Positions 1-64,000 of a DNA stretch of 64,000 nucleotides are shown one piece after another (the first letter of the stretch is position 1; each line of letters begins with the position of its first letter). Under the pieces are notes generated by a model. The model was not told the DNA's origin and did no database searches. It saw nothing but the letters and a program-made list of their open reading frames with translations. Source of the stretch: Platanthera guangdongensis (Eukaryota; Streptophyta; Magnoliopsida; Asparagales; Orchidaceae); NCBI GenBank assembly GCA_039583875.1, contig CM077155.1:11697046-11761045 (forward strand). Reading direction: 5' to 3'. The translations under genes and the position numbers were made by a program.

Positions 1-291
1 TGAACATTTAGCAAGTTCCTCAAAGATGTCATCTGACATTGATTGTGCCAGGATGTTCATTGCTTGTGCATCAGCAATCTTCAGCTTTTTCTGGGCACCT
101 GTCCATTGAGATGATGGAACAGCATTGATACTTGATGCAGCCTGAGATTGAGTTGGACCTGAAAAAATAGATTTAAAGATGTTTTCATCAATGATGTCCA
201 TATAAAACCTAATCCTTGTTTGCCACAGTGCAAACTTATCAAGATTGCACATAGGTAATCTGGTGCTTGAAAAGTCTTCAATTTGTGCCAT
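1..291 (-). CDS. gag: Element A gag, N-terminal part, cut by window edge
   Basis: This is the N-terminus of a copia Gag, the structural protein of the cytoplasmic virus-like particle. It starts at the ATG whose complement is CAT at 289-291 (MAQIEDFSSTR) and stays open for 97 codons to the window edge. It aligns through its length with the Gag of element D (MAQNKDYISIRPP), sharing the CNLDKF-type motif, a W-x-x-R-I-R-F/L-Y-M block and a DDIFEELAKC/DDIFQKVAEC block. The zinc knuckle lies beyond the edge. It is on the minus strand directly downstream of its primer site and LTR. Start choice is supported by the matching start in D. Confidence 0.82.
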   Translation of the reverse strand, partial: MAQIEDFSSTRLPMCNLDKFALWQTRIRFYMDIIDENIFKSIFSGPTQSQAASSINAVPSSQWTGAQKKLKIADAQAMNILAQSMSDDIFEELAKCS

Positions 292-380
292 GATAAACTC
301 TAAAGATATTTAAGATATATCAGATCGTTTTGGTTCAAGTGTTAGCCTGTACAACCAAAGAAACCAACCTGACTTAACCT

Positions 381-392
381 GCTCTGATACCT
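381..392 (-). other. Primer binding site of element A
   Basis: On the minus strand this reads (A)GGTATCAGAGC, matching TGGTATCAGAGC, the plant initiator-Met tRNA 3' complement used by Sireviruses and many copia elements, except for the first base. It lies just inside the LTR whose inner end is the TG at 395-396. Confidence 0.85.
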
Positions 393-508
393 ATTGAAAG
401 TTATGGGGATAGATCTTAACTTAACTAATTAGAGTTATATACTAAGTAAATCAAATCACAACACAAAAATAAAGAAAAAGGAGAGCAAGAAACCAGAAGA
501 CACAAGGA

Positions 509-543
509 TATATAGTGGTTCCCCAACCTGGGTACATCCACTC
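509..543 (-). promoter_or_regulatory. Core promoter block of element A LTR
   Basis: On the minus strand: GTGGATGTACCCA, a short gap, GGGGAACCACTATA. The TATA box (about 508-516) drives transcription leftwards into gag. The same block recurs in the LTRs of B, C, D and I although the surrounding LTR sequence does not otherwise align. Confidence 0.75.
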
Positions 544-1417
544 TTCTACCACTATGGTAGGAATCCACTCAGATTTTTGATCAGGTGCCTGACACTAATG
601 AGCTTTTGATCAGGTGCTCAAAAACCAAACCTCAAGTTTTTTGGTCTGGTGACAGATAACCAAGAATCACTTTTGAAGGGAGATGAAAATCCTTTATATA
701 GAGAGGGATAAGAGATGATAGTGTCTTCTCTGTCAACAATCACAGAGAAGACTAGTGGATATTGATGTTAGCAAATGGATCCACCTGTGATGTAGAATGG
801 TTCAGGTAAATCTGGAGCTTTGCTTCAAGGTGATAGGCCATCAGACTGATGATATCTCCAGCAAGCTTCTTAGACTGATATATATTGAGTGTCACTTTTG
901 AAGCCTGGAGCAGATGAAGAACTCTGTGTATATGTTGATTTGATGTTGAGTTCCTCCTTTTTCTATAAACTGAAAAGCCTTTTCTATGTTCTTGTTCACT
1001 GTCTTGATATTATTTGTCGCAGTGCTCTCTGTCTCTACTTCTCTTTCTATCGGTCTCTGTGTCACTGTTTTTAAATCTATTTCTGTAAAATCTTTTATAT
1101 CTGATTCAAAACCTTACGATTCATAGTATGCAATGGCTAAATCATTCCCGAGAATGGTAATTGCTTTGGGAATGATTTAGTATTAAATCCCGATTTATTC
1201 CATATTTAATGCAGCCTCCAAACGACTATATTCATAAGAATATATGACATTAAATCTGCTAGCTGTAATCTCCTTTAATTAAGCTTTAATTAATTCTGTC
1301 AGCTGTAAATATTTTCGTCTGAATATTGACTGTAATTAATTCTGCCAACTGTACAGAATTCGTCGAGCTCAGTTTTTACTTCGTCGAGCTAAGTCAGCAG
1401 TTCTGCTTAAGCTTCTA

Positions 1418-1815
1418 GTGTCGACACAACTTCTGCGGAATGTGTCGATACAAGTCCTGTGTGTCGACACAATTACTGCTGGTGTTGACACAATTGATGT
1501 CGACACAATTACTGTTGGTGTCGACACAGTTGGTGTCGACACAATTGGTGTCGACAGAGTTGCTTCTAGTGTCGACACAGTTGGTGTCGACAGATGATCT
1601 GTGTGTCGACACAACTTATTCTGGTGTCACACAACCTGGCTATCTGGTGTCGACACAGTCTTGCTATTTGGTGTCGACACAATCTTGCTCAAGTGTCGAC
1701 ACAACATTTCCCAAGTGTCGACACAATTTGTCTGGTGTCGACACAGCCTTTCCCAAGTGTCGACACAATTACTATCTGGTGTCGACACAGACTTTCTTCT
1801 GGTGTCCACACAATC
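1418..1815. repeat. GTGTCGACAC palindrome array in A LTR
   Basis: I count 13 exact copies of the 10-bp perfect palindrome GTGTCGACAC plus several one-base variants (ATGTCGACAC, GTGTCGACAG), separated by short variable spacers rich in AATTACTG, AGTTG and TTTCCCAA. Spacing is irregular, about 15-40 bp, unlike a CRISPR or a head-to-tail satellite. Every copy contains a SalI-type GTCGAC core with two CpGs. The same word occurs in C and D. Confidence 0.9.
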
Positions 1816-1847
1816 TGGCTGAGTCTTTGACAAACTGTTGAAGGTTG

Positions 1848-3493
1848 TGAAAGTCCACCTAGTGTCAACTATGTTCACCTATGGGGGGGGGGGGAATAGG
1901 TGACGTGCAGCGCTTTTGCGGAATTTAAAGATTGTACCTGCACAAAAAAAATAAACAGCACAGCACACAGAGTATACAGCCAATTTATAGTGGTTCCCCG
2001 ACTTGGGTACATCCACTTTCCCCCTTCGACCTATCTCCCAACAAGGGACGACTCGGTCACTTCTCCAACAGGATTGAAATTCAATCCTTGCACTATCGGA
2101 AGGAACCCTTCCACACGTAGGAGTCAACACTCCCACAAACCGGGTTGCACCCAACCCTTACAACTAGGAACCAACTTTCCTTTACAACAAAAGTAAAATA
2201 GTATGTACAAGAAATACAAACTACGTGTGGAGACTACGGTGTCCCTCTTTGTTGACGACGTGGTCTTGAAGTCTACAAAGAGTCCACAACCTTGGTATCT
2301 CTTGGAGAGGATCTCCCCGGAACCGGCGGCGGCAAGAAGGGCGGCGGCTAGGTTCACGGGATCGGCGGCGACGACGATGTGCGGCTGCTGTACTTTAGAG
2401 ATCCAAACTTCGTAGCGAAGCTAGCTAGGTCTACCAATGGTCACACTAGGATCAATCGTCTCGATCGATTCGGATGGGGAAGGATTTCCCGATCTACAAA
2501 TCGAGAGACAAGAGATCTCCGGTTAGACACGTGAGACTCTAAGCTTAGCTAAGCTTCTATCGACCGGAGATCTAGAAGAAACCACGACCAAGACCGGTGA
2601 TCTATACTCTCGCGCGGCGACGGAGGCGGCGGCGGAAATCGCGAACTAGGTCAAGTCGCGGCTCCCGTTTTTCTTTTCTTCTTCGCTGATTTTACTATGC
2701 AAAAATACCCGTGTATTTATACACTGTAGATACTTACAATATGACCGTTGTGGGTCCCACACGTAGATACCCGAAATCCGGTTCAAAATAGTCCAGCGGC
2801 AGAAACCGGTCCAGCAGCATCTCGAGAAATTGCCAAGTAAAATTCGTCGAGAATCATTGGTGATTCTCGACGAATCGGCAAGAATCAGTTAATGATTCTC
2901 AATGATTCGTCGAGAATCACTAGTGATTCTCGACGATTCACTTGTTGATTCTCAACGAATATAACTTGGTTTTCATGATCTGCTCAACGATGGGTTCGGC
3001 GAGAATCATTAGTGATTCTCACCGAATCTTACTTGGCACCGTTTTGAGGTAGCCGAAAAGAGTCGGCGAGAATCACTAATGATTCTCGACGATTCGGCGA
3101 GAATCACTAGTGATTCTCGCCGAATCGGCGAGAATCACTTGGTGATTCTCGTCGAATTTTACTTAGACGAATTTTCGTCTTTCCACCCAAGAGCTGCTCC
3201 TTGACCCATCCTTGCTCCTTGTCTTCTCTTGCATAAACATGGCCCTGTACTTGAAAGTAAGTGCACTCCAATGGAGAGAGTACACGTAGGCCAACACACT
3301 GATCTGCTCAATGAGGGATTACGTCGTGCAGACCCGTGTATATTGACCTACTGCACCCTGACATTGGTGTGCACTTAGCGTGGAAGAACTGCAAGCACAA
3401 CTTAAGAAGTTTCATCAAATACATTGTGAATTCATCTTAGCTTGACAGGGTGGCTTCCTCAAATCCAGGTGATTGTGAATACAATACCCAACA
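1848..3493 (-). repeat. 3' LTR of element B
   Basis: Begins TGAAAGTCCACC and ends CCCAACA on the plus strand, adjacent to the complement of a polypurine tract. It pairs with 8865-10474. The visible differences are scattered substitutions, a GGC-repeat length change near 2630 and one extra hairpin unit near 3095-3125, so this copy is about 36 bp longer. A core promoter block lies near 1984-2018. Confidence 0.93.
2842..3158. repeat. Inverted-repeat (hairpin) array in B 3' LTR
   Basis: About seven units of the form TTCG(T/G)CGAGAATCA, 3-5 bp, TGATTCTCG(A/C)CGAA, each an almost perfect inverted repeat of 30-35 bp with arms up to 15 bp. The arms vary (GTCGAG versus GGCGAG), mostly with matching changes on the other side. 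The 5' LTR copy (9854-10138) has one unit fewer. Confidence 0.9.
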
Positions 3494-3511
3494 ATCTCCC
3501 CCTATTTGACG
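3494..3511 (-). other. Polypurine tract of element B
   Basis: The minus strand reads CAAATAGGGGGAGAT directly before the 3' LTR. The same tract precedes the 3' LTRs of C (mutated), D and I and is a Sirevirus hallmark. Between it and the ORF3 extension (3512-3745) I see only AT-rich sequence with ATATAT runs. Confidence 0.85.
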
Positions 3512-3745
3512 AAGTAAAAACCCTACTAGCTAAGATGAATAACACCAATCAAATAATAAAAACAGCATTCAGAAGTTAAACATGCAGCACAAGAGAATAT
3601 AAGCAACCAGATCAGGACTTGAGTCATTCACAAATTCAAATATATATACCAATATATATATACACATATAATCTCAGAATTGTTCATATAATAACAATAA
3701 ACATTAAATGTTCTTAAGAGAAAATGACAAGCTATAAATTGTTGA

Positions 3746-4369
3746 CTATTTTTCCTTAGCTAAGTCATCCTTGAATTTTTGCGCCAAGTACTTCTTCCTT
3801 TGCCTCTCCATATATTCTTTAGGCTTCGGATAATATCTGGGAGGAGGAACTTTATCTGCATCCGTGTTGTTTCTGAAGAAGATGTTTCGTTTTGCTTCAT
3901 ACGTCTTGTGCATTTCCCACTCATACTGGCTATATACTTCGTTTCGATTGAGTTCTCCTTTTTCTTGTAGCCAGAAGGTGTCCAAGATGATGTTCTTTGA
4001 AACTGGACTCCACTTTTCGTTTCGTACTTCCTCCTCACTTAGTCTGATTCTCTTCTCAGCTAGTGACTCCTTGGATGTCCCTTCTTGAGCTTGTCTCTTG
4101 CCCCTGACTTTTGCTAGGGTCTCTTGATCAAACATGCTCCTCAGTTTAGCTTTGGAAATAGCCCTAGCATCAGCTTCACTTATGGGAACATCTGCAACAC
4201 TTGCACTTAATCCCTCAGCAGCACTTACTCCCTCAGCGGCCGTAGAAGTCTCAGGAGCATGAATACTCACAGGATGATTTTCAGGCAAGGCGACGCCTAA
4301 CGCCTGGTGGAGCATCCACCAGCTGCTGTCATAGATGTATTTGTTTGACTGTTCGAAGTTTGTGATCAT
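3746..4369 (-). CDS. ORF3 C-terminal module of B (WSP...YYPKP protein)
   Basis: A 207-aa open frame in the same reading frame as the 539-aa ORF3 upstream, separated by two TAA codons about 50 nt apart. Its C-terminal half carries a module shared with C (41922-42425) and I (49521-49913): a WSP-x-S/T-x-x-I-I-L start (about residue 117), a Y-S-x-x-E-W-E block, and a YYPKP-x-x-Y-x-E-R-Q end (about residue 180). I know no function for it. The charged, Lys/Arg-rich tail suggests a nucleic-acid or nuclear role, but that is inference. It may be translated by readthrough, by splicing or not at all. Confidence 0.7.
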   Translation of the reverse strand: MITNFEQSNKYIYDSSWWMLHQALGVALPENHPVSIHAPETSTAAEGVSAAEGLSASVADVPISEADARAISKAKLRSMFDQETLAKVRGKRQAQEGTSKESLAEKRIRLSEEEVRNEKWSPVSKNIILDTFWLQEKGELNRNEVYSQYEWEMHKTYEAKRNIFFRNNTDADKVPPPRYYPKPKEYMERQRKKYLAQKFKDDLAKEK

Positions 4370-4423
4370 GATTTATTGAAGCTCGGCCATCTTAGCTATA
4401 TACTCTTTCTCCCCCTTTTTGGC

Positions 4424-6043
4424 TTAGACCGCTATGGAGTTTGCATAAGAATGCAGTGACTCATCAATATGCTTGGTAGTTCTGGTGAATTCAGTGACCA
4501 AGGCCTGCTGATTGGCGTTGAGAGTGACCATATTACCGTCGAACTTTTGAATGTTGTTTGCTACAACATGAGCATTCTGATTTACTACAGCAAGAGTATC
4601 AGTGTTCTTTTTCAATTCGGCCATAAGAAGTGTGACAGCCTCGCCGGCCGCGGTATACTTTTCTTCAAATTTCTTCTCCATCGCGTCAAGTTTATGATTG
4701 ATCTCCACCATATTCTTGAGCATGAGATTTTCAGATGTCTTAATCCTTTTCAACAGTTTATTCTGAGCTTTATCAAAGGAGGCTTTAAGTTCATTCACTA
4801 TGCCCTGAATGACATTTACATTGTGAGTGGCTAGCTCATCTCGTAATGGAAGAGCCGGAGGCACTTCTTGGCCTTGCTCATCAGCAAACGCATCTGTAGA
4901 GCTGGATACAAGCACAGTCTCTAATGGGGGAATGCTGGCGGCCTCTGTAGATTTTTCTGACTCCCCCTCCACTGGTGCATGCTTGTCAGATGGAGGTTCA
5001 AAGAGATCCGGAGTCTCCAATGCTTCATGTCCCTCATTCCCGTCTTCCTCTCCGTCATCATCCATGAAATCATCTTCATCAGCAGCCTCTTCCAACTCTT
5101 TATCAGCAGTCTTCAGTACAGTAGCTTCGGCTCCTTGATCGTTTCGGTTCGGGGCCTCCCCATGCTCCAGCTCAGGTTCACTTTCTTCATGTAGATCTGC
5201 CACAGCATCTCTGGCCAGCTGGGAGATGTCAGATACTACATCAGTATGAGGGGGTAGAGGCTCCCCCTCGATTCCTGCAGTCAAGGTATCAGGAATTTCA
5301 CTGGAAGTGACTGCTGGAGATACTCCCTGTTGTTCTTCCACGACAGTCTGCCAAATACGCCTCTGCCATCGGTCAAACACACTTGAGTCCATCTTCTTCA
5401 AGTAGTGTAGAGGAACACCTTTACTCATGTCAAATTTGTCTCCATTTAGCTGATTTAGATACAGAGTTATGATTCGGCCAAAACTCGGAGAGCTCAAGGT
5501 GTCCTTTATCTTCTCGAACAGCAACGCCCCCCAGTTGAACCTTTTACGGCAGACAATAGATATCAGGATCTTGAACATATCCGCTGAGATATGGTCATGA
5601 GAGTCCGGCTTGCAGATGAGCACCTTTCCGATTATGTCAGACAGAAGCTTCCCTTCTTCATTCATATCCTTGCGCTTGATCGACCGAGTTCCTCGTGGGA
5701 GACCACAGAATAGGAGAGTCCTGCTTTTGTCTTCTTCCTCAAGATAGTCCTCGTCCTCCGTGCTAGAGAGCTGCAGGAAGCGGGTCAGCTTGCTGGCAGA
5801 CATCTTGACCTTTGCCCCAGCCACCTTGCTTTTGATTAGTGAGTCGCCATTCCGGAGTCTTGCGGTAGCGAAGAACTCCAGCACCTCTTTGTCCAAGACT
5901 TTGCAAGGGTGCTCCAGGATGAATGATAGCCCAGCCTCTTCCAGCATCAGAATAATGTTTCTGAATTCGTCCGAGGCGTGAGAGAACCCAGTTCGAACTA
6001 GCTCGCAACCAGTGACCAACCCAGCAGTTGTCCTTGGAGCCAT
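4424..6043 (-). CDS. ORF3 of element B (Sirevirus extra ORF, orphan protein)
   Basis: Intact 539-aa ORF in sense orientation in the position of the Sirevirus 'env-like' gene. Residues about 1-230 form a globular domain shared with ORF3 of C and D: a KEVLEFF-like start, the motif L-x-D-I-I-G-K-x-L near residue 135, HDHIS, R-x-N-W-G-x-L-L-F, F-G-R-I-I, and F-D-R-W-Q-R near 225. It resembles the plant-restricted domain often annotated 'putative plant transposon protein'; I am only moderately sure. Residues 230-390 are acidic and low complexity, and the last 120 residues look coiled coil. I see no signal peptide or membrane segment, so an envelope role is not supported. A possible splice acceptor (CTCCCCTTAG) lies 7 nt before the ATG. 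Confidence 0.82.
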   Translation of the reverse strand: MAPRTTAGLVTGCELVRTGFSHASDEFRNIILMLEEAGLSFILEHPCKVLDKEVLEFFATARLRNGDSLIKSKVAGAKVKMSASKLTRFLQLSSTEDEDYLEEEDKSRTLLFCGLPRGTRSIKRKDMNEEGKLLSDIIGKVLICKPDSHDHISADMFKILISIVCRKRFNWGALLFEKIKDTLSSPSFGRIITLYLNQLNGDKFDMSKGVPLHYLKKMDSSVFDRWQRRIWQTVVEEQQGVSPAVTSSEIPDTLTAGIEGEPLPPHTDVVSDISQLARDAVADLHEESEPELEHGEAPNRNDQGAEATVLKTADKELEEAADEDDFMDDDGEEDGNEGHEALETPDLFEPPSDKHAPVEGESEKSTEAASIPPLETVLVSSSTDAFADEQGQEVPPALPLRDELATHNVNVIQGIVNELKASFDKAQNKLLKRIKTSENLMLKNMVEINHKLDAMEKKFEEKYTAAGEAVTLLMAELKKNTDTLAVVNQNAHVVANNIQKFDGNMVTLNANQQALVTEFTRTTKHIDESLHSYANSIAV

Positions 6044-7212
6044 TGCAGATCTAAGGGGAGAAGCCCTATTCTACGCTTAATCAAAAATCAAAAAGGAAGC
6101 GATACTAGTGATCAAGTCCAAGTGAGGGTGAGGGGATACCTAACGGTGTAGACGGTGAGTTAGTTCGAGTGGAGAAATTCCTGGAGGCAAGAATTGAAGC
6201 CGGAAGAGCGTCCAAGAGCAAAGTGAGCGTCCTGCGGGAAACTTGCGGTGAGAAGCGATGAGAAGTGATGAAAGGTGAGAAGCGGTGAGCGTCCTGCGGG
6301 AAACTTTTTGATATGGAGAGATTCCAGCGGGAATCAGCGGGATACCTTCGATGGAGATCGGTTCGGCGAGCTTTCCTGCAGGAGTCGGCGAGTTTCCGGT
6401 GGAGGAGTTGATTCGGCGAGCTTTCCTGCGGGCTTCGGCGAGTCGGCGGGTAAGGGAAGAGTCGGCGGAAGAGATTTTGCGGGATTTCTACAGAATGTGA
6501 AGAGTATTCTGCGGTAAGTTTCCAGTGGAAATGAAAGGTCGGCGGGATTTCTTTGCATTAACGACAGGTTATAATAAGGGTTTAACAAGTTATAACGGGA
6601 TCCCTTTGCTAAGAATCGGTGGGAATTTGTCTAAGTTGTAATCGAAGGGTTTCTTTGTCTAAGTTGAAATCGAAAGATTTCTTTACTAGGAATCTTCAAG
6701 GTAAGAGGCATTGCAGCATTTTCGAATTCTTCTGATGTCAAGTGAATTTAAAAATTATAAATATATATATATCTTAAAGCCAATCTATTTGGTTTTGAAC
6801 GGGGCTTTTCCAAACACTTCTTGATGTCAGCGTGAGTTTTCGAGATTCACAATGACTTATCTTCGTTAACTCTTTATTGATGTATAAAAGGTTTGTATGT
6901 ATCGAGTTAACCTATCCTTAGATGAGCACACATATATGTATAAGCATAAGTATAAATGTACATATATATATAGATATATATGTAAATGTGGATACAATAT
7001 GACTCAAGTCCTTGAACTGATCAAAAGTACCTGGGATTATGAGAGGTAACTTTTAGTCTCTCTGACTATAACATACCAGGTGCTCAATGTTAGAATGCTT
7101 ATGTAGATATCACTTCTGTTATTTCAGATGCATGTTCCAATTCAGTCTTGGAACACCTACTGTCTAATTCCCCTCATATTTACGGGAACCTAGACTACCC
7201 TGCAAGAAAGAA
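6044..7212. other. gag-ORF3 spacer of B where pol is missing
   Basis: No coding sequence is visible. The part nearest ORF3 (about 6170-6480) has four or more copies of TTCGGCGAG or TCGGCGAG with repeated CTTTCCTGC and TCCTGCGGGAAACTT words. TTCGGCGAG is also an arm of the hairpins in B's LTR. The middle (6740-7000) is ATATAT-rich. The end next to gag (7180-7212) still matches the first bases after the gag stop of C (TTGCAGG), locating the pol deletion breakpoint there. Confidence 0.7.
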
Positions 7213-8790
7213 TTACCTTACCTTAGGAACCCAAAACATATTGGGTCCTGGGTTCCTGTTAGCATAAGCACTCGACTGCCTTCCCCCAGAAAACCTGTCA
7301 GGAAGACTACCTCTGTCCTGTGAATGTGGATAAGCCCTTGCCTTTGGCACAGAGGGGTTGTGCCAACAGTCGATGGCAAAGTGCCCCACTTTGCCACAGC
7401 ACCAACATGGGTGAATGTTGTATCGCCGTTTCCGACCAGATATAGTGACTGAGGTAGTCACGGTCCTAGGTCTAAACGGGATAGAGCATGATCTCCTCAC
7501 AAAATTTCCTCTTCCATCGTGACACGTGGAAGGGTGGAAGGAATGCATGTTGTAAGCGTCATGAGGCCGGGAAGGTGGTGCATTTCTTTCAGGCATCCCC
7601 CTTCCTGAGGCCTCATGAAAACTTACACCATGACTTCTAACCTCCCTATCCCGTGTCCTCAGGTGGTGAGAAGTCTTCTGTGAGTTGGGATATGCAGATT
7701 CGCACCGAGTTGGGGCAGTGGCAGTGAATACAAAGGGCTCAGAATGAGCCTTATGTATTCTCTCATGGGTGGCCATGACGGCCCTTGCACTACGGGTGTC
7801 TCCACATGGGGACAGATCACCCTTGCAGTGACCACGACTATTCCTGTGGTCATACCTGAAGGCATGATGAGTTGCCTTCCTGCTTGGAGTGGGGGGTCGG
7901 AATACTATTTCCCCATTTCTCCACGAATTGATAATCCGGGAGATCCACCCGTTTTCTTGTTTTCTCTTTATAGCATCAACCTTGGAAAAGTTTGATACTA
8001 TTCTTTTCTCATTCTCTAGACTACTCTCTAGAGCTGAGATCTTAGAGTCCTTGACCTTGTTGGACGCCAATTGGAGAACCAACAAGATCTTCAGTCGAGC
8101 AATCTCTTGAGCTTGCTCCTCAGCAAGTAGGTTGCTTTCCTGAAGGGCTCTCTTCAGGGAATCAGAATTTTCTGGAGGAGAGCAGTTCCTGTCTTCAGAA
8201 AGTTCAAAAGATATGGGGCAGGATGAAGAAGTTACCTGCTCTTCCGAGTTATTGTCATTAGAGCAAGTGACCATTGTTTCATCCTCATCAGAGCTGCCTT
8301 CCTCACTGGCCTCTTCAGTCTCTGACACGGACACTGGAGCTCTGATGTTGTCCGAGAGATCCATGCCTTCATCTTCAGAGGTGAGGACCCCCACACAGGC
8401 TTCATCCTCTGGTTGACTGCAGATTTCAGCTTTCTCTGACCCCCCCATCAACTCTGAGATCATCACCCACATAGATTTAGCCGTCCTGCATTTTTCCAAT
8501 TTAGAGCGAGAAGCTCCAGACCAGATATCCAAGATAATTTGACGAATCCTCTCGTCCAAGTTAAATAGTGACAGTTCTGTCTCTGACATCTCTGCAATGC
8601 ATTTGGGCACTTCGATATTCTTTCCAGAGCAAGAGGTCTTCATAGGAACAAAAGGACCCTCTTCCAGGATGAGAGATGCTCGAGGATCGATGACCTCCAA
8701 GTGACATGACACCCTCATCCTCCAGACGGGATAATACTCCTTTGTACATGCGGGAAGTCTTAGTGGCGATATCTCATAATCCAGCTCCAT
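7213..8790 (-). CDS. gag: Gag of element B
   Basis: Intact 525-aa copia Gag starting MELDYEISPLRLP, 75 nt inside the LTR end. It matches the Gag of C in order: an N-terminal capsid-like region with an E-x-x-V/I-W-x-x-R-V start, then a Ser/Glu/Asp-rich acidic stretch at about residues 140-210, a coiled coil (about 210-275), a basic His/Arg-rich stretch and a CX2CX4HX4C zinc knuckle (CWCCGKVGHFAIDC, near residue 463). It ends WVPKVR then stop, as in C where a stop also separates gag from protease. It would package RNA in virus-like particles. With no pol of its own, enzymes must come from another element. Confidence 0.9.
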   Translation of the reverse strand: MELDYEISPLRLPACTKEYYPVWRMRVSCHLEVIDPRASLILEEGPFVPMKTSCSGKNIEVPKCIAEMSETELSLFNLDERIRQIILDIWSGASRSKLEKCRTAKSMWVMISELMGGSEKAEICSQPEDEACVGVLTSEDEGMDLSDNIRAPVSVSETEEASEEGSSDEDETMVTCSNDNNSEEQVTSSSCPISFELSEDRNCSPPENSDSLKRALQESNLLAEEQAQEIARLKILLVLQLASNKVKDSKISALESSLENEKRIVSNFSKVDAIKRKQENGWISRIINSWRNGEIVFRPPTPSRKATHHAFRYDHRNSRGHCKGDLSPCGDTRSARAVMATHERIHKAHSEPFVFTATAPTRCESAYPNSQKTSHHLRTRDREVRSHGVSFHEASGRGMPERNAPPSRPHDAYNMHSFHPSTCHDGRGNFVRRSCSIPFRPRTVTTSVTISGRKRRYNIHPCWCCGKVGHFAIDCWHNPSVPKARAYPHSQDRGSLPDRFSGGRQSSAYANRNPGPNMFWVPKVR

Positions 8791-8850
8791 GCTTCTGACA
8801 CCGGTGGCAGGATACTACTCAAGGTGTTAACCTTTTTGATGAGCAACCTC

Positions 8851-8862
8851 GCTCTGATACCA
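8851..8862 (-). other. Primer binding site of element B
   Basis: The minus strand reads TGGTATCAGAGC, a perfect match to the initiator-Met tRNA site, two bases from the 5' LTR. Confidence 0.92.
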
Positions 8863-9001
8863 CTTAAAAGTCCACCTAGTGTCAACTATGTTCACCTATG
8901 GGGGGGGGGGGGAATAGGTGACGTGCAGCGTTTTTGCGGAATTTAAAGATTGTACCTGCACAACAAAAATAAACAGCACAACACACAGAGTAGACAAGCA
9001 A

Positions 9002-9036
9002 TTTATAGTGGTTCCCCGACTTTGGTACATCCACTT
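9002..9036 (-). promoter_or_regulatory. Core promoter block of B 5' LTR
   Basis: Minus strand: AAGTGGATGTACCAAAG, then CGGGGAACCACTATAAAT. The TATA box is about 140 bp from the inner LTR end and points towards gag. It shares the block found in A, C, D and I. Confidence 0.8.
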
Positions 9037-9853
9037 TCCCCCTTCGACCTATCTCCCAACAAGGGATGACTCGGTCACTTCTCCAACAGGATTGAAATCC
9101 AATCCTTGCACTATCGGAAGGAACCCTTCCACACGTAGGAGTCAACACTCCCACAAACCGGGTTGCACCCAACCCTTACAACTAGGAACCAACGTTCCTT
9201 TACAACAAAAGTAAAATAGTATGTACAAGAAATACAAACTACGTGTGGAGACTACGGTGTCCCTCTTTGTTGACGACGTGGTCTTGAAGTCTACAAAGAG
9301 TCCACAACCTTGGTCTCTCTTGGAGAGGATCTCCCCGGAACCGGCGGCGGCAAGAAGGGCGGCGGCTAGGTTCACGGGATCGGCGGCGACGACGATGTGC
9401 GGCTGCTGTACTTTAGAGATCCAAACTTCGTAGCGAAGCTAGCTAGGTCTACCAACGGTCACACTAGGATCAATCATCTCGATCGATTCGGATGGGGAAG
9501 GATTTCCCGATCTACAAATCGAGAGACAAGAGATCTCCGGTTAGACACGTGAGACTCTAAGCTTAGCTAAGCTTCTATCGACCGGAGATCTGGAAGAAAC
9601 CACGATCAAGACCGGTGATCTATACTCTCGCGTGGCGACGGAGGCGGAAATCGCGAACTAGGTCAAGTCGCGGCTCCCGTTTTTCTTTTCTTCTTCGCTG
9701 ATTTTACTGTGCAAAAATACCCGTGTATTTATACACTGTAGATACTTACAATATGACCGTTGTGGGTCCCACACGTAGATACCCGAAATCCGGTTCAAAA
9801 TAGTCCAGCGGCAGAAACCGGTCCAGCAGCATCTCGAGAAATTGCCAAGTAAA

Positions 9854-10138
9854 ATTCGTCGAGAATCATTGGTGATTCTCGACGAATCGGCGAGAATTAG
9901 TTAATGATTCTCGATGATTCGTCGAGAATCACTAGTGATTCTCGACGATTCACTTGTTGATTCTCAACGAATATAACTTTGTTTTCATGATCTACTCAAC
10001 GATGGGTTCGGCGAGAATCATTAGTGATTCTCGCCGAATCTTACTTGGCACCGTTTTGAGGTAGCCGGAAAGAGTCGGCGAGAATCACTAATGATTCTCG
10101 ACGAATCGGCGAGAATCACTTGGTGATTCTCGTCGAAT
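9854..10138. repeat. Inverted-repeat (hairpin) array in B 5' LTR
   Basis: Same array as in the 3' LTR but with six units. The unit near 3095-3125 has no counterpart here, showing that whole hairpins are gained or lost between sister LTRs. Confidence 0.88.
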
Positions 10139-10479
10139 TTTACTTAGACGAATTTTCGTCTTTCCACCCAAGAGCTGCTCCTTGACCCATCCTTGCTCCT
10201 TGTCTTCTCTTGCATAAACATGGCCCTGTACTTGAAAGTAAGTGCACTCCAATGGAGAGAGTACACGTAGGCCAACACACTGATCTGCTCAACGAGGGAT
10301 TACGTCGTGCATACCCGTGTATATTGACCTACTGCACCCTGACATTGGTGTGCACTTAGCGTGGAAGAACTGCAAGCACAACTTAAGAAGTTTCATCAAA
10401 TACATTGTGAATTCATCTTAGCTTGACAGGGTGGCTTCCTCAAATCTAGGTGATTGTGGATACAATACCCAACAGGTTG

Positions 10480-10607
10480 ATCCAGGTGATGTTGACTGAC
10501 TTGACCTAGACTATAGAAATAAACCTATGACCCTGGCTATACATGTTGGATCAGACTAAACAAACCTAATAGTGACCCTTGCCCAAATCAGAACTAGGGT
10601 TCCAGCA
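10480..10607 (-). repeat. 5' LTR of element A, outer part
   Basis: Continuation of A's LTR after B. It resembles the outer end of D's LTR (GACTATACATG..., GCCCAAATCA...ACTAGGG-TCCA). It ends at CCAGCA (10607) or two bases later. Confidence 0.8.
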
Positions 10608-11259
10608 CAACGGTTTGAACTTCTGCTTCAGTCTCTGCGACAATGGCGCGAGGAAGAAGATGAAGTTCCGCCTCTTTACGAAAAGTCAAATCTCTAAAAG
10701 TTAATTTCTTTTTGTCGATCTCAATCCTTTTATCTTCCGCCGTCCAACGGCTCTTTGACGCGTGGGCCCGCTTGGATTTGCCAGCTGCAATCTTACTTTT
10801 GCATTAAACGCAGCACAGAAGGATTGCGATGCCGTTTGCCACGTACTATTGACTTCCCACAAATATTTTGAATTCTAATGACATTTACAGACGTCAGCAT
10901 CTGTGGATATAGCCAAATTAAGATAGTTCATCCCAGTCATTGAGTGTGTTTAGTGAACTTTCATCACTCAATGAATTTGTACTTAGCCAATACTTCTGCA
11001 CTGCCAGGCGTTGAGTGTGTTGAGTGAACCTTCATCACTCAACGCTTTTGGATTTGGCCAATATCTCTATTGTTGATAGGCGTTGAGTGCATTGACTTCA
11101 CTCAATGCTTTTGTCCTTAGACAAACTTTTATGTTGATAGGCGTGGAGTGCGATAAGTGAGCCTTCATCACTTAACGCCTTTGGACTTAGCCTCTTCTTT
11201 GAAGTCTGTTAACTTGCTGAGGTGTTGAGTGAACTGTCTTCACTCAAATATTCTATACT
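10608..11259. repeat. Fragment of LTR-like element X
   Basis: This flank hosts both A and E. It has no ORF. Its right half (10938-11249) holds five imperfect hairpins of the form GCGTTGAGTG ... CACTCAACGC, one every 60-75 bp, joined by a recurring TTTGGA(C/T)TT(A/G)GCCAAT-like spacer. Its organisation matches the LTRs of the Sirevirus-like elements, so it is probably part of a further family, but neither terminus nor a coding domain is visible. Confidence 0.55.
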
Positions 11260-11977
11260 TGTTGAAACCGAAAATTCGGTCTCTTGTGGAGTTCACCCTT
11301 GGGGAAGGGGTGATCGCGCACCTACTTCTCTCCTGCAAGCAAAACAACAAGGGAAACAAAGAATAACTGACCCAAGGGCTCGGCAGGAGGACCCACCACA
11401 CACCCAGAAGATCTTAGAGCGCTTCCCCTCTTTAGTCAAAGGCCAAGCTAAGGTATCCTCAGGAAGCTCTTGAGAGATGGAGCAAGGGGGCACATGAAGC
11501 ATGCATTCTGAGGTACCACTTGGGTCCTATTTATAGATTTCTGAAAATGGCCTGCAAATAACCAACTTTCGCTATTCTGAACGGCTATGTGCAGTCCAGG
11601 TTGGCCTGCCAACAACGTAACTCTGATGTTCTGGAGGGCTATGGGCAGGTCAGGGGCAAAATAGTAAAAAATACCTCATGGACCTGGGCGAGCTGAGGAG
11701 CTCGACCACCCCTGAATATCCTGCTCGCTTGCTGTCTACAGAGCTCCTTAGGGTGAGTGCGAGCTGGGCCACCATGCTCGCCCTTCGGGCGGCCCCCATT
11801 AGTCGAGCTTAGCTCGATGAAACCCGAACTTTGCTCGTGGAATGCCTAGCTCGGGGTCGGCGAATGCCGAGCCCGGGCTTCAGATCTCCTCTGCTGAGCT
11901 CGCCTGGGGCCTGGGTGATCTGAACCGGCCGGTCTGGTTCCTGGCAACCCCATACGCCGAATACGGGGTTGTACACA
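11260..11977 (-). repeat. 3' LTR of element E
   Basis: 718 bp. On the minus strand it starts TGTGTACAACCCCG and ends CGGTTTCAACA, as in F (49991-50676) and G (55945-56792). A TATA box (CTATAAATAG, minus) is at 11527-11536 beside GGACCCAAG, a context shared with F and nearly with G. The interior is crowded with GAGCTCG, GGCGAG and GCTCGCC words. Confidence 0.87.
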
Positions 11978-11995
11978 ATCCCCACTCTTTTTGAT
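11978..11995 (-). other. Polypurine tract of element E
   Basis: The minus strand reads AAAAAGAGTGGGGAT immediately before the LTR start. G has AAAAAGAGCGGGGAT at the equivalent place. Confidence 0.82.
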
Positions 11996-12087
11996 CTTGG
12001 CAAATCTCAGAAAGAAACATCCAACCCCAAGTGTTCGGTGAGTGCGGGGTGAACCAGAGAGAATCTTTGGGTGGGGTCCACCTGTGG

Positions 12088-12099
12088 CTATATATATAC
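12088..12099 (+). promoter_or_regulatory. TATA box of antisense gene 1 in E
   Basis: GCTATATATATAC lies about 55-60 bp before the ATG of the antisense ORF. The G copy has GGCTATAAATAC at the matching place (56906-56916), preceded in both by a GTGGGG-CC-C context. Confidence 0.65.
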
Positions 12100-12151
12100 A
12101 TCTGCATACCTGCCTGACTCTTGCCATTCCCTTTGCTCTAGCCCTGCCGAG

Positions 12152-13197
12152 ATGTCAATCCCAAAGGAGATCCAAGAGCGGTTCGCCCGGGTTCGCCATA
12201 CCTCGGCTGCTCGCGTAGCTGCCTTGACTGCTGTTCCACCCGCCATCCCGCAGGGTGGCTCGACCAAGCCCAACTCCGCCAAGAGGTCGAAGCCATTTCC
12301 TCAAGCGGCCGAGCCCATTTATGATGACCTGAAGACAGCCCTAGAGTATGGGGCAGGCTCATCCCATCTGCCTCCCCCTGATAAGGGCAAGGATGTTATT
12401 GACCTCTGCGACGGTCCGGACAGCCAGCTGGATGGCATGGGGGGAACCACGCCGCGAGACTCCACCCTACGAGCCAAGACTGTTCTTGGCGACTCGCGAT
12501 TCAGAACTCCGGAGAATCGTCCCCGGGACCAGTCGCCCCCTTTGGGACCTTGGGTGTGGACTTGCAAAAGCCGAACTCGCCGGTTCGCGCCCCTTCTTCT
12601 CAACGACCTGCCGTGACAACAGGGGCAGGTGTGGAAACCATCCCCATTCCGGGATTCGACCTCCTTTTGCTGAGAACGCGCCGCCCAGGCTGCGGGAAGG
12701 ACCTGAGATTTGTCCCTTCCTGCACCTTCTTGGAGTTACCGAGCTTGTCAGGTAAAATTGGCCTTGGATTCTTGTTGTGGTTTTCTGGGACATCTCCCCT
12801 TACTGATGTTTCTGCATTCACAGCTCCCCCAGCCAATCCACGGCCGAGGAGTCCTCCCAGACAGCCCACTACTCTCCCCTCCCCGAGCTCGCTGGACTCT
12901 TATTTTGGCCCTTAGGTGGAGAACGATGAGCTGACGAGGAGGGGGATCAAGCTCTTCAAGAAGCTCGTGTGCGGGGTGCGCGAGGTGCAGGAGGTCAACG
13001 AGGCACTTCAATGCGACTACGTGCGTCTTGCTGACGAGGTGCGAGGCGGTCAGGCTGGTGATATGACGTCTCCTTCCCGACTTCTAGATGATATTGACGA
13101 CGGCCTTTCGGTGGCGCAGAGGAATTCGGGGAGGATCCGCGATCTTCTTGTCTTGCGGCAGTCTGGGGGACGCGGGATGCGAGGCCGAGGTAGATAG
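12152..13197 (+). pseudogene. Antisense gene 1 of E (small Tat extra ORF)
   Basis: Runs opposite to E's pol. It starts MSIPKEIQERFARVR, comparable to MPVSEEVRARLAAAV in G (56985). A likely intron (donor CAG|GTAAAATT at about 12751, acceptor TTCACAG at about 12821) precedes a second part, TRRGIKLFKKLVCGVREVQ to 13197, that matches G (57539-57955): a short helical, probably coiled-coil region with a (D/G)D(V/M)TSP motif. Frames differ between the parts, so this copy is probably decayed or my splice model is incomplete. I know no function. Extra antisense ORFs between pol and 3' LTR are a known feature of Tat elements. Confidence 0.55.
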
Positions 13198-13574
13198 AAG
13201 GCGGCTCCCTTGCCGAGCCGACCGACACTCGCCTCCTGGTCCCCCTGCCAGTGTGCCCTGCTTTCTTATCTCTGCACTTAATTCCTATAATAACTTCAAA
13301 CATTCTTAGACTAATGTCCGGTATCCGAATAATGGTAAATATATTGCTTCGTATTTAACTCAGACTGGGATGGGATGGGACAGAAGTTGGCGAGCTGGGG
13401 GTTGGCGAGCTGGGATGGCGAGCTGGGCCTATTGGATAGCTTGGCCCCATATTCCTTTTTCTATAAATAGCCCCCCCCCCCCCACCAACCCCGTACCGCC
13501 GCCTTAACTGTTTACCTTTTCTCTCTTTTTTCGCACCCCTCCTTCGTACTCGCGCTTCACCCCTTTTGGCGAGC
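13198..13574 (+). promoter_or_regulatory. Region between antisense genes 1 and 2 of E, with TATA box
   Basis: Contains the 3' end of gene 1 and the promoter of gene 2. A TATA box CTATAAATAG (13461-13470) is about 105 bp before the gene 2 ATG and is followed by a C-run. Upstream, a TGGCGAGCTGGG word occurs three times at 13388-13428. In G the identical CTATAAATAG lies at 58397-58406. Confidence 0.72.
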
Positions 13575-15630
13575 ATGAGCAAGATCAACCCTGACGCCGA
13601 TGGTCGCTCCAAATGCACCCAGCATTTTAGGGACTACTACTTCTTCGACGGGAACACGACCGAGATGGAGCTCGCTGAATTTATCAGCGATCATGTTCCG
13701 CCCGGCTTCGAGGCGCGCAGACCGAAGGAGGTGGAGGTAGTCAACACCTTTTACGATGACAAGCTCACCTTCCCCATCTCGCATTTCGAGGTGGGGCTGC
13801 GTCTTACCCTTTGGCCGGAAGTCTGCAAGATCTTGAAGTATTACGGCGCGGTACCCGCGCAGCTCAACACAAACGCCATCTCCATGATGGTGGCATTCGC
13901 CTACTACCTCCGTCGAGAGAGGATAGAGTTCAACCTGACGGTGTTCAGGAAGCTCTTCTCTTACAAGGCGACTCCGGATGGTGTCTCCTATTTTGGGGGC
14001 TCGCTCATCAAGGTTCACGAGATCGCGAACATATACCACAACTGGATGACCAAGATTTCCTTTATCAAGGGTAATCTCGGCAACATCCCCTACTCGCCCC
14101 AGCAGAAAGGCGAGGATGTCTACCGCCCGCCGACCGTGTCCGACAACGATGTCGACCTCCACAAATTCTTCCTCTGCAAGGACTTCGAGGTCGCCTTCCT
14201 GTGAAGGGGACTCGACTCGCTCCGCCCCGTCCTGCCCGACGAAGGTATCGTCCTCTTCCCTGCTGCTCAGCTCGCCATAACTTTGTGGAAATTTTCTAAG
14301 TTATTTCATACAGGAGAGCGGCTAATCCTGGTGAACCAGCCGTTTGCGGACTCGGGGTTACACGAGGACCCTCTAACATACGAGACGGCGGCGGCGGCGG
14401 CATGCCGAGATGAGGCGGATTTATCCAAACCCTCCTCCGGCAAGAGGCAATCTGAGGATGTGGGGTCGAGACTGCCCCATCGCTAACAACTACCAAAAAA
14501 GATGAAGAGAGTCACAGTGGCTCCTCGGGCGAAACAACATAAACAAATCCCCAAGTACATGAGTTCGCCCGAGACCATTCCTGACGGGTCGCCGGAGAGC
14601 CCGCTGAAGGAAATCACCAGCAAGGGGCAGAGGGGTGGCGAGACCTCTGCTCCTCCCACGGCGACCTCTGTTCCCCCCTTGGCGAAGAAAGCGGCCCGAG
14701 AGCCCGCCCCGCCGAAGGAACACCCCCTCTTCGGCTTCAGGGGGAGGTGGAAGGACTCGGTCGGTGAGCCCATGGTCCAGTGGGACGCGCTGGCCCACCG
14801 AGTCTCCATCTCCACCCTGCAACCCTTTTGGGAAGACCGCGAGCACTACACCGGGCATGCCTATACATTGGGCTTCGGCCTCTATGGCCGCTTGGACACT
14901 GAGTCCTACAAGGCCATGACCCTGCGACAGCTCGGCCATGAGGGGATGCAAGCCCACATGCGAGCCATGGAGCTCCACCACATGGTGGTTCGCCGTAGCT
15001 TCAACCTCAGCAACCAGCTCCAGAAGGTCGAGCATCCACGTGACGTCACCAAGGATAAGGTTGTCGACCTGGAGAGGCAGCTCGGCATCGCTGAGAGCAT
15101 CCTCGCCCAAAACACCGACGGACTGGTAAGTATTGGGCTCCCTTATCCCCTTTTACTTAGAATTTTCTGCGCTGTTGCTAACGTACTTCCTTTCTCATCA
15201 GGATGCCAAGGCCGCTGGGGAGTTGTAGGCTCGCGCCGCCGGGCAGGACGAGGAGATCGGCCAGCTTCGCGCCCGTCTTGCCGAGCTGGAGGGGGCGAAC
15301 GCGAAGCTAAAGGATGAGAACACGAGCCTCAGCCGTGAGGTCCGCCGCCAAGCGGAGATCTTCTTGCCGGCTCACGATGTCGAGCCCACCTTCCCGTACA
15401 AGAGCCCGAGGATCTTCGGCGAGGTTGACGTCACTGAGAGGCTGGGGATCAACTCGATCCAGACCGCCGAATGTACCATCCAGATGATGAAGGATACAAG
15501 AGTGCTGGTGGAGGGCTACGAGTAGATCTCAGTACGGGACCTGATGCCGAGCCTATTCTCGGCGATACCGCCCCGCGAAAAGGAGAAGAACCTTGACGCG
15601 CTCTTCAGGAAGGGCTTCCAGGACCTGCCC
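13575..15630 (+). pseudogene. Antisense gene 2 of E ('putative gypsy type transposon' domain), decayed
   Basis: Three exons by comparison with G: 13575-14244, 14314-15125 and from 15202. Introns 14245-14313 (phase 1) and 15126-15201 (phase 0) have GT...AG ends and sit at the same codons as in G. Exon 1 encodes a domain matching the plant family called putative gypsy type transposon (Transposase_28-like): D-H-V-P-P-G-F, H-F-E-V-G-L-R-L-x-L-W-P-E, a YG-x-x-x-x-Q-L block and V-F-R-K-L-F. Later exons give a coiled-coil C-terminus. Stops at 14202-14204 (probably an Arg CGA changed to TGA), 14484-14486, 15226-15228 and 15523-15525 make it a pseudogene. Function unknown. Confidence 0.75.
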
Positions 15631-16235
15631 GACGAGGGGGGGGGGGGGGATCGACAGTCCGGGGAGGGGGGCAAAGGCCGATGTATTTCTTTTTGTTTTG
15701 TAATCTCGCCGAGGCGAGCTCCTCCTGTAACTATCAGTATTTAATGGAACACATTTTTGATTATGATCTTGCCTATTTTTTCTGTCTTCTTTCTGGATTT
15801 TTCTGCTGTGCCTTTCTTGCCTGCGAGCCCTTCCCCTGGCGACCTCGCGTAGATAGGTTTTTGTGAGTGGGATGGTTGCTAGGGCTCGTTCCTGAGAAAA
15901 CACCTTGAGGGCTCGCCAAATCGTAGATGATCTGGGGGTGGACTATCCACCGCATTGGGTACACTACCCCCAACTCGCTCGCGAACTGCCCATAAGTTTA
16001 TCAATATAAAAACAAAATCGAAAAATTTCCCAAGTAAAATTGAGGAGGGGTAAAATGACCTGCCAGAGCTTGCCTCCTTCCGGAGAGATCTAAGGGCCCG
16101 ACTTGCCGCCCTTCTGCCAGGGCCGAGCTGAGCTTGGCGAGCCTGAACTCGCCTGTGCAGAGCCTTCTTCTCCTCTTTTTTAGAAAAAAAATACCAAACT
16201 CCTTGGAAACCAACTAGAGAGTAACGGACTTGCCC
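15631..16235. other. Region between antisense gene 2 and minisatellite of E
   Basis: Starts with a G-run (15637-15650). AT-rich 3'-UTR-like sequence of gene 2 follows (15740-15800). The rest has GCTCGCC-type words and no convincing ORF. Confidence 0.5.
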
Positions 16236-17157
16236 GAGTGACATCAAGCCCTGCCAGCTAGTTGAGAGCCTGACAGCGGGATTTGCTCGGGGTCCGGGTA
16301 GACACCATCGAGTGACTTCTAGCCCTGCCAGCTAGATGAGAGCCTGACAGCAGGATCTGCTCGGGGTTCAGGTAGACACCATCGAGTGCTTCCAGCCATG
16401 TCAGCTAGGTGAGAGCCTGACAGCGGGATCTGCTTGGGGTCCGGGTAGACACCATCGAGTGACTTCCAGCCCTGCCAGCTAGGTGAGAGCCTGACAGCGG
16501 GATCTGCTTGGTGTCTGGGTAGACACCATCGAGTGACATCCAGCCCTGCCACCTAGGTGAGAGCCTGACAACGGGATCTGCTCGTGGTTCGGGTAGATAC
16601 CATCGAGTGACTTCTAACCCTGCCAGCTAGATGAGAGCCTGATAGTGGGATCTGCTCGGGGTCCGGGTAGATACCATCGAGTGATTTCTAGCCCTGCCAG
16701 CTAGGTGAGAGCCTGACAGTGGGATCTGCTCGTGGTCAGGGTAGATACCATCGAGTGACTTCCAGCCCTGCCAGCTAGGTGAGAGCCTGACAACGGGATC
16801 TGCTCGGGGTCCAGGTATACACCATCGAGTGATTTCCAGCCCTACCAGCTAGGTGAGAGCCTGACAGTGGGATCTGCTCGGGGTCCGGGTAGACATCATC
16901 GAGTGACTTCCTACCCTGTCAGCTAGGTGAGAGTCTGACAGCGGGATTTGCTCGGGGTCTGGGTAGACACCATGGAGTGACTTCCAGCCCTGCCAGCTTG
17001 GTGAGAGCATAACAGCGGGATCTGCTCGGGGTCTGGGTAGATACCATCGAGTGACTTCCAGCCCTACCAGCTAGGTGTGAGCCTGACAGCGGGATCTACT
17101 CGGGGTCCGGGTAGACACCATCGAGTGACTTCCAGCCATGTCAGCTAGGTAAGAACC
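16236..17157 (-). repeat. 74-bp minisatellite of E
   Basis: About 12.5 head-to-tail copies of a 74-bp unit; GAGTGA starts recur at 16236, 16310, 16384 and so on. Each unit contains CTGCCAG or CTGTCAG, 12 nt, CTGACAG, a small hairpin, then GGATCTGCTCGGGGTC and a TAGACACCATC end. It lies between integrase and the antisense genes. The array is broken by the TRIM at 17158 and a short stub continues to about 17700. Tandem arrays between pol and 3' LTR are known in Tat/Ogre elements. Confidence 0.92.
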
Positions 17158-17665
17158 TGTTGGGTCCGGCGTTCCTTCACTTGACCCGTGACGCTCTTCT
17201 ACTTATTTAAGAAATTAAGTAGCACCCTTTCCAACAGTCCGGGCTTTTGGTGCAGTTGGGTATGCGCTTGATCCTTCAATTAGTATCAGAGCAGGTCATG
17301 GGTTCAAGACCGAGGGAGCGCTATTAAATCCTGATTTTTCCCTTCTACCTGTGTGGGTCTGGCGGGTCAGGCAACCGTGGACATCTGGTAACCCCACCTC
17401 TGAGCCATGTAACCGTGGACATGTGGTAACCCCACCTCTGAGCCGTGTGGGCAATGTGGTAACCCCACCTCTGAGCCATGTGGGCCATGTGGTAACTCCA
17501 CCTCTGAGCCGACGGGTTGTGCTGGACCCCGGGGGAGGGGGGATTGTTGGGTCCGGCGTTCCTTCACTTGACCCGTGGCGCTCTTCTACTTATTTAAGAA
17601 ATTAAGTAGCACCCTTTGCGACAGTCCGGGCGTTTGGTGCAGTTGGGTATGCGCTTGATCCTTCA
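17158..17665 (+). mobile_element. TRIM (miniature LTR retrotransposon), complete
   Basis: 508 bp with two 121-bp LTRs (17158-17278 and 17545-17665), both starting TGTTGGGTCCGGCG and ending GATCCTTCA. The primer site TAGTATCAGAGC (17281-17292) is one base from the Met-tRNA consensus, and the polypurine tract GGGGGAGGGGGGAT lies just before the 3' LTR. The flanks GAACC (17153-17157) and GAGCC (17666-17670) are a target duplication with one change. There is no ORF of note. The interior has four copies of a GTGGTAACCCCACCTCTGAGCC-like unit at about 17380-17515. Confidence 0.93.
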
Positions 17666-17785
17666 GAGCCTGACAATGAGATCTGCTCGGGGTCTATCAA
17701 ATGAATACATCATTTCGTACGAATTACCGCAACAGAATTGATACATCAAGAGATTTTATTAAGAATAAAACACCACTTACATGTC

Positions 17786-19245
17786 TCAAAGATAAAAACA
17801 CTTCACGTCATCACTGCTCCAGGTGAGACTTAGGGTCTCGTCTTCCACATTTTGTAGTCGATACCCTCCTGATCTCAATGTCTCCTTTACAATGAACGGA
17901 CCTTCCCAGCTGGGGTTGAGTTTCCCCACAGTTGCCGAACTTTCTGCTGTATCCACTTTTTTTAGCACCAAGTCCCCCTCTGCAAATTGTTTGACTCTGA
18001 CGTGCTTGTCAAAGTACTTAGTCATTCTCCTCTTCACCTCTTCTTGTCGGATGGAGGATAGGTCAAGCAGATCCTCCACCATATCAAGGGAGAGTCGCAG
18101 CTCTTCCTCGTTCTCGGGCCGCCATTCTTCCCTGCCTTCCCCGGCCGCGATAACTCGAGGCGTTTGAACCTCAAATTCCACGGGGAGTACTGCCTCGCAC
18201 CCATGAGAGAGCTTGAAAGGAGTCTCTCCGGTAGCTGTGTTGGGGGTGGTCCTCAAAGCCCAGAGAACTGCGGGAAGTTGCTCCATCCAGCTTCCTTTCA
18301 GATTTTCTACTTTCTTCTTTAGGAGATTTAAGATAATTTTTTTCGCGGCTTCCACCTACCCATTGCTCCTAGGGTGGTGGACCGAAGCGATCCTGAGGTC
18401 GATGTCAAGCTGCCCGCAAAGTCTGGTGAATTCTGCGCTGGCGAACTGGGGCCCGTTGTCCGTGACAATGGCCTAAGGTAGCCCGTGGTGGCAGATGATC
18501 TCCCCCCAAACAAAGTTCCTAATGACCTGGGAAGTCACCTTGGCCAGGACCTTCACCTCCAACCACTTAGAGAAATAATCGATCATCACCAACATGAACC
18601 TTCTTTGCCCACTGGCCTGAGGGAACGGTCCAACCAAATCCATTCCCCAAATTGCAAAGGACCAGTGGGTTGTGATGCTCTTAAGGTGCTAAGCCAGCTG
18701 TAGCGGGAGGGGGGCAAACAGCTGGCACTTGTGACATCTTCTCGCGAACTCTGTGGCATCGCGGCCCAGGGTGGGCCAAAAATACCCTTGCCTGACGATC
18801 CTTCCTTCCAGGGTCTGACTCTTGGAGTTACTTCCACATTCCCCGGAGTGGACTTCTTCCAGGATTCTTTGTACTTCCCCCTCTGCCACGCAACGGGCCA
18901 ACATCCCCAAGAGAGTCTTCCTGTACAGCTGTCCATCCCGGAGGAGGTAGTACACCGAATTGTACCTGAGCTTCTTCCTGTCCACCCCCTCCGGATACTC
19001 TCTCGCGGAGAGGAAAGTTGTGACCGAGTCCATCCATGAAGGCCGCTGATCTATCTCCATGAGCTCTCCCTCTTCGATGGAAGGGCGAAATAGATCAGTG
19101 ATGGTACCCCCCACCCGGGGACCATGCTTCGCTAGTTGATGGACCTACTCATTCTCCTCCCGAGGCACGTGTCGGATGGAAAAAGTTTGGAATGTGCTAA
19201 TGACCCCCTTCACTTTGGCTAAGTATAGCCGCAGGGTAGGCTCTC
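17786..19245 (-). pseudogene. pol: Element E pol: integrase and end of second RNase H, broken
   Basis: Minus strand. From the right: the tail of the RNase H region, the HHCC zinc-binding part of integrase (H...CHKCQLF), the core with a D-Y-F-S-K-W block and HHPRSNG, and the C-terminal region ending SDDVKCFYL at 17786. Stops interrupt it, including one just before EAAKKI near 18354. It aligns throughout with F's integrase (54488-55473). C's insertion at 19246 cuts it, and the frame picks up again at 45947. 17671-17785 is AT-rich untranslated sequence. Confidence 0.85.
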
Positions 19246-19390
19246 TGTTGGGTACATTGGAAAATGTGTAGCAGATTTGAAGAAGCCTCACCTTACTCAA
19301 TGATATGCATCAAGGTGTATTTGATATATTTTGAGTTTATATGTGCAGGTTAAGTAATTGCAGGAAATGCAGAAAAAATTCTAAGTTCAT

Positions 19391-19990
19391 GTGTCGACAC
19401 CTAGAGAAGCAATGTCGACACTTATGAAGGCTTGAGTCGACACTGGAGAAAAGCTGTGTCGACACTTGGAGTTAGTTGTGTCGACACCAGGAAAGGCTGT
19501 GTCAACACCAGAAGAAATTATGTCGACACCAGGAGGCAGTGTCGACACACATAGAAGCAAAGTTGACATCAATTGTGTCGACACCAAAAGTCAGTGTCGA
19601 CACACAGGAATACTTAGTCAACATCAAATGTGTCGACACATAGAGGCAGTGTCGATACACAGAAGTATTCGTCAACATCAACTGTGTCGACACACAGGAC
19701 TTGTGTCAACACACAACAAGTTTCAACAAATTTAAAGTAAAGAAGTACTTGTGTCGACACAAAGGAGATGTGTCGACACACAACAAGTTCCAACAAAGTT
19801 AAAGAAAAGAAGGCTTGTGTCGACACACAGAATCAGTGTCGACACATTCTAAAGAAGCTGTGTCGAGAAGCTGTTACAACAACAGAAGGAGTTGTGTTGA
19901 CACCACCAAGGCATGTTTCGAAACTTAGTACACTTGTGTCGACACTTAGTCTATTTGTGTCGACACATAATGAAGATCAGTCTCGACACT
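19391..19990. repeat. GTGTCGACAC array in C 5' LTR
   Basis: More than a dozen exact GTGTCGACAC copies plus decayed forms (TGTCAACACC, AGTCGACACT). Many are followed by ACAGGA, AGAAG or AACAAG. Variable spacing and the absence of a fixed-length spacer rule out CRISPR. Confidence 0.9.
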
Positions 19991-20800
19991 TTCAAACAGA
20001 GACAGTATTTCAAGAAGTTACTGGATGACTTGACAGCTGCCATTTCTAACCGGTCTGCCACAACTGTCAAAGCTGTCAGAAGGCTGTTAGAAACCGGATC
20101 AGCCGGTCACCATGGAGGAGGACTATATAAAGGCCTTCTCCTTCAACAGAAAGTGATTTTGATCACAGTAAAGATAGAAGATCTACACAGATATCTAACA
20201 ACACAAAAAGAAGAAGACCTTCGACAGAAGATCTAAGAGGTTGGAGAGAGAGCTCCATCTAAGAAGTGCAGTTGCTAAACCAGGCTGCCAAAAAAGATTC
20301 AGATTGTGATCTGAATCTCAAGTCAGAAGCTGATTGAAGATCAACTTCTCAAGAGTTCAACCCTACTGAGTTCAGATTCAAGAAGCTTTGAAGAAAGCTA
20401 AAAGAGGTTGTCCTCTGCCATCAAGTTCTTCCAAGAACTGCTCAAGAAGCCATCCATCCCTTCTCTCTCTATCTGGGTGGTGGTTAATTACTTTGTAAAC
20501 ACTATTTTCTGTAGGATCTATTCTAGATCTGAGTTGTAAGCCTATTATATAAAGGCTGAGTGTAGGAGAATATTTTCTCTGAGTGGTAGGGCTGTGAGCT
20601 TGAGTATAGGAGATTGTGATCTCTGAGTGTAGGCCTTGTTGAAGGCTGAGGTAGGGCAGTTGGCCTGAGTTGTAGGAGTGTGGATACACTCTGAGTTGTA
20701 GGAACCTGGTTTGGGTTCTGAGCTGTAAGATCTGAGGATCTGAGGTGAAGTGCAGAAGTTAGGCCGAATCTAGTACACTGCTAGATAGGCGAAGGGGGAA

Positions 20801-20837
20801 AGTGGATGTACCCAGACCTTGGGGAACCACTATAAAT
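20801..20837 (+). promoter_or_regulatory. Core promoter block of C 5' LTR
   Basis: AGTGGATGTACCCAGAC, then GGGGAACCACTATAAATA, with the TATA at 20831. It is 171 bp from the end of the LTR. The same block, in the same order, is present in A, B, D and I. Confidence 0.82.
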
Positions 20838-21004
20838 ACTGTGTGCACTCTGTGATTGATTGTTTCTATGATTGTTATGCTGTGTTAGCAGTAGAATTTG
20901 TAGTGTATTATTAGTTAACTGAACAGCTTTTCTGCCTTAAAAGAAAAATAGGAATTACACCTATTCACCCCCCCTCTAGGTAGTTAGACACTAATTCTTT
21001 CAAG

Positions 21005-21016
21005 TGGTATCAAAGG
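21005..21016 (+). other. Primer binding site of element C (degenerate)
   Basis: TGGTATCAAAGG, versus TGGTATCAGAGC, two bases from the LTR end. Confidence 0.8.
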
Positions 21017-21083
21017 GAGGTTACTCAAAGAAGGACTTAACAGTCAGAGTGAGATCCTTAAACCAGATTCAAGAATCAAGAAA

Positions 21084-23118
21084 ATGGGTTCAGGGGAAAA
21101 TCATAAGGAGCTAGGGTCTATGAAACTACCCATATGCAGAAAGGAGATATTTGACATCTAGAAAGAAAGGGTCAGGCTGTTTATGGAGGCTTCTGATCCA
21201 AGGATCTATATTACAGTCAAGAAAGGTCCTTATCCCAATAAAGATTTCAATTCTGGATGCAAACTAAAGAATTCCCAAGGATTTCTCAGAAATGACTAAG
21301 GATGAGATCATCCTGACAACTATGGATAAGAGAGCCTAGAATATCATAGTTAGTGTCATAGATGATGCAACCTTCCAAAATTTGATTCACTGCAAGTCCT
21401 CCAAAGAATTGTGGGATACTTTAATAGTCTATATGGAGGGTTCTGAAGAAGTAAGACAAGATAGAAAATCTATGCTGAACCAGGAATATGAGAGTTTCAG
21501 ACAAGGAAAGTCTGATAGTATAACTGAGTGTTATAAAAAGTTCTATAGGATAATGAATGAGTTGATGTCCTATGGGATAATTTCCAGTACTTATGAACTG
21601 AATGATAAATTCCTAAGATCCTTGACAAAGGATTGAGACACAAAAATTTGTGCCATTAGGGAAGTGGCCAAACTTACAGATATCTCTCCACCAACCTTGT
21701 TTGGAAAACTGCTGTCATATGAGATGCAGCTAATGACAAGGAAAGAGGAAGAGAAAAGTGCAAAAGGTGAGCATAGAGAAAAATATGTGGCCTTCAAGGT
21801 TGAAGACACTAAGAAAAATAGGAGGATGTCTCCATCACCTCCTAAGATAGTTGCTGAAACTGCTTCAGATAATTCAGACAACCAGAATTCAGACATTAGT
21901 GACTCAGATGAAGATTTTGCATCATTTACTAGACAGTTTCAGAGATTCCTGAAGAAGAAGCAGTGGAAGTCTAAGCGTTCCACATCTCAGCCTAAGGATG
22001 AGTATTATCAAAAGAGAAAGTCATCCAGGAAGGACAGAAGTAGGTCTAAGCCAAGCAAATCTACAACATCAAAGATAGTTTGATATTGCTGTAATAGGAC
22101 TGGACATGTTATGGCTGAATGTCCAGATAAAAGAAAAGAGACTACAGATAAAAAGAAGAGTCAACACCAGAGCAAGAAGGGGAAACCCTTTATTGCTAAG
22201 AAGGAGAAGCGCTTGACAGACCAATCTACTTCAGAGTCAGAATCTAAAGTCGAGGCCTACATTGGTCTATATGCAGCAGATGAAGAAGAGTTTTTCCAGG
22301 TGCTGAGCTCTATATATGAACAAGAAGACTATCAGTGCAAGGGACTGATGGCTGTGTTAGAAGAAGACAAATGCCAGGATCAACCTGGTCCTAGTAAGGT
22401 ACAATGTATTTCTAGAAATTCAGAATGCAGTACTGAGTCAGAGTCAGCAACATCTGTATCAAGTGATGTGGATGGATCTGAGCCTGAAGGTGATATTCAT
22501 CAGCTGATAGATGAATATAGAGATTTATTACAGACACTTAAGAAGAGCAAAAACCTGGCCAAATCTCAGGCTAAGGAAATTGTAGATCTTAAGATGGTTG
22601 CATTAGATTCAGAGAAGTTGCTGGATCAAAAACTGAATGAGATTGCCAGATTGAAAAACATAATTGTTATTCAAATGGGCACAATCACATTCAAGAATGA
22701 TCAGATTAGAAATCTAGAGGTTAGACTTCAGAAAGAGAAAGAGATTGTAACCAGTTTTTCTAAACCTAAATCTGTATTACCCTTGATTGATGAGTTTGTA
22801 CCTCAAAAGGGTAATGCTGGGTTAGGGTTTAAGAAAGCTACATGAACTGCTAGGTCCAAATCTAAAGGCAAAGCCCCAGCACAAAACAAGAAGCTTGCTG
22901 TAGATAATTCAGCTAGGGTTGTACCTAAACAAAGGTACAACAAGTTTGAGTGCTGGTGTTGTGGCAAGGTAGGCCACTTTGCCTTAGATTGTTGACACAA
23001 TTCTAGTGTCAAGGAGAGTAGCAATCTGCCTGCTAGAAGTGCTACATGTATATTTGTTAAAGTTCAGAGTAACTTGCACCAAGGACCCAAAAGTTATTTG
23101 GGTTCTAAGGTTAAGTAA
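21084..23118 (+). pseudogene. gag: Element C gag, broken
   Basis: Starts MGSGENHKELG and matches B's Gag in order: capsid-like region, acidic coiled coil (about 22480-22770), zinc knuckle CWCCGKVGHFALDC (about 22950-22995). Interrupted by stops near 21161, 21634, 22081, 22843 and 22995 and by a frame change near 21265. It ends GSKVK at a stop near 23118, equivalent to the WVPKVR end of B. A second CCHC-like segment (CCNRTGHVMAEC, with the first Cys region damaged) is at about 22085-22125. Dead copy. Confidence 0.85.
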
Positions 23119-26100
23119 TCTGTGTTGCAGGTGAGTCCAAGTTGCCATGCCACAATATGGTACTTGGACAGTGGATGTTCCAGACACATGACTGGAATAA
23201 GGGGTTGTTGAAGGACTACACACCTATCATGGATGGCCCCAAAGTAACCTTTGGTGGTTCAGAAAAAGGAATCATCAAAGGCTTTGGTAACATTTCTAAT
23301 AATCAGATTACTATCTCTCAAGTGGCCTATGTGAAGGGTTTGAAACACAACCTTATAAGCATAAGTCAGTTGAGTGATTTAGGATATGACATTTCATTTA
23401 TTAAGAATGGATGTCATATCAAAAGGTCAAGTGATCAAAAGGTCATATTGATAGGATATAGAAAGAGAAATGTTTATTGTCTTAACTTTGAGTGTGAAAA
23501 CAATGGTTATCCTATTTGTCTTGTAGCTGATGAGAGAGTCTCACATTGTGTTAAATGGCACAAGAGGCTGGCTCATCTTAATTATAAGACTATTGGCCAA
23601 CTCTTTAGCAAAGAGTTAGTGAGGAATGGTCCTTAAGTTAAGTGTATAAAGGATGAGATATGCTCAGCTTGTCAAAAAGGCAAGCAGACCAAATCCACCT
23701 TTCATAGCCTTGAAAACAAGGATTCAGTGAGGTGTCTATACCTCTTGCATATGGATCTATTTGGTCCTATGCCAGTTCATAGTCTAGGTAGGAAGGTCTA
23801 CACAGTTGTGGTGGTAGATGACTATTCTAGATATTCCTGGGTGTTCTTTCTAAGACAAAAATCTGAAACCCCAAGTATCTTATATAGTTTTGTTAAACAA
23901 ATTCAGAATGAGTTGGACAGTATAGTGGTAAAAATCAGAAGTGACCATGGCACTGAATTTCATTCTGAAAGTATGACAAGACTATGTGAAGAATTTGGGA
24001 TTTTTCAAGAATTTTCCTCACCTAGAACACCTCAGCAAAATAGTATTGCTGAAAGGAAGAATAGAAAATTGATAGAGGCTGGTAGAACTCTATTGAGTGA
24101 CACTTATCTCCCAGAATATTTCTGGGCAGAGGCAGTAAACACTGCATGTCATGTAATCAATAGGGCTACTATCACCAAGAGCCACAAAAAGACTCCCTAT
24201 GAGATTGTGAAGGGCAGAAAACCAAACTTATCCTATTTTAGGATCTTTGGTTGCAAGTGCTATATACTTAACAATGGCAAGTCTTATCTAACCAAGTTTG
24301 CTGCCAAATCCCAAGAGGGGATATTTGTTGGGTACAACAACAATAGTAAGGCTTATAGAGTCTACAACTTGATTACTCAAGTTGTAGAAGAGTCTGTACA
24401 TGTAGTCTTTGATGAAACGACTGATTAACAGTGAGTTTCCAAGTAGTGCTTGCAGTTCTACAGGTATAAATGAGAGAATGGACAAGCTTACCATTACAGA
24501 AGAATCAACTGCAAATCAGGAAGTGGAAAATGGTGGCTGCTGTCCAGGGGGAGTACAAGACTCTCAAGATGCTGAAGAAAATCAAGAGGTGCAGCTTAAT
24601 GAAGAGGCTGGAGGTGTTCAACCTGAAGATAGACTACCTCCAGCTAATAGACACTTAAAGGATCATCCAGCAAATCAAATAATTGGTGATCCAAGACAAG
24701 GAGTGCAAACAAGAAACAGGAGTCTGAGCACAGTTCTTTTCTCCAGCTTCCTATCACAAGTGGAACCAAAGAAATTTGAAGAAGCTGTTCTAGACCCACA
24801 TTGGATTGATGCCATGCAAGAGGAGCTGAATCAGTTCAGAAGATGCAAGATCTGGAAGTTAGTTCCTAAACCAAAAGACCACAACATCATTGGAACCAAG
24901 TGCATCTTTAGGAACAAATTGAATGAGAATGGGATCATTGTGAAGAATAAAGCAAGGCTTGTTGCAAAAAGGGTATAGGCAGGAAGAATGTATTGACTTT
25001 GATCAAACATTTGCCCTAGTAGCAAGACTGGAAGCAATCAGGATGTTCCTTGCTTATGCAACATATCAAGGCTTTAAGGTATTTCAAATGGATATAAAGT
25101 CAGCTTTCCTAAATGGAAATCTAAAGAAATAAGTCTATGTAGAGCAGCACTCAGGTTTTGTTGATCCTCTCAAACTTGATTATGTTTATAGTCTTAGGAA
25201 AACATTGTATGGGTTGAAACAAGCCCCAAGGGCTTGGTATGAAACCCTGTCTAGTTTCCTCATTGAGAACAAATTCTCAAGGGGGAAAATAGGCAAGACT
25301 CTATTCCTTAGGGAATCTAAAGGAAAGATTATCCTAGTCCAAATATATGTTGATGACATAATATTTGGGTCTACTGAAAGTTATCTTTGCAGAAAGTTTG
25401 AAAAACTTATGCAAGGAAAATTTGAAATGAGCAGTATGTGGGAACTTAAGTTCTTCTTGGGTCTCCAAGTAAGATAGACTGAAGATGGCTTGTCCATATC
25501 CCAGTCTAAGTTCACCCTAGAGTTAATAAAGAAGTATGGTATGGAATCATTCACTACCATGAGAACTCCTATGGGGTCAAGTGTGTCTCTAAGCAAAGAT
25601 GATGCAGGGAAACCTGTAAATGAAACTTTGTATAGAAGGATAGTTGGCTCCCTTCTATATCTGACTGCTAGTAGACCAGATATCATGTATGCTACATGTA
25701 TCTGTGCTAGGTACCAAGCATGCCCTAAAGAATCTCATCTGACAGCAGTCAAAAGGATTTTGAGATATCTTAAGGGCACACCTTATCTAGGCCTTTGGTA
25801 CCCTAGGAATGGAGATTTTCTACTGACTGGATATTCAGATGCAGATTTTGCAGGTTGTAAGGAAGATAGAAAAAGTATTACTGGCACCTGTCAATTTCTA
25901 GGTGGAAGACTAGTGTCTTGTAGCAGTAAGAAGCAGACCAGTGTGGCAATCTCCACAGCTGAGTATGAGTATGTGGCAGTAGGAAGTTGTTGTGCACAAC
26001 TATCGTGGATTCAGCACCAGCTAGAAGACTATAGTATTCAAGTAAGTAGAACACCTTTACTTTGTGATTCTACAAGTGCTATTTCTATTGCAAATAATCC

Positions 26101-26290
26101 TGTCTCATATAGTAGGACTAAGCACATAGAAATTAGATACCATTTTCTTAGAGAACATGTAGAGAAAGAGGACATTTCACTAGAATATGTCAAAACAGAT
26201 TATCAAATTGCTGATATGTTTACTAAGCCTCTAGATGAAACTAAATTCAATAAGTTTAAAATTGAATTGGGAATGTTGAACTTAGAATAG
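23119..26290 (+). pseudogene. pol: Element C pol (protease, integrase, RT, RNase H), broken
   Basis: Copia order. The protease LDSGCSRHMTG motif is near 23160-23195, with a frame change just after it. Then come the GAG-pre-integrase region (WHKRLAHLN) and the integrase core with D (DLFGP, about 23755), D (RSDHGTEF, about 23940) and E (AERKNR, about 24050). RT has YVDDIIFGST at 25345-25374, and RNase H has GYSDADFAG (about 25830) and the copia-typical ADMFTKPLD end. Stops after integrase (24426) and near 25131 and 25477, and a frameshift near 24975, make it non-functional. Confidence 0.9.
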
Positions 26291-26312
26291 TTTAATAAAA
26301 TTGGCTAAGTAA

Positions 26313-26764
26313 AATGGTGTCGACACAAGGAGTTGTCTATGTCGACACATAAAAGTGGTGTCGACATTCCAGAGAAATGATGTCAACACATCTAGAAAGT
26401 CCTTGTCGACACTTCAGAGAAATAGTGTCGACACATCCAGAGTAGGTGTCGACACATCCAAAAGTGGTGTCGATACTTAAGGTTCAATACAGATTTCGTC
26501 GAGTAGAGTTTCGACTAATCATCGAGCGCAGATGTATAAGTGTCGACACATAAATTCTGTCGACTATATTAGTGTCGACACATAGTAGTCAACACCATTG
26601 TCGAGACTTGAGTAGTCAGTGTCGACACTTTTCAACAGTGTCGACACATTTAGAGGATTATGACACGCCTTTTCACGTTCGTTTTTAGAAAGGTATAAAT
26701 AGGTCTTCAACATTGTTTGTCAACACGCTCTCAATAGTTTCGAGACCAAAACTTTGTGTCGACA
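26313..26764. repeat. GTGTCGACAC array in C pol-ORF3 spacer
   Basis: About seven exact and several near copies of the LTR word lie between the pol stop and the ORF3 start (26802). An internal TTTCGACTAATCATCGAG stretch recalls the D word. A putative TATAAATAG at about 26694-26702 with a 100-bp leader suggests that ORF3 may have its own promoter here. Confidence 0.85.
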
Positions 26765-26801
26765 TCTCTCTCATCTAAATTCAAGATTTCTCAAAACCCT
26801 A

Positions 26802-29203
26802 ATGGCGCCTAAGCTTGAAGAGAACGTCAATGAAGGATATGAGCTAGTACGCAATGCATTTGACCATGCGGAACCAGAAATTAAGGAGGTAGTAACCCTA
26901 ATTACTGAGAATGGGTTGAAGTATCTAGTTTCTGAGCCAACCAAGATTTGGAAGAAGGAAGTACTCGAATTCTATGGTGCAGCTATGTTGGATTCTACTG
27001 GACTCAAGATCAAGTCTGCAGTTCATGGTGCAAAAGTTAAACTGACTATTAAGAGTTTTAGGAAAGTTCTACATCTACCTAGAATTCAAGAGGAAGTAGA
27101 AGTGACCTCTTCCAAGACAAGGGAAGCACTTCAATGGTGTGGATTGGATCCCACCATGAAGATTGGATCCTCAATGAATAGAAAAGGAATGAATCAGCAA
27201 GGCAAATTCCTTTCAGAAATAGTTGGCAAGGTTATACTCTGCAAGCCAGGGGGCATGATAAAATTTCTGCCTATATGTTCAGTTTAATGACCAGAATAAT
27301 CTTCACACTAAACACTGATTGGTCAGCACTGATTTTTGAAAGGGTTAAGGAAAGCATTAAGATACCCAATCTGGGTAGGATAATGAGTATTTACTTGGCT
27401 GGAACCATTCCTGAATGAATGAAATAAAGTGTTGGTTCCAAGATTAATCATATGAGAAGGATGGACATCAGGATTATCTCAAGGTGGGAAAGGGTGTTAA
27501 CTAAGGACATGCCTACTCCAGAGAAGGAAACACCTCCACAAAGGAAGCAGAAGAAAGCTAAAAGGGCTCCTAAACCTTCCAGTAGTTTAGAAAAGCAAGC
27601 AGCTTCCAGTATAAATGAGGAAGAGGCTGATAATGCTGGAAGGTCACCAGTAAGAAATGAAGATGCACAGAGTCAGGGGGAGCAACCATCTGCTAGCCCC
27701 ATCCACCTAGATCCACTCCAGGGGGAGCCTCACCATGAGGAAGTGCCTACTCACTTGGATAATGAAATGACAACACAAACCATACTTGAGGTAATACATG
27801 AAGTAAATCAAACAAATTTCAATAATGAAGATGAAATACTAACTAAATATTTGATTGATGTTGACCATCCAACTCAATTAAACAGTCAAGCTCAAGATGT
27901 TGTAATGGAGGATACATCAGCAATTGCTGATGCTCCAGAGATAAAAGAATCTCCTATGCTTTCTCAACAAGAGTTTACCTTAGAAGAGCTGTTTCCTGAT
28001 ATTGAGGGGGAGCATGCTGGTTTTGAGGGGGAGAAAACTGTCTTTGAGGGAGAGCAAGCTAATCTTGAGGGGGAGAATGTGAGGTCTCATGAGGAGACTG
28101 CAAGAAATGAGGAGGAGCAAATTAGAACTGAAACTGAGGAGTAAAGGACTCAGGGGGAGCTAAGTAACACTGCACAGGACTTACCACCTAGTCCAAAAGA
28201 TAGAGTAGATATAGCCAGTACCTCTGATTCTGAAGATGCAGCTGAGGTTCAAGCTAAGAAGAGAAAGCTCATGGTATTTAAAAGGAGAAGCCAAAGCTAC
28301 AAGAAGGCACTACAAACTATTACTTCTCAGCCTGTCCCAACAACTGATTACAGTTCCTTATTAATATCTTTACAAGTGAAGTTGGATGAGTAAAGGATTG
28401 CAATGGAGAAGTATATAGATGAAACTCACAAAGATCTCCAATTCTCCTTGGCCCAAGACATCAAATCCATAAGATTTGAGGTGAATCAAAATAAGAAGGA
28501 AATGGCTGACTTTTTCCATAAAGGAGGTAATACAGTGGTTTACCTGGCCACACACCAAGAGAAAATCAAGACACAAGTGGATGATATAGCAGTGAAGCAG
28601 GGCTATGTCTTAAAAAATCAGATTAGGATGAATGCTAATCTGACTGCATCTCATAATGCAATTATTACAAAATTGAAAAATGTTGCAACAGCCCAGCCTG
28701 CTGATAAGTCTACAACCAAGCCAGAGTTTGATAAGGAGAAGTTTGATAAGGACTTCCAGGAAGGCATAACTGCTGTCAAAACAGCAATTGAGCTCTCTCA
28801 AAAGACTATTTCTGGACTGCTACTGAAGTTAAAGGGTTTTTATAAGGATGAAGTTAATTTTCTGGATGAACAGATCAGATTTTAGAAGGATGATCTTAGA
28901 GATCATGTGGCTAGAGAAGTCATAAAGGGAGAGAGAGTATTAGTCAAAGCTGGATCTGACCATGTTAAATGGATTTCCAATAGCATCAGAGCCACACTTG
29001 GATATCCACCTCTTTATGATGATGACAATATGGCTCTGATGCTATTGGAAATCCATTTAGCATGGTCAGAGCCACACTTGGATATCCACCCCTTTGTGAT
29101 GATGACACTGTGGCTGAATCTGGAATTCACCCTACTATTTTTGGAGGTGAGCAAGCTGAAGTTGCTCAAGTTATCTATCCTCCAGCAGATTTTGAGATGA
29201 TAC
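26802..29203 (+). pseudogene. Element C ORF3, 5' part, broken by stops and by D
   Basis: Begins MAPKLEENVNEGYELVR, parallel to MAPRTTAGLVTGCELVR in B. The N-terminal domain (to about 27420) keeps KEVLEFYGAA, the G-A-K-V-K-L block, L-S-E-I-V-G-K-V-I-L and an altered N-x-D-W-S-A-L-I-F. Stops occur near 27285, 27416, 28142, 28391 and 28883. The middle is acidic with repeated EGE(H/K/N) from GGGGGAG words. The C-terminal half is coiled-coil-like. The frame reads cleanly across D's insertion site into 41905-42425, confirming the split. Confidence 0.82.
28955..29110. repeat. Local inverted duplication in C ORF3
   Basis: 28955-28994 and 29031-29070 are 40-bp inverted copies with one mismatch. The sequence after the first arm (from about 28988, GAGCCACACTTGGATATCC) is repeated directly after the second arm. 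This is the product expected from a snap-back template switch. Confidence 0.9.
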
Positions 29204-31162
29204 TGAAAGTGCAGCTAGATCTGATATACTCTAGAGGGGGGGGGGGGTGAATAGAGTATATGGTGAATTTATTTTTAAAACTTTTACAACTGCTGTTGTA
29301 TTTTAGGTGTGTGTGTGTGCAGGGAAGCAAATGCAATAAATCAAAAAGCAGCAAAGGACTAATCACAGCACATTCACAGAGCAAGGTCAAAAAACAAAAG
29401 GAAAAGAAAGCAACCAGACGACACAAGAATTTTATAGTGGTTCCCCAAATCTGGGTAGTCCACTCTTCTACCACCCTGGTAGGAATCCACTGCAGGAAGG
29501 AGTTGATCAGGTGTCCTGGCACCAATGGGGTTTTGATCAGGTTCCCAAAAACCAAACCCTCAAGTCTTTTGGAGGGAGACTTGCAACCAGAATAATTTTG
29601 AAGGGAATTAAAACCCTGTACAGAGGTGGAGTGAGAGGGTGATGAGGTCTTCTCTTTCTCAAGTCAGATGAGAAGACTTGTGGATTGTTGTTTAGCAGCT
29701 TTGCTCCCCCTGAAATGTAGAAAGAGTCAGGAAGAATGTTGGAGCACTGCTTCAGGGTGATAGGTCTTCAGAGACCTAGAATTCCAGGTCCAGAGGAGGT
29801 CTTCAGGAATTTCTTATAACTGATATGAATGTATTGTTTCTTGAAGTTATCCTGAGTGAAAGCAGATGAAGAAGACTCTTGATATTGATGTAGTGTTCTT
29901 CTTCTTCTTCTCGATCAGTTTCTCTCTGGGGCAAGAATGAATTCTTTTTCTTGTGTTGTCTGAATCACTGTCTATCCTTTTTTTTGATGTCGTTCTTATG
30001 TATCTCTGTATCTATCTCATAAGAACACATTCGAATTTGAATATCGAGCAGTAATGGCAGACAGCCTGGAAGGGAAGTAGCAATTAATCATTTCCCCAAC
30101 TGTTTTCATGAGAAAATGGTATGTAATAATCCAGAATTAACTGCGCATTCCAACGGTAGTATTCTGTGAGGAATTGCCATTAATTGTTCAGGAATCAGCG
30201 CTATGGAATGAGACGGGAACAGAAGAAGACCTAGTATATAATCGTCGACCGAAGAACATAATTCGTCGAGCTGAGTTTTGAGTTCATCGAGCTGAGCCTG
30301 AGTTCGTCGAGCTGAGCTTGAGTTCGTCGAGCTAAGCTGAGTTCGTCGAGCTGAGCTGAGTTCGTTGAGCTGACAGTCTTCATTCGTTGAACAGACAATC
30401 TTCAATATCAGACAACCATTATTCATTGAGCAGAGAACCAAATTCGTCGAGCTGAGAATAAACTTCGTCGACCTGAGAAAAGTTCTAGACTTGGACGAAA
30501 TACTCTGCATCTGCTGAAATGCTGTGTCGACATAAATTGTTGTCGACAGATTGATCTTGGTGTCGACACAAATCCTCTGGTGCCGACATAAGCTGGTGTC
30601 GACTGAAATCCTGGTGTCGACACAAGATGGTGTCGACTCAAATCATGGTGTCGACACAAATCGTCTGGTGTCGACACAAACCCTAAGTGTCGACACAGAT
30701 TTTCTGAGTACAAAAATCGTTGAGTAAAGATTAGCATTCGTCGACCTGAGAAGCTATGAACTTGAGGTCCAAGTTCGTCGAGCTCAGAATATAATTCGTC
30801 GACCGAAGTATGAAGCTGGACTTAGAGAAATTCTGAAGTAGTCCTAATAAGCTTGAGGTAAAATCCCAGTGTTCATCGAGCAAAGAACGCGGTTCATCGA
30901 GCTCAGCACTGCAAATTGTCTCACGATCGTCGAGTGCAGAACTCCCTTCGTCGAGCTGCGTTCGACGAACGTCGAACTCATTTCACTTAGTTTGAAAAAC
31001 TGATAGATCTGGAGTTCCTGACAGTCTTGAAGAAGGCTGGTCCGTCTAAAGTTGAAATAGAGGACTGTCCTAGACTCTAGGACACAAACTTGACCCAGAC
31101 TATACATGATGAGTCACATCCTAAGTCAGTGAACCTAGCCCAAATCAAGTAGGGATCCAACA
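29204..31162 (-). repeat. 3' LTR of element D
   Basis: 1959 bp, TGAAAGTGCAGCTAGATC to GGGATCCAACA on plus. The G-run near 29234-29246 is shorter than in the sister LTR. It holds a mixed array (30242-30968) and a copy of the core promoter block at about 29430-29466. Confidence 0.94.
30242..30968. repeat. TTCGTCGA and GTGTCGACAC array in D 3' LTR
   Basis: Three zones: TTCGTCGAGCTGAG repeats (30242-30470), GTGTCGACAC-type words (30520-30700), then TTCGTCGA again. It ends with a full palindrome TTCGTCGA-N7-TCGACGAA at 30946-30968. Both words contain TCGA. Confidence 0.9.
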
Positions 31163-31180
31163 ATCTCCCCCTATTTTGGT
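31163..31180 (-). other. Polypurine tract of element D
   Basis: The minus strand reads AAAATAGGGGGAGAT directly before the 3' LTR. From here to the ORF3 stop (31357) is a short AT-rich untranslated stretch. Confidence 0.88.
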
Positions 31181-31356
31181 GAGGTGTCTAACAGAGACTC
31201 CAAGCAAAGAACAAATAGAAAAACAAAGCAAAATAGAGAGATATATCTAGCTGAGAATTTACAACACATGCATCAGATATATATATACATACAGGCTTTG
31301 TTTTAATGCAAGACACGGTCTGAAATAGAAGTAGAAAATGGAATAAAAACACAAAT

Positions 31357-34062
31357 TTACTTCTCTGACTTCTTCTGTTTTGGCTTGACTTCTGGTGCTT
31401 TATCTCCTGGCTTCTTAAAAATGATTTCCCTATTGGGATCTGAACCTTGAGCCTTGGTAATAGTCATGTCAGTTGTCCCTATGATGTTCAGTGAAGTGGC
31501 TCTGAGGACAACTGCTTCTGGATGAAGATGCATGTACTCATCAACATTGAGTAACTTGTTTGCTTTCCCAAATCTTTTTAGCTCATCTCTCCTGTACTGA
31601 GACATAGTAGTTAAGCCTGTTGTGTCCTTGCCTTCAGCTTTAGCTTTGTTGATTAGAGATAAGCCAATGATTTCTTGGAACCTTGCCATTCTGGCTGTGT
31701 TGGCTGTCTCTGGATCTTCAGGAGGAGAATAAGGCCTTTCAGCTTCATGTTCCTTAGATTCCTGGTGCTGCTGTTGCTGTTGTCTACATGAAGATGGTGG
31801 CCTTGGCTGACTACCACCAGTGGATCTCCCTGTTTGTCTCTGATAGGTTTGAATAGGAGCAGATCTTTGAGAGCCAGAGCCAGAGGCACCTGCTGCTGGA
31901 GGAGGAGGAGGAGGAGGATCCTTTCTGTATCTATGAACTGGGGGAGGAGAGTATCTCCTACTCCTCTTCCTCTCTTTTTGTTGGTTCTTAGATAGCCACA
32001 TCCATGCAGGCATCCCTTTGTAAGGAGCAACATTGTGCAGAATATAGTATGTAGTGTCTGAAGTGGGATTAGGCTTGGGAGCAGGAGGAGGAGGAGCCTT
32101 CCTTTTCTTAGAGAGCAACTTCTTTTTCTTTTTGGCAGCCTCCTCATCATATTCATCATCATCAGAATCTGAACTCTGAGGGTTGTCATACAAAGCATTC
32201 AACTTCCTCAGAGTGGCATCAGGAATGATAAGAGGTTTTTCTTGAGGGGGGATAGAAGGTTTAGAGGGTGAGGGTTCAACAGCAGTAGGGACAGAGCTTG
32301 CAGCTGCTGCCTTGTTCTCTTCTTCAATGTCTGCCAGAATGAGCTCATCCAGATCAGGCATGGGAGAATCATCCATGACAAAATATGGGACAAGGCAGAT
32401 TTCTGGAATAGACACAGGAGTTGGAACATCAGTAGGAGCAGCAAAGGTGTCACAAAGTTGCTTGGCAACTGATGGACTTGCTGGAGAGGTATACTGGACA
32501 ATAGCCAAATAGGGCTTAGCAACCTCTACTAAAGGAATCTTCATATATACAGGATCAAAGATATGAAGTATCTCAGATAAATTAACTGTGGGATTTATAA
32601 GGAAATCACCACCAGTTGTTATTGAATCTACTAACTCATCAAGGCTACTGTCAGTGTCCATGAATTGAATAAAATCAATTGCTGTGTCTGAAACTGTATT
32701 ATCAAGCACTGTATTACCTGTATCTGCAGTATATGTATCTGTATCAACTGTATTAACCTCTGTAGCTGCTGCACCAGCTTCATCATGAAGCATCTCCCCC
32801 TGCTTGGGTTCAGGAGAACCTGGAGCCAGGCCCCTGAATGAAGAGGGGGCAGCAGAGAGGGCTGAGATTTGGGCAGATAAAGAATGAATGGAATTCACCA
32901 GAGGTGTAATGGCCTCTGTGATGAGGAATTTAATAAGAGGAGTCAGAAGAGAGATGATGGAGGGAATGGTGGAAGAATCCAGAAGTGGAGAAGGAATAGA
33001 GGAGGGGAGAGAAGTAGAGGAGGGAGGAGGAATGTGGGGAGGGGATAATGGAGGGAGAGCAGGTAGTGGTTCAGTGGGTATGGTGTAGGATGGAATAGTG
33101 GATAGGTGAGGAGGAAGAGGGGATTGAGGAGGTGAGGGAATAGGTGTTGCAGTGGGGGAAACTGGAGGTGTAGAGAGATGTGACAGATCAGGCGGTGGGG
33201 ATTGATGTTGAGGTGGAGACAAGTGAGGTGCAGGAGGAGTGGGAAGAGATTTGGTAGGAGGAACGACCTCTTCAGTGTCAGGGTGGGGAGTGACCTTGAC
33301 GGTCCTGGTGCTCTCAGAAGCAGTGATGGAGGAGGAGGAACCCTTGGATGGTTTGGAGATTGTCCTCTCCCATCGGCCAAACAAGGCGCAGGTGAGGCGC
33401 TTGCTGACATTGATGAATGTGGTCGGGGAGACCAAACATTCATTGGCCTTTTCCTGGAGGAAAATCCCCAGGATTCTGCCGTAGCAGACTTCCTTCTTGC
33501 TTGATTTCTTCTTGATTAGGTCAAAGAAAACCATGCCCCAATCGACCTGTCGCTTGTTGAGCACTGCGCACATGATCAGGAATTGATGGCGAGTGATATA
33601 GTCATGTGCCGAGTGCTTGCCCATCAGAATTTTCCCTATAATGTCGGCCAAAAATTGATATGCGGCTGACAGTTGCTTCTTCAGAAGCTTATTAGGGTTG
33701 TTGCCGGAGAAACCCATTACTTTCAACATATCAGCATATTCCTCAGCATCCATTTCCAAGTTGTCTTCCCCATTAATCAGTCCAAAGATTTCAGAGAGTA
33801 CTGCTGGAGATAGGGAAAAGGCAGTGTTTCCAATATGTCCTGTCAGATTTCCATCTTCAGAAACTATGGCAGTGTACACCCATTCTCTTATCTCGGTTGA
33901 GTGTAGCTTGATGCTGCGTGTCATGAAATCCTTGAGATGCAGTTCTTCAAGTAATTCAAGGATATAAAGAAAAATTGGATCTGAATGTTGGAAGGACTCA
34001 AAGCTCATGGAGAATGTTGTATCAAACTTCATTGACGCAAGTCCTCCTAGAGGAATCGCCAT
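31357..34062 (-). CDS. ORF3 of element D (Sirevirus extra ORF, 901 aa)
   Basis: Intact 901-aa frame from MAIPLGGLASMKFDT. The frame stays open 111 codons upstream, but that part only translates the palindrome spacer, and the ATG at 34062 has a good splice-acceptor-like TTTTCTTTGCAG 7 nt before it. Residues 1-235 share the B/C domain: L-A-D-I-I-G-K-I-L, S-A-H-D-Y-I, Q-V-D-W-G-M-V-F-F, Y-G-R-I-L and F-G-R-W-E-R. Then follow a Pro/Ser-rich stretch (about 255-375), an acidic middle, a Lys-rich KKKKKLLSKKRK patch (nuclear-localisation-like), a PPPPPPP segment and a basic C-terminus. The C-terminal module differs from B, C and I (no WSP...YYPKP). Function unknown; nothing supports an envelope protein. 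Confidence 0.85.
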   Translation of the reverse strand: MAIPLGGLASMKFDTTFSMSFESFQHSDPIFLYILELLEELHLKDFMTRSIKLHSTEIREWVYTAIVSEDGNLTGHIGNTAFSLSPAVLSEIFGLINGEDNLEMDAEEYADMLKVMGFSGNNPNKLLKKQLSAAYQFLADIIGKILMGKHSAHDYITRHQFLIMCAVLNKRQVDWGMVFFDLIKKKSSKKEVCYGRILGIFLQEKANECLVSPTTFINVSKRLTCALFGRWERTISKPSKGSSSSITASESTRTVKVTPHPDTEEVVPPTKSLPTPPAPHLSPPQHQSPPPDLSHLSTPPVSPTATPIPSPPQSPLPPHLSTIPSYTIPTEPLPALPPLSPPHIPPPSSTSLPSSIPSPLLDSSTIPSIISLLTPLIKFLITEAITPLVNSIHSLSAQISALSAAPSSFRGLAPGSPEPKQGEMLHDEAGAAATEVNTVDTDTYTADTGNTVLDNTVSDTAIDFIQFMDTDSSLDELVDSITTGGDFLINPTVNLSEILHIFDPVYMKIPLVEVAKPYLAIVQYTSPASPSVAKQLCDTFAAPTDVPTPVSIPEICLVPYFVMDDSPMPDLDELILADIEEENKAAAASSVPTAVEPSPSKPSIPPQEKPLIIPDATLRKLNALYDNPQSSDSDDDEYDEEAAKKKKKLLSKKRKAPPPPAPKPNPTSDTTYYILHNVAPYKGMPAWMWLSKNQQKERKRSRRYSPPPVHRYRKDPPPPPPPAAGASGSGSQRSAPIQTYQRQTGRSTGGSQPRPPSSCRQQQQQHQESKEHEAERPYSPPEDPETANTARMARFQEIIGLSLINKAKAEGKDTTGLTTMSQYRRDELKRFGKANKLLNVDEYMHLHPEAVVLRATSLNIIGTTDMTITKAQGSDPNREIIFKKPGDKAPEVKPKQKKSEK

Positions 34063-34460
34063 TGATGACCTGCAAAGAAAATCACAGAGAAAATGACGAT
34101 CAAGAGCAAAGGAACTGAAAGCGCGGGACGGAGGTCGAAGAAAACCTAGATATAAGATTTTCAGAATATGAATCGACAAGCTCCGTTCCACGAAAAGAGA
34201 CAGATCTTCGAACTGAGGTCGACGAAATAGGTTAGAGGTGAGTAGTTCGTCGAACTCATTGAGAAGAATTGAAAACAGTTCGTCAAACTCCGTTCGACGA
34301 AATGGTTTCTGAAGCAAGGTTCGTCGAACTCCGGTCGACGAAAATTGTTTCCACACAGAGAATTCGTCGATCTCCGGTCGACGAGAATCTCTCAAACTTT
34401 CCCTAATTCGTCGAACTCCGTTCGACGAACACTGGAAAATTCATCGAATGCAGACAGAAA
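34063..34460. repeat. Palindrome-rich pol-ORF3 spacer of D
   Basis: At least three TTCGTCGA-N7-TCGACGA(A/G) palindromes (34320-34342, 34363-34385, 34407-34429) and several half sites. The loop is ACTCCGG, TCTCCGG or ACTCCGT. This is the presumed ORF3 promoter or 5'-UTR. Confidence 0.88.
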
Positions 34461-37400
34461 TTAATTTAACTCTTCTCCATCAATCATTCCCAGTTGATTT
34501 ATAAAGAACAGATGGGTTTTCTCATCCAAAGGCTTGGTGAAGATATCTGCTCTCTGTAGATCAGTAGGAATGTGAATCAAGTTAATTTTCTTTTTGTCCA
34601 CATTATCTCTAATGAAATGAGATCTTATTTCAATATGTTTAGTCCTAGAATGATGAACTGGATTCTGAGCTATAGCAATAGCACTTGTATTATCACAAAA
34701 TAAGGTTGAATTATTTAAGTTGATACCATAATCTAGGAGTTGGTTTTGTATCCATAGCATCTGTGAACAGCAGCTGCCAACAGCCATATACTCTGCCTCA
34801 GCAGTTGATGTAGACACAGATGTCTGCTTTTTGCAAAACCAAGAGACAAGTCTCATACCCAGGAACTGACAAGTTCCAGAGGTACTTTTCCTGTCCACTC
34901 TACATCCAGCATAGTCAGCATCTGAGTATCCAGTTAACTCAAATTCTGACTCTGCAGGATACCAGAGTCCTAAACTAGGACAACTCTTTATATATCTCAA
35001 AATCCTTTTTAGAAAAATAAGATGAGATTCTTTAGGATTCACTTGGAATCTAGCACAAAGGCATGTGGCAAACATTAGGTCAGGCCTGCTTGCTGTTAAG
35101 TATAATAGGGATCCAACAATTGCCCTATAATGTTTCTGATCTACAGGTTTCCCTGCTGCATCAGAATCCACAACAGCATTGGTAGCCATAGGTGTTTTCA
35201 TTCCTGAGACATCACCCATCCCAAACTTTTTAATAAGCTCTTTAGCATACTTAGATTGGGAGAGGAAGATACCATCAGGGAGCTGCTTCACTTGGAGACC
35301 AAGGAAGTAGGAAAGCTCTCCCATGCTACTCATCTCAAATTTGGAATGCATGAGGTCAGCAAACCTCTTGCACAATTTGGGATCAGTAGACCCAAAAATA
35401 ATGTCATCCACATATATTTGTACCAATAAGATTTGGTCCTTATGATGTCTAGTGAAAAGGTTTTATCTATGGTTCCTCTTATAAATTTATGCTCTAAAAG
35501 AAAGCTAGCTAGGGTCTCATACCAAGCTCTTGGAGCTTGCTTTAAACCATAGAGAGCTTTATGCAATTTGTAAACATAAGAGGGTTGAGTTAGAGAGATA
35601 AAACCTGGGGGTTGTTATACATAAACCTCTTCCTGAAGTACACCATTCAGAAAGGCACTCTTAGCATCCATCTGGAATACTTTGAACTTTTTGTATGCTG
35701 CATAGGTTAGGAATATTCTAATGGCCTCCAACCTTGCAACAGGGGCAAAGGTTTGGTCATAGTCTATTCCTTCTTCTTGCCTATAGCCTTGAGCAACAAA
35801 TCTAGCCTTGTTCCTTACTATGTTCCCTTGTGCATCCAATTTGTTCCTATAGACCCATTTGGTTCCAATAACTGGGTAGTTATGGGGTCTTGGAACCAAA
35901 TCCCAAACTCTACATCTCTCAAATTGATTTAGTTCCTCTTACATTGCAAGAATCCAGTGGGGATCTTGCTCAGCTTCATGGATGGTGAGAGGTTCAATTT
36001 GAGAGAGAAAACAGGCATGCATCAAGTCTTGATTGAGCTGATGTCTTGTCTGTACACCAACTGAAATGTCTCCAATCACTTGAGATCTGGGGTGATCTCT
36101 AAGTGTGACAAGATCAGTTTGTGGAGTTGGTTGAGCAACAGCTTCTATAAATAATTCCTCTTGGGGAATGGTACTGGCTATTGATGGCAGTTCAGATACT
36201 TCCTCTTGGATTTCCTCTTCACTATCTTTAGCAGCCTGTGGAGTGGGATGAGTTGGAACCCCTTGGGTAAGGTTTAGTCCATCCATAGATTCACACAGTG
36301 GTGAAACCTGCAAAAGACTATTGGTAGAAATGTCTTTCTCCTTATAAGACATGTTAGCTTCATCAAAAGACACATGAACAGATTCTTCAATTTTAAGGGA
36401 TGATTTGTTGAAAACCCTATAGGCCTTGCTTACTTTGGAGTATCCTAGAAAAATCCCTTCTTCAGCCTTAGCCTCAAATTTTCTAATGTATCTTTTGTTA
36501 TTAGTGTGGATGTAACATATGCAACCAAAAACTTTAAAATATGTGATTTTAGATTTCTTTTCTTTAAGTAATCCATAGGGGGTCTTATGTTTTAGTTTAT
36601 GTACAAGACATCTGTTCAGGACATAGTTAGCTGTGTTTACAGCTTCTGCCCAAAAGGATAGAGGCATGTAAGCATCTACTAACAATGTACCTGCAGCTTC
36701 AATGAGTGTCCTATTTTTCCTTTCAGCAACCCCATTTTGTTGGGGAGTTCTAGGAGCTGAGAAGCACTGCCTGATACCTTCCTTCTCACAGAACTCATGC
36801 ATAAGAAGAGACTCAAACTCTGTTCCATGATCACTTCTGATCAATGCAACATGAGTAGAGAACTCAATCTGTATGGTCCTGAAAAAATCTGTAAGAACTT
36901 TGAATGTATCTGACTTAGCTCTCAGAAAGGCTACCCAACTGAATCTGGAGAAATCATCAACAATGACTAAGGTGTAAGACTTCCCTCCTAGGCTTTGTAC
37001 TGCAATGGGTCCAAAGAGATCCACATGAAGCAGATACAATATCCTAGGTGAATTACTTTTATTAATGGATTTGAAACTGGTTTTAGTTTGCTTGCCTAGT
37101 TGACAAGCCTGCATAGGCTTTCCTTCTTGTAGGGACCAGAAGGTAAACCTCTAATAAGGTTGTCTTTAGATAACCTATACATGTTCTTAAGGTTTACATG
37201 TCCTAGCCTTTTGTGTCATAACTCATTTTGGTTACTAGTGATATTGAGTAAACAAATATCAGTTGTGGCAGAAATGAAATCTACTAAATATATGTTTCCT
37301 TGTCTAAGTCCAATTAAAACAGTTTGGTTTTTATCATTTATAATTGAACAAGAGGTAGAGTTGAAATGTACCTGATAACCTTCATCACATAATTGACTTA

Positions 37401-37669
37401 TGGATATAAGGTTATGTTTTAAGTCCTCTTACATATGTCACCTTTTTGAAGGTCACTGCTCCAATGCTTACTCTTCCATACCCTTCTGACTGACCACTCT
37501 TTGAGTCTCCAAATATCACCTTTGGTCCTAACTTGGACTTATAGCTGGAGAGATTTGCTTTGCTGCCAGTCATGTACTTGGAGCAGCCACTTTCCAGGTA
37601 CCAGGTCTGACTTAGCCTTGGACATCTATTCACATGTACCTGCATTAAAGATAAAGATCAATTGTTCTT
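34461..37669 (-). pseudogene. pol: Element D pol (protease, integrase, RT, RNase H), nearly intact but broken
   Basis: Minus strand. The protease motif reads YLESGCSKYMTG near 37600, with the catalytic Asp changed to Glu. A damaged GAG-pre-integrase region (37115-37411) follows. Integrase (35939-37114) has VDLFGP, RSDHGTEF and AERKNR carrying D, D and E. RT starts near 35930, with stops at about 35936 and 35612 and a frameshift near 35455; YVDDIIFGST is at 35385-35414. RNase H carries GYSDADYAG, STAEAEYMA and the ADIFTKPLDE end and is intact to the stop at 34461. The domain order and ending are standard for copia. Confidence 0.9.
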
Positions 37670-39781
37670 GACACATGTTACCTTGGGTCCTTGGTTTGGC
37701 TGAAAAGTAAAACTAGAAATGACTGATAAGGCAGGTTGAGACTTATACCCTAGAGGGTGATATCTCTTAGGTGGGATTATCCAATCAGCTACTGGATTAA
37801 ATGTCTTGTTAGATGTTTTAAAATTTCTATATGGGAGATGATTTAAGTTTGGTCGTTCTGGGATCGACGAATTATTGTAAGTTCGTCTACCAGAGTTCGA
37901 CGAATGGGGATGAGATCGTCAACCTCCACTCAGAGAGTGACCATGGTCATTTTCTGTGTCCCACGTTCGTCGACCTCTGCTCGACGAACCATACACAGTT
38001 CGTCGATCGCAGTAGGATGAATAATTATTTCTGAAGTTTGCGTTCAGCGTTCGTCGATCGGGGTTCGACGATCTTGCAGGATTTCGTCGATCTAAGTTCG
38101 ACGAATTCTGCTGAACTTGGTTTTTAACAGCTTTCTTCTGTTTTCTATTTCTATTGTCTAGGGGATTTGAATTGTTTTCTGACCTGGGTTTTTCAGTTAG
38201 TTTCTCTTTACCCTTAGCAGTGATAAACTTTAAGGGAGTAGAAAGTATATTCTTCTTTATTATGGGGGGTAAACCTGATGAAGCACCCAAGCCCAGCCTA
38301 CCATTTAATCTGGCATTTACTGTGCTTGTGATATCCATCAGCTTGAGGCTTCTCCCATTGAGAGATTGCTCAAGTTGTTTTGCCTCACATAATTCAGATT
38401 TTAACTTGATTATCTGTTCATTAGCTAGTGTCAATTAGTCAGTTAGTTTTCTATTTTCTGTGCTGACAGATTCAAGGTTCTCTAGTCTAGTTCTCAAGGT
38501 TTTTATTTCTTTCTCTGAGTTTATTAGATCCATGCATATAGTTTTAAATTCTACTTTAAATAAGTTAGAATTGAAATCAAAACTAGAAATAACCTGATCA
38601 GCCTCTGAGTCTGAGGCACCTTCATCTTCAGAATCCTCTTTTGATCCACAGTTGCTTCTGGAGGCATCTATTGTCATTAGGCACACCTCCTTGGATCTGG
38701 CTTCTTCCTCTTCTTCACTGGAGCTGGAGGAGGATGTTTCCTCTTCTGAGTCACTCCAGGACTCAGCAACAAAACCCTTGTCTTTCTTTTTATACTTGTT
38801 GGAGGAGGGTCTGCTGCTTTATTTTCTTCTGGAATCCTTGTCCCTGCCCTTGTCCTTTTTCTGATTCTCTGGGCACTCTGAAATATAGTGCCCTGGCTTT
38901 CTGCATCCAAAACACACAACCTCCTTAGTTGGTGTCTTGTCATATTTGGGCTTATCATCCTGCTTGGATGATTTTCTTCTAAAGTCCTTTCTTGCCATTT
39001 TGTAGAATCTTTTGGCAAAAAGACTCATTAACTCCTCATTGGATGTAGATGTTTCATTGTCTTCAGAAGCTTTGAGGGCCAAGCTGTGCTCCTTCCTAAC
39101 TGGGGTAGTTGCCTTCTGTTCTGCTGCCTCTCTTGATTTGACAAGCTGCTCATATGACTTCAGCTTGCCTAACAGAGATTCTGTTGAGATCTCATTGAGG
39201 CTTCTGGCTTCTTTGATTGGCCAGATTCTGGAATCCCATGAACTGGGGAAACACATCAGTATCTTGTCATTCACCTCAGTTAAGGTGATGTCCTTGTCAA
39301 GAGTCTTGAGTTCACTGATGATTGAACTTAATCTATTGTACAACTCAGCCACAGATTCTGTCTCATCCTTCTTGAAATTCTCATAGAGATAAATGAGACT
39401 GGATCTCCTATCCTTTCTTTCATCAGCTGAGCCTGCTACCATTTGATTGAGAGAGTCCCAAATGGCCTTGGTTGAGGTGCACTCAGCCACCTTCTGAAAT
39501 ATGTCATCTGGCATTGTTTGGGCCAGAATATTCATAGCCTTTGCATCAGCCATCTTGGCTTTGTTATAGGCTTCAGTATTGTCTGGAGGTGGTACTGCAC
39601 TCAGATTAGTTGATGTGCTGGCAAAAGTTGTGGGAGCTGGAGGAACACCTGTTGAAATGATAGAGAAAATATCCTCATCAATGGAGTTCATATATAATCT
39701 AATTCTTGCCTTCCAGATGGAAAACTTATTAAGATTGCACACTGGAGGTCTGATGCTTATATAATCCTTGTTTTGGGCCAT
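37670..39781 (-). pseudogene. gag: Element D gag, interrupted by stops
   Basis: Starts MAQNKDYISIRPP at 39781. The main open part (to 38819) has the capsid-like region, W-K-A-R-I-R-L-Y-M near residue 25, and a CX2CX4HX4C knuckle (CFGCRKPGHYISEC, about 38870-38915). After a stop at 38819 the same Gag continues as an acidic segment, a coiled coil (38435-38590) and a basic region to about 37850. That region has a 28-residue repeat rich in DRR/GRR, caused by 84-bp DNA repeats carrying the D palindrome. Further stops near 38435 and 37919. It would package RNA if expressed intact. Confidence 0.85.
37882..38105. repeat. Palindrome-bearing 84-bp repeats in D gag
   Basis: TTCGTCGA-N7-TCGACGAA sites at 37966-37988 and 38083-38105, with one-change forms at 37882-37904 and 38050-38072 and weaker ones at about 37915 and 37999. 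Sites are 33 bp apart in pairs, with a pair period of 84 bp (28 codons). Confidence 0.88.
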
Positions 39782-39924
39782 GTCTGTGAGGAGGATAAGT
39801 CCAATAACAGAATAGAAACAAACAGATCTAACTAAGAGATCTTTGGGTTCAGTTGTTAGCCTGTACAACCAATCAGGTATGGTAATTTAACCAACCTGGA
39901 AGATGTGGTATTATAACCAACCTG

Positions 39925-39936
39925 GCTCTGATACCA
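39925..39936 (-). other. Primer binding site of element D
   Basis: The minus strand reads TGGTATCAGAGC, two bases from the LTR, a perfect initiator-Met tRNA match. Confidence 0.93.
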
Positions 39937-40165
39937 ATTGAAAGTGCAGCTAGATCTGATATACTCTAGAGGGGGGGGGGGGGGGTGAATAGAGTATATG
40001 GTGAATTTATTTTTAAAACTTTTACAACTGCTGTTGTATTTTAGGTGTGTGTGTGCAGGGAAGCAAATGCAATAAATCAAAAAGCAGCAATGGACTAATC
40101 ACAGTATATTCACAGAGCAAGGCCAGAAAATAAAAGGAAAAGAAAGCAACCAGACGACACAAGAA

Positions 40166-40200
40166 TTTTATAGTGGTTCCCCAAATCTGGGTAGTCCACT
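40166..40200 (-). promoter_or_regulatory. Core promoter block of D 5' LTR
   Basis: Minus strand: AGTGGACTACCCAGAT, then GGGGAACCACTATAAAAT. Same block as in A, B, C and I, about 235 bp from the inner LTR end. Confidence 0.8.
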
Positions 40201-40980
40201 CTTCTACCACCCTGGTAGGAATCCACTGCAGGAAGGGGTTGATCAGGTGTCCTGACACCAATGTTGTTTTGATCAGGTTCCCAAAAACCAAACCCTCAAG
40301 TCTTTTGGAGGGAGACTTGCAACTAGAATAATTTTGAAGAGAATTAAAACCCTGTACAGAGGTGGAGTGAGAGGGTGATGAGGTCTTCTCTTTCTCAAGT
40401 CAGATGAGAAGACTTGTGGAATGTTGTTTAGCAGCTTTGCTCCCCCTGAGATGTAGAAAGAGTCAGGAAGAATGTTGGAGCACTGCTTCAGGGTGATAGC
40501 TCTTCAGAGACCTAGAATTCCAGGTCTAGAGGAGGTCTTCAGGAACTTCTTGTAACTGATATGAATGTATTGTTTCTTGAAGTTATCCTGAGTGAAAGCA
40601 GATGAAGAAGACTCTTGATATTGATGTAGTGTTCTTCTTCTTCTTCTCGATCAGTTTCTCTCTGGGCCAAGAATGAATTCTTTTTCTTGTGTTGTCTGAA
40701 TCACTGTCTATCCTTTTTTTTTGATGTCGTTGTTATGTATCTTTGTATCTATATCATAAGAACGCATTCGAATTTGAATATCGAGCAGTAATGGCAGACG
40801 GCCTGGAAGGGAAGTAGCAATTAATCATTTCCCCAACTGTTTCCATGGGAAAATGGTATGTAATAATCCAGAATTAACTGCGCATTCCAACGGTAGTATT
40901 CTGTGAGGAATTACCATTAATTGTTCAGGAATCAACGCCATGGATTGAGACGGGAACAAAAGAAGACCTAGTCTGGAATT

Positions 40981-41706
40981 GTCGACCGAAGAACATAATT
41001 CGTCGAGCTGAGTTTTGAGTTCGTCGAGCTGAGCCTGAGTTCGTAGAGCTGAGCTTGAGTTCGTCGAGCTAAGCTGAGTTCGTCGAGCTGAGCTGAGTTC
41101 GTCGAGCTGACAGTCTTCATTCGTTGAACAGACAATCTTCAATATCAGACAACCATTATTCGTTGAGCAGAGAACCAAATTCGTCGAGCTGAGAATAAAC
41201 TTCGTCGACCTGAGAAAAGTTCTGGACTTGGACGAAATACTCTGCATCTGCTGAAATGTTGTATCGATACAAATTGTTGTCGACAGATTGATCTTAGTGT
41301 CGACTCAAATCCTCTGGTGTCGACATAAGCTGGTGTCGACTGAAATCCTGGTGTTGACACACGCTGGTGTCGACTCAAATCCTGGTGTCGACACAAATCG
41401 TCTGGTGTCGACACAAACCCTAAGTGTCGACACAGATTTTCTGAGTACAAAAATCGTCGAGTAAAGATTAGCATTCGTCGACCTGAAAAGCTATGAACTT
41501 GAGGTCCAAGTTCGTCGAGCTCAGAATATAATTCGTCGACCGAAGCATGAAGCTTGACTTGGAGAAATTCTGAAGTAGTCCTGATAAGCTTGAGGTAAAA
41601 TCCCAGTGTTCGTCGAGCAAAGAACGCGGTTCATCGAGCCCAGCACTGTGAATTATCTCACGATCGTCGAGCGCAGAACTCCCTTCGTCGAGCTGCGTTC
41701 GACGAA
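40981..41706. repeat. TTCGTCGA and GTGTCGACAC array in D 5' LTR
   Basis: Counterpart of 30242-30968. Some GTGTCGACAC words here have changed at CpG positions (for example GTATCGATAC, GTGTTGACAC), as expected for methylated cytosine decay. Confidence 0.88.
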
Positions 41707-41899
41707 CGTCGAACTCATTTCACTTAGTCTGAAAAACTGATAGATCTGGAGTTCCTGACAGTCTTGAAGAAGTCTGGTCCGTCTGAAGTTGAAATAGAGG
41801 ACTGTCCTAGACTCTAGGACACAAACTTGACCCAGACTATACATGATGGGTCACATCCTAAGTCAGTGAACCTAGCCCAAATCAACTAGGGATCCAACA

Positions 41900-42425
41900 G
41901 ATACATCATGAGGTACAATCTATGTACAGTCCTCCAGAAGGTAATAAAAATATTATCCTTGAGAAAGTAGATAAGCCTGTGCTAGAGGCAGTATTGAAAG
42001 AGCAAGAAACTCTTTTGTCTAAGAAGAGATTCAGAGAACAAGCAGAGTTAAAGCCAGATTTTGAGCAGTGGAGCCCAACATCTAGGAATATTATACTAAC
42101 TGCTTGGAAAGCTACAAAGGACAATACCCTAGAAAGGGGCAAATGTTATTCTGAACAAGAATGGAGAAAACATGAAGCCAGGCAAGAAGCCATAGTTCAG
42201 TACAAAAGAAAGGCAAAACTTGGGAAGCTACCTCCTAATGCACAAGAGCCTAGCAAATATTTCCCAAAGCCTTATCATTATTTTGAAAGACAAAAGATAA
42301 GGGCTGAAGAGCTAAAGAAGAAAGATCAAAAGGGCAAGAAGCCAGTTGATGACACTGATGTTCCAGTTCAAGCCAAGATTCAATCAGGCAAAGGCATTGT
42401 CATCAAGGAGCCAGAGCAGCCTTAG
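41900..42425 (+). pseudogene. Element C ORF3, 3' part after D
   Basis: Continuation of C's ORF3 beyond D, beginning with D's second target copy GATAC. The last 168 codons (41922-42425) are open and carry the C-terminal module seen in B and I: QWSPTSRNIIL, a CYSEQEW block and KYFPKPYHYFERQ, then a Lys-rich tail. On its own this piece has lost the N-terminal domain. Function unknown. Confidence 0.82.
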
Positions 42426-42690
42426 ATTAGATTTACTAGATTTTTTCACATTGTAAAATCTAGTGTCTAAAATCTATGTAAACTTCTATTAAAGAAACTT
42501 TTGTAGTTGAAGCAAGACATGATTAATGCTTGTTCTGTGTTAGCATACTTATTCTGTGATGAAATATCTTTTATGTTTTGTTTAAGAAATTACCATGTCA
42601 TATAATGTTGTTATACATCATATTGTGTATTTGTTATGTATGGTGTATATCATTGACTAAGGGTTATGACTTCTCCAAATAGGGCGAGAT
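42426..42690 (+). other. 3' untranslated end of C with polypurine tract
   Basis: AT-rich, no ORF. Ends AAATAGGGCGAGAT next to the LTR, a mutated form of the AAATAGGGGGAGAT tract. Confidence 0.75.
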
Positions 42691-44446
42691 TGTTGGGTAC
42701 ATTGGAAAATGTGTACCAGATTTGAAGAAGCCTCACCGTACTCAATGATATGCATCAAGGTGTATTTGATGTATTTTGAGTTTATATGTGCAGTTTAAGT
42801 AATTGCAGGAAATGCAAAAAAATTTCTAAGTCCATGTGTCGACACCTAGAGAAGCAATGTCTACACTTATGAAGACTTATGCCGATACTGGAGAAAAGCT
42901 GTGTTAACACTTGAAGTTAGTTGTGTCGACACCAGGAAAGGCTTTGTCGACACCAGAAGAAATTGTGTCAACACCAGGAGGCAGTGTCGACACACAGAGA
43001 AGCAAAGTTGACATCAATTATGTCGACACCAAAATGCAGTGTCGACACACAGGAATACTTAGTCGACATCAAATGTATCGACACATAGAGGCAGTGTCGA
43101 CACACAGAAGTATTCGTCAACATCAACTGTGTCGACACACAGGACTTGTGTCGACACACAGCAAGTTTCAACAAAGTTAAAGTAAAGAAGTACTTGTGTC
43201 GACACAAAGGAGATGTGTCGACACACAACAAGTTCCAACAAAGTTAAAGAAAAGAAGGCTTGTGTCGACACACAGAATCAGTGTCGACACATTCTAAAGA
43301 AGTTGTGTCGAGAAGCTGTTACAAAACAGAAGGAGTTGTGTCAACACCACCAAGGCATGTGTCGACACTTAGTCCACTTGTGTCGACACTTAGTCTATTT
43401 GTGTCGACACATAATGAAGATCAGTCTCGACACTTTCAGACAGAGATAGTATTTCAATAAGTGACTGGATGACTTGACAGCTGCCATTTCTAACTGGTCT
43501 ACCACAACTGTCAAAGCTGTCAGAAGATTGTTAGAAATCGGATCACCCGGTCACCATGGAGGAAGACTATATAAAGGCCTTCTCCTTCAACATAAAGTGA
43601 TTTTGATCACAGTAAAGATAGAAGATCTACACAGATATCTAACAACACAAAAAGAAGAAGACCTTCGATAGAAGATCTAAGAAGTTCGAGAGAGAGCTCC
43701 ATCTAAGAAGTGCAGTTGCTGAACCAGGCTGCCAAAAAAGATTCAGATTGTGATCTGAATCTCAAGTCAGAAGCTGATTGAAGATCAACTTCTCAAGAGT
43801 TCAAACCTACTGAGTTCAGATTCAAGAAGCTTTGAAGAAAGCTAAGAGAGGTTGTGCTCTGCCATCAAGTTCTTCCAAGAACTGTTTAAGAAGCCATCCA
43901 TCCCTTCTCTCTCTATCTGGGTGGTGGTTAATTACTTTGTAAACACTATTTTCTGTAAGATCTGTTCTAGATCTGAGTTGTAAGCCTATTATATAAAGGC
44001 TGAGTGTAGGAGAATATTTTCTCTGAGTGGTAGGGCTGTGAGCCTGAGGTGTAGGAGATTGTGATCTCTGAGTGTAGGCCTTGTTGAAGGCTGAGGTAGG
44101 GCAGTTGGCCTGAGTTGTAGGAGTGTGGATACACTCTGAGTTGTAGGAACCTGGTTTGGGTTCTGAGCTGTAAGATCTGAGGATCTGAGGTGAAGTGCAG
44201 AAGTTAGGCCGAATCTAGTACACTGCAAGATAGGCAAAGGGGGAAAGTGGATGTACCCAGACCTTGGGGAACCACTATAAATACTGTGTGCACTCTGTGA
44301 TTGATTGTTTCTATGATTGTTGTGCTGTGTTAGCAGTAGAATTTGCAGTGTATTATTAGTTAACTGAACAGCTTTTCTGCTTTAAAAGAAAAACAGGAAT
44401 TACACCTATTCACCCCCCTCTAGGTGGTTAGGCACTAATTCTTTCA
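42691..44446 (+). repeat. 3' LTR of element C
   Basis: 1756 bp, pair of 19246-21002, starting TGTTGGGTACATTGG and ending ATTCTTTCA. The GTGTCGACAC array is at 42836-43437, and a core promoter copy with its TATA is near 44275. Confidence 0.93.
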
Positions 44447-46183
44447 CTCTATCGCCTCAAACTCCCCGTTGATCTGAGAAGCTACCACCATGGAGTCGGT
44501 GAGGACCTCCACATCCAACACCCCCAGCTCCTTGTCCAGGTGCAACCCTGCTATCACGACCTCATACTCGGCCTGATTGTTAAACACCCCCACCACTAGG
44601 GAATGCTTCCATGAAGCACCATCAACTGTGTCGACACACAGGACTTGTGTCGACACACAGCAAGTTTCAACAAAGTTAAAGTAAAGAAGTACTTGTGTCG
44701 ACACAAAGGAGATGTGTCGACACACAACAAGTTCCAACAAAGTTAAAGAAAAGAAGGCTTGTGTCGACACACAGAATCAGTGTCGACACATTCTAAAGAA
44801 GCTGTGTCGAGAAGCTGTTACAAAACAGAAGGAGTTGTGTCAACACCACCAAGGTATGTGTCGACACGTAGTCCACTTGTGTCGACACTTAGTCTATTTG
44901 TGTCGACACATAATGAAGATCAGTCTCGACACTTTCAGACAGAGATAGTATTTCAATAAGTGACTGGATGACTTGACAGCTGCCATTTCTAACCGGTCTA
45001 CCACAACTGTCAAAGCTGTCAGAAGGTTGTTGGAAACCGGATCAGCCGGTCACCATAGAGGAAGACTATATAAAGGCCTTCTCCTTCAACAGAAAGTGAT
45101 TTTGATCACAGTAAAGATAGAAGATCTACACAGATATCTAACAACACAAAAAGAAGAAGACCTTCGACAGAAGATCTAAGAATTTGGAGAGAGAGCTCCA
45201 TCTAAGAAGTGTAGTTGCTGAACCAGGCTGCCAAAAAAGATTCAGATTGTGATCTGAATCTCAAGTCAGAAGCTGATTGAAGATCAACTTCTCAAGAGTT
45301 CAAACCTACTGAGTTCAGATTCAAGAAGCTTTGAAGAAAGCTAAGAGAGGTTGTGCTCTGCCATCAAGTTATTCCAAGAACTATTCAAGAAGCCATCCAT
45401 CCCTTCTCTCTCTATCTGAGTGGTGGTTAATTACTTTGTAAACACTATTTTCTGTAAGATCTATTCTAGATCTGAGTTGTAAGCCTATTATATAAAGGCT
45501 GAGTGTAGGAGAATATTTTCTCTGAGTGGTAGGGCTGTGAGCCTGAGGTGTAGGAGATTGTGATCTCTGAGTGTAGGCCTTGTTGAAGGCTGAGGTAGGA
45601 CAGTTGGCCTGAGTTGTAGGAGTGTGGATACACTCTGAGTTGTAGGAACCTGGTTTGGGTTCTGAGCTGTAAGATCTGAGGATCTGAGGTGAAGTGCAGA
45701 AGTTAGGCTGAATCTAGTACACTGCTAGATAGGCGAAGGGGGAAAGTGGATGTACCCAGACCTTGGGGAACCACTATAAGTACTATGTCCACTCTGTGAT
45801 TGATTGTTTCTGTGATTGTTGTGCTGTGTTAGCAGTAGAATTTGCAGTGTATTATTAGTTAACTGAACAGCTTTTTTGCTTTAAAAGAAAAACAAGAATT
45901 ACACCTATTCACCCCCCCTCTAGGTGGTTAGGCACTAATTCTTTCACTCTATCGCCTCAAACTCCCCGTTGATCTGAGAAGCTACCACCATGGAGTCGGT
46001 GAGGACCTCCACATCCAACACCCCCAGCTCCTTGTCCAGGTGCAACCCTGCTATCACGACCTCATACTCGGCCTGATTGTTAGTGATGGGAAAGTGCACC
46101 ACCACCGTTTGCCCAATTTTAGTTCCCTGGGGGGCTCTCCAAGATCACCCCACCACTAGGGAATGCTTCCATGAAGCACCATC
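43121..46183. repeat. Tandem duplication of C LTR end plus flanking E
   Basis: 43121-44619 (LTR interior to LTR end plus about 175 bp of E's pol) is repeated at 44620-46183. At the joint, E's GCACCATC runs into the LTR's CATCAACTGTG, sharing CATC. The first E copy lacks about 60 bp present in the second (GTGATGGG...CCAAGATC). The second LTR copy (44620-45946) therefore has no start and is not a solo LTR. Confidence 0.9.
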
Positions 46184-47297
46184 TACCTTCACCTTCCATG
46201 GAGTCGGATGAGTGAGCTCTTCCTCCGCCACCTCAATCACATAATCGGCCAAAAAGTCGGTCATCACTTGAGCCTTGATCGAGAGGCAGGGGACGAAGGA
46301 GATGTCGAACTCGCTCAACTCCACCGACCACTTAGCCAACTTGCCTGAGTGCTCCACCACCTCAAAGATGTTGCGGAGGGGATGGTTGGTCACTACTCGG
46401 ATGGAGTGTGCCTGGAAATAGGGCCGCAGCCTTCAGGCTGAGATGATCATGGCGAAGGCCAACTTCTCCAAAATTGGATATCGAAGCTCGAACTTCCTCA
46501 GGACCCGACTCACGTAATATATGGGGAGCTGCTTCTTCCCCTCTTCAAGAACTAGGACGGAGCTCAAGGCCTCCGCCCCGACCCCGAGATACAAAAATAT
46601 GTCCGCCTCCTCCTTTGGCCCTTGGAGCAATGGGGCTTGCGTCAATTGCATTTTAAGAGCTTGGAATGCCTCCTCGCACTCCTTGGTCCAATCGAATTTT
46701 TGGCCCCCCTTAGTGTTTTGAAGAAGGGGTAGCACTTCTCCCCCGCCCGGGAGAGGAACCTGCTTAACCCTGCCAGCTTCCTTGTCAACCGTTGTACCTC
46801 CATAGTATTCTGTGGCGACCCCAGCTCCATGATAGCCTTGATATTATCAGGGTTTGGATCGACCCCCGCGGGGGTGAGGAGATGCCCCAAGAACTTCCCC
46901 ATGCTAGCCCCGAAGACACACTTCAGAGGGTTCAGCTGTATCTTGTACTTGCGCAGGGTGGCAGAGTCTCCTCCAGATCCTGGAGGTGAGAGTCCACATC
47001 CTGACTCTTTATCATGAGATCATCCACGTACACCTCCAAGTTCCTTCCCTTCTGTTCCAGGAAGACCCTGTCCATCTTTTTTTGATAGGTCGTCCCTACG
47101 TTCTTCAGCCTAAAGGGCATCATTTTATAGCAGTAGTACCCATCACCCGTGATGAACGAGACGCCCTTGACGTCCGAGGGGTGCATCCTGATTTGGTGGT
47201 AACCTAAAATGCATCCAAAAAGCTCATTACAGAAAAATCGATGGCTGAATCAACCAGCGCGTCGATCCGAGGCAAGGGATAACTGAAAGATAATAGT
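45947..47297 (-). pseudogene. pol: Element E pol: RT, RNase H and start of second RNase H, broken
   Basis: Minus strand continuation of E's pol. RT at the right carries SFITGDGYYCYKMMPF and the YVDDLMIKS catalytic motif (47019-47030 for YVDD). Then come the connection (KCVFG-like), RNase H (F-x-W-T-K-E-C-E-x-A-F, L-P-I-Y-Y-V-S-R-V-L) and the start of a second RNase H (KVKVDGASWKHS). Frameshifts near 46930 and 46740 and a stop near 46430 disable it. I interrupts it at 47298. Confidence 0.87.
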
Positions 47298-49271
47298 TGT
47301 CAACCTAAATCACCTAGAGGGGGTGAATAGGTGAGTTTTGCGTCTTTTGCGGAAAAAAGAAATCTTAGAACACAGCACAGATCTATCTACCAAACTATCA
47401 CAGACGAGACAAGATTTTATAGTGGTTCCCCGATCTTAGGTCCATCCACTTTCCCTCACCGATCTAACAATGAACTAGACTCGGCTACTCCACTATCTCG
47501 GATTGAAAATCAATCCTACCCTCAGAACAAAGTTCCTACAATCTCAATCCAATCAACTGGATCTACAACTCGGAAGAAGCACCTTCCTACAAACTCGAAG
47601 TGGAAAACTCCTACACTCGGAGAAAAATTCTCCTACAGAAATGAAATACAAGTATTGAAAAATACAAACAGTAATATTGTCTGGTTCAGATCTGAAAATA
47701 AAACAGGAACTGGAATCTTCTTCTTGGCGTGCAGCTTTATCAGAAAAGTTGAAGAAAGATTCTCGGCAACAGTAGATCTAAACTCCTTGCTTCCACGATC
47801 GGACAGATGATGAGTATGTGAAAATCGATCTCGATCTGGAGAGCTTTTTCAGTCTATTTCCTCTGAAGATCGAAACCTTTGCCGGAGAAGAACAGAGGCA
47901 GCGGCGGCTTTCGTTCCGTGAAGAGAGAGAGAGAGGAAACAACGATTCCTTTTTGGAAAGCGGCAGCTGCAAAACTTAGAATAATTTTCTTCTTGAAAGA
48001 TTTGTTTTCTGATTAGGGTTTGTCGATTAGAGAAGACTTTTTTATAGGAGTACTGATAACGGTCATAATTTGTTTTAATGACGTACACGTGGACCAATCA
48101 TGTCACAGGATTTGAAAATCTGTCAAATCTGGACTTAGAAGAAATTTCAGAGAAAATGAGGTCATATACACGAGTGGGTATAAAACTACTCGAGTAGGTC
48201 AAGGACTACTCGAGTAAGCAGAGAAATATTACTCGGGTATATAATTCAAGACTACTCGAGTATGTAGAAGACAACTACTCGAGTGCATATAATCAACTAC
48301 TCGAGTACTTTAGAATATCTACTCGAGTACATAGAAAAGTTTTTCGGGAAGGAGTTGAGCTACTCGAGTACAAGTTATACTACTCGAGTCGGCAGAATTG
48401 AACTACTCGAGTGGGTAGAAGAACTACTCGCGACAAACACTTAGAAATATTCTGCACACGGGAAAAACAACTACTCGCGTAGTCAGATTAAACTACTCGA
48501 GAGGGAAGAAATCTTCTCGAGTAAATGAATGGCCTACTCGAGTATTTCTTAACTACTCGACACAGATGAGAGAGTTACTCGACATAGTGTCGAGAACTAC
48601 TCGAGTATATAAAGTACATACTCGAGTAAATGACTTAGAAAAATTCTGAAGAATAGGAAGAATATACTACTCGAGTATGAACTACTCAAGACAGAATGAG
48701 CTACTCGAGTATAAGACTTGTACTACTCGAGTGTTTTACTTAGAAAAACTTGGAAACTAAATTTTGGGCAACTCAAGTAGGAAGAGTGATCTACTCGAGT
48801 AGTTAAGTAAGCTACTCGAGTATGTCAGTGAACTACTCGAGTGTTTTACTTAACTTCACGAGAGGAATTTTTTTAATCGAGTATGCATAAGTTTTACTCG
48901 AGTATATCTCAAGTAATCTACTCGAGTAGTTAAAGACCTACTCGACAAAAACACTTAGAAAAATTTCTGTCAGCAATTTTTCTTCTACTAGAAGGGAATC
49001 AACACCAAGTCTTTACACAGTCCTATAGCTTGAGTATGAAGTGTATCCCAATAGAGAGGCTACACATGAGTCAACACTTTGGAACACACAATGAGGGATT
49101 ACACTGTATGGTCGTGTGTTTGGTGACCCTTTGTAGACTGACATTGGTCTACACTTCCCATTGGAGTCCTGCAAACACATAACTCAAGCAAAGCATCAAA
49201 TACAACATAATTCATCTTAGTTCCAGGGTGACTTCATCAAATCTTGGTTAATGTGAACATAGTTCCAAACA
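47298..49271 (-). repeat. 3' LTR of element I
   Basis: 1974 bp from TGTCAACCTAAATCACC to TTCCAAACA. Shares CACCTAGAGGGGGTGAATAGG at its start with C (mirror) and partly D, and the promoter block at 47414-47450. The outer half carries the CTCGAG word array. Confidence 0.87.
48168..48955. repeat. ACTACTCGAGTA palindrome array in I LTR
   Basis: Roughly thirty copies of ACTCGAGTA-type words, most as CTACTCGAGTA with the XhoI-type CTCGAG core, at irregular 15-35 bp spacing, plus variants ACTCGACA, ACTCGCGT and ACTCAAG. It is a different word from the other families but shares the TCGA centre. Confidence 0.9.
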
Positions 49272-49520
49272 ATCTCCCCCTATTTGTTGAAGTCAGAATC
49301 CTTTACACTAAGGTGAATTATAGACATAAAAAGAAGCTAAGTAGAAAATGTGCAAGCAAGCAATAGACTATGAGAAAGGATAATAAGAGCAAAAACTTAG
49401 AATTATATAAATAAGAATATCCAACATTATCAATTCTACAGTCAATCATTCCACACTCTCAAAAATCCTTGAAAGTCAGCCTTGATTCTATTGTCTGTCC
49501 AATTTCTCTTGTTGTCTCCT
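49272..49520 (-). other. Polypurine tract and 3' untranslated end of element I
   Basis: The minus strand reads CAAATAGGGGGAGAT at the LTR edge. The rest is AT-rich and non-coding. Confidence 0.8.
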
Positions 49521-49990
49521 CTAGTAGCAGTAGGGTTTTGGATAATACTTGGGAGGCCTAGGAGGGGCTGCAGGGTTGTTCCTCCCATATTCTCTGTCAT
49601 AGATTCTTCTCTTGGTCATGGATTTTTCATAAAGTTCCCATTCATATGAGCTGTAATGAATATTCCTGCTCTCATGGAATTCCATAACTAATTTGAGAGT
49701 TTCCAAAATCAAGGATTTGGAGGTTGGAGACCAAACTTCAGCATGTTCAGTAGCTTTAGAAGGAGCAGACTTGCTAGCAGAGGGGCCTCCACCATACTTC
49801 CTTTTTTTCTTGTAAGTTTTGATCTCGGGAGGAGCCTGAAGGAGAATATCAGCAGGATCTTCTTCCCAGCCTTGAACATAGGTGTTTGGAGGAGCAACTG
49901 AGTCTCCAGGCATGAGAGAGAAGGTAGGTTGCAGAGGAGCAGCTGGGGCAGAGGTATCCGTAGCTAGAGGATTTAAATGATGAGGAATGA
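49521..49990 (-). pseudogene. ORF3 C-terminus of element I, cut by F
   Basis: The open frame runs from the F junction to the stop at 49521. It carries VWSPTSKSLIL, the Y-S-S-Y-E-W-E block and KYYPKPYCY, the same module as in B and C, so the module is maintained in at least three families. The N-terminal domain lies beyond F. Confidence 0.8.
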
Positions 49991-50676
49991 TGTTGGGGTC
50001 TGTACAACGCCGTGTCCGGCGAGCAAGGTCACCAGGGACTAAGCAGAATGGGCTGAGGATAATAGGCGAGCTCGGCAGTGGAGGGGGCGAGCCAGAGCTC
50101 GGCGTCCGTCGACCAGAGATCGACGTTCGGCGACCCCGAGCTCGGCATTCGCCGAGCGAGCCGCAACTCGCGTCCTAACAGTGGGGCTCGACAGCAGTAG
50201 GCGAGCAGAACATGCCGAGGTGGTTAAAGCTCCCCAGCTCGCCTGGAAGTATGAGGTACTTTTTACTGTTTTTCCCCCGCCGGTCTGCCCATAGCCCTTC
50301 AAAACAGCGGAGTTTGGCTGTTGGCAGATCCGTCCAGGGGTTTTCTGGTAATTTCAGGTCAGTTCTTTTGGTTATTGGTAGTCCAGATCTCAAAAACTAT
50401 AAATAGGACCCAAGGGGTACCCCAGAGAGCAGGTTTTTCCAGTGCTCTCCTGCTCCAATCTTCAAGTGCTTTCTGAGGGTACCTTAGCTCGGCTTCTGGC
50501 TAAGGAGGGGAAGCGCTCTGAGATCTTCCGGGTTTGTGGTGGGACCTCCCTACCGAGCCCTTGGGTCCGTGTCACATTGTCTTCTTTGTTGTTTTGCTTG
50601 CAGGAGTGACGTAGGCGCGAGTCCACCCCTTCCCCAAGGGCGAACTCCACAGGAGATCGAGGAATCAGTTTCAACA
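49991..50676 (+). repeat. 5' LTR of element F
   Basis: 686 bp, TGTTGGGGTCTGTACAACG to AGTTTCAACA. TATA box CTATAAATAG at 50398-50407 next to GACCCAAGG as in E. The first 220 bp are crowded with GGCGAGC, GAGCTCGG and GTCGAC words. 50677-50787 is the leader, starting TTTTGGTGCGGTGAGCG, a weak primer-site candidate. Confidence 0.87.
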
Positions 50677-50787
50677 TTTTGGTGCGGTGAGCGTGGACAA
50701 TGGTCAGTGTAGAAAAGCTTCAACAGGTTCAATGACAGGAGGACAGGTGACTGACGGGCAGAACTCGCCCCCCCCCCACCTCTCGCA

Positions 50788-53086
50788 ATGGTGGGGATGT
50801 TGGAAGACTTCAGGAATGAGGTGCTGGGCCTCGTCCAATTCGCACTCGGCACGCGGGCCGAGTGCTCGACCCCGGTAGCCCAGATCGCGGCCGCCCACTC
50901 TTTGGGCGAGGATGCTCCCTGCAGGCGAGCTGGGAAGGAGGTGGCCGAGGGAGGCCGAGGGTGCGAGCTCCCCGGGCATGAGCTCTTCCCCGGCTCGGTA
51001 GGCCGAGGCCGGTTCGGCGAGCTGGGCTCGCGAGACTCACCGGCTCGCCCGGTGGGGGGAGGCAGTCATTTCAGTGAGCTGGTCTCCTCAGCTCCAGTTC
51101 CAGATGGGTTTAGAGAACCCGAGATGTCCTACTACACCCGGAAGGGAGACCCGGTCCAGCATGTCCAATGGTTCGAGGATGTGGTCTCCATCTGTCAGAT
51201 GTCGGACGGATTCAAATGCCGACTCTTCGCAATCACCCTCCGGGAAAAGACAAGGGAATGGTTCCACCAGCTACCAGCCAGCTCCATCTACTGCTTCGAG
51301 GACCTGCGCCGAGGGTTCATGCTGAGGTTCACTACCTCGAAGAAGAGGAAGAAAGAGTCTGAGTCTTTGTTCCACATTAAGCAGGGGGTGAACGAGACAT
51401 TGGGGAGCTATGTGGACCGATTTCAAGAGGAAGTTACTCAGGTCCAGGAGATGTCGGGCCATAGTATGATGATGGCCTTTACCCTGGGCCTGTAGCAGGG
51501 TTTCTTTCGAATGGAGCTGAAGAGAGTTCCTCCCCTCTCCTACGAGGAGTTGATGGAGAGGGCGGCGAGAGAGGTCGACGGGGAGGCATCGAACCCGGAG
51601 TTTGTAGGGAAGCTGGCCAGGTGGGCCACGGAGGAAGAGAAGGAGTCAAGAGGAGGGAAAGCACAGGAGGAGAGAAGAGGGGAGCCTAGGCATAGGGCGC
51701 AAAGGCAGCTCCAGTGGCAGCAGCAGCCGAGGTGGGGGCATCAGGAGCCCGACCGTCGGCTAGGCTGGAGACCTGAGTGGCAGGGGCACGGGGCACAGTG
51801 AGGGTACTACGGAAGGGGTCATTACCAGGGGAGACAAGATCAGTTCCACCCTCCGGGCTGGAGGCAGGGCCAGAGGCCCCGGCTCCCCGATCAAGAGGAG
51901 GCCATGGCGATAGCCTTGGGAGCAAGGAGGGGGATTATGAGGAGGACGAGAAGAGAGGTCAGGGTGGAGCTGCCCTATTGCGACTTCCATCAGGAAGAGA
52001 GGCACGCCACAGCCACCTGCCCGGAATTCCTCGAGATGAGAGGGAATAGAGAACAGCAGCAGCAGCAGGGGGGTCGGCAAGAAGTGAGGATTGAGAAGGT
52101 CCTGCCTCGGGCGGAGGAGGATCGGTGCGAAGACCGGGTGGATGTTGGAACCCGAGGGGGGATCGGAGTGATCCACGAGGGAGTAGGGGTCGAGGCTTCC
52201 CGCAAGGCAAGCCTCCACACCATGTACCGGCGAAGCGTCGCCTCCACATCCCAAACCCCACCCTCGGAGGAGAGGATCACTTTCTCCAGGAACAATATGC
52301 CAGACCACGAGGACCCATTCTGCGATGCGCTGGTCATCAAGGCAGCCATCGAGAATTTCACTGTCTCCCGGATCCTCGTGGACAACAGGAGTTCCATCAA
52401 CGTCGTCTTCAAAAAGGCGTTCGACACGATGAAGGTGGAGGCAAAGAGGGTGCTGGCCTCGGATGGGCCCTTGTTCGGGTTCTCAGGGGAAAGGAAGGAA
52501 GTGGAGGGAGGAGTAGGCCTCCATGTCATCTTGGGGGGGGGGGCAGTCCCGAAACTGCAGGTTCGTCATTATGGACGCCCCCAGCAGCTACAACGCCATC
52601 TTCGGGAGGCCCCTTATCAGCGCCTTCTGCTGTTTCCCCTCATCTTTCCATCAGTGCTTAAAGTTCAACGCCGAGGGGGTCCAGGTCAGGGTCAGGGGGG
52701 ACCCGAAGGTGGCACGGGTGTGTTATGTCACCGCGGTGAACACCATATCCTGGCAAGAGGGAGCCGAGGAGATGGGGCGAAGGATGGAGGAGGCCGAGCA
52801 GGAAGCAGGAGAGGAGGAGCTGGAAAGGAATAATTGCGCAGAGGAGGAGGCGGCAGGAGGAGACCTGGAGGAGGTGGCCGAAGTGAGGGCCGGGGGAGAA
52901 GAGATGGAGGTAGAGGTCCCCGTTCCGGAGGAAGGGGATGCTGAAGGTTGGGGGGAGCAGTCCAAGCTGGAGGCTGTAGAAGAAGTGGTGGAGCTGGAGG
53001 TGCTCACCTGGGGAGGCAGGATGGAGAAAATCTGCGTCAGCGGGGGGCTGACCCCGGAGGACCAAGAAGAGGTCCACTGCGGATAA
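50788..53086 (+). pseudogene. gag-pro: Element F gag and protease, broken
   Basis: A Retrotrans_gag-type domain (about 51100-51500: DPVQHVQWFEDV, W-F-H-Q-L-P, R-F-x-E-E). Then comes a CX2HX4HX4C zinc finger typical of Tat Gag (YCDFHQEERHATATC, about 51978-52025) and the protease LVDNRSSINVVF (about 52373), where the family has DNGSS. It ends with YNAIFGRP and an acidic spacer. Stops at 51493 and 51799 and a shift at the G-run near 52535 break it. The true start is unclear because the leader is damaged. Confidence 0.82.
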
Positions 53087-54487
53087 GCTGGCGGAGCCCA
53101 TCAGGGAGGAGGTGGATAAACTCCTCAAGGCCGGCTTCGTGTCTGAGATTCAGTACCCCGGCTGGGTCTCCAACGTGGTTATGGTTAAAAAAGGAGACGG
53201 CCGATGGAGGATGTGTATCGATTTTTCCTTACTCAATAAAGCTTGTCCTAAGGACTGCTATCCTTTGCCTCGGATCGACGCGCTGGATGACTCAGCCGTC
53301 GGTTTTTCTGTAATGAGTTTTTTAGATTCTTTTTCATGTTATCATTAGATCAGGATGCACCCCCCAGATATCAGGGATGTCTCGTTCATCACAGGGGATG
53401 GATACTATTGCTACAAGATGATGCCCTTCGGGCTGAAGAATGCTGGGGCGACCTACCAAAAAATGATAGATAGGGTCTTTAAGGAGCAGAGGGTGAGGAA
53501 TTTGGAGGTGTATGTAGATGACCTCATGATCAAAAGTCGGGATGTGGACTCCCATCTCCGGGATCTGTAGGAGACCTTTGCCACCCTGCGCAAATACAAG
53601 ATGCGGTTGATCCCCCTAAAATGTGTCTTTGGGGCCAGCCGGGGAAAGTTATTGGGGCACCTTCTCACCCCGGCAAGGGTCGAGCCGAATCCTAACAAAG
53701 TCAAGGCTATCTTGGAGCTCGGGGTGCCACGGAATGCTAAGGAAGTGCAACGGCTGACGGGAAAGCTAGCAGGGCTGAGTAGGTTCCTCTCCCAAGCAGG
53801 AGAAAAGTGCTCCACCTTCTTCAAAACCCTGAGGGGTGGTCAGAAGTTCGAGTGGACCAAGGAGTGCGAGGAGGCGTTCCAGGCCCTCAAGATTCAATTA
53901 ACTCAGGCTCCGCTACTCTAAGGGCCGAAGGAGGGGGAAGACCTATTCTTATATCTCGGGGTCGGGGCAGAGGCCTTGAGCTCCGTCTTAGTTCGTGAAG
54001 AGGGGAAGAAGCAGCTCCCTATTTATTACGTGAGCCGGGTCCTGAGGAAGGCCGAGCTCCGGTACCCGATTCTGGAGAAGCTAGCCTTCGCCCTGATCAT
54101 CTCGGCAAGGAGGTTTCGACCTTACTTCCAGGCACACTCAATCCGAGTAGTGACCGACCACCCTCTCTGCAACATCTTTAAGGGGGTGGAGCATTCCGGC
54201 AGGCTGGCTAAGTGGTTGGTGGAACTGTGCGAGTTCGATGTCTCCTTCGTTCCATGGCTCTCGATCAAATCTCAAGTGATGGCTGACTTCTTGGCCGATT
54301 ACGTGGTTGAAGTAGCGGAGGAAGAGCTCACCCACCCGACTCCTTGGAAGGTGAGGGTGGATGGAGCCTCAGGGAGGCATTCCCTTGGAGTGGGGGTGAT
54401 CCTGGAAAGCCCTCAAGGGACCCGAATTGAGCAGACGGTGGTGGTACACTTCCCCATTACAAACAACCAGGAGGAATACGAGGCCCA
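53087..54487 (+). pseudogene. pol: Element F RT and RNase H, broken
   Basis: RT from about 53090: W-R-M-C-I-D-F, L-P-R-I-D, MMPFGLKNAGATYQ, and YVDD at 53511-53522. Then comes RNase H (FEWTKECEEAFQ, LPIYYVSRVL, VTDHPL) and the first half of the second, archaeal-type RNase H (VDGASGRHSLGVGVIL, TNNQEEYEA). Stops at about 53346, 53568 and 53920. Sequence stops matching the second RNase H at about 54487 and jumps into integrase. Confidence 0.87.
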
Positions 54488-55473
54488 CCCTGGGCCGAGA
54501 TGCCACAGAGTTCGCAAGAAGGTGTCATAAGTGCCAGCTGTTTGCCCCCCTCCAGCTACAGCCGGCCCAGCGAATCAGAAGCATCACGGCCCCCTGGCCC
54601 TTCGCAATTTGGGGAATGGCTTTGGTTGGACCATTCCCCCAAGCCAGTGGTCAGAGAAGGTTCCTCCTAGTAATGATTGACTACTTCTCAAAGTGGATGG
54701 AGGTGAAGGCGCTGGCCAAGGTGACCTCCCAGGTAATCAGGAACTTTGTGTGGGGGGAGATCGTCTGCCGCCATGGGCTGCCCCAGGCCATCGTCACAGA
54801 TAACGGGCCCTAGTTCGCCAGTGCCGAATTCACCAGCTTTTGCGAACAGCTTGGAATCGACCTCAGGTTTGCCTCGGTCCATCACCCCAGGAGCAATGGG
54901 CAGCTGGAGGCCGCGAATAAGATCATCGTCAACCTCCTCAAAAAGAAGGTAGAGAATTTGAAGGGAAGCTGGGTGGAGCAGCTTCCTGCGGTTCTTTGGG
55001 CCCTAAGAACCACCCCCAACACGGCTACTGGAGAGACCCCCTTCAAGCTCTCCCACGGGTGAGAGGCAGTGCTCCCCGTGGAATTTGAAGTCCAAACATC
55101 TCGGGTTGTTGCGGTCAAGGAAGGCCGAGAGGAGTGGCAAGCGGAGAACGAGGAGGAGATGAGGCTCTCCCTTGATATGGTGGAAGAGCTGAGAGACCTT
55201 TCCGCTATCCGGCAGGAGGAGGTGAAAAGAAGAATGGCCAAGTACTTTGACAAGCATGTCAGGGTCAAGCAGTTCGTGGAAGGGGACTTGATGCTGAAGA
55301 AGGTGGATGCAGCAGGGAGGTCGGCATCCGTAGGGAAGCTCAATCCCAGCTGGGAGGGACCATTCATTGTAAAAGAAGCGTTGAAGTCGGGAGGCCATCG
55401 GCTCCAAAATATAGAGGGCGAGACCCTGAGTCTCACCTGGAGTGGTGACGACCTAAAACGATTTTTCCCCTGA
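54488..55473 (+). pseudogene. pol: Element F integrase, N-terminally truncated
   Basis: Begins at LGRDATEFARRCHKCQLF, so only the Cys half of the HHCC zinc finger remains. E still has the missing part. The core has M-I-D-Y-F-S-K-W, T-D-N-G and HHPRSNGQLEAANK. The C-terminal domain with KLNPSWEGPFIV runs to the stop at 55473. Single stops at about 54813 and 55060. It ends LKRFFP as G's does. Confidence 0.87.
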
Positions 55474-55550
55474 AGCATGTAAGCGATACTTTAATTATAA
55501 TAAATTTCTTCAAACCTCCAGTATTGTCATAGCTAGCCTGCATAGAGGAA

Positions 55551-55944
55551 TGGAATGTGTTTGGACCCCGAGGAGATCCCGCTGCCAGGCTCTCACCTAG
55601 CTGGCAGGGCCGGAAGTCACTCGGGGTCATCCTTGGCCTCGAGCAGATCCCGCTGTCAGGCTCTCACCTAGCTGACAGGGCCGGAAGTCACTCGATGGAA
55701 TGTGTTTGGACCCCGAGCAGATCCCGCTGCCAGGCTCTCACCAAGTTGGCAGGGCCGGAAGTCACTCGGTGTCATCCTTGGCCTCGAGCAGATCCCATTG
55801 TCAGGCTCTCACCTAGCTGACAGGGCCGGAAGTCACTCAATGGAATGTGTTTGGACCCCGAGCAGATCCCGCTGCCAGGCTCTCACCTAGCTGGCAGGGC
55901 CGGAAGTCACTCGGTGTCATCCTTGGCCTCGAGCAGATCCCGCT
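55551..55944 (+). repeat. 145-bp dimeric minisatellite of F
   Basis: TGGAATGTGTTTGGACC starts recur at 55551, 55696 and 55841, a 145-bp unit made of two diverged halves of about 72 bp. The halves carry hairpins CTGCCAG...CTGGCAG and CTGTCAG...CTGACAG. 2.7 copies, cut by G. Confidence 0.92.
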
Positions 55945-56792
55945 TGTTGAAACCGGAATCCGGCCTCTTGTGGAGTTCGACCCTTGGGGAAGGGTGTCCT
56001 CGCGCCTACTTTGCTCCTGCAAGAAAAACAATGAAAGAGACAAGAAAGAACAGACCCAAGGGCTCGGCAGGGAGGTCCCACCACAAACCCGGAAGATCTC
56101 TGAGCGCTTCCCCTCCTTAGCCAGAAACCGAGCTAAGGTACCCTCAGAGAGCACTGGAGAATGAGAGTAAGGAGGCACTAAAAGCGTGCCCTCTGTGGTA
56201 CCCCTTGGGTCTTATTTATAGCTTTTTAGAACCTGAACTGCCAATAACCAAAAGAACTGACCTGAAAATACCAAAAAAACCCCTGGTGAGGGTCTGCCAA
56301 CAGCCAAACTCCGCTGTTCTAAGTGGCTATGCGCAGTCCGGCCTGGTCTGCCAACAGCGAAGCTCCATTGTCCTGAGTTGCTATTCGCACCCCACGGGGA
56401 GTCAGCTCGCCTCCAATCCCCCTCCGCGGGAGGCGGGCGCGACCTGGCTCTCGTGGCTCGCCTATCCTCCCTGGGCGAGCGCGAGCCGAGCCGTCGCGAC
56501 CTGCCTGTCTTCTGTCGGGCGGACCGGCAGCCAGGTCGCGTGTGGGGGTTGGCCGGCGGTCACCGCGACCCCGATCGACTCGCCAGTCGCGGGTCGCCAA
56601 ACTCATCTGCTTTGGCCAAGGACTCTTCGCGCGACCTGCTCGCTCGCCTCGCCGTCTCGCTCGCCTGAAATGGGCGGGAGCGGGCCAGCCCTTCTATCGT
56701 ATATCTATTTTGCCGTTCGGGTGCGGGTCGCGGGAGCAGGTCTGCTCAACCTCCCTGGCGGGACCCGCTCGCCGGACACGGGGTTGTACACA
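55945..56792 (-). repeat. 3' LTR of element G
   Basis: 848 bp; minus strand TGTGTACAACCCCG to CGGTTTCAACA. TATA (CTATAAATAA, minus) at 56212-56221. Rich in GGCGAGC and GCTCGCC words at 56390-56670. The tract AAAAAGAGCGGGGAT (minus) follows at 56793-56807. Confidence 0.88.
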
Positions 56793-56906
56793 ATCCCCGC
56801 TCTTTTTGAGCTTGATTCAAGCTCGGAAAGAATCATCCAACCAGCGTGTTCGGCGAGCACTGTGCTGAGCTGGCAGGGAATCTTCTGGTGGGGCCCCACT
56901 GTCCGG

Positions 56907-56916
56907 CTATAAATAC
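56907..56916 (+). promoter_or_regulatory. TATA box of antisense gene 1 in G
   Basis: CTATAAATAC, about 70 bp before the ATG at 56985. It corresponds to 12088-12099 in E. Confidence 0.68.
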
Positions 56917-56984
56917 ATACTGCTGACCCCTGGAGGAGGCTCCCCAGATCCCTTCATTTTCTTTGAGCAGACTTTAGTTTCTCG

Positions 56985-57955
56985 ATGCCTGTCAGCGAAG
57001 AGGTGCGTGCTCGCCTGGCGGCAGCGGTCCTGAAGACTCAGGAGGAGGCCCTCGAGGCCGCCCCTTGGCTAGCACGTGGGTCTCCCGGCCCTCTCTTTAG
57101 GCCGGCGAAGGGAAAGATTGTTAGGCGGTCTCTGGCGGGTGACTGTCCGGGCTCCAGCTCGGCGGCGGGTGTTGAGGTCGTCCCTGGGTACGTGACCTTC
57201 CGCGGATTATCGCTGTACCTCTGATCTTTTGTTTTGCAGGCGATTTCTCGTGAAGAGGTGGGGAACGGGGGAGAGGATCGCCCCCCTCGCTTGTCGCCCG
57301 AGAGGGTCGCTAGTTCCCCAGGTCTGGACCGCCCACCTCCGGAAACCCCCCGCCCGCCGGCTTCCCACGGACTGGGAAAATCTCTTGAGACCCTCGAGGG
57401 AGAAACCTTTCAGGGTCGGCCGGGCTCCTCTCGCCCATCCATCGGTGCGGGCGACGTGCCAACCTCTGGTGAGCTGGTATTTACCGTTGGCTTTGTCCTT
57501 GTTCGCTCCTTAGGACTCGCCCGTTTGTAGGCTATAACATGGCCTCCTCCGAAACTGAGACGAGCGAAGGGTATTCGCCTCCGCCCGACGTGGACAGTGT
57601 CTCTGATTACCTGGGCGACCCGACCGATGCGGTGGGGATGAAGAGGCAGGTGACGCGGCTGTTCCAAAAACACACGCTGCTGCTGCAGGAGATCGTGAAG
57701 AGGGTCGATGAAGACAAGGCCGAGACCGAGGCCCGGCTCGCGGCCTTGGAGGGACCTCCACGCGCAGCGGAAGACGACGATGTCACTTCACCGGGCGTGC
57801 ATATAACGCGAGCCGAGGGACATCTTAGGATCGCCACAGAGCAAGTCGGCCTGGCTCAGCGGGAACTGGTGGCGGTTCGCGATTACCACGACCCTCGCGT
57901 GCCGCCGCGATCGGGAACGAAGCGGCGGCACAGGTGGAAGTGGGTCGAGTACTGA
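56985..57955 (+). CDS. Antisense gene 1 of G (small Tat extra ORF, probably spliced)
   Basis: Opposite to G's pol. The first part starts MPVSEEVRARLAAAVLK (56985). Possible introns are 57188-57239 (GTACGT...TTTTGCAG, short at 52 bp) and about 57469-57513 (GTGAGC...CTCCTTAG). The last part (57539-57955) is an intact 138-aa frame starting MASSETETSEGY, with a coiled-coil stretch KRQVTRLFQKHTLLLQEI, the DDVTSP motif shared with E, and a basic end. I could not get one clean frame across all exons, so gene 1 may be two ORFs or decayed. Function unknown. Confidence 0.55.
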
Positions 57956-58522
57956 TCCAGCCTTCTGCCCCCCGCTTGCGGGATACCGCGGGGTCGCTGT
58001 TATTTCAAAGTTATCTTGTATTTGTAACCACTTGCGACTCTTTTTGCCCGCCTATGGGCCTAACTTTTTACTGCTGAGGTCTATTGAAAATATCATGCTG
58101 TTGCTCTTGCTTTCTGCGGGCGGGTTAAGGGAAAGATCCGTTCTTCCCCTTGTGCTGATCGGGGCGAGGGCGAGCCGAGGAGCTCGCCAAACGGGAGCCT
58201 CCCGACTCGCGCGGAATCCCGGGCGGGTGCGGGCCGAGACTCGCCCGCTCGGGTCTTCCGCGGACGCGGCCGGGCGAGACCCGCGCCTGATCGGCCTTTG
58301 GGGTGCAGTTGCGCGCGGGGAAGTCGAACCGTCGGGCTGATTTTTGCTATCTGCACCCCCTCTTTCGGCGGGAAGTTTCCCGCCCTTTCACTTTCCCTAT
58401 AAATAGGCCTTGCCGTCTCTTATTCCCTCACCGATTCCAAACGCCCTCTCGCTTCCTTTTTCCCGCGAAGTACGGTTCGCGCTCGCCTTCTGGATCTGTC
58501 TCGCACGTTCGGCGGCGATCTG
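57956..58522 (+). promoter_or_regulatory. Intergenic region and promoter of antisense gene 2 in G
   Basis: Gene 1 3' end (TTATCTTGTATTTGTAA near 58010), GC-rich sequence with CTCGCC words, then TATA box CTATAAATAG at 58397-58406, about 120 bp before the gene 2 ATG. Same box and similar spacing as in E (13461). Confidence 0.75.
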
Positions 58523-60438
58523 ATGGGAATGGGCGGAGGCGGCGGCGACGTGGACGGACGAAGTAAGTGCGCTTGGACCTTCTCAGAGCACGATTTTCCT
58601 CACGCTGTCATCTCTGAACGCGAGTACCTGGATGCTCTTGGCGACCACGTGCCGCCGGGCTTTTCTGCGAGACGGCCCGGGGATGGGGAAAAGATCAACG
58701 ACTTATCCAGGGACGAGCTCGCCATCCCGCTAGCTCACTTTGAGGTGGGCCTGCGACTCCCCCTGTGGCCCGAGGTGCGCCAGGTGCTGAAATACTTCGG
58801 GGTCGTCCTAGGTCAGATGACCCCGAACTCCATAGCCGTCATGGTGGGGTTCGCCTGCTTCCTGCGAGAGGAGCGAGTGGAGTTCAGCCTCGCCGTTTTC
58901 CGGAAGCTATTCTCCTTCCGGGCGAATCGGGACGGGACCGCCTACTTCTCCAGCGCCCACCTTAAGGTGCGGGAGACAGTCAATAAGAGTCATAATTGGC
59001 TCAAAAAGTTCCTTTTCGTCAAAGGGGATTTCGGCAACGTCCCCTTCTCGCCGGTGCAGCTTAGCGAGCCGAGCTACCGTCCGCCCAGCCTAGGGGGCCA
59101 TGAAGCCGACTTGTGCGCGTTCTTTGTCGGGAAGAATTTTGAGGTCGCGTACCTGCGCCGCCATCTTGACGACCTCGCCGCCGTCCCGCCAGGGGGAGGT
59201 TTGCCACTCGCCGCTGTTATGCCTTACCCCTCTTTTTTCCTTTACCTCACCCCTTCTTCCTGGCAGGCGAGCGCGACATCCCTCTTCACCCCCCTTACGA
59301 GAGCGCTCGGATTCCCCCCGGGGTTCTCGCCCGAGCTCAGGCTGCGGATGCCCCTCAGCGCGACATCCCGTCAGTCGCGGCCAAGAAGCGGCCAGGTGGC
59401 GGACAGCCCACCCCTCCGCCGAAGGTGGCGAAGACCGCGGATCAGCAACCCACCGCGAGCCAAAGGAAGGGCAAGGCCCCTGCAGTCCTACCGGCCGGGG
59501 GCCCTTCGCCCCCGCTGGTTGCTTCGACCAACGACTCCCCGGTCAGGGCGGCGGGCACCTCCGCGCCGCCGGGCGGGTCTCAAGTTGCTGCGGAGCCGAT
59601 GCCGAGGGGTCACCGCAACTTTGGCTACGGCGAGAGATATCTGGATGAGCTCGGCGCTCCGCTCCTTTCGTGGGACAAGGAGTCAAATCGCGCCGCGATC
59701 TCGACCTTGCTGCCGAGTTGGATGGAGCAGGACACCATCGGCGGGGAAGCCTATAACTTCTCGTTCTGCCTATACTAGCGAGAAGACGCCGCCATCTACG
59801 ATAAAGAGGCGACGCGAGTATTGGTTCACGAAAGCGCGCGGGCCCAGCTACGCAGCCTGGAGCTAGCTCACATGGTAGGGAGGCGCTGCACTCAGCTGGA
59901 GCGGAACGCCACCTCCCTGAAGAAGCTGGCGGACGAGAGGGAGGAGGCTCAGAAGCTCGCTCAGGAGGACACGAACCTTCAGAGGAGGCGGGCCGACGCG
60001 GCAGAGGAGACCCTCGCGCAGTACCTGGGCGGGGTGGTACGTACTCACCCTGAACTACCGCCCCTTCTCGCGAATACAGCTCACGATTCTTCTCCTTCCT
60101 ATTCCCAGGATGCGGCGACGGCGAGCCGGATGGGTGCCGAGATCGCCACCCTTGGTCAGGACAAAGCGGCGTTGGAGGCGCGGGTACGCGAGCTGGAGGC
60201 CGCCGCCACTGTCCCTCCTCCAGACAGCAGGGTCTGTCCGCTCGAGCACCCCTCCGACTACGACTTGGAAGTGCTGATGCAAAAGAACGTCGCCAGCGCC
60301 GCGAAGTATACGATGCAAATGCTGCGACGCGCGGATCTCCTTACGAGCGAGGCGGCGGAACTCTCGGCGGAAGACGTGGTGCCGGCGCTATTTCTCCTCG
60401 TGCCGGACCCTGGGGACAAAGCCTTCCAGCCCATTTAG
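58523..60438 (+). pseudogene. Antisense gene 2 of G ('putative gypsy type transposon' domain), one stop
   Basis: Three exons: 58523-59198, 59267-60036, 60109-60438. Introns 59199-59266 (phase 1) and 60037-60108 (phase 0) have GT...AG ends. The spliced length is 1776 nt, 592 codons, ending at the TAG at 60436. Exon 1 carries the Transposase_28-like domain (DHVPPGF, HFEVGLRLPLWPE, VFRKLFSF, NWLKKFLFVKG). Exon 2 is a Pro/Ala-rich linker, then a GYGERYLDELGAPLLSWD block. Exons 2-3 end in a long coiled coil. One TAG (59776-59778) interrupts exon 2; otherwise it is open. It is one mutation from intact, unlike E's copy. Function is unknown; the family name does not prove transposase activity. Confidence 0.82.
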
Positions 60439-60924
60439 GACTTCTTGCCCCGGATCTCACGTCTCCCCTGCCTTTTGACATTTATTTTTTAGATGTATAT
60501 TATCATCTATGTTTACCTGTTTTGAGATGTACGCGCGGGCCGCGCCTATACTTCGTGTTTTTCAGCTATTGTTGCTTTTATAAATGCTCTCTCGCCCGCC
60601 TTATTTATACATTTGCTATTGCTGTGCGACGCGACCTGCCCCTGCGGCCCGGCCCCGATGAGGCGGCTGCTCGCCCGCCGAGCGAGGCGAGCCGGCTCGT
60701 CCCTCGTCTGTATTGCCTAATTTCTTGCGGACTCTCGCCCAGGTTCTCGCCTCCACTCGGCCGCCTTTCCTGGGCTGGGGGGGGGCTATGTTAGACCCCT
60801 CCCCTTTTTGATTAACTTTTGTGATTCCGACCTATTGTTAACATCGTTTGAGTAGTTCCCGGCCTCGCCGGTTAGGTGGGAGTCCGGCAGCTTGATTCGT
60901 TCTGGGTCGCAAGTTATTGCTATT
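60439..60924. other. Region between antisense gene 2 and minisatellite of G
   Basis: AT-rich 3'-UTR-like start (TTTATTTTTTAGATGTATATT), some GC-rich sequence and a G-run at 60776-60785. No convincing ORF. Confidence 0.5.
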
Positions 60925-62015
60925 GAGTGACTCCCTCCCCCCCCCCCCCCCCCCCCCGCCAGCTAGGTGAGAGCCTGGCAGCGGGATCTTCTCGGGGTCC
61001 AAACTCATTTCATCGAGTGACTTCCGGCCCTGCTAGCTAGGTGAGAGCCTGGCAGCGGGATCTTCTCGAGGCTAGGGATGACACCGAGTGACTTCCGGCC
61101 CTGCCAGCTAGGTGGGAGCCTGGCAGCGGGATCTTCTCGGGGTCCAAACTCATTCCATCGAGTGACTTCTGGCCCTGCCAACTAGGTGAGAGCCTGGCAG
61201 CGGGATCTTCTCGAGGCTAGGGATGACACCGAGTGACTTCCGGCCCTGCCAGCTAGGTGGGAGCCTGGTAGCGGGATCTTCTCGGGGTCCAAACTCATTC
61301 CATCGAGTGACTTCCGGCCCTGCCAGCTAGGTGAGAGCCTGGCAGCGGGATCTTCTCGAGGCTAGGGATGACACCGAGTGACTTCCGGCCCTGCCAGCTA
61401 GGTGGGAGCCTGGCAGCGGGATCTTCTCGGGGTCCAAACTCATTCCATCGAGTGACTTCCAGCCCTGCCAGCTAGGTGAGAGCCTGGCAGCGGGATCATC
61501 TCGAGGCTAGGGATGACACCGAGTGACTTCCGGCCCTGCCAGCTAAGTGGGATCCGGGCAGCGGGATCTTCTCGGGGTCCAAAATCATTCCATCGAGTGA
61601 CTTCCGGCCCTGCCAGCTAGGTGAGAGCCTGGCAGCGGGATCTTCTCGAGGCTAGGGATAACACCGAGTGACTTCCGGCCCTGCCAGCTAGGTGGGAGCC
61701 TGGCAGCGGGATCTTCTCGGGGTCCAAACTCATTCCATCGAGTGAATTCCGGCCCTGCCAGCTAGGTGAGAGCCTGGCAGTGGGATCTTCTCGAGGCTAG
61801 GGATGACACCGAGTGACTTCCGGCCCTGCCAGCTAGGTGGGAGCCTGGAAGCGGGATCTTCTCGGGGTCCAAACTCATTCCATCGAGTGACTTCCGGCCC
61901 TGCCAGCTAGGTGAGAGCCTGGCAGCGGGATCTTCTCGAGGCTAGGGATGACACCGAGTGACTTCCGGCCCTGCCAGCTAGGTGGGAGCCTGGCAGCGGG
62001 ATCTTCTCGGGTTCC
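60925..62015 (-). repeat. 145-bp dimeric minisatellite of G
   Basis: CATCGAGTGA recurs at 61011, 61156, 61301 and onward, a 145-bp unit of two halves, one ending GGGTCCAAACTCATTCCAT and one ending GAGGCTAGGGATGACAC. Roughly seven units, starting after a long C-run (60939-60958). Both halves hold CTGCCAG...CTGGCAG hairpins. Confidence 0.93.
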
Positions 62016-62108
62016 AAACACATTGCAATTCTCTATGCTAGCTGGCTACGGCGATATTGGGGGGGGGGGGAAGGAATTCATTATAACCAACGTGTTGCTT
62101 ACAGGTGC

Positions 62109-62349
62109 TTAGGGAAAAAATCTTTTCAGGTCGTCTCCGCTCCAGGTGAGACTCAGGGTCTCGCCCTCTACATTTTGGAGCCGATAGCTCCCTGACTTCA
62201 AAGCTTCTTTCACAATGAACGGCCCCTCCCAGCTGGGGTTGAGCTTCCCTACGGACGCTGACCTCCCTGTCGCGTCCACCTTCTTCAGCACCAGGTCTCC
62301 TTCCGCGAACTGCTTGACCCTGACATGCTTGTCGAAGTATTTGGCCATC
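62109..62349 (-). pseudogene. pol: Element G integrase C-terminus, cut by H
   Basis: Open frame from MAKYFDKHVRVKQF through KLNPSWEGPFIV to LKRFFP, nearly identical to F's end. H is inserted at the Met codon. Upstream pol lies beyond H, outside the window. 62016-62108 is a short untranslated stretch with a G-run. Confidence 0.88.
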
Positions 62350-63828
62350 TGATACGCCCGAAATAGATATATATAATAACGCAAGTGCACGTGCCGGATC
62401 AAGTAATATAAAGTGAGAAGTGATCGTTCCCTCGAGGAGGTGACTGACCTAGTGATCACAATTACTAGCTCTTCCTGTTCTCTAAATTCAAGACAATAAT
62501 TAAGGTGAATTTCTAGATTTATTTAAATAAGTACTCTTTAGACAAGAACTAAAATGCGCGGACAAGATAATATTGTTATCCAAGTTTTAGGGAAGCAATC
62601 TTGCATGTTGGTTTCCCTTACCTATTGCGATGATTTTTTTTTAGAAAAAGCTTTCATGAGTTGTTTGACTTCTATCTTGCAGGGATGCAAAAGCGGATCT
62701 CTTTATCCCTCGATTTCCGAGATCCGGTCACCCAAATTCCCCCAGTTATCTCTAACTTGGGTGGAAAGAAAGTAACGAAAAGCGCACAAATCCACAATGC
62801 TAACTCAAGAGGAAATCTCTTTCTCTCCCGAAGTTATATTAGAAATTAGGTTACACTTACACCGCTCCTCTCTCGAATCTCGCAGTGCAGTAAAAAGATG
62901 GAATTTTGACTAAAGAAATACGTGACTCCTCTCTCGAATCTCGCCACGTAATATAAAGGATTCAACCCTAGACTAGCATAACTCCTCTCTCGAATCTCGC
63001 CATGCTAACTAGAAGATGAATACTTGCTCAAAACATCCACAAATAGAGAACACAATTCCAATAAAGATAGAAAATCAAACAATCATTAAGTCAAAACCTT
63101 GAATCAAGTCATCACAACAAGTAAGGTACTCACAACACACAAGATCTAAGAAATTAGTTCATGGCGGAGAGATGAAACCAAATTAGATGGATCTTACTAG
63201 ACATGCTTCGGAAAATTCAAAAGTTTCAGGAAATAATTCACTTGGAAGTGCAAAATCCGTTGCTCTTGACGATCCGGAGTAGCCTTCTTCTTCCTCTTGC
63301 CTAGGGTTTGTCTCCCAAGATGGATCTTCTCCTCCAAAAGCTCCCTCTTCTTCTCCCTATTTTTCGTCCAGCACTCCTCTTCTTTTATTTCCTTGCTTTT
63401 GTCCTTTAAAAACGCCTCCAGATATGCCAAGGGATGCCTCCTTCCAAATTTGAAAAGGTGGCAAAATTCGAATTTCAAAATCTGAAAACCGCCCAGGTGA
63501 CGTTGCAACCTTCATTTTTTTGGGGTGTTGCAACACCTGCGCTATGGCTACTTGCATTGCCAACCAGCACGCGAGTCGTTGCAACTATTTATTTTTTCGT
63601 GCGTTGCAACCTTTTTCCAGATTTTTTATATTTTGGCAGATTTTCGTCCATGAGCTTATTCCTCTTGCACCACTAGTAAACATACAATGAAAAGAGACCA
63701 AATTAGCCTTGAATTAGATAATCAAATAATTACTTTCATTTCTATAGCTTTCTGTGTTAATTCGTGTCGGATATGCCGAGTAATATGTCAGAAAACGTGG
63801 CTAGATAACTTCTTTTGGGAAGTTATCA
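62350..63828 (-). repeat. 3' LTR of element H
   Basis: 1479 bp. It contains three copies of CTCCTCTCTCGAATCTCGC (62865, 62926 and 62982 regions), at least two enclosed by different inverted arms: TACGTG/CACGTA and TAGCAT/ATGCTA. The low-complexity ORFs in this interval are not supported as genes. Confidence 0.8.
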
Positions 63829-64000
63829 CACCCCCACACTTGAACCTTTGCTAGTCCCGAGCAAAGAGAAATAATTATTTCAAATGGGTGTTCGATAATT
63901 ATCACTCACCAAATCAGAACAATCCTATCTTGACCAACATTAGTCCAAGATATTCAAGAAGTTCGCTTTACTCAACTGATAAGCTTGATTATTATTAAAA
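62350..64000 (-). mobile_element. Element H: LTR retrotransposon of unknown lineage, 3' end
   Basis: 3' LTR 62350-63828 with TGATA...TATCA termini, then GTGTGGGGGTG (minus), a polypurine tract, at 63829-63839. The interior runs off the right edge (63840-64000, AT-rich, no ORF). Left target copy would be CCATC (62345-62349). No coding domain is visible, so copia or gypsy cannot be told. Confidence 0.78.

Follow-up and report, generated by a model that had tools for sequence, protein, structure and literature searches.

The window, the whole 64,000-nucleotide stretch analysed here, contains Sirevirus-type Ty1/copia retrotransposons of a Platanthera orchid, designated elements A, B, C, D, I and X (Table 1). 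The 9-bp PBS TATCAGAGC occurs exactly, on the minus strand, at the 5′ LTR of A, B and D (positions in Table 1); no exact copy was found at the LTR junction of C, and a single plus-strand match at 17284 is unrelated. A PPT-like run lies beside the LTRs of B, D and I. Copia-type domains comprise integrase/SH3 in C and D and RVT_2 and gag_2 in D, the pol pieces of C being 52–66% identical to those of D; the search for pol gave no match in B, whose LTR pair is 96% identical over 1645 columns (38 gaps) with the common flank GGTTG. Matches to the C-terminal part of B ORF3 were located at 42015–42173, past the inserted element D and counted with the ORF3 of C, and at 49593–49739 in element I. Element X carries three exact copies of GCGTTGAGTG, a word that is not CpG-centred, at 10950–11300, past a short A-LTR remnant (10502–10607) that matches the end of the D LTR.

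Table 1. Features of the elements, in window coordinates; the LTRs of D are named in its own orientation.
Element	Feature	Position	Strand	Details
A	Partial LTR, broken by element B	396–1847	−	PBS-like GCTCTGATA at 381; gag similarity to D left of PBS
A	Word array	1359–1789	−	
B	LTR copy 1	1848–3493	−	Dyad array about 2843–3157
B	C-terminal part of ORF3, in an open stretch of its own	3749–4372	−	
B	ORF3, 539 aa	4427–6043	−	N-domain residues 1–237 modelled
B	ORF3 spacer	6150–6560	−	CTCGCCGA(A/C) words
B	gag-like ORF, 533 aa	7216–8814	−	Knuckle-like CWCCGKVGH close to end
B	LTR copy 2	8865–10474	−	Dyad array about 9855–10138; PBS at 8851
C	5′ LTR	19246–21002	+	Array 19391–19966
C	ORF3 spacer array	26317–26647	+	TATA-like site 26694
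C	ORF3, broken	26802–28882	+	Pieces 26802–27284, 27428–28141, 28394–28882
C	3′ LTR	42691–44446	+	Array 42836–43410
C	Tandem duplicate of 3′ LTR segment 43118–44582	44617–46082	+	97.9%
D	3′ LTR	29204–31162	−	Array 30262–30969, both words; flanks share GATAC
D	ORF3, 901-aa open reading frame	31360–34062	−	Modelled part 33313–34062; basic clusters in C-terminal third
D	ORF3 spacer array	34205–34440	−	TTCGTCGA-N7-TCGACGAA dyads
D	pol stretches	34464–37150	−	Integrase 35942–37150; RT/RNase H 34464–35462
D	Third array, near 3′ end of gag	37850–38110	−	From 37922 in open stretch encoding SSxxDRR-like repeats
D	5′ LTR	39939–41899	−	Array 40999–41706; PBS at 39925
I	LTR array of ACTACTCGAGT words	48185–48955	−	PPT-like run near 49270

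A preliminary description of this DNA had reported dense short dyad words in the LTRs, and every array tested does exceed its shuffle mean. Exact copies of GTGTCGACAC number 65 (13 in A, 14 in each of the two C LTRs, 9 in the duplicated piece of the C LTR, 7 in the C ORF3 spacer, and 5 and 3 in LTR1 and LTR2 of D), and TTCGTCGA, counted on both strands, occurs 50 times (2 in A, 3 and 4 in the B LTRs, 1 in the C spacer, 11 and 13 in the D LTRs, 8 in the D ORF3 spacer and 8 at the D gag end). Twelve word-and-array tests covering 10 stretches, with 200 dinucleotide-preserving shuffles each and second LTR copies left out of the shuffling, gave 3 to 14 observed words against shuffle means of 0 to 0.29, the highest single shuffle reaching 3; element I has 8 exact ACTACTCGAGTA against a mean of 0.01. 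With one mismatch allowed per word (two in the C spacer), word-to-word distances cluster at 19–24 bp in A (13 of 18), C LTR1 (13/20), the C spacer (9/12) and I (18/25), where only 2.3–3.8 would be expected and the observed level was reached in none of 5000 random placements each. For the GTGTCGACAC words of the D LTR the figure is only 2 of 6. Local duplication contributed to the arrays, since tandem repeats with units near 55, 67 and 21–23 bp occur.

The same description had given each family a word of its own and had placed that word again in the gap that separates ORF3 of B, C and D from the gene upstream. Family-private words in the strict sense are ruled out, since GTGTCGACAC is common to A, C and D, and TTCGTCGA to A, B and D with one copy in C; on our reading of the word layouts, what chiefly separates B from D is how the dyads are arranged. 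The spacer arrays were recovered in C and D, while the B spacer holds only a variant, CTCGCCGAA (three exact copies, as in the B LTR), and no exact TTCGTCGA. The third D array, within gag coding sequence, was not part of that account. Boxes in the LTR and upstream of an ENV-like ORF3 are a Sirevirus feature, represented in B by the variant word, and resemble the RM boxes of PMC2829016, which are palindromic, present in high copy in the upper half of the LTR and upstream of ENV, and make up CpG islands. The CGG-CCG core, found in 12 of the 13 entries of its Table 3 (the exception being Tnd-1), is absent here, where the core is TCGA/GTCGA; the Tnd-1 ACAATCGATTGT and Vitis CGGTCGACCG boxes of that paper may be compared. 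The present elements differ further from those of PMC2829016 in that words are common to co-resident families, an array lies in gag, and the bodies of D and C are almost free of CpG.

CpG is kept within words and lost between them in A and C, and in the C and D lineages almost every CpG is gone except in words and around the ORF3 start, the D pol stretches having none. Mainly the sites of the proposed binding factor (see below) would thus be able to carry CG methylation in C and D. Comparison of the LTR copies within C, D and B shows transitions at 14/188 word CpG sites, 15/500 word non-CpG sites, 12/217 CpG sites outside words and 76/4416 other sites (sums made by hand; CpG in one of the copies was enough for a site to be classed as CpG, so the CpG rates are inflated); in the tandem-duplicate pair of C, word CpG shows 0 of 21. 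From these counts the CpG sites in words seem to change quickly once the element has inserted, like methylated CpG, and lasting protection of the words from methylation in resident copies is not supported. The central part of sunflower SIRE elements is described as undergoing a dramatic drop in CG, but not CHG, methylation (PMC12844716). The near-total CpG loss may bear on this drop, for which CpG-poor bodies, if present there, could be a simple cause.

The N-domain models of B and D ORF3 both have the VANC21–DNA complex 9LNJ as their best VIA row, B by a wide margin and with alignment to VANC21 over residues 12–210, although four of the five B models are poor. The two fold matches are not mutually independent, because the alignments behind the models share rows; other PDB chains listed were rejected as relatives on account of low scores. 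B ORF3 matches Transposase_32 (PF20167) with a score below the gathering threshold, and Pfam and PDB-sequence searches with E up to 10 returned no VANC or DUF1985 similarity for ORF3. The ‘envelope’ ORF3 thus looks, by predicted shape only, like a protein of plant transposons that undoes silencing by binding words of this kind. In a comparison limited to B, C (a 160-aa fragment) and D, N-domain identity is 37% for B–C (108 bits), 26% for B–D (74 bits) and 19% for C–D (27 bits). B ORF3 therefore groups with C, yet GTGTCGACAC is common to C and D, which counts against one clade having one word. The earlier suggestion that ORF3 is a sequence-specific, VANC-like factor gains from the predicted VANC21-like N-domains of B and D, while its strict one-clade-one-word form is disfavoured. 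Three protein searches for relatives (2, 4 and 8 rows, the third scoring 7,991 candidates only) listed 10 different proteins, one from a Logan contig and the others from Platanthera. Pattern scans of viral and genome contigs gave 33, 4 and 41 matches, none of them confirmed; the word-pair pattern matched one viral contig.

We favour, with a probability of roughly 55%, a model in which ORF3 is a nuclear sequence-specific DNA-binding protein that binds the CpG-centred dyad arrays, counters silencing and activates the element. The arrays, their positions and spacing, the distribution of CpG and the predicted similarity of fold are the part of this model that has been shown; nuclear location, word binding, anti-silencing and autoregulation are inferred. 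The N-terminal Transposase_32-like domain, with the predicted fold of the VANC21 DNA-binding region, would recognize words often about two helical turns apart, in arrays that precede the LTR promoter and the ORF3 gene itself and, in D, also in one at the gag end. Binding would counter silencing at the arrays and activate the element, creating a self-reinforcing ORF3 loop like that of VANC on VANDAL. In Table 3 of PMC2829016, extra linker boxes occur in 9 of 9 ENV-bearing elements and in 0 of 4 without ENV, which fits binding of the words by ORF3.

The arrays could instead be sites at which host transcription factors bind to activate the LTR and an internal promoter for ORF3, with ORF3 serving a different role. 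We consider this unlikely, even though the words are common to elements with very unlike ORF3s and in PMC2829016 the boxes corresponded mainly to plant sites linked with stress, near-identical ones recurring in distant Sireviruses, as host factors alone leave the ENV-only linker boxes of that paper, the predicted VANC21-like fold and the presence of different words in I, B and C within a single genome unaccounted for. Common ancestry of the D LTR and D ORF3 promoters is marginal, the local score being reached in 29 of 1000 shuffles.

It is improbable that the dyads act mainly as RNA hairpins that feed small RNA and silencing, or that escape silencing. Maize Sirevirus palindromes are small RNA hotspots (PMC5311732, PMC10760457), and folding energies relative to 40 shuffles are low for the arrays of B (z = −16.9), A (−7.4), the C LTR (−6.9), I (−6.6), the C spacer (−6.2), X (−3.9) and the D spacer (−3.6). 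However, the D LTR array lies near its shuffles (−1.3) and a C pol control is strong (−5.5; D ORF3 control, 0.2), so strong folding is neither universal nor special to arrays, which rules out hairpins as their common feature; spacing of about two helical turns is also left unexplained.

That ORF3 is a true envelope-like gene and the arrays only promoter marks follows the traditional annotation (PMC2829016) and could draw on the single, moderate hydrophobic stretch of D ORF3 (1.56 over 19 residues), but it seems very doubtful given the predicted VANC21-like N-domain, a B ORF3 hydropathy peak (0.93) that falls within that domain, and the lack of a hydrophobic N-terminus by hydropathy. Section 20 of the same paper, which handles the downstream gene as an envelope, calls this role highly controversial in plants because of the cell wall. 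Replication slippage alone, yielding functionless words, could produce the tandem units and is scarcely credible when the same word stands amid unlike flanks in LTR, spacer and gag and CpG is kept in words and lost between them in A and C.

Our preferred reading, of ORF3 as a factor binding its words, finds its closest parallel in VANC of the VANDAL MULEs (PMC5735166, PMC10398659), a TE-encoded, fast-evolving protein whose element carries repeats of short noncoding motifs; the likeness to the VANC21–DNA structure 9LNJ is one of predicted fold only. The carriers here differ in being Ty1/copia LTR retrotransposons, the words are CpG dyads, protein sequence similarity is undetectable, and word binding and hypomethylation by ORF3 are predictions. 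An extra ORF matching PF20167 is likewise found in sunflower Athila (PMC11728184), which belongs to the Ty3 lineage; the available text of that work deals with envelope-like features and mentions neither word arrays nor a VANC link. A broader proposal, to which we assign rather less than even odds, is that the Sirevirus ‘envelope’ is a VANC-fold anti-silencing factor with the RM boxes as its targets, that silencing of C and D could be switched at the binding words alone, and that one sequence-specific anti-silencing machinery serves two unrelated kinds of plant transposon. If true, VANC-type anti-silencing would not be confined to MULEs but would also take in a major group of LTR retrotransposons in plants, and the restriction of linker boxes to ENV-bearing elements (PMC2829016) would be accounted for. 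Candidate target words of ORF3 are GTGTCGACAC, TTCGTCGA-N7-TCGACGAA, the B dyad and ACTACTCGAGTAGT.

The window contains Ty1/copia elements, one nested in another: the Sirevirus-like element B is inserted in an LTR of element A, and C harbours D as an insertion. The Sirevirus primer-binding motif, as given by Bousios et al. (2010; PMC2829016), occurs in exact copies in A, B and D. Copia-type integrase is present in C and D, and RVT_2 and gag_2 were detected in D. The coding content of B comprises a gag-like ORF and ORF3, the downstream gene conventionally termed 'envelope-like' (ENV); its interior gave no match at 1e-3 to six integrase/RT/RNase H pieces from C and D. B-like gag and ORF3 are likewise joined in a gene model of Platanthera guangdongensis (P0005), a hint that the pol-less form exists beyond B. 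Element I is represented by a fragment that includes an LTR array and matches the C-terminal part of B ORF3. Platanthera zijinensis and P. guangdongensis both yielded relatives of ORF3; of the matches listed, the nearest shares 89% identity across 31% of the query, so that a closely related orchid is the probable host.

Positions of elements and associated features in the window
Feature	Position	Strand	Remark
B LTRs	1848-3493, 8865-10474	minus	GGTTG at both flanks
C LTRs	19246-21002, 42691-44446	plus	
D LTRs	29204-31162, 39939-41899	minus	GATAC at both flanks
Primer-binding motif	381 (A), 8851 (B), 39925 (D)		exact copies
B interior	3494-8864		gag, ORF3
C body	21003-29203		
D interior	31163-39938		
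C 3' LTR end, tandem duplicate	43118-44582, 44617-46082		97.9%
C tandem duplication	44447-46082		most of C 3' LTR plus its flank (97.9%)
D third array	37850-38110		close to gag end
Hairpin series X	10950-11300		beyond A LTR remnant
Splice-acceptor-like TTTTCTTTGCAG	34063-34081		immediately upstream of D ORF3 start codon
74/145-bp tandem repeat	16235-17159, 55549-55944, 60954-62024	both	one related repeat

Short dyad words are repeated in arrays that occupy the upstream half of the LTR and, in C and D, also the spacer preceding ORF3. Every exact copy of GTGTCGACAC (65) and TTCGTCGA (50, both strands) falls within an array of A, B, C or D, and ten array stretches gave counts of 3 to 14 against shuffle means of 0 to 0.29. 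Columns within words mostly carry 1.2-2.0 bits (minimum 0.6) and flanking columns mostly <0.8, the exceptions being the word-adjacent base, which reaches 2.0 in A and D, and isolated columns of <=1.4. Word spacings of 19-24 bp predominate in A (13/18), the first C LTR (13/20), the C spacer (9/12) and I (18/25); random placement yields 2.3-3.8, and the observed value was reached in 0/5000 draws per array. The GTGTCGACAC words of D show no such clustering (spacings of 36, 54, 16, 18, 20 and 19). Separately, series X comprises imperfect TTGAGTG...CACTCAA hairpins that are not CpG-centred.

This anatomy is already known in kind, because Bousios et al. (PMC2829016) describe palindromic boxes of 8-32 copies in 13 Sireviruses, located in LTRs and upstream of ENV, where they define CpG islands; linker boxes occur in 9/9 ENV-bearing elements versus 0/4 lacking ENV (their Table 3). 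Their listing confines the boxes to LTRs, the linker and the start of ENV, whereas D carries its additional third array, which from 37922 onward lies within an open stretch translating to SSxxDRR-like repeats.

Of the 80 CpG in the D interior, the two internal arrays account for 25 and 26, the segment 33190-34204 for 28 (~20 of them in ORF3 N-terminal coding sequence, the others in its leader) and the remaining 7,258 bp for 1. No CpG occurs in any of five stretches of D coding sequence (gag, gag2, IN, RT/RH and the ORF3 C part), against means of 47, 16, 47, 39 and 88 (lowest 30, 8, 31, 24 and 70) in 300 synonymous codon draws, and 0/80 of their arginine codons are CGN. The C interior has 34 CpG, and 29 of these fall within the spacer array or the 310 bp that follow it. 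Both bodies are almost devoid of CpG, with CpG-free runs ending at arrays; one such run spans 34445-37854, where composition predicts 127 CpG. CAG/CTG is not depleted in the two bodies (O/E 0.94-1.19) and TG and CA are elevated (1.21-1.30), as expected for deamination of methylated CG. Loss is milder in B (O/E 0.39 in gag, 0.54 in ORF3) and the value in other parts of the window is 0.71-0.78; near-total CpG loss is therefore a property of C and D.

Between words, CpG O/E amounts to 0.15 (A), 0.10 and 0.27 (C LTR arrays), 0.44 and 0.48 (D LTR arrays), 0.62 (C spacer), 0.71 (D gag), 0.77 (I), 0.81 (D spacer) and 0.94 (B). The A and C LTRs thus keep CpG in words and lose it in neighbouring sequence, which points to selection on the words. 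In the other arrays and at the wordless D ORF3 start, CpG partially survives outside words, which may reflect local protection from methylation; the two may act together.

The most economical account is that ORF3 would bind the array words, would be expressed from a word-carrying promoter, the LTR likewise carrying words, and would counter silencing at word sites in the manner of the VANDAL anti-silencing protein VANC21, which acts at motifs of its own and removes CG methylation locally according to excerpts of PMC5735166 and PMC10398659. The arrays, their location and spacing and the CpG distribution are shown here, and structural models suggest a fold similarity between ORF3 and VANC21; binding, specificity, hypomethylation and autoregulation are inferred. 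In excerpts of the open-access matches listed, we found no connection between VANC and Sireviruses, including under PF20167 (Transposase_32), the VANC21 crystal structure, the VANC DNA-binding domain and Sirevirus with CpG, and the phrase CpG depletion was absent from the papers listed for it; the DUF1985 matches were dominated by unrelated words.

By pattern matching, with no null model, TATA-like sites lie downstream of the LTR arrays of B, C, I and the first D LTR; none follows the array in the second. In C, TATAAATAG at 26694 lies ~48 bp past the last word and 108 bp ahead of the ORF3 start. The same matching gave a weaker site in D and none following the B spacer words. A splice-acceptor-like sequence also adjoins the D ORF3 start codon.

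The preliminary description assigned each family its own word, which fails in its strict form: GTGTCGACAC is common to A, C and D, and TTCGTCGA to A, B and D, with a single copy in C. Its further claim that the word recurs in the ORF3 spacer holds for C and D; B carries the variant CTCGCCGAA there. The ORF3 N-domain of B pairs with that of C (37%, 108 bits), not D (26%, 74 bits), and C-D identity is 19% (27 bits). Across these three ORF3s, the shared words and N-domain pairing speak against a simple one-to-one code rather than against cognate sites as such.

Two further repeats were noted: the 3' LTR end of C is duplicated in tandem, and a related 74/145-bp tandem repeat forms three arrays, in both orientations, in the GC-rich parts of the window.
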